Positions 1 to 20,622 of a DNA stretch of 20,622 nt are shown piece after piece (position 1 is the stretch's first letter; each line of letters begins with the position of its first letter). The translations under genes and the position numbers were made by a program. Origin of the DNA: a virus. Below the pieces are notes generated by a model. That model saw nothing but the letters and a program-made list of their open reading frames with translations, was not told the origin of the DNA and ran no database searches. Where the stretch lies: positions 1-20,622 of the IMG/VR virus record IMGVR_UViG_3300016457_000155; one strand, 5' to 3'.

Positions 1-798
1 GTTAAATATGTCTTTCATTCCGTAGTAGGTAGCAAGCTGGTTCAATGTTGCACCTGTACTTCCTAATAGGCTTGTCAGTAAGGAAGGTGAGCTCATACCA
101 GGCCAAGGAATATTCTGTGGTGCTCTACTTGATAAGCCCATTGCTTGTGTCAAGCGATTAAACTGTACATTTTCCATTTCCGATGGAAGTGCCATTCCTA
201 CTTCTGTATACTTTCTAGCCAATTCCTCAAGAATGTCTCTCCTTAGTCTCTCTTCTTCGGCTAGGGTACCTTTTGCACCGTAAATACTACCTGCTCTTTG
301 TATCCTTTCCTGTTCGCCAAGGATTCCTGCTTTGGTAAGTAAATCGCCAAGATCGCTTGCTATACTAGCCTGTGCTGCTGTTCTTGCTCCAGACGTCATA
401 CCAGGAATCTCTTCAAGAGAACGCATTGCCCTGTTCCATTCATTCTTTGCTAGTTCCTCATATGCCTCTTTTGTACCACCCTGCTCCAAAGCGGCAATAT
501 ACTCCTCTGTAGGTTCAGCAAGAAAGTATTCACCAGTTTCAGGATGATATGTTTCGTATAGCTTTTCATATGCTCTCTGTAGCTCGTCTCTATAATCGCC
601 TATATCTTGTGCTCGTGATGCAAGGATATCTTTCATCCAATCTGGATAGCCCCATCCCCATTGGGACATGAGCATTTCTAAGAGGAGTTGTTTCCTTGCT
701 GCATCTTTATAGCTTTTAGAAGATTCTCTACCACCTAGGAAACTTCCTGCTCCCATTAATGCACTTGATGCTAGTATTGCTGCTGGTAAGCTAATCAT
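1..798 (-). CDS. Probable DNA-ejection / internal virion (pilot-like) protein, partial
   Basis: The frame runs open from ATG at 798 to the window edge, so only the first 266 residues are visible. The N-terminus (MISLPAAILASSALMGAGSF) is a short hydrophobic, Ala/Gly-rich stretch. It is followed by a charged, mostly helical region rich in Glu, Arg, Lys and Ala (about residues 25-200), with a later Pro/Ser-rich part. This layout, with a glycine-zipper-like N-terminus and then long helices, is common in podoviral ejection proteins encoded just downstream of the tail nozzle. A strong purine-rich Shine-Dalgarno (AAGGAGAAGGAG) precedes the start, and the upstream nozzle gene stops only 18 bases before it. 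The family assignment is inference from position and composition; no catalytic motif is visible. Confidence 0.6.
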   Translation of the reverse strand, partial: MISLPAAILASSALMGAGSFLGGRESSKSYKDAARKQLLLEMLMSQWGWGYPDWMKDILASRAQDIGDYRDELQRAYEKLYETYHPETGEYFLAEPTEEYIAALEQGGTKEAYEELAKNEWNRAMRSLEEIPGMTSGARTAAQASIASDLGDLLTKAGILGEQERIQRAGSIYGAKGTLAEEERLRRDILEELARKYTEVGMALPSEMENVQFNRLTQAMGLSSRAPQNIPWPGMSSPSLLTSLLGSTGATLNQLATYYGMKDIFN

Positions 799-816
799 TT
801 TTCTATCTCCTTCTCC

Positions 817-2607
817 TTATAATGTTCTCTCTACTTCAAAGTAATATATCACAGAAGGATAGACAATTCCAGTAGATTCACCCTCAATCTTTAGACTAAA
901 CATGTAAGCCCAACTATCCCCTGGCATTATTACTTTTCCAGTAGTCTTATCCTCGGACGTTAATGTCTTTGTATGTAGCGTCTCATCATCCCCGATAATC
1001 GAAACAGTTATTGTTCCCTTATAGATAATGGATACTTGTACCAACCTTTTTCGTTTTCCTGGAAAGCCTAAATGTGATGTAACGCTTTGCCATGTCCAAG
1101 AGTTTCTTTCCGTATCTGTGAAAGCCTTGTACACACCATTTGTCTTTCCAGCGTAAAGGATTCTGTTTGTCTTATCATTTCCGAAGGTAAAAACCTTTTC
1201 ACTTGATGTACCCCAATAGACTGTTTGGTCGTTTCTTTGGATTCTAGTAAGTACTGAACCCAGAACAGGTCTCGCTGCTCCAAGAGATAGGATTCTCCCT
1301 GTTTCAGAGCTAAATGAATAACTATTCAAACCTGATATAGCTACTATCCGTCCGACCTCGGCACTAAAGGTATATGTATCCTCATCACTTTGAAGGCGGA
1401 CAATCCGTCCCTTTTCCACGTTTGCATCATACATGTCTAGAGCAACGTAAAGATTGGAATCACTGTCCGTTTCAATCTCGCAGCTCTTATTAGATATTGA
1501 AAAGAGTTTTCTTACATTTCTTGAATCCTCGTAAACGGATATTCCATTGGTAACGAAAATGCCTTGTGGTCCTTTCCAGTACACACGGTTAATTACCTGA
1601 CAACTACCCCACTTTGAGTCTGCAGGTGTCCTGTTTGTAAGCTCCTGATAATACATAGAAGTTGGATTGTCTGTATTCATTAAAGCAAAAGGACCATCTT
1701 CTGTAAGGACAATCAAATTGTTACCAAGTGCTTCGATTCCAATAATAGTAGTTGGAAAATCCTCGTAATAGGTAAGTGGCCATCCCTCACTATAGGGAGA
1801 CGGTAGACTAAACCATAGCCTTCTTGGATATGAGGATGAGCCAGCAGCAAAGAGACGTCTCTCAACACGTCGTAGCATTGTAACTGATTGCTCAATCTTG
1901 TAATGCGTTGTTGGCGGTGAGCTTGTCCCCAAGTCATCATCTGTAGTCGTATCAGAATAAGTCGTAGCTGTGTTGTTATTTATTTGTGTGAGAAGGTAAA
2001 AGGTAGCACCACCATCAGTCGTCCTGTATAACCGTCTAGCTGTTACATTATCAGCATCATCCCCTATTGGAATTCCTGTTACTGCAACATGGTCTTTTCC
2101 CGATCCTTGACTTGATACTGTTATTGCTGTGGAAGGAATAGACTCAAAACCAGAACCATTCACAAAGGTTGTTACATACTGCCAATTTCCAACAGTAAAG
2201 CTACCTGTTCCACTTCCAGCAGCGGCAAACGAGCCAAGGGTAGGCTGGTCTATTCCAAAGTTGTATACATTACTCGAATCATACTTTATTACGGAATCCC
2301 CATTGGCCATGACAAGGACGCCATCAATTATATCATGCGTAAAGCGGCCACCCCAATCCGATTTAATCTCTGTTCCATCGGCGTATAATTTTGTTCCAGT
2401 AGTGTAGACTACCGTACCAAGGTAAGGAGCGATATGGTTTACTGGTCCACAAGAATAGGCTAGTAAGTGCTTTGGAAGGCCTCTTATAGCCCCTCTAGGG
2501 TCTCTAAAGTCTACATCCGTTGCTTGAACCGCTGTACCAGGATGCAGTGCTTGTGGTACATCTTCAGTATTCAAGCCGAAAAAGGAATCTATTACGAATA
2601 ACTCCAT
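817..2607 (-). CDS. Tail nozzle / tail tubular protein B-like (beta-propeller-like) protein
   Basis: This 596-aa protein has the N-terminal signature of phage nozzle/stabilisation proteins: GLNTED (residues 11-16), then a segment in which each chain 'contributes' its first strands (AVQATDVDF, 26-34; GAIRGLPKH, 39-47). Next come short beta repeats such as GVLVMANGD (96-104), a fibronectin-like insert (about 135-240, with RRLYRTTDGG and ATTYSDT), and further blade-like repeats, including three GRI(V/L) units near residues 400, 419 and 437. The known role of such proteins (T7 gp12, P22 gp10-like) is to form the distal tail tube below the adaptor and hold DNA in the capsid. The start abuts the stop of the 69-aa gene, with an AAGGAAG site inside that gene. 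There is no signal peptide or membrane segment. The class is fairly secure; the exact subfamily is not. Confidence 0.7.
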   Translation of the reverse strand: MELFVIDSFFGLNTEDVPQALHPGTAVQATDVDFRDPRGAIRGLPKHLLAYSCGPVNHIAPYLGTVVYTTGTKLYADGTEIKSDWGGRFTHDIIDGVLVMANGDSVIKYDSSNVYNFGIDQPTLGSFAAAGSGTGSFTVGNWQYVTTFVNGSGFESIPSTAITVSSQGSGKDHVAVTGIPIGDDADNVTARRLYRTTDGGATFYLLTQINNNTATTYSDTTTDDDLGTSSPPTTHYKIEQSVTMLRRVERRLFAAGSSSYPRRLWFSLPSPYSEGWPLTYYEDFPTTIIGIEALGNNLIVLTEDGPFALMNTDNPTSMYYQELTNRTPADSKWGSCQVINRVYWKGPQGIFVTNGISVYEDSRNVRKLFSISNKSCEIETDSDSNLYVALDMYDANVEKGRIVRLQSDEDTYTFSAEVGRIVAISGLNSYSFSSETGRILSLGAARPVLGSVLTRIQRNDQTVYWGTSSEKVFTFGNDKTNRILYAGKTNGVYKAFTDTERNSWTWQSVTSHLGFPGKRKRLVQVSIIYKGTITVSIIGDDETLHTKTLTSEDKTTGKVIMPGDSWAYMFSLKIEGESTGIVYPSVIYYFEVERTL

Positions 2608-2817
2608 TTACAATTGTCCTGCTTCCTTTCGCATGTTCTCTTGAATAACAAGGAATCGCTCCTTTGAGAATTTAAAACAATACGTTCTGGGTAGCTCAAT
2701 ACGAGTCTCATCATCAAGGATAAACCAGCGGTAATCCTTGTCCAGAACACCGTCTCCCTTAACCCTTTCCAGTTTATGATTAAACCTTCCTTTTCCATAC
2801 CACACTGTATAGGTCAT
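2608..2817 (-). CDS. Small hypothetical protein between collar fibre and nozzle
   Basis: A 69-aa, basic, beta-then-helix protein (starts MTYTVWYGKGRF, ends IQENMRKEAGQL). Its ATG overlaps the TAA of the collar-fibre gene by one base (TAATG), and its stop is directly followed by the nozzle start, so it sits inside the operon and is probably translationally coupled. This frame is preferred over an overlapping 68-aa frame at 2592-2798, which would run into the nozzle gene and lacks such junctions. I do not recognise the family. Its constant place between two tail genes suggests a small tail or assembly component, which is inference. Confidence 0.6.
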   Translation of the reverse strand: MTYTVWYGKGRFNHKLERVKGDGVLDKDYRWFILDDETRIELPRTYCFKFSKERFLVIQENMRKEAGQL

Positions 2818-3719
2818 TACTTAACCCTCATTATATAGTAACAAGCAAGGTAGGCTGGCCTATTCTCTGTTGTAGATGCACCATCCGTTACACCTTTAAC
2901 CTTTACCGTATCACTCGTTCCTGCATAGCCTGTATAATTCGTATAACTAGTACCTTCTATGGTACCATATGCACCTTGACCGCCTGCTGGTCCCGCTGTA
3001 GCAGGAGGTACGGCTGTATGTCTATGCTTGACTACCTCATCGATGTATAGACTAGTGTGCTCTGTATCTGCCGTACCATGTGTATGAGACATACTATTGC
3101 TACCACCTGTACCGCCACAAGTAGTATCACCCATTATGAACCTATCATCGGTAAGATTAGGAAGGTATCTACCAGAACCACCGAATATAGGACTGTCTGA
3201 ATCGTTAAGAGCCGCTCCGTTACAGACATACCAACCGTAATCGTTAAGATAGGCATTTATAGCTGCAACTGTATTACCGCTACCCAAGACATGTGTATAG
3301 GAACCGTTACTTCCATTACCGAAATACCCACCAATCCAGGGTACAATTGTTCCTACAGGGACAAAGCCATAGGCACGGGGGGAAACAAGAGTACCAAGCT
3401 CTATCTTGTCATCGGAATTAACCTTGACAATGTCCACATGAGACGTTCCAGAATGGTCAGTTGCACGGATAAAGGTATTGTTGGCTACGAGATTTTCATT
3501 TCCTTCATGTAGGTCATCTAACCAGTCTTCGAGGTTTCCCCCCGTCCAGTACGAGTTTTCGTCTTCAATCGGTATTGCTTTAGCCGTAACCTTGTGAATC
3601 GTTTGGCTTCCTCCAGTAGAGGTTGTCCTGCTAAAGGTAGCATTTGTCGTTCCACCACCACTACCGAAGTTAATATCCTCAACACCAATCTTCTCAACAG
3701 TTACAGTTATGTCAGCCAT
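2817..3719 (-). CDS. Tail fibre with phage tail-collar domain
   Basis: This 300-aa protein has an unrecognised N-terminal half (about 1-115) and a C-terminal tail-collar domain. The collar begins with GTIVPWIGG (123-131), continues with GWYVCNG (162-168) and YLPNLTDDRFIMG (185-197), then a Gly-rich histidine region (MSHTHG 210-215; HRH 232-234), and ends with ENRPAYLACYYIMRVK (285-300). The paired HxH motifs match the metal-binding histidines of T4 gp12-type receptor-binding tips, so the C-terminus probably forms an intertwined trimer that contacts the host surface. The start has a GGAG site located in the end of the preceding 53-aa coiled-coil gene, 2 bases upstream. The gene carries two copies of the G6 word, one at the collar boundary (VSPR, 112-115) and one at residues 59-62. 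Confidence 0.85.
   Translation of the reverse strand: MADITVTVEKIGVEDINFGSGGGTTNATFSRTTSTGGSQTIHKVTAKAIPIEDENSYWTGGNLEDWLDDLHEGNENLVANNTFIRATDHSGTSHVDIVKVNSDDKIELGTLVSPRAYGFVPVGTIVPWIGGYFGNGSNGSYTHVLGSGNTVAAINAYLNDYGWYVCNGAALNDSDSPIFGGSGRYLPNLTDDRFIMGDTTCGGTGGSNSMSHTHGTADTEHTSLYIDEVVKHRHTAVPPATAGPAGGQGAYGTIEGTSYTNYTGYAGTSDTVKVKGVTDGASTTENRPAYLACYYIMRVK
3375..3386 (-). repeat. G6 word, site 1 (GTTTCCCCCCGT on minus)
   Basis: Exact 12-mer inside the collar-fibre gene. Read as VSPR (residues 112-115), just before the tail-collar domain. Confidence 0.9.
3534..3545 (+). repeat. G6 word, site 2 (GTTTCCCCCCGT on plus)
   Basis: Exact 12-mer inside the collar-fibre gene, opposite orientation to site 1. 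Read as TGGN (59-62). Confidence 0.9.
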
Positions 3720-3721
3720 AC

Positions 3722-3883
3722 CTATTTCTCCTTTTTCTTATCTTTTTTCAAACCCATAATTTCCTTTTCTAATTTTTCGTTCTTTTCCTGTAGTTCCTTT
3801 ATTATAACACTTAACTGCTCTATCCGCAATGCCTGTCCCCCAATGACCCTTAAGACAAAGTCCTCACTAATTAGCTTTTCCAT
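3722..3883 (-). CDS. Small coiled-coil protein
   Basis: A 53-aa ORF from ATG at 3883 to TAG. A good Shine-Dalgarno (AGGGAGAAATC before ATG) lies in the end of the overlapping 52-aa gene. After a short N-terminal part (MEKLISEDFVLRVIGGQ), the rest is a heptad-like, strongly charged helix (LRIEQLSVIIKELQEKNEKL, then Lys/Glu-rich) ending in a lysine tail, so a coiled coil is likely. There is no signal or membrane segment, so it is not a holin. It lies immediately upstream of the tail-collar fibre, which makes a fibre-assembly or trimerisation helper conceivable, but that is inference only. The gene is short, but its RBS, frame and spacing are convincing. Confidence 0.6.
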   Translation of the reverse strand: MEKLISEDFVLRVIGGQALRIEQLSVIIKELQEKNEKLEKEIMGLKKDKKKEK

Positions 3884-4025
3884 GATTTCTCCCTATAAGA
3901 TCAAAGATATTTCCATAAACGCTTTCAGCAAAAGGCATGTTGAACCTTTCAGGAAAGAAAGTCTTTGCAACCATTTGAGTTGAAATGGAGCAAGCTTCTA
4001 ATATTTCTTTAAGATCGTCTTGCAT
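3867..4025 (-). CDS. Small protein resembling the N-terminus of a large terminase
   Basis: A 52-aa ORF from ATG at 4025, with an AAAGGG site about nine bases upstream, overlapping the 53-aa gene by 17 bases. Residues 22-33 read TFFPERFNMPFA, followed by an amphipathic helix (ESVYGNIFDLIG). From memory of terminase sequences, a segment of the form FFPERF-x2-PF-x-hydrophobic-IF-x-LI stands just before the ATPase P-loop in some large terminases. Here nothing follows it: no Walker A and no nuclease. The large terminase encoded in this window starts quite differently. A degraded second copy lies just upstream. It could be a remnant, a decoy of the packaging motor, or an unrelated small protein with a chance resemblance. 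Confidence 0.5.
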   Translation of the reverse strand: MQDDLKEILEACSISTQMVAKTFFPERFNMPFAESVYGNIFDLIGRNHGKAN

Positions 4026-4075
4026 AAATTATTACCCTTTAGTATTATTAATAAGTTCATTCTGCCAGCCAAACT

Positions 4076-4235
4076 TCAGTTGTCATTTATGTCTTCCTTC
4101 TTTTCTAAAATCATAATCTTCAATATAAATATAGAAGCTCCATTAGTCTCTTCACTCCTTAATTCTTTGAACATTCTCTCCATAAGTATTTCTGCAAAAG
4201 GTATGTAAACACCCGAAAAAGAATGTCTTTTCCAT
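4076..4235 (-). pseudogene. Frameshifted copy of the 52-aa FFPERF-type gene
   Basis: An ATG at 4235 with a close GGAG site starts MEKTFFFG and soon stops in that frame. A neighbouring frame continues with VYIPFAEILMERMFKEL to a TGA at 4076. Set against the 52-aa gene (KTFF-x6-PFAE-x6-F-x2-L), the two agree if two bases were lost between KTFF and PFAE: the stretch from AAG to the Pro codon is 33 bases in the intact gene and 31 here. The last part (SIFILKIMILEKKEDI) can also be read as a worn relative of the following coiled-coil gene. This is a hand alignment of short sequences, so chance similarity is not excluded. Confidence 0.35.
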
Positions 4236-4247
4236 TAATCTCCAGTC

Positions 4248-7200
4248 TTATTTCTGTTCAATAAACCACATCATCTGAGTTATATAATCACTCGCATCAG
4301 AACATTCTCCAGTTATTTTAACTATAGTATCTAACCTAGTATCAATAACCCAATTCTCAAAACCTTGCAACAATGTAGTACCATCATACCCACGCCAAGT
4401 AATATATTGATTATTGTAATTAGTATTTCCAATCCAGGCCTCAAAATACCAATCATTTATATTATTAGCGGCAGCATGAAAAATAATTGAACTCGGCCCA
4501 AAGTAAAATTTTAGTTGTTTATTGTCGTTAGACCCATGTTTTACTCCAGATGCAATTATGTGAAGAACACCATGATTACCTAGCTGACCAGCAGGAAGAG
4601 TATATGTCTGCAAATCATCTTCTCCAACACCAGAAGTAGAAACATTAACATTACTACGCTCTAAGGGGTTGCTACTTATTATATATTGTGTTGCATCAGC
4701 ATTACTAGCCATAGAAAATTTTGCACCATTTTGTCCAGAAGACTCACAATCTATGAATCTAATATTAGTCGGAATAGCATTGAAACTGGCTGTCTTAAAG
4801 CCATGCTCAACATATGGAGTATCTTGTGTATCAATTACTGAGCATCGAACAAAGTCAACATTACCAAATGTACTATAGATAAAATCAGTATAATCTCGAA
4901 CATAGAAGGCGGCATTGCCTGAACCAGAAGCACTAGTATTTCTTGAAGTATTACAATTAATGGCAACACAATCTTCAATAGTTATTTTAGGACCGACACC
5001 TGAAACACGTGCAATGTTATACCCTAAATAATAATTTTCTTTAGCTATACAGTTTCTAATGCTAATAGTCCCTAGTATATCATCTGCAATATTAAGTATA
5101 GAAAATCCAGCATTGTCATTATTCTTAGATATACAACTATCAAACGATATACTTATAGGCCCAGGAGATGTATTGTCAAGTTTTTCTAGTGTTATAAAGA
5201 AACCTGCACCATCATTATTAGATGAAGTACACCCAGTAAATTTGATATTCTTGATTGTATCTAGATTTGTACTTGGCTCAATATCAACTCCAGCTGAAGG
5301 ATCTGTTCCTGTTGTATTTCTAAAGTGGCAATTAATAACCGTTAAACCATCAACGCTAGTTACACTCATTCCCTGACGGCGATTACTGTCGCAAATTACG
5401 TTTTCAATAAAAACATTTTCATTACCACCTGGACGCAAGTCTGAACCAACAAAAATACCATCTCCACCAGTATCCTTAATAACTAAATTACAAATTATTA
5501 TATTTGTAGTCCCCTCAAGGGAAATACCGTGATTCCATTCAGATGAGTAAGCTGATTTGTTCATCTGAAGAGTTGCATAGTTACCATCTATTACAACATT
5601 ATTACTGTCTAACAGAGTAAAAATACTCTCACCTGGCCTTGGTTGGGAAAGATCATCTACTGCCTGAATGACTACTCCTGGAGCGAATACAATTTTAGTA
5701 TTATCTGAAGGGAATAATTGTCCTGTTAAATAGTAGGAGCCTGTCTGCTTTGGAAAGTATACTGTTCTGTTAGTTCCAGCGTCTAACGCAGCCTGTATCT
5801 TTATAGTTTCATCATTACTGGATCCACTATTTCCTGGCGCTGTAGCTGTTCCTCTTGCACCCCACCATTGAGGGTATATTACTATATTATCACTACCTTC
5901 AAAACTCACACTCCCATCCCCACTAAATACCTGATAAAGCCCAGCAGAGAAAGGGCCGTTGAGAGTTAACTTATATCCAGCTTTCACATAATCGGTAGCT
6001 TTTCCGTCAGGGTCTTCATTGTCTGAGAGTCTAATGTAGACTGTATTATAACCAAGACTGTCATTATCTGCCCAATCCCATTCGCCCACCGCAAGAGTAC
6101 CAGCAGTACCTTCTGTTAATTCAGATCCATTTTCAGTACAACAAGTAGGTTCGCTTATTTCTGGATCGCCACCTGCTGTGGCTTCAAGATAATATTCGTA
6201 TGGAGAAGTTGCTTGTAGATTATCAATGTGAATAGTACACGTACCTATATCTACTGCACATTTCAATCCTACAGAAATAATCGCTGTATCATTGCTTCTA
6301 TTTGCAAATGGAAGTTCTACTTGTGTCCACGTATCTATTGATAAAGCAGGTATATCAATTGTTTCCAATGGAGAAGCGCAATTGGTTGTGTCATCAAGTA
6401 AAAGCTGCAAGTCTCCATCGGCAGTTGCAACACTGCTCTTTATCCATAATTTAATATAAGTATAACCTGAAATATCTAGAGAAGTAATTGCTTCAGTAGC
6501 TAATATATCACCAGCGGCTACGTCATCCCCTACAACCAATTTAACACTTGCAGAACCTACTTTATAATCTGCTGTATCCGTACTGGATGTTACATCTGCG
6601 TCTACGGATTCATCCCAAGCGTCTTCACAGTCCTCAACTAATTGTGATTTCGTAGATTGTGTCCATTTGTAGTCTGTAGTACGAATAGAACGATCAGTAT
6701 ATAGAATTGCTCCCTTTTCAACTTTAGTGTTGATATTTGAGGGAATTGTTTTACTTGTTGTTACTTTGTAAGTTCCAGTAGAAAATACTATTGTTCCATT
6801 TATATCAGATACAGAATCTATAGCACTTTGTATTGCAGATGTATCATCTGTTGCTCCAGTACTTCTTGCACCCCACCATTCCGGATAGATATTATTTATA
6901 GCACCACTACCAAACTTCACGGTTACATCATCATCAAATACCTGATACAAACCCGCTTGGAAAGGACCATTAAACGTAAGCGTATAGGCACCAGAGAAAG
7001 ACGTTCCCTCTAAGGCTACTATGTTTATATTACCTGATACAGTTACATTAGCTGTAAGCGTTAATGATGTGGACGTTATCAATGTAGTAGCATTACTAGT
7101 TCCTATATCTGAAACAGCATCTGCAAAGGAATCATAATCTTTTGCAAATACGATATTTTCTAGATGCCCTTCAAGTCTACTTATTTTGTAGTCATGTGAA

Positions 7201-7349
7201 GTTGTTACCTCGCTGTCGTCTATTCCGACTTTTTCTTCCAATGCCATACAAGCATCCTGAACGTTATTTATGTCCACCGCTTGTACAACATCAACATTAT
7301 CTTGTTTATCTGTAAAACTGTCTAATGCTGTTGGATAATCTATTGCCAT
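4248..7349 (-). CDS. Mosaic tailspike with pectate-lyase-type beta-helix
   Basis: This 1033-aa protein starts with a common phage tail-fibre attachment segment (DYPTALDSFTDKQDNVDVVQ, then NDxAxxALEEKVGI-like, 1-45). Module one (about 121-200) has FNGPFQAGLYQVF, PEWWGARSTG (156-165) and SAIQSAIDS, the opening of a Pectate_lyase_3 helix. A jelly-roll, carbohydrate-binding-like domain follows (about 237-380; VEDCEDAW, GSASVKLVV, WTQVELPF), then a small beta region (395-455). Module one is then repeated (LNGPFSAGLYQVF, PQWWGARGTA, 493-502) and leads into a full right-handed beta-helix (to about 880) and a separate C-terminal beta-sandwich (905-1033). Such spikes bind and often cleave host surface polysaccharide; no catalytic residues can be assigned here. 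The RBS is GAGAGG ahead of ATG 7349. Confidence 0.8.
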   Translation of the reverse strand: MAIDYPTALDSFTDKQDNVDVVQAVDINNVQDACMALEEKVGIDDSEVTTSHDYKISRLEGHLENIVFAKDYDSFADAVSDIGTSNATTLITSTSLTLTANVTVSGNINIVALEGTSFSGAYTLTFNGPFQAGLYQVFDDDVTVKFGSGAINNIYPEWWGARSTGATDDTSAIQSAIDSVSDINGTIVFSTGTYKVTTSKTIPSNINTKVEKGAILYTDRSIRTTDYKWTQSTKSQLVEDCEDAWDESVDADVTSSTDTADYKVGSASVKLVVGDDVAAGDILATEAITSLDISGYTYIKLWIKSSVATADGDLQLLLDDTTNCASPLETIDIPALSIDTWTQVELPFANRSNDTAIISVGLKCAVDIGTCTIHIDNLQATSPYEYYLEATAGGDPEISEPTCCTENGSELTEGTAGTLAVGEWDWADNDSLGYNTVYIRLSDNEDPDGKATDYVKAGYKLTLNGPFSAGLYQVFSGDGSVSFEGSDNIVIYPQWWGARGTATAPGNSGSSNDETIKIQAALDAGTNRTVYFPKQTGSYYLTGQLFPSDNTKIVFAPGVVIQAVDDLSQPRPGESIFTLLDSNNVVIDGNYATLQMNKSAYSSEWNHGISLEGTTNIIICNLVIKDTGGDGIFVGSDLRPGGNENVFIENVICDSNRRQGMSVTSVDGLTVINCHFRNTTGTDPSAGVDIEPSTNLDTIKNIKFTGCTSSNNDGAGFFITLEKLDNTSPGPISISFDSCISKNNDNAGFSILNIADDILGTISIRNCIAKENYYLGYNIARVSGVGPKITIEDCVAINCNTSRNTSASGSGNAAFYVRDYTDFIYSTFGNVDFVRCSVIDTQDTPYVEHGFKTASFNAIPTNIRFIDCESSGQNGAKFSMASNADATQYIISSNPLERSNVNVSTSGVGEDDLQTYTLPAGQLGNHGVLHIIASGVKHGSNDNKQLKFYFGPSSIIFHAAANNINDWYFEAWIGNTNYNNQYITWRGYDGTTLLQGFENWVIDTRLDTIVKITGECSDASDYITQMMWFIEQK
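5715..5978 (-). repeat. Internal module repeat, copy 2 (tailspike residues 458-545)
   Basis: This segment encodes LTLNGPFSAGLYQVF, a short beta linker, then IYPQWWGARGTA and an IQAALDAG helix start. It matches copy 1 upstream in the same gene in order and spacing. This copy runs on into the complete beta-helix. Confidence 0.75.
6210..6641 (-). other. Jelly-roll / carbohydrate-binding-like domain inserted in the tailspike
   Basis: Residues about 237-380 have the look of a carbohydrate-binding jelly roll: VEDCEDAW start, KVGSASVKLVVGDDVAAGD, YTYIKLWIKSS, DIPALSIDTWTQVELPF and CTIHIDNLQA. The domain lies between the two repeats of the WWGARG module. The assignment is by pattern, not search. Confidence 0.55.
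6750..6989 (-). repeat. Internal module repeat, copy 1 (tailspike residues 121-200)
   Basis: This segment encodes FNGPFQAGLYQVF, then IYPEWWGARSTG and a SAIQSAIDS helix start. It is a partial copy of the beta-helix opening found again about 1 kb downstream; here the helix is cut short after about 35 residues. Confidence 0.75.
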
Positions 7350-7378
7350 TTCATCTTACCTCTCTAGTTCTTATTCTT

Positions 7379-8140
7379 TTATGATTGTGTCCCTACTACA
7401 GTCCAAGTACCTGGAGTACCAGCTGTAGTACATATCATTAGTTTACCATTTACGACTGCCAGATCGCCAATTTCCGCTGCTCCAGAAGGTGTACTCGTTC
7501 TGTTATACAAGTGCATATCAGCCACTGGCTGTTCCGCTTCTATATAGAAGGGTATTCCTTTATCCACATAATAAAGATATGCAAAGATTCCCATCCCATA
7601 TTTAGTGCCAACTCCGTATTTAAATGAACCATATTTTCCACCAACTGCTTCTGAAAAGAGTTTTATTCCACTACTATCTATCTGTACCCGTCTATCGTAA
7701 TCCTTTGTTCTAATAACACTATTAGTAATAGTTACTCCGCTAACAAGTCCATCGGTTATCGTACCCAAGTCAGAAGAAATATCAGACAATTGACTAATAG
7801 AAAGCTTTTCCTCTCCTATAGAGGAATCAGCAATTTTAATTCCAGTAAGAGTATAATTCGCAATTTTATCCCCCGTAATGGTAAGGTTAGCAATGTTCTG
7901 TGCTGTAATAGTATTACTAGCTATCTCGTCTCCAGTTACAGCTCCATAAGCTATTGTAACATTAGTAACAGCATTTTCACTAAGGTGGTGTGATTCAATT
8001 ACATTATCGTCAAGGCGGGCAATACCCATATTCAGGGAAGAAACCAAATCTTCCAAAAAGCGTTTTACATCTTCAATATCAGTTATGTCCCTGATATTAC
8101 TTGGAAGTATGTTAAGTGCCCCAAACCTATTTGTTGCCAC
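7379..8140 (-). CDS. Tail fibre protein with 10-residue repeats
   Basis: This 253-aa protein begins MATNRFGALN. GTG 8140 is chosen because GGAGGT lies about five bases upstream and the codon overlaps the adaptor's TAG as TAGTG, like other junctions here; an upstream GTG at 8152 would give 257 aa but lacks a site. Residues 20-45 are helical. Residues 69-108 are four ten-residue repeats (TGDEIASNTI, TAQNIANLTI, TGDKIANYTL, TGIKIADSSI), the kind seen in trimeric fibre shafts. The C-terminal part (EIGDLAVVNGKL to TWTVVGTQS) is a small beta domain often found at the end of tail proteins. It lies between adaptor and spike, so it may be a spike-attachment or neck fibre; that role is inferred. Confidence 0.65.
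   Translation of the reverse strand: MATNRFGALNILPSNIRDITDIEDVKRFLEDLVSSLNMGIARLDDNVIESHHLSENAVTNVTIAYGAVTGDEIASNTITAQNIANLTITGDKIANYTLTGIKIADSSIGEEKLSISQLSDISSDLGTITDGLVSGVTITNSVIRTKDYDRRVQIDSSGIKLFSEAVGGKYGSFKYGVGTKYGMGIFAYLYYVDKGIPFYIEAEQPVADMHLYNRTSTPSGAAEIGDLAVVNGKLMICTTAGTPGTWTVVGTQS
7817..7936 (-). repeat. Four 10-residue fibre repeats
   Basis: These encode four tandem units with the pattern T-G/A-x-x-I-A-x-x-T/S-I/L (residues 69-108 of the fibre). At the DNA level the copies have diverged, so this is a protein repeat rather than a recent duplication. Confidence 0.7.
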
Positions 8141-8856
8141 TACCACCTCCACCGAGGATAGTTATCAGGAAGTCTAGGACCGCCAGAACGCGGGCGTCTC
8201 TTGCCAGCTATTCCATAAATGTACATTCTATCCGAAATCAAATCTATGGTCTCCCAAGTTTTCCTTTCCTGATAGTACAATGTAAGGTACTGTCTTCCCT
8301 TGTTGATATCAGCCACCTCTGATTGAGCGATAAGTAATTGACCCAAGCACCAGTTAAGGATAAGACCTCTTTCATTACTTATAGGTGCCGGTAAGGTTGA
8401 GGAAGTATCATCCTCTACAGCTCCAGTGTACTTCTTGTACCGTAAAGTAAGAACCTTTCCATCATAATCATCGCTAGGACACTTGTACAAGGTTATCTTA
8501 TCATAGCCATCATATCCACGAACATAGTACCTGGGTCTTCCAGTATCATCAGGCCAATCAATCTTGTAATTATCCAGTTCCAGTGTCGTTGTGGGATAGA
8601 CTCGCTCATTATCCTCATCCGTAATACGAGCAATCTCTGCCAAATCAGACGGCAAGGTATAGCTTGCTGTTCCAGATACTAATTCTATTGTGCTATCGTC
8701 TACCTCAATGAACATTCCACAAGTACGGGATAAGTCCTTGAGACAATTATTGATTTCTTGAAGAACAGTACTCCTTTCTATTGCTACTGGCGTAGTAGTA
8801 TCCAGGTGCAGTTTAGTAAGAATCTCATCTATAAGACTAGCAACATTTTCAGCCAT
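8140..8856 (-). CDS. Head-tail adaptor (SU10 / T7 gp11-like)
   Basis: This 238-aa protein opens with a helical bundle (SLIDEILTKL, then STVLQEINNCLKDLSR, about residues 7-43). A beta segment follows (TASYTLPSDLAEIARI), then a beta-rich middle with a Tyr-rich stretch (RYYVRGYDGYDKITLYKCPS), and a C-terminal helix pair (LILNWCLGQLLIAQSE, LTLYYQERKTW). This order is typical of adaptor proteins that dock under the portal in podoviruses. The C-terminus is basic and Pro/Arg/Trp-rich (KRRPRSGGPR to YPRWRW). Its ATG overlaps the methyltransferase end by eight bases. The call rests on fold-like pattern and on its place between head and tail genes. Confidence 0.65.
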   Translation of the reverse strand: MAENVASLIDEILTKLHLDTTTPVAIERSTVLQEINNCLKDLSRTCGMFIEVDDSTIELVSGTASYTLPSDLAEIARITDEDNERVYPTTTLELDNYKIDWPDDTGRPRYYVRGYDGYDKITLYKCPSDDYDGKVLTLRYKKYTGAVEDDTSSTLPAPISNERGLILNWCLGQLLIAQSEVADINKGRQYLTLYYQERKTWETIDLISDRMYIYGIAGKRRPRSGGPRLPDNYPRWRW

Positions 8857-9481
8857 GATTATCTCCTATTTCTATAGCGAAAGGGTCTCCAACATCCTCT
8901 TTCTTAGGAAAGGGAAAGCCGTCAAAAGTCTTCTTCCCTTTTTTCTCTCCAATGAACCGTAATTCGGCTCTGTCATAAGTACCCAAGCAACGCACTTCCC
9001 AAACAAGTCCTCGATTCCAACTAAAGAAATCAACCCTTCCAGCAAGTGTTTCTCGTGTAAAGCCCCATTGATGCTTCATTGTATCAGTAGGCAAGCCAAA
9101 AAGCATATCCATAGGCGTTATCATATACGGCTTATTCCCAATGGGATACAAACCCCGCTCGTGGTCATTCTCCAAAATCTTCTCTGCAACGAGTGAAAGG
9201 TTAGGCACAAGGATATACATTTGCCCACCAGGCTTCAATACTCGATACCATGTATGCAAAACATTAGGATACACGCGCAAGTCAATATGTTCAAGTACAT
9301 GGGAAGCGTATACAGCTTCGAAGCTCTCATTATCAAAAGGAATCTCTGTAGCAGTAGCAACAACATCGGGTTTAACATCTTCATCGATATCCAAGCGGAC
9401 TACTGTAAAAGCATCTGTTATACTCTTTGGCGTAAACTCCTTAACACCTGACCCAATATTTAAAAGTCTTGGTTTCTTCAT
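8849..9481 (-). CDS. SAM-dependent methyltransferase (class I, type 11-like)
   Basis: This 210-aa protein has a clear Rossmann methyltransferase core: motif I LNIGSG (7-12), an acidic end of strand two LDID (30-33), FEAVYASHVLEHI (54-66) and VLKPGG (81-86). The HVLEH...LKPGG pair is characteristic of Methyltransf_11-type small-molecule or glycan methyltransferases, rather than DNA methyltransferases, which would show a (D/N/S)PPY motif that is absent here. ATG overlaps the glycosyltransferase stop as ATGA, so the two are probably co-translated and act on the same product. Substrate unknown; a sugar added by the neighbouring enzyme is the simplest inference. Confidence 0.8.
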   Translation of the reverse strand: MKKPRLLNIGSGVKEFTPKSITDAFTVVRLDIDEDVKPDVVATATEIPFDNESFEAVYASHVLEHIDLRVYPNVLHTWYRVLKPGGQMYILVPNLSLVAEKILENDHERGLYPIGNKPYMITPMDMLFGLPTDTMKHQWGFTRETLAGRVDFFSWNRGLVWEVRCLGTYDRAELRFIGEKKGKKTFDGFPFPKKEDVGDPFAIEIGDNHG

Positions 9482-10287
9482 ATCTTTCCCAAGCTCCCAT
9501 CCAAGGAAATAAGGTCTATGTTACCTTCCCTGATGTTAAGATTCCAGGAATCTACCAAGGCCTTAACTTCATCCAGTCTCTTCGGGTCCTCAATAATTCC
9601 AGTAACAAGCTTGTATTTCAAGCGATTATACTCAACATTATCAGCATCTACCCAACCTACATCAAGCATGTGTCTAGCAGAAAAGGTCAAGTCAATTGCA
9701 CACTTAAAGTCAGGAATTACAGACATAGCCTTTGCACAAAAGTACACATCTTCTGTATGATACTTACCTGTTCGATACCATTCCTTTTCGCGAAAAGAAA
9801 TCGACATTGAAGTAAAGACGTTCATACGGGTCAATGTACAGCCATTCCCAATTGCCTTACACCTGTAAAGTCCATCACGGGGGGAAACAGAGGACTCGTC
9901 CAAACCCAATGTCCATTCATTCCCTTCCCCGTTAAAAGCCATCAATGAATATGGATACCCTCGGACATAGTACTTTGGCGAAATCATGTGAATATCCTGA
10001 TGCTTTTCCAATCGCTTCACCAGCCTTACAAGGGTATCGCTCTCGCAGACCGTATCATCATCCAACCAAAAGAAATAATCACACCCAGACTTAATAGCTG
10101 CGTCAATTGCAATATTCCTTGCACTAGCAATTTCAAGTCTTTGTGGGGTAATAAGCACCAGGGAATCCCGTGGCCGTTTCTTCCCATAGTAATAAAGCAT
10201 TGCTGCCAAGGAGCTGGCAACATGAGGATGCACATTGGAAAGCATTACAGAACCAACGGCTATTTTAAGCCTTTTACTCGTAGCCAT
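9478..10287 (-). CDS. GT-A fold glycosyltransferase
   Basis: This 269-aa protein starts with a strand-turn AVGSVMLSN and a helix. It contains ARNIAIDAAI (56-65), the metal/nucleotide-sugar DxD region YFFWLDDDTV (71-80), GNGCTLTRMNVF (147-158), an acidic active-site-like HTEDVYFC (177-184) and a C-terminal His (SARHM, 206). This is the usual order in family-2-like GT-A enzymes. There is no membrane segment, so it acts in the cytoplasm. An AAAAGGAT site lies ahead of ATG 10287, inside the zinc-ribbon gene (28-base overlap). A G6 word encodes VSPR at 134-137, in a loop. Target unknown; the position among virion genes suggests glycosylation of a capsid or tail protein. Confidence 0.8.
   Translation of the reverse strand: MATSKRLKIAVGSVMLSNVHPHVASSLAAMLYYYGKKRPRDSLVLITPQRLEIASARNIAIDAAIKSGCDYFFWLDDDTVCESDTLVRLVKRLEKHQDIHMISPKYYVRGYPYSLMAFNGEGNEWTLGLDESSVSPRDGLYRCKAIGNGCTLTRMNVFTSMSISFREKEWYRTGKYHTEDVYFCAKAMSVIPDFKCAIDLTFSARHMLDVGWVDADNVEYNRLKYKLVTGIIEDPKRLDEVKALVDSWNLNIREGNIDLISLDGSLGKI
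9877..9888 (-). repeat. G6 word, site 3
   Basis: Exact 12-mer in the glycosyltransferase gene, read as VSPR (134-137). Confidence 0.9.
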
Positions 10288-10442
10288 ATAAGTATCCTTT
10301 TAAAGAGGCTAGGCCGCCACCCTTCACAAGGAAGGATGACACGCCTAGCTCCACATTTTGGACACCCACCCAATTTATGTACTTCTTCTAGAAGCATTGC
10401 TGCTCCACAAGATGCACACTTTAGATAGGTATCACGCTCCAT
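10260..10442 (-). CDS. Small zinc-ribbon protein
   Basis: This 60-aa protein has two CxxC knuckles, CASC (9-12) and CPKC (27-30), separated by 14 residues, followed by a basic, partly hydrophobic C-terminus (RPSLFKRILIWLRVKGLK). This is a classic zinc ribbon. It starts one base after the decoration gene ends and overlaps the glycosyltransferase start. Such small ribbons are frequent in phages and usually have no known role. It could bind nucleic acid or partner the next enzyme. Confidence 0.7.
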   Translation of the reverse strand: MERDTYLKCASCGAAMLLEEVHKLGGCPKCGARRVILPCEGWRPSLFKRILIWLRVKGLK

Positions 10443-10443
10443 T

Positions 10444-10896
10444 TTACATACACCTTACAAACACCTTTGCCGTTGTTGATATGGTAGAAACACTTGCAGA
10501 AGCGACAGTCTCCATAGCAACGAACATTGGTGGTTCCTTGGAAATAACACTTCCTGCATCAACAGCAGTCAAGGCACTCTGTGCAGTAGATGCAACAAAG
10601 ATATCACCAATAGCCACATTGGAATTGGTTGCCGTTCCGTGTGCATAGATGCGGGCATTGTCCATCACGCCGTATACCTGGCAAAGACCATAAGTACCAT
10701 CAGGTATGCTTTCAGCCGCCAAGCCTACAACGAGAGATTTCTTTGCTGCTGTCTGCACAGCTTGAACATCAATTCCATCTCTGGTTCCATCGCATTTCCA
10801 TTCCAAAGGAGTCCCAATGGGAAGTGTCGCACCTTCATCATTCACAACAACGATGAAAACCTTTTCAGGTCCTTTCGTTAATACTGTAGTAAGCAC
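10444..10896 (-). CDS. Capsid decoration-like protein
   Basis: A 150-aa, beta-rich, Ala/Val/Thr-rich protein with segments PIGTPLEWKCDG, KSLVVGLAAESIP, GLCQVYGVMDNARIYA and VAIGDIFVAST. This resembles small head-decoration proteins encoded directly after the capsid gene. The start is GTG 10896, with an exceptionally strong Shine-Dalgarno (AGGGGAGGTG) that overlaps the capsid gene's stop, as expected for a protein made in high copy number. No catalytic motif is visible. The role rests on gene order, size and composition. Confidence 0.6.
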   Translation of the reverse strand: MLTTVLTKGPEKVFIVVVNDEGATLPIGTPLEWKCDGTRDGIDVQAVQTAAKKSLVVGLAAESIPDGTYGLCQVYGVMDNARIYAHGTATNSNVAIGDIFVASTAQSALTAVDAGSVISKEPPMFVAMETVASASVSTISTTAKVFVRCM

Positions 10897-10910
10897 AATT
10901 CACCTCCCCT
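10897..10910 (-). promoter_or_regulatory. Strong ribosome binding site for the decoration gene
   Basis: The minus strand reads AGGGGAGGTG, then AATT, then the GTG start. It overlaps the capsid stop codon (TAG at 10911-10909), so translation of the two genes is tightly linked. Confidence 0.75.
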
Positions 10911-11958
10911 ACGAAATATCCGTAATGTTGCTGTCTACAAAGACACCATGTTTACGGCGATTACTGACTGTCATGTTTCCATACCACAAAATCAAGCAAC
11001 TCCTTGCATCCTGATTCTGTGGTGTTATCCACGGTGTTCTGACAAAGTTCTTGTTGGATGCATAACGCAACCGTAAGAACCTACTGTTAAGCATTATTGC
11101 ACCGCATGTACTAGCCGGGTCAGATACATTTGCAGATGCATATTGCTCATCCCAGTACATAGTCGCACCACGGAATTTCAGGTTCTGGAAACCATAAGCA
11201 GCCGCTTCCTGATCCATTGGTACATCCAGAGCCTTCTTGACAGCGAGATAAGACTCATAGCTTTCAAAGAGCTTCTCACTCACAAGAATTATGTCTGGGG
11301 TACCTCCAGTTCCCTTGGAACAGTAATTAAAGAGCTGTGCCATTGCAACAGGACCTGTAGCAGCAGCACTTGAGGAATCGAACCATGTAAAGGTTGAACC
11401 TCCATTACCCTTTGCCTTGTTCCTCCACCAAGTATTAGCCGAAGTATCAATAGCTCCGACATCGTAACTGTCAGGAGTCTCGGACACCAGAGCTAATAGT
11501 CCAGCGGGGTCTTTGGATGTCTGCGAAGCATTGTACTTCCCAGCAGCAAAAATGAAGCCAGCAAACTTCTCTTGGAAAGACATCTCCAATTGACGTAGCT
11601 TGCTCCCAACAAGGTTAATTAACTGTCCCCTTCCTGCATTCTGAAACTCAGAGAGGCCGTCAATTATAACAGAACCTCCCACCTGTGCCCAAGGATACAG
11701 AGCCGCTGTGATTCCTTCCTGCGGAGTCAAGTCAAGAGTCTCATACCGCTCGTAAGACTTCACAGTGGAATTAGTGCCATACATCAGCGGTTCAATAATC
11801 TGTATACCACCACTAGCAGCCTGATAGCATCCTTTTCGCTTGAGTTCAAACATAGCAGGAGTTTCTTTGAAAATATTGTCCGTTAGAGTCTTCATGTAAA
11901 GGTCTAGACTCGTAGAGACAATTTCATCAAAAGTTCTAGTTTCAGACGTATTTGACAC
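10909..11958 (-). CDS. Major capsid protein
   Basis: This 349-aa protein starts at GTG 11958 (AGGGGG site upstream). It begins with a helical arm (LDLYMKTLTDNIFKETPAMF, about 17-36) and GGIQIIEPLMYG, then WAQVGGSVIIDGLSE and a long spine-like helix (INLVGSKLRQLEMSFQEKFA). It has a central domain with PDIILVSEKLFESYESYL and a C-terminal RFLRLRYASNKNFVRTPWI followed by SCLILWYGNMTVSNRRKHG. This is the order of HK97-fold capsid proteins of the P-loop/E-loop/spine type. It follows the scaffold gene and precedes a decoration-like gene, the standard head cassette. No protease gene is nearby, and the scaffold is a separate gene. Confidence 0.85.
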   Translation of the reverse strand: MSNTSETRTFDEIVSTSLDLYMKTLTDNIFKETPAMFELKRKGCYQAASGGIQIIEPLMYGTNSTVKSYERYETLDLTPQEGITAALYPWAQVGGSVIIDGLSEFQNAGRGQLINLVGSKLRQLEMSFQEKFAGFIFAAGKYNASQTSKDPAGLLALVSETPDSYDVGAIDTSANTWWRNKAKGNGGSTFTWFDSSSAAATGPVAMAQLFNYCSKGTGGTPDIILVSEKLFESYESYLAVKKALDVPMDQEAAAYGFQNLKFRGATMYWDEQYASANVSDPASTCGAIMLNSRFLRLRYASNKNFVRTPWITPQNQDARSCLILWYGNMTVSNRRKHGVFVDSNITDIS

Positions 11959-11969
11959 TTTATTTCCCC

Positions 11970-12773
11970 CTACTTATATCCTAATTTATTTGTAACATAT
12001 TCCAAGATTTGTTCAGGTGTGGCGTTCTTCGGAACATCACTAAAATCAGGACCCTTCTCTTCTCTTCCTGTCATTCCAGTACCGAAATGGCTTTGCAAAA
12101 GGAAAGCTGATTCTGGTACAGCCTTTCCTGTCTTCTGTCTGTCCAATACCGCCAAGTGATAAGCATCAGGCAATTGGAATGCCCGACCATTCTGGATAAT
12201 GCTCATCACTTCCTGCTGAAACGTTGGGTCGTAAAGATATGGATACATCGGCTTACCACTAGCATCCAATGTATTGGCCATCTTCTGCAATTCAACCTGT
12301 ATACCTGTAAGATGAGTAGTAGCTTTGGTAGTCTTTACCTCATCTAGGACAGGTCGAATAGACTCTTTTACCATCTCTTGTATTGCCCGTGGTAAGGTCT
12401 TTACTAAATCCTCAATCGTTTCAGCGGATTGGAGTTCTTGCAGAACCTGGTTTCCAGTACCTTCGTTTCCCCCCGTAAGAGAAGAATCTGCTCCGCCAGC
12501 TTGCGATTCTAGCCACTGTTGAAACTTTGGGTCTTGCAACATGGAATCTAGAATCTTGGCTTTTCGCTCCGCTTCACTGTACTCCGCCTTTACCTCGTTA
12601 ACCCTCTTGGAAACGATTTGGTTTACCTTCTCCTGTTGTTCTGGAGTAAAAATACCCCCTTGAGGCTCTGTATTCGTCCCAGTGTCTGGAGAAGTTGACC
12701 CCTGCCCTGGTTCAGGGTTTCCATCCGTAACCGATACATTGTTCCCAGGTGTTACCATTGTGTTCTCTTCCAT
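11970..12773 (-). CDS. Scaffolding protein
   Basis: This 267-aa protein has a disordered Gly/Pro/Thr/Asn N-terminus (1-40), then a coiled coil (FTPEQQEKVNQIVSKRVNEV, about 42-61, continuing to about 85), a helical middle and a short C-terminal domain (PKNATPEQILEYVTNKLGYK) that may contact the capsid protein. The EQQEKVNQIV...KR motif is common in phage scaffolds. ATG overlaps the stop of the 101-aa gene as TAATG. A G6 word encodes TGGN at 100-103, in a disordered Gly-rich stretch. Confidence 0.8.
   Translation of the reverse strand: MEENTMVTPGNNVSVTDGNPEPGQGSTSPDTGTNTEPQGGIFTPEQQEKVNQIVSKRVNEVKAEYSEAERKAKILDSMLQDPKFQQWLESQAGGADSSLTGGNEGTGNQVLQELQSAETIEDLVKTLPRAIQEMVKESIRPVLDEVKTTKATTHLTGIQVELQKMANTLDASGKPMYPYLYDPTFQQEVMSIIQNGRAFQLPDAYHLAVLDRQKTGKAVPESAFLLQSHFGTGMTGREEKGPDFSDVPKNATPEQILEYVTNKLGYK
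12465..12476 (+). repeat. G6 word, site 4
   Basis: Exact 12-mer in the scaffold gene, read as TGGN (100-103) in a disordered segment. Confidence 0.9.
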
Positions 12774-13078
12774 TATACCTTAACTCCTTTCCAATTTTTT
12801 AACCGACTGATACCCTTCTTTTTAAGGACAGTTTCCACTACCTTTTCAGGAGTTACCGTCGGTTTTGGTCTCTTATTTATACTCTGTGGATCGTACTGCA
12901 TCAACCCCCTTTCTTGCATTTTTTCATACTTTTCCCTTTTTGTTTCTATCCAGCCTAGCGTAGGGTCATAATACGGTCCATTGAAAACAACATCAAACAT
13001 ACCCTTTAGGCTGGGAATCCTATCCGATATCTTAACCAATTTACCATTTCTGAATGCATATACCCCTGTCTTACGCAT
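12773..13078 (-). CDS. Small protein between portal and scaffold
   Basis: A 101-aa, basic protein beginning MRKTGVYAFRNGKLVKISDR, with a central segment NGPYYDPTLGWIETKREKYE then MQERGLMQYDP. Proteins with a '(Y)Y-x-P-x-LG-x-xI-x-[ST][RK]RE...GL' pattern are common after the portal gene in phages, mostly without known function. Both ends are TAATG overlaps (with portal and scaffold), so it is locked into the head operon. A role in head assembly or packaging is likely from position only. Confidence 0.6.
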   Translation of the reverse strand: MRKTGVYAFRNGKLVKISDRIPSLKGMFDVVFNGPYYDPTLGWIETKREKYEKMQERGLMQYDPQSINKRPKPTVTPEKVVETVLKKKGISRLKNWKGVKV

Positions 13079-14703
13079 TACCTGAACAAGCCTCCTCTAC
13101 CTACTGCCTGCATTACTGCATTTGGATTTGGTAGCTCTTGCGACCTTGGATTCACACCTTGTCCAACTCCTAGCAAACGGGGGGAAACGGGGGCTTGGGA
13201 TAGCAAAGCATTTTTGTCCCTAACATTCATCAAGCCCATTACTGTATTTAAAAGGGCCTCGTGATTAACAGCTGGGTCATTCGCAAATGTCTGGTAAAGC
13301 AGTATAGCTCTCTGGAAGTTAGCAGACTCGTCTCTCGGTCGCATACTTCCTGAATGCACCTCAACGAAATGCTCACCTTGTAACTCTTCCTTCTGAACAA
13401 TTCGCCACTGTACCTCGCCATCTGGTCCATAGAATTGAGCAACCTGTGGACTAGGATATAGCTTCTTCATTATCTCTATATCCTTAAACGCAACACGCTC
13501 AGCGAAATCCCCAACTAAGTCAACCTTTTCACCAAGCCGTAACCTAGCACCTGCCATAATCTGTTCAGCTTCATAGGCCGTCTTCGTCCCACCAACTTGA
13601 CCAGCTTGCAAGTACTCATTGATTCCAGTAATTTCCCTATGGTCATTCCTGATAAGTGCCTGATAATTATACACATCTGAAGACAATGGTGCATCGGTAA
13701 TAGGCTGCAAACCATCAATGTCATTCATCTGGACAATGACGCCATCCTCACCACTCTCGAGGGCATCAAGGGCTTCCTTGTCAGCAGAATGCTTCTGCAA
13801 CTTGTATTTACGATTGAACCTCTTTGTGTGGACAAGCATCAATGTCCGCAACCTATCAAGCTCTCTTTGCTGTTCCATTACAGGCTCAAGATCGGCAATG
13901 CCATAATGCTCATCGACAATTTCATTGAAAACAAGCTGCGTAAATAGACTCTTCAATGGATACGGTGATTGTCGCGGAGGGTCAAGAAAAGAATCATAAT
14001 CGGGGCTTATCACGGATATTTCATGATGCAACTGGTCATGTACCTCATAGACCTCAACACGCCCCAATGTGTCATCGTGTACATTCTCCAATTGGTCTGA
14101 ATCGGATTGCATCTCCAATCCACTTTCCAAGGACTTTATTTTTGCTGAAGGTAGATTGGCCTTTGGCCATCTCTTCTTTGCCTCTTCACGGCTTAAGACA
14201 ACCCGTCTAAAGACATAGTAGGCATCCTCAACATTTACCGCTCCAGGCTCTATCCACAAGTCATATGGACTGACCCTTGTCAGATAGACATCAGGCAAGC
14301 CAGTTCCAGGATTCGGCATGACATGAGACATGCCATAACCAACGCTAAGTAAAAGGGCATCTAGAACAATGAGACGAACAATTGCCTTCCTTTCCTGCAT
14401 TCTCCAAAGCCTATTCTCAAGGAATTGAAGAACCCTAGCACTTTCCTCGAACCAAGGCCGTGTTCCAGTAATGTAAATATAGGGATTTTCTGAACAAGAG
14501 GCTCGGAGAAGGACCTTTATTGTCGGGAAGGCAAGATTAACATGAATATTCTCTGCCTCAAGGAAGTCATCCTCACTCTCTCCCTTGTACTGGGAAAGTG
14601 CCATCCTCCAGGTTTGTTCAATCTTTGTCTCTCGAAAGTTCTTTGCCCTTTCAAGACGTGTCTTCCATTCTTCTATATTATGCCGTGTCTTTCTTCTTCC
14701 CAT
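13078..14703 (-). CDS. Portal protein
   Basis: This 541-aa protein has an N-terminal helical region (EEWKTRLERAKNFRETKIEQ), then NPYIYITGTRPWFEESARVL and a wing-like domain with VYLTRVSPYDLWIEPGAVNV and VFRRVVLSREEAKKRWPKA. The crown/stem region contains YGIADLEPVMEQQRELDRLR and TGINEYLQAGQVGGTKTAYE, then AEQIMAGARLRLGEKVDLVG. This fits P22/T7-like portals of about 500-700 aa. The portal forms the DNA entry ring and binds terminase and adaptor. It is overlapped by terminase upstream and the 101-aa gene downstream, both as TAATG. A G6 word encodes VSPR at 506-509, in the flexible C-terminal tail. Confidence 0.85.
   Translation of the reverse strand: MGRRKTRHNIEEWKTRLERAKNFRETKIEQTWRMALSQYKGESEDDFLEAENIHVNLAFPTIKVLLRASCSENPYIYITGTRPWFEESARVLQFLENRLWRMQERKAIVRLIVLDALLLSVGYGMSHVMPNPGTGLPDVYLTRVSPYDLWIEPGAVNVEDAYYVFRRVVLSREEAKKRWPKANLPSAKIKSLESGLEMQSDSDQLENVHDDTLGRVEVYEVHDQLHHEISVISPDYDSFLDPPRQSPYPLKSLFTQLVFNEIVDEHYGIADLEPVMEQQRELDRLRTLMLVHTKRFNRKYKLQKHSADKEALDALESGEDGVIVQMNDIDGLQPITDAPLSSDVYNYQALIRNDHREITGINEYLQAGQVGGTKTAYEAEQIMAGARLRLGEKVDLVGDFAERVAFKDIEIMKKLYPSPQVAQFYGPDGEVQWRIVQKEELQGEHFVEVHSGSMRPRDESANFQRAILLYQTFANDPAVNHEALLNTVMGLMNVRDKNALLSQAPVSPRLLGVGQGVNPRSQELPNPNAVMQAVGRGGLFR
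13177..13188 (-). repeat. G6 word, site 5
   Basis: Exact 12-mer in the portal gene, read as VSPR (506-509) in the C-terminal tail. Confidence 0.9.
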
Positions 14704-16319
14704 TACATCATACTCCGTAACAGTTTCCTAGCATAGCTATCTCCGTAAAAGCTGCGAAGAAGATACCGTCCCCTTCTATTCCCGTCTATTATGTCGGACA
14801 AATCATCAATATTATCAAAGGGATAAATAGGTTTTTCAACATCAATTAGTTCAAAGGCTTCATCATCCTCATTCATATCCTCTTCATGAGCAATTAACTG
14901 TTTCATTCCAATAGCCGCCAAGCCCAAAGCAATTACACAGTCGTCAAATTCTCCAGTAGGAGCACCAAGTTTCCCCCCGTCAGACTCAAAGGTTAACAAT
15001 TCGTGCTCCGTTTGTGAGTTATGAATTACCAATCCCCTTCGTAAGTATAATTTCAATGTATTGCATAAATATGTCTTTCCAGTCTCCGTAGTTACAAAAC
15101 CTAAAGTTTTGTTCCGCTTCTCCAATTCCTTTCTATTCGGTACCTGCCTTCGATAAATCAAGCCTACAGGATAAATCCTTTTCAAAACATCCACACCGAG
15201 CTGACCATGATTATTAAGCTCTGGAATGATAAATGCATTGTTATACTTGCGTCCCAATTCAGCTGCTATCTCGCTAGCCCTATCAGGCGTAGTCCAAGCA
15301 TCCCGATATATGGCAACCTGTTCAAATGTATTCGTATCAAGGACTTGGATAACAGTTGGGTCAAGACCCAAGCCACCACTATAGTCAATCCCAATTGTAT
15401 AACGATGCTCAGGACGGGGGGAAACATAGACAATGAGATTCCCCTCTTCCTCTTTCGGTTTCATGGCGACAAACGGGACTTGTCTAAAGAACTTTGCTCC
15501 ACTAGCAATAAAGGCTTCTTCAATCGAAGACGGATATTCCTGCAAAAACATATTCCGTCCCTCAACATCATCGGGACCCTCCATGAACTCTTCCCGTTTG
15601 GCAATGTACCATTTCATCTGTTCACGTGTCAGTTTATAAGTCCGCATCCTTTCCTTGTCCTCTTCATTCAGGAAAAGTTTTTCACCCTTCATAATGGATA
15701 GGAAATTATCCCCATCCTCGAACCAGGCATAAAAGTGTAGCTTAAAGGTACCATCGCCATGCCTTGCCCGTTCACACATTTTCTGGAAGTGATTAAATCC
15801 GTTAGCCGTTGACTCAATGACAATGTGTTTTGCAAACGAAGCTGCCTGCATAACCGAACCTATCAAGGCCTTGAGGTCTGGATAAAAAGCTGCCTCGGAG
15901 AGTAATAGATGCGTTATAGTGTCCCCTCTACCAAAGTCCTTGTCTCCAGCAGTACCAATGTAATAAGAGCTGTCAGTCTTTGGAAAGGACAGGAAATTCT
16001 TGCTATCATAACCTATAATCGGTTGCGGACCCTTAAGATGCTTAATGTAATACTTTACCTCGGCAAGATGCTTCTGGGTCGCCTCTGTATCCTGGGATAG
16101 AATAACTGCCCGTGTATTCGGCTCTGTAAGACAGGCCACGAGGAAAAGGGCCCGAATGTACGAACTGAACCCTTCACGCCTAGCCTTGAGAATTATGTCC
16201 CGCGAAGTCATTTCACTGCTAAAACGCCTCTGAACTGGATTCAGTTTAAAGTCCACCGTGATTGCCTGCTTATTGGCAATCCTAAACATTCCCTCAATTA
16301 CTCTATCCTGTGGTCTCAT
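14703..16319 (-). CDS. Terminase large subunit
   Basis: This 538-aa packaging motor has a deviant Walker A KARREGFSS (45-53), a Walker B region THLLLSEAAFY (136-146) and a coupling motif IESTANGFN (168-176). A linker leads to the RNase H-fold nuclease with GIDYSGG (310-316), PELNNHG (366-372) and GEFDDCVIALGLA (456-468), supplying the acidic metal ligands. The SEAA in place of a DE pair is known in some terminase groups. A G6 word encodes VSPR at 299-302, exactly in the linker between ATPase and nuclease; a second word lies at 14969-14980. No small terminase subunit is recognisable in the window. TAATG overlaps link it to both neighbours. Confidence 0.9.
   Translation of the reverse strand: MRPQDRVIEGMFRIANKQAITVDFKLNPVQRRFSSEMTSRDIILKARREGFSSYIRALFLVACLTEPNTRAVILSQDTEATQKHLAEVKYYIKHLKGPQPIIGYDSKNFLSFPKTDSSYYIGTAGDKDFGRGDTITHLLLSEAAFYPDLKALIGSVMQAASFAKHIVIESTANGFNHFQKMCERARHGDGTFKLHFYAWFEDGDNFLSIMKGEKLFLNEEDKERMRTYKLTREQMKWYIAKREEFMEGPDDVEGRNMFLQEYPSSIEEAFIASGAKFFRQVPFVAMKPKEEEGNLIVYVSPRPEHRYTIGIDYSGGLGLDPTVIQVLDTNTFEQVAIYRDAWTTPDRASEIAAELGRKYNNAFIIPELNNHGQLGVDVLKRIYPVGLIYRRQVPNRKELEKRNKTLGFVTTETGKTYLCNTLKLYLRRGLVIHNSQTEHELLTFESDGGKLGAPTGEFDDCVIALGLAAIGMKQLIAHEEDMNEDDEAFELIDVEKPIYPFDNIDDLSDIIDGNRRGRYLLRSFYGDSYARKLLRSMM
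14969..14980 (+). repeat. G6 word, site 6
   Basis: Exact 12-mer in the terminase gene, in a third reading frame (read as DGGK with flanking bases). Confidence 0.9.
15414..15425 (-). repeat. G6 word, site 7
   Basis: Exact 12-mer in the terminase gene, read as VSPR (299-302) at the ATPase-nuclease linker. Confidence 0.9.
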
Positions 16320-16606
16320 TATTGTGAAATCCTTATCACGGCTGTTCCAGAACTGTAAGCCCCTGTGGCAAAACCCGCACGGTACTGAACATTAAGCTCT
16401 GGCTCGTAGCCACGCTTTTCAACCGTGGAAGTAAATGACTCTACATCCTTCCAATCACTGACATCGGGGTCTCGATTCCGTCTTTGAACGGTTATCGTCC
16501 CCGACCACGTCCCAGAAATGGACAAGCTGAACCAACCAGCCACGGATATCGGGTCAGTCCATGAATTAGAACTCGATAACTCTGCTTCCACATACGCAAT
16601 AGTCAT
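16319..16606 (-). CDS. Small beta-sandwich structural protein
   Basis: A 95-aa, all-beta protein: FSLSISGTWSGTITVQRRNR, then SDWKDVESFTSTVEKRGYEP, then VQYRAGFATGAYSSGTAVIR. This pattern (GTWSGT-V-QR ... W-DV-S ... YR-G ... SGT) recurs in small phage proteins encoded near terminase and portal genes, usually called structural. ATG follows the previous stop by two bases, with a TAGGGAG site. Its TAA overlaps the terminase start. Probably a minor virion protein; function not known. Confidence 0.6.
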   Translation of the reverse strand: MTIAYVEAELSSSNSWTDPISVAGWFSLSISGTWSGTITVQRRNRDPDVSDWKDVESFTSTVEKRGYEPELNVQYRAGFATGAYSSGTAVIRISQ

Positions 16607-16608
16607 CC

Positions 16609-17058
16609 TTAACTCCCTAAAGTATATATTCCACCAGTATCCAATTGAATCGTAAAGTCCCCATCGACATTTCCTTTATCACTACCAAAATCGGCATAAG
16701 CAACTAGGGGGGAGGTGCTTGCTGTTCCAGTATCCTTGTACAAGATGGCATATCGAGCGTTGTTAAATCCAGAAGCACTTTGCGACCAGGTTGCAGGGTC
16801 ATTTGCATCTACCTTTACGGTATTGCTTGATACTGTAACGGCCTTGTTAGCAATCTCGTTTCCCCCCGCTGTATAATTAGTCCCTGATACCTCGTTTGCC
16901 GAAATATCATCCCAGAAATCATGATTAGCTCTGTCAGGCGTGTATGAGGATGTTACAAGGGCTATCTTTACAGTAGTGCTACTATTATCGTCCCAATCAA
17001 TCGAATCATCCAATGTGTTTAACTTTTTCAGAAAACTATCATACGGTACCCAAGCCAT
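16609..17058 (-). CDS. Beta-rich phage structural protein
   Basis: A 149-aa protein: an N-terminal helix (YDSFLKKLNTLDDSIDWDDN), then VKIALVTSSYTPD, ISANEVSGTNYTAGGNEIAN, WSQSASGFNNARYAILYKDT and a C-terminal VAYADFGSDKGNVDGDFTIQ. The order 'KIAL...DI...G..YT.GG...' is a familiar one in small phage virion proteins, with no assigned function. TAATG joins it to the preceding gene. An 11-of-12 G6 word encodes AGGN at 64-67. Role inferred as minor structural. Confidence 0.6.
   Translation of the reverse strand: MAWVPYDSFLKKLNTLDDSIDWDDNSSTTVKIALVTSSYTPDRANHDFWDDISANEVSGTNYTAGGNEIANKAVTVSSNTVKVDANDPATWSQSASGFNNARYAILYKDTGTASTSPLVAYADFGSDKGNVDGDFTIQLDTGGIYTLGS
16858..16869 (+). repeat. G6 word, site 8 (11 of 12)
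   Basis: GTTTCCCCCCGC, one mismatch in the last base, in the 149-aa gene. Read as AGGN (64-67). Confidence 0.85.
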
Positions 17059-17288
17059 TATTCAGCCTCCCACATTTTCTGTATTAGAAGTCGCTTTACC
17101 AATTCCTTCTTGAAGGATTGATATTCAGGAGTACCCTTCTGTAATTCCTTCAGCTTCTTCCTGCATACATTTATCCTTGCAATATTTCTATCCATGGCCT
17201 CTCTAGACCTAGGATCAGGATTTATATGCACAGGCTTCCCTGTAAACTTTATCGTGGTTTCATTACTTTTCTTACTAAAAGGCCACAT
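17058..17288 (-). CDS. Small charged hypothetical protein (start corrected)
   Basis: The preferred product is 76 aa starting MWPFSKKSNE at ATG 17288. GGAGG lies five bases before this codon and directly after the stop of the preceding gene. The upstream ATG at 17321 would add 11 residues, lie inside that gene and lack a site. The protein has an N-terminal MWPF common in phage small proteins, a beta stretch (TIKFTGKPVHI) and a long basic helix (ARINVCRKKLKELQKG to VKRLLIQKMWEAE). Unknown function. Confidence 0.6.
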   Translation of the reverse strand: MWPFSKKSNETTIKFTGKPVHINPDPRSREAMDRNIARINVCRKKLKELQKGTPEYQSFKKELVKRLLIQKMWEAE

Positions 17289-17293
17289 CTTTT

Positions 17294-17298
17294 CCTCC
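17294..17298 (-). promoter_or_regulatory. Ribosome binding site fixing the 76-aa gene start
   Basis: The minus strand reads TAA (stop of the 203-aa gene), GGAGG, AAAAG, then ATG TGG. The spacing favours ATG 17288 over ATG 17321. Confidence 0.7.
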
Positions 17299-17910
17299 TT
17301 ATCTGTGAATATCTTTATCAATATCTACAAAGATATTGGTAAATATCTTCTTAAAGAATGTTACCACACCTACACCCGTAAAGTCAATTCCTTTCCACAT
17401 TGTGATAATTGTAGCCTTCGAAATATGAACAATAGTGTCGGTTACAAGAGTTATGCTTTTACCTGTGAAATTAAGAATTGCCTTTCCAACTTGCACAAGG
17501 ATACTAGATACCAATGTGATATTCTGTCCTGTGAAGGTCAAACCTGCCTTGCTAATGGTTTCCGTAGCATCGACACGGGGGGAAACATCTCCACCCGTAA
17601 ACGCAAGCGGTACTGCTCCAATCTCTTCAGTAACATCAATCTTCGTGGATAAATCCTGCCCTGCCCATATCAAGGCTGAAGCAGATACCGTCTCGATAAC
17701 ATCCTCTTTCGTATTTACGTCTTTACCAGTTAGGGAAAGAAGCATTTTTTCTATCGTTATTATTGTTGCCCCAGCAGCTGGAATGCCACAATAATACCCT
17801 GCGACCAGCTCCCTATCTGCTGCGGAAACAGTCCCATCAGGGTCTGGATATACAATGAACCAAGGCAGGTTCTGTGCTGACCTTCTCTTGTTTGTGTTAT
17901 CTATAGCCAT
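17299..17910 (-). CDS. Structural protein with 22-residue repeats
   Basis: This 203-aa protein begins with a phage-wide N-terminal motif (NKRRSAQNLPWF, then PDPDGTVSAADRELVAGYY, residues 7-40). It then has five tandem 22-residue repeats of the form L-x-[FW]-[TA]-G-x-[DNS]-[VIL], with glycines exactly at 62, 84, 106, 128 and 150. The C-terminal 50 residues are hydrophobic (ATIITMWKGIDFTGVGVVTF, then FFKKIFTNIFVDIDKD). Repeats of this LxFTGxxIT kind occur in many phage structural proteins and probably form a beta solenoid or fibre. The third repeat carries VSPR from a G6 word where the others have NTK, STK or TLV-type residues. The SD is GGAG ahead of ATG 17910. Confidence 0.6.
   Translation of the reverse strand: MAIDNTNKRRSAQNLPWFIVYPDPDGTVSAADRELVAGYYCGIPAAGATIITIEKMLLSLTGKDVNTKEDVIETVSASALIWAGQDLSTKIDVTEEIGAVPLAFTGGDVSPRVDATETISKAGLTFTGQNITLVSSILVQVGKAILNFTGKSITLVTDTIVHISKATIITMWKGIDFTGVGVVTFFKKIFTNIFVDIDKDIHR
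17416..17748 (-). repeat. Five 22-residue (66-bp) protein repeats
   Basis: Residues 55-165 of the 203-aa protein. The aligned units start KMLLSLTGKDV, SALIWAGQDL, VPLAFTGGDV, AGLTFTGQNI and AILNFTGKSI, with no gaps between them. Confidence 0.8.
17575..17586 (-). repeat. G6 word, site 9
   Basis: Exact 12-mer in the 203-aa repeat protein, read as VSPR (109-112) in its third 22-residue repeat. Confidence 0.9.
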
Positions 17911-17913
17911 CCA

Positions 17914-19065
17914 TTATTCTCCACTTTCATACTCTCCCTTCGTAAAGGTCGTTCCATTGTCAGAAATGGTCGCTTTGAATAGCTTGGTAGTACCAGCGTT
18001 ATCGTATACAGCATCTTCCGTGGAAGTTGTTTCAGTCTTGTTACGGAACTTCCTATAAAGGTAATTGAGTATCTGCTCCATAGTAGGCGTTGCTGGAGGA
18101 GCACCTTGAGACATTTCAGACACTGTATCCACCTTTAGAACATCAACAACCTCGGCGTTTATCTCACTCGTTGTAGGAGCAACAATCGAATAGGTACAAA
18201 GAATCCTGTCTGTAGCTACCTTGGAGCCTGTAGTGCTGTATATCCTGAAACGAACCTTTCCAACATCACCTCCAGAAGTACCTACATGAGCAACTGTAAG
18301 CACCCTGGAAAATACCCTTATGGACGTTCCATTGATACCTTCGCATGTACCAATCTGTTCCCAGGATGAGCTAGTCCAGTTCCATGCATATGTTTCATAT
18401 TCGTCTCCCTGTCCGTTGCCATATCCCATCCAATCTATTCCAACAGGAAGAGCATTTGAACCTATGTCAAACTGATAGTAGAAATCAGTAACTCCACCAC
18501 TAGGCTCTACTATATGGAAAGTCCCATCGGCTTCCCTTGTATTAGCATATGTTCCTGTCTCTGTCCCCGTTGTAATAGTAGCAGATTCAGCTGTGGTAGC
18601 TATGGCCGCTGCACCACTGGAGATGAGACCAACCTGTTTCTGATTAGCTGGATAATTATCACCATTAAGCCCTGTTCCATCATACTGTGATTCCAAGTTA
18701 TCCGCTGCTGTAGTATCGCCTGAAATAGACACTACATCTGCCTTGACAGACTTCAGGTCAAAGCTGCCTACAAACCCAGTAGGATTCTGTGAGTCAATAG
18801 CAAGAGTACAAAAGACTGCGTATGTGTTATTGGCTGCAAACCCGTTGCCCGACGTAGCTGGTATGGCCACCTCGTAACAGCCTGCTGGATAGTCAGCATG
18901 AGATAAAAGAACTGGTGTAGGACTGTATACAGGGGCTGCACTTGACGTCGCTCCTGCTAATCTTACAACACAGGAAGGATTAGACCCGTCGCCACCTGAA
19001 CCAGATGTGTCATTTGCAGCGAACCAGAAATATACTGTATCCCCTAAGTTTGCATACTGCTTCAT
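17914..19065 (-). CDS. Modular structural / tail protein
   Basis: This 383-aa protein has an N-terminal beta domain (about 1-105) with NLGDTVYFWFAANDTSG, CVVRLAG and YPAGCYEVAIPAT...FAANNTYAVFCTL, like the small N-terminal domains of baseplate/fibre proteins. A middle domain of jelly-roll type follows (GTFHIVEPSGGVTDFYYQFD, then GTSIRVFSRVLTVAHVG). The C-terminus contains MEQILNYLYRKFRNKTETTS, YDNAGTTKLFKATISDNGTT and KGEYESG, a tail segment often seen in phage structural proteins. ATGA overlaps the beta-helix gene, with a GGGAG site. It lies among other minor structural genes, far from the spike cluster. Function unknown. Confidence 0.55.
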   Translation of the reverse strand: MKQYANLGDTVYFWFAANDTSGSGGDGSNPSCVVRLAGATSSAAPVYSPTPVLLSHADYPAGCYEVAIPATSGNGFAANNTYAVFCTLAIDSQNPTGFVGSFDLKSVKADVVSISGDTTAADNLESQYDGTGLNGDNYPANQKQVGLISSGAAAIATTAESATITTGTETGTYANTREADGTFHIVEPSGGVTDFYYQFDIGSNALPVGIDWMGYGNGQGDEYETYAWNWTSSSWEQIGTCEGINGTSIRVFSRVLTVAHVGTSGGDVGKVRFRIYSTTGSKVATDRILCTYSIVAPTTSEINAEVVDVLKVDTVSEMSQGAPPATPTMEQILNYLYRKFRNKTETTSTEDAVYDNAGTTKLFKATISDNGTTFTKGEYESGE

Positions 19066-20558
19066 AATAAACTCCCGTTAAATAAATCTGCACCTAAATT
19101 ACTCTTCTGGAATTGATTTATAATTGCTCCGCCTCCACCAGTGGTAACATACTCATCCGCTCCTATATCCCATGTTCCACCAACCCTATCCTCTCCATCT
19201 ATATCCCGCCAAATGGGGAGATATGAGTCTGTGGAAAGGTCAGTACCATAGTCCTTAGCTCCCGTATCATTGGAAGCAAGGTGGTAGTCATCATTAGCCT
19301 CATCCACAAAAGAGAATGTTTGATTTGCCCTGCCATGTGTCCCCCAATCATCACCTGTACCATCGCTTGAAGCATTATAGTCTGAACCTGAAGCAAGAGA
19401 AGCAAAACCGCTTCCAGTGGTATCATATGCAAGGCAATTTTTAGCGACACAACGGATAAAGCCATCTGTACTCATGTCAGCGGCAGTACAATTGTACATA
19501 TAATGTATACTACAAGTAGAGTCTTCATTATCAAATGCTTCAGCACAAGAATATAGCATATTAGAATAGCTATAAAGAGCAGCACTAATGTTGCTAGCAT
19601 AAATAGCCTGAGAACTACATCCTTTAACTATGCTATATCCAAAATAAGTTATATATCCGCTGCCTAACCCATTATAGCCTCCAGCACTACCATCTAATTG
19701 GAGCCCCTCAATACGAGTATAATCTTGTGAATTATGTAAACAATTTCCCTCTGTAACAGCCGTGTAATACTTGTTCCCATCCCACTTCCCGCTATGTCTC
19801 TGCTTGTTTATGCTTTCGCTTCCTCCTATTGGAGTGAAAACAAAGAAATAATGTGATTCATCAGTTGTACCAAAGGATATTGTAGTATAATTTTGCGTAT
19901 CTCCAGTGTAATCACTATGGTCATAGTAACAGCAAGCGTGAACTATTACATTAGCACCAGATGAAGTTAGGTCAGTACTATTCAAGTGATTTGCATCAGT
20001 AAAGCCAGCCTCTAAATCTTTCAAACTAGCATATTCATGGTGAATGCTAGTAACACTAGTACTAGACTGATTAGAGGGTGTTCCTCCTGTAGCTGTCTTT
20101 ACCACGAACTGTGTATTACCATTACCAATATTACCTTGAAGCGTCCCGTTAACAGTGGCTACGTTTGAAGCACTAGACGGGCGTATCCTGTTTATGGTCT
20201 CGTTATCCTGCCACGTACCTGTAATCTGCTCAAAATAGAAATATCCAGCGGCATCCCCACCTGACCAGCTACCGCTTGTCAGCTCAACTGCTCGGATAAT
20301 TCCTGTAGCTCCGCTAGTAGCTCCCTGAATCTTGTCGCCAACCTTTATCTCGGTTGTTCCACCTGAATCAAAGCCTAGCCTGTTAGGAGCTATGTAGACA
20401 GCCGTGGAAGCATACTCTATGCAGTCCCCACAGCCTATGTTACTCGCCTGTGCAACCGAGAGGGTGGCTACCCCACCACTAATGGTTATAGTAGGAGAGC
20501 CTGTCTTAATGTCTCCTGTCCCAAAAGGACTGCAACTGTACCATACAGTACTAGGCAT
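19062..20558 (-). CDS. Beta-helix surface protein (tail or head fibre/spike)
   Basis: This 498-aa protein has an N-terminal attachment-like part with GTTEIKVGDKIQGATSGATG (67-86) and GSWSGGDAAGYFYFEQITG (96-114), a phage domain found in fibre proteins. A central right-handed parallel beta-helix follows (about 200-400, with coil turns such as TRIEGLQLDG, SIVKGCSSQAIYAS, AFDNEDSTCS, VAKNCLAYDTTGSGF). It ends with a DYHLASNDTGAKDYG...DIDGEDR...WDIGADEY module (about 424-470), typical at the end of beta-helices. At least twelve Cys, mostly in helix turns. Its position six genes upstream of terminase is unusual for a spike. GGAG lies seven bases before ATG 20558. Enzyme activity cannot be told. 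Confidence 0.6.
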   Translation of the reverse strand: MPSTVWYSCSPFGTGDIKTGSPTITISGGVATLSVAQASNIGCGDCIEYASTAVYIAPNRLGFDSGGTTEIKVGDKIQGATSGATGIIRAVELTSGSWSGGDAAGYFYFEQITGTWQDNETINRIRPSSASNVATVNGTLQGNIGNGNTQFVVKTATGGTPSNQSSTSVTSIHHEYASLKDLEAGFTDANHLNSTDLTSSGANVIVHACCYYDHSDYTGDTQNYTTISFGTTDESHYFFVFTPIGGSESINKQRHSGKWDGNKYYTAVTEGNCLHNSQDYTRIEGLQLDGSAGGYNGLGSGYITYFGYSIVKGCSSQAIYASNISAALYSYSNMLYSCAEAFDNEDSTCSIHYMYNCTAADMSTDGFIRCVAKNCLAYDTTGSGFASLASGSDYNASSDGTGDDWGTHGRANQTFSFVDEANDDYHLASNDTGAKDYGTDLSTDSYLPIWRDIDGEDRVGGTWDIGADEYVTTGGGGAIINQFQKSNLGADLFNGSLL

Positions 20559-20567
20559 CTAAATCTC

Positions 20568-20622
20568 CTATGACTTTATCTCCGTAGCTGTATTCAAATC
20601 TTCAACCTCTACCAGATTTTCC
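20568..20622 (-). CDS. C-terminal end of an upstream gene, partial
   Basis: Only one minus-strand frame is open from the window edge: ENLVEVEDLNTATEIKS, ending in TAG at 20568. The RBS of the beta-helix gene (GGAG) follows directly. Seventeen residues are too few to name it. Confidence 0.45.
   Translation of the reverse strand, partial: ENLVEVEDLNTATEIKS

Follow-up and report, generated by a model that had tools for sequence, protein, structure and literature searches.

Genes of the window and its second contig

The window, by which we mean the whole 20,622-nucleotide stretch of DNA analysed here, carries the gene content of a tailed phage: an SU10-like adaptor and portal, a terminase, a scaffold and a major head protein. 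This structural block also includes a methyltransferase-domain gene and a glycosyltransferase-like gene (together 8849-10287), which lie downstream of the gene for the major head protein and beside that for the adaptor. A second contig, L009 (IMGVR_UViG_3300016457_000154), is 100% identical to positions 9162-20622 of the window over 11,461 bp and runs 3,679 bases beyond it; as the two records may stem from related samples, they are not fully independent. Neither contig contains a tRNA or an Rfam family. A search with the window found no known phage with closely similar DNA. Its closest relative is G002 (IMGVR_UViG_3300044580_000075), of 36.6 kb: the major head proteins are 70% identical and the large terminase proteins (TerL) 56%. 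A search with the portal protein for more of the same virus matched L009 only, and a search for its early region with the DNA polymerase of G002 matched G002 only.

Dispersed over these genes is a non-palindromic word of 12 bases, GTTTCCCCCCGT. By direct count, the window holds eight exact copies of it on both strands, and a ninth copy, GTTTCCCCCCGC, differs in a single base (T12 to C). With the L009 extension included, there are 11 exact copies and one near copy in 24.3 kb, roughly one copy per 2,000 bases. The sites are given below; coordinates are those of the window unless L009 is named, and the four-letter readings are those of the phage gene at the site.

3375..3386, minus strand: exact word, sense, VSPR; tail-associated gene 2817-3719
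3534..3545, plus strand: exact word, antisense, TGGN; tail-associated gene 2817-3719
9877..9888, minus strand: exact word, sense, VSPR; glycosyltransferase-like gene 9478-10287; also at L009 14414
12465..12476, plus strand: exact word, antisense, TGGN; scaffold-like gene 11970-12773; also at L009 11826
13177..13188, minus strand: exact word, sense, VSPR; C-terminal part of the portal gene 13078-14703; also at L009 11114
14969..14980, plus strand: exact word, antisense, DGGK; large terminase gene 14703-16319; gap-free substitution relative to G002; also at L009 9322
15414..15425, minus strand: exact word, sense, VSPR; large terminase gene, immediately ahead of the nuclease-domain motif; gap-free substitution relative to G002; also at L009 8877
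16858..16869, plus strand: near copy with one mismatch, antisense, AGGN; gene 16609-17058
17575..17586, minus strand: exact word, sense, VSPR; gene 17299-17910; also at L009 6716
L009 903 and 951, plus strand: two words 48 bp apart, intergenic; space after a small, putatively TerS-like gene
L009 2065, plus strand: word, VSPR; DUF5675 gene

The nine window sites, which an earlier note on this DNA had placed in seven genes, were all recovered at their positions, on their strands and in these seven genes, eight of them exact and the one at 16858 with its single mismatch. Ten of the 12 copies in the combined sequence are intragenic and two are intergenic. Eight lie on the coding strand and four on the other (24.3 kb), a split compatible with an even one (binomial p 0.39). 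The small L009 gene upstream of the copies at 903 and 951 may encode a TerS-like protein; this is our own reading of its sequence, which has no family match.

Chance expectation and strictness of the word

The expectation of far less than one copy per 20.6 kb, put forward in the earlier note, agrees with an order-2 Markov model, which predicts about 0.001 exact copies. That note had also proposed a codon-preserving shuffle; when the window genes were shuffled in this way 2,000 times, no copy resulted in 1,964 cases and one in 36, never more, against the eight observed. When up to two mismatches are allowed, dinucleotide shuffles produce 1.14 matches on average and 5 at most, and the window itself adds only one match to the nine sites, namely GTTTCCATCCGT at 12717, with two mismatches. 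The enrichment above background continues outside the window, where the 3,679 extra bases of L009 hold three more exact sites.

The word is also strict. All 12 copies agree at the first 11 bases and 11 of them share the last one. Each of the first 11 columns carries 2.0 bit, compared with 0.04 to 0.72 bit for the flanking columns, in line with the earlier observation that the flanks are not conserved. Our recount likewise agrees that the word accounts for all but one of the ten G6/C6 runs in the window. Under codon shuffling the genes should hold 2.8 runs of this kind, with a maximum of 8, and ten were observed.

The shuffles and the enrichment that continues in a second contig make chance or an artefact of a single assembly very unlikely. 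We found no point in favour of chance, codon usage, a repeated protein motif or misassembly, and put their joint probability close to nil: the dinucleotide and codon shuffles contradict the first two, antisense and intergenic copies the third, and the last is countered by the presence of the same six exact window sites in both assemblies and by open reading frames that are unbroken across all intragenic sites.

Selection on the DNA rather than the protein

The six intragenic sense copies, five in window genes and one in a gene of the L009 extension, all read GTT TCC CCC CGT (VSPR), and VSPR is absent elsewhere among the 6,414 codons of the window genes. The four antisense copies encode TGGN, TGGN, AGGN and DGGK. 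The three coding readings described earlier for the window genes are thus accurate: VSPR five times, TGGN or AGGN three times, and DGGK once. Because antisense and intergenic copies exist, because the sense copies are coded identically, and because codon shuffles do not yield the observed set, the unit under selection is the DNA word and not the protein, as the earlier note had held.

Three other origins were considered; two were rejected altogether and the third at two sites. VSPR as a protein motif is ruled out by the antisense and intergenic copies and by the same 12 bases in every sense copy. Programmed frameshifting at a GGGAAAC heptamer is ruled out, since most copies present GTT TCC CCC CGT as the sense strand. 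Insertion of a 12-nt element is ruled out at the two TerL sites; both align without gaps to different residues in G002, so that the word arose there from substitutions. For most sites in the fiber, scaffold and portal genes, the surrounding alignments contain gaps and leave the insertion question undecided.

Lineage specificity

The 36.6 kb of G002 contain no copy of the word and no G6/C6 run. The word may have been gained in the lineage of this phage or lost in that of G002, and the comparison fits either course. Scans of viral contigs for close pairs of the word, whose power to detect a given phage is modest, returned only this virus, and apart from L009 the word is absent from every relative examined. 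Absent from G002 and not found by the pair scans in other viral contigs, it is specific to this lineage as far as tested. A full-text literature search with the word and with its 11-base core gave no relevant paper, and a search of the literature on similar dispersed phage words found nothing closer than the systems discussed below.

We also asked whether relatives have a word of their own. G002 has no comparable 10-12-mer. In the more distant relative G003 (L116), AACGCACC, often as TAACGCACC followed by T or C, occurs at nine sites on both strands (e.g. 13018 and 16025); the signal is weak, and its enrichment falls under codon shuffling. Two similar phage contigs, L067 and L068, carry ACTTGTAAAGCA five times in one orientation with AT-rich flanks, which looks like a set of promoters or operators.

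Comparison with nick words

In a blind screen for dispersed, over-represented 10-mers in 77 phage loci, this word came out on top (score 62.3), with the nick motif of Pseudomonas phage tf in second place (36.3). The loci were mostly relatives of this phage by TerL or head protein, and the ranking is therefore no survey of all phages. The recovery of the tf motif, which is experimentally proven, serves as a positive control, and the screen could be applied to all phage genomes. Phage tf carries 14 copies of TACT/RTGMC on one strand at which its DNA is nicked, and the two nicks examined in detail are present in >90% of the phage population (PMC3517423). In our recount, all 14 motifs of tf lie on one strand. 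Such confinement to one strand holds for the known nick words, and the role of the nicks in the DNA of T5, phiKMV and tf is still unknown (PMC3517423, PMC11780129).

Like the nick words of tf and the LUZ24-like phages (TACT/RTGMC), of the phiKMV-like phages (CGACxxxxxCCTA/CTCCGG) and of T5, the word studied here is strict, non-palindromic, often intragenic and specific to a phage group, and as a strict word it is enriched far above chance. The tf word, the nearest signal in the screen, is comparable in number, with about a dozen copies, but it differs in sequence and the present word is about 1.6 times as dense. Unlike the nick words, it occupies both strands (8 and 4), and this placement counts against the known nick systems. 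The genes of the window and the extension (24.3 kb, with the early region missing) yielded no candidate recogniser, be it a nickase or another protein. An ATP-dependent DNA ligase, such as phiKMV has, is encoded in G002; this ligase was seen in the relative and not in the present phage.

Stoperators, host-wide words and modification sites

The word could also be an operator set for a phage-encoded regulator that in addition blocks transcription elongation, as the stoperators of mycobacteriophages do. The stoperators of the Cluster A mycobacteriophages (GGTGGMTGTCAAG) are, like the present word, asymmetric 12-13-mers (13 bp there, 12 bp here) that are specific to a phage or clade and dispersed at about 0.5 per kb: the 49 kb of D29 hold 30 sites within two mismatches of the consensus, and here 12 copies were counted in 24.3 kb. 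The two intergenic copies 48 bp apart past the putative TerS-like gene (L009 903 and 951) also lend themselves to such a role. Stoperators, however, occupy short spaces between genes and point along the direction of transcription, an orientation essential for their function (PMC9283540). In D29, 22 of the 30 sites fall between genes or at their edges, and many of the sites are degenerate, whereas the present copies are mostly intragenic rather than placed in short intergenic or promoter regions, four of the 12 oppose transcription of the coding strand, and 11 are identical. No cognate repressor was found in the 24.3 kb, from which the early region is missing. Overall, we regard an operator set of this type as unlikely.

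Alternatively, the phage may have accumulated a host-wide signal, such as a Chi-like hotspot, an FtsK-orienting sequence or an uptake sequence, because the machinery of its host reads it. Some Chi sites are G-rich, and the G-rich strand of the word, ACGGGGGGAAAC, recalls them; known Chi sites, however, have 5-8 nt and are shorter than 12 nt. As in Chi and the uptake sequences of the Neisseriaceae, we are dealing with a short strict word that is found in both orientations, inside and outside genes. The resemblance to the uptake sequences extends to length, intragenic placement and density; these are 10-12-mers with no obvious preference for a frame or for the inside or outside of genes in the species examined (PMC3630211). 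Chi and uptake sequences, however, are words that pervade a host genome, and none of the host genomes sampled has the present word at high density. When the genomes of 84,980 species were scanned for two words on the same strand 1-31 bases apart, only two isolated pairs appeared, one in a genome with 25 copies in 3.7 Mb and one in a genome with 2 copies in 4.4 Mb; the former, from Ruminococcus, lies within a short local direct repeat, in a genome that holds only those 25 copies. No genome among them was dense in close pairs, compared with a word density of about 490 per Mb in the phage. By our estimate a 3-Mb host at the density of the phage would hold about 10 pairs, and one with a word per 10 kb about 0.5; a low-density or unsampled host may still be compatible with the scan. 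A host-wide word of the Chi or uptake type is disfavoured by these data, and we do not consider it likely.

Another proposal is that the phage modifies DNA sequence-specifically at the word, for instance by inserting 7-deazaguanine at the run GGGGGG within it. In this respect G002 is of some interest: it encodes QueD- and QueE-like enzymes and, from our inspection of the sequence, possibly a DpdA-like protein (with the DNA ligase mentioned above, at L114:7604-8685 and 12723-13580). Its gene content suggests deazaguanine-modified DNA in this phage group. The DpdA reading, however, is without Pfam or NCBIfam support, G002 itself is without the word, and twelve sites per 24 kb would protect little against restriction. 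We therefore hold this proposal to be quite improbable.

A probable protein that reads the word

Enrichment, strictness, selection at the level of DNA, placement in genes and absence from the nearest relative were all observed directly, and some sequence-reading protein probably uses the word. The reading that we prefer, albeit tentatively, is that of a recognition word for a phage-encoded DNA-acting protein, with a nickase-like enzyme foremost. The word would then be a dispersed recognition site, kept in the phage lineage by selection on DNA. Its reader would be a sequence-specific DNA-acting protein, probably encoded by the phage outside the sequenced part, that would bind or cut at GTTTCCCCCCGT at any copy and on either strand. 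The invariance at 11 of the 12 positions, with no signal in the flanks and no graded variants, speaks for an enzyme-like recogniser more than for a graded binding site. As the closest working model one may take site-specific nicking of the kind found in T5, phiKMV and tf, but with sites on both strands. The recogniser may instead be encoded by the host. As for the roles that the earlier note had listed, a host-wide Chi or uptake function is disfavoured by the pair scan, and a phage-encoded binding or nicking protein, though putative, fits better.

Being mostly intragenic, on both strands and stricter than stoperators, the word is a member of neither the nick-word nor the stoperator family on the features tested. 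It is conceivable, if doubtful, that we are looking at an undescribed kind of phage-encoded system, different from both the one-strand nick words and the stoperators. A strict 12-bp word, kept on both strands even at a cost in amino-acid choice, would then label the phage genome for machinery of the phage that processes or protects it. Where strict dispersed phage words have been studied, they point to unexplained biology, as with the nicks in T5, phiKMV and tf. The present word is a stronger signal, on both strands, and its sense copies put the same Val-Ser-Pro-Arg into six different proteins. Finding the protein that reads it may settle the role of such words.

Other sequence signals in this phage

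A second and weaker word, TACTGGAA, occurs 13 times in the window, in all cases on the coding (minus) strand and never on the other: at 867, 936, 1574, 2394, 6773, 7840, 8538, 9597, 12074, 12452, 13623, 14463 and 16725. Codon shuffles expect 1.6 copies, with a maximum of 7, and each variant with a single mismatch is present 0 to 3 times. In part it corresponds to the dicodon ACT GGA, with a residual flank preference (p about 0.004). Its first five bases and its restriction to one strand recall the tf nick word TACT/GTGAC; we do not claim it as a nick word.

The HindIII site AAGCTT is scarce in the window and the L009 extension, where the genes contain 2 sites and codon shuffling predicts 8.9 (500 shuffles, with a minimum of 3); G002 has 55 such sites. 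A restriction enzyme of the host may have led this lineage to avoid the site. Finally, TATTGATTTTATT occurs in three copies, one of them inverted, at L009:16-28, 130-142 and 186-198, in a stretch of about 180 bp that seems to be non-coding and precedes the putative TerS-like gene; these are possible operator, origin or end-associated repeats.
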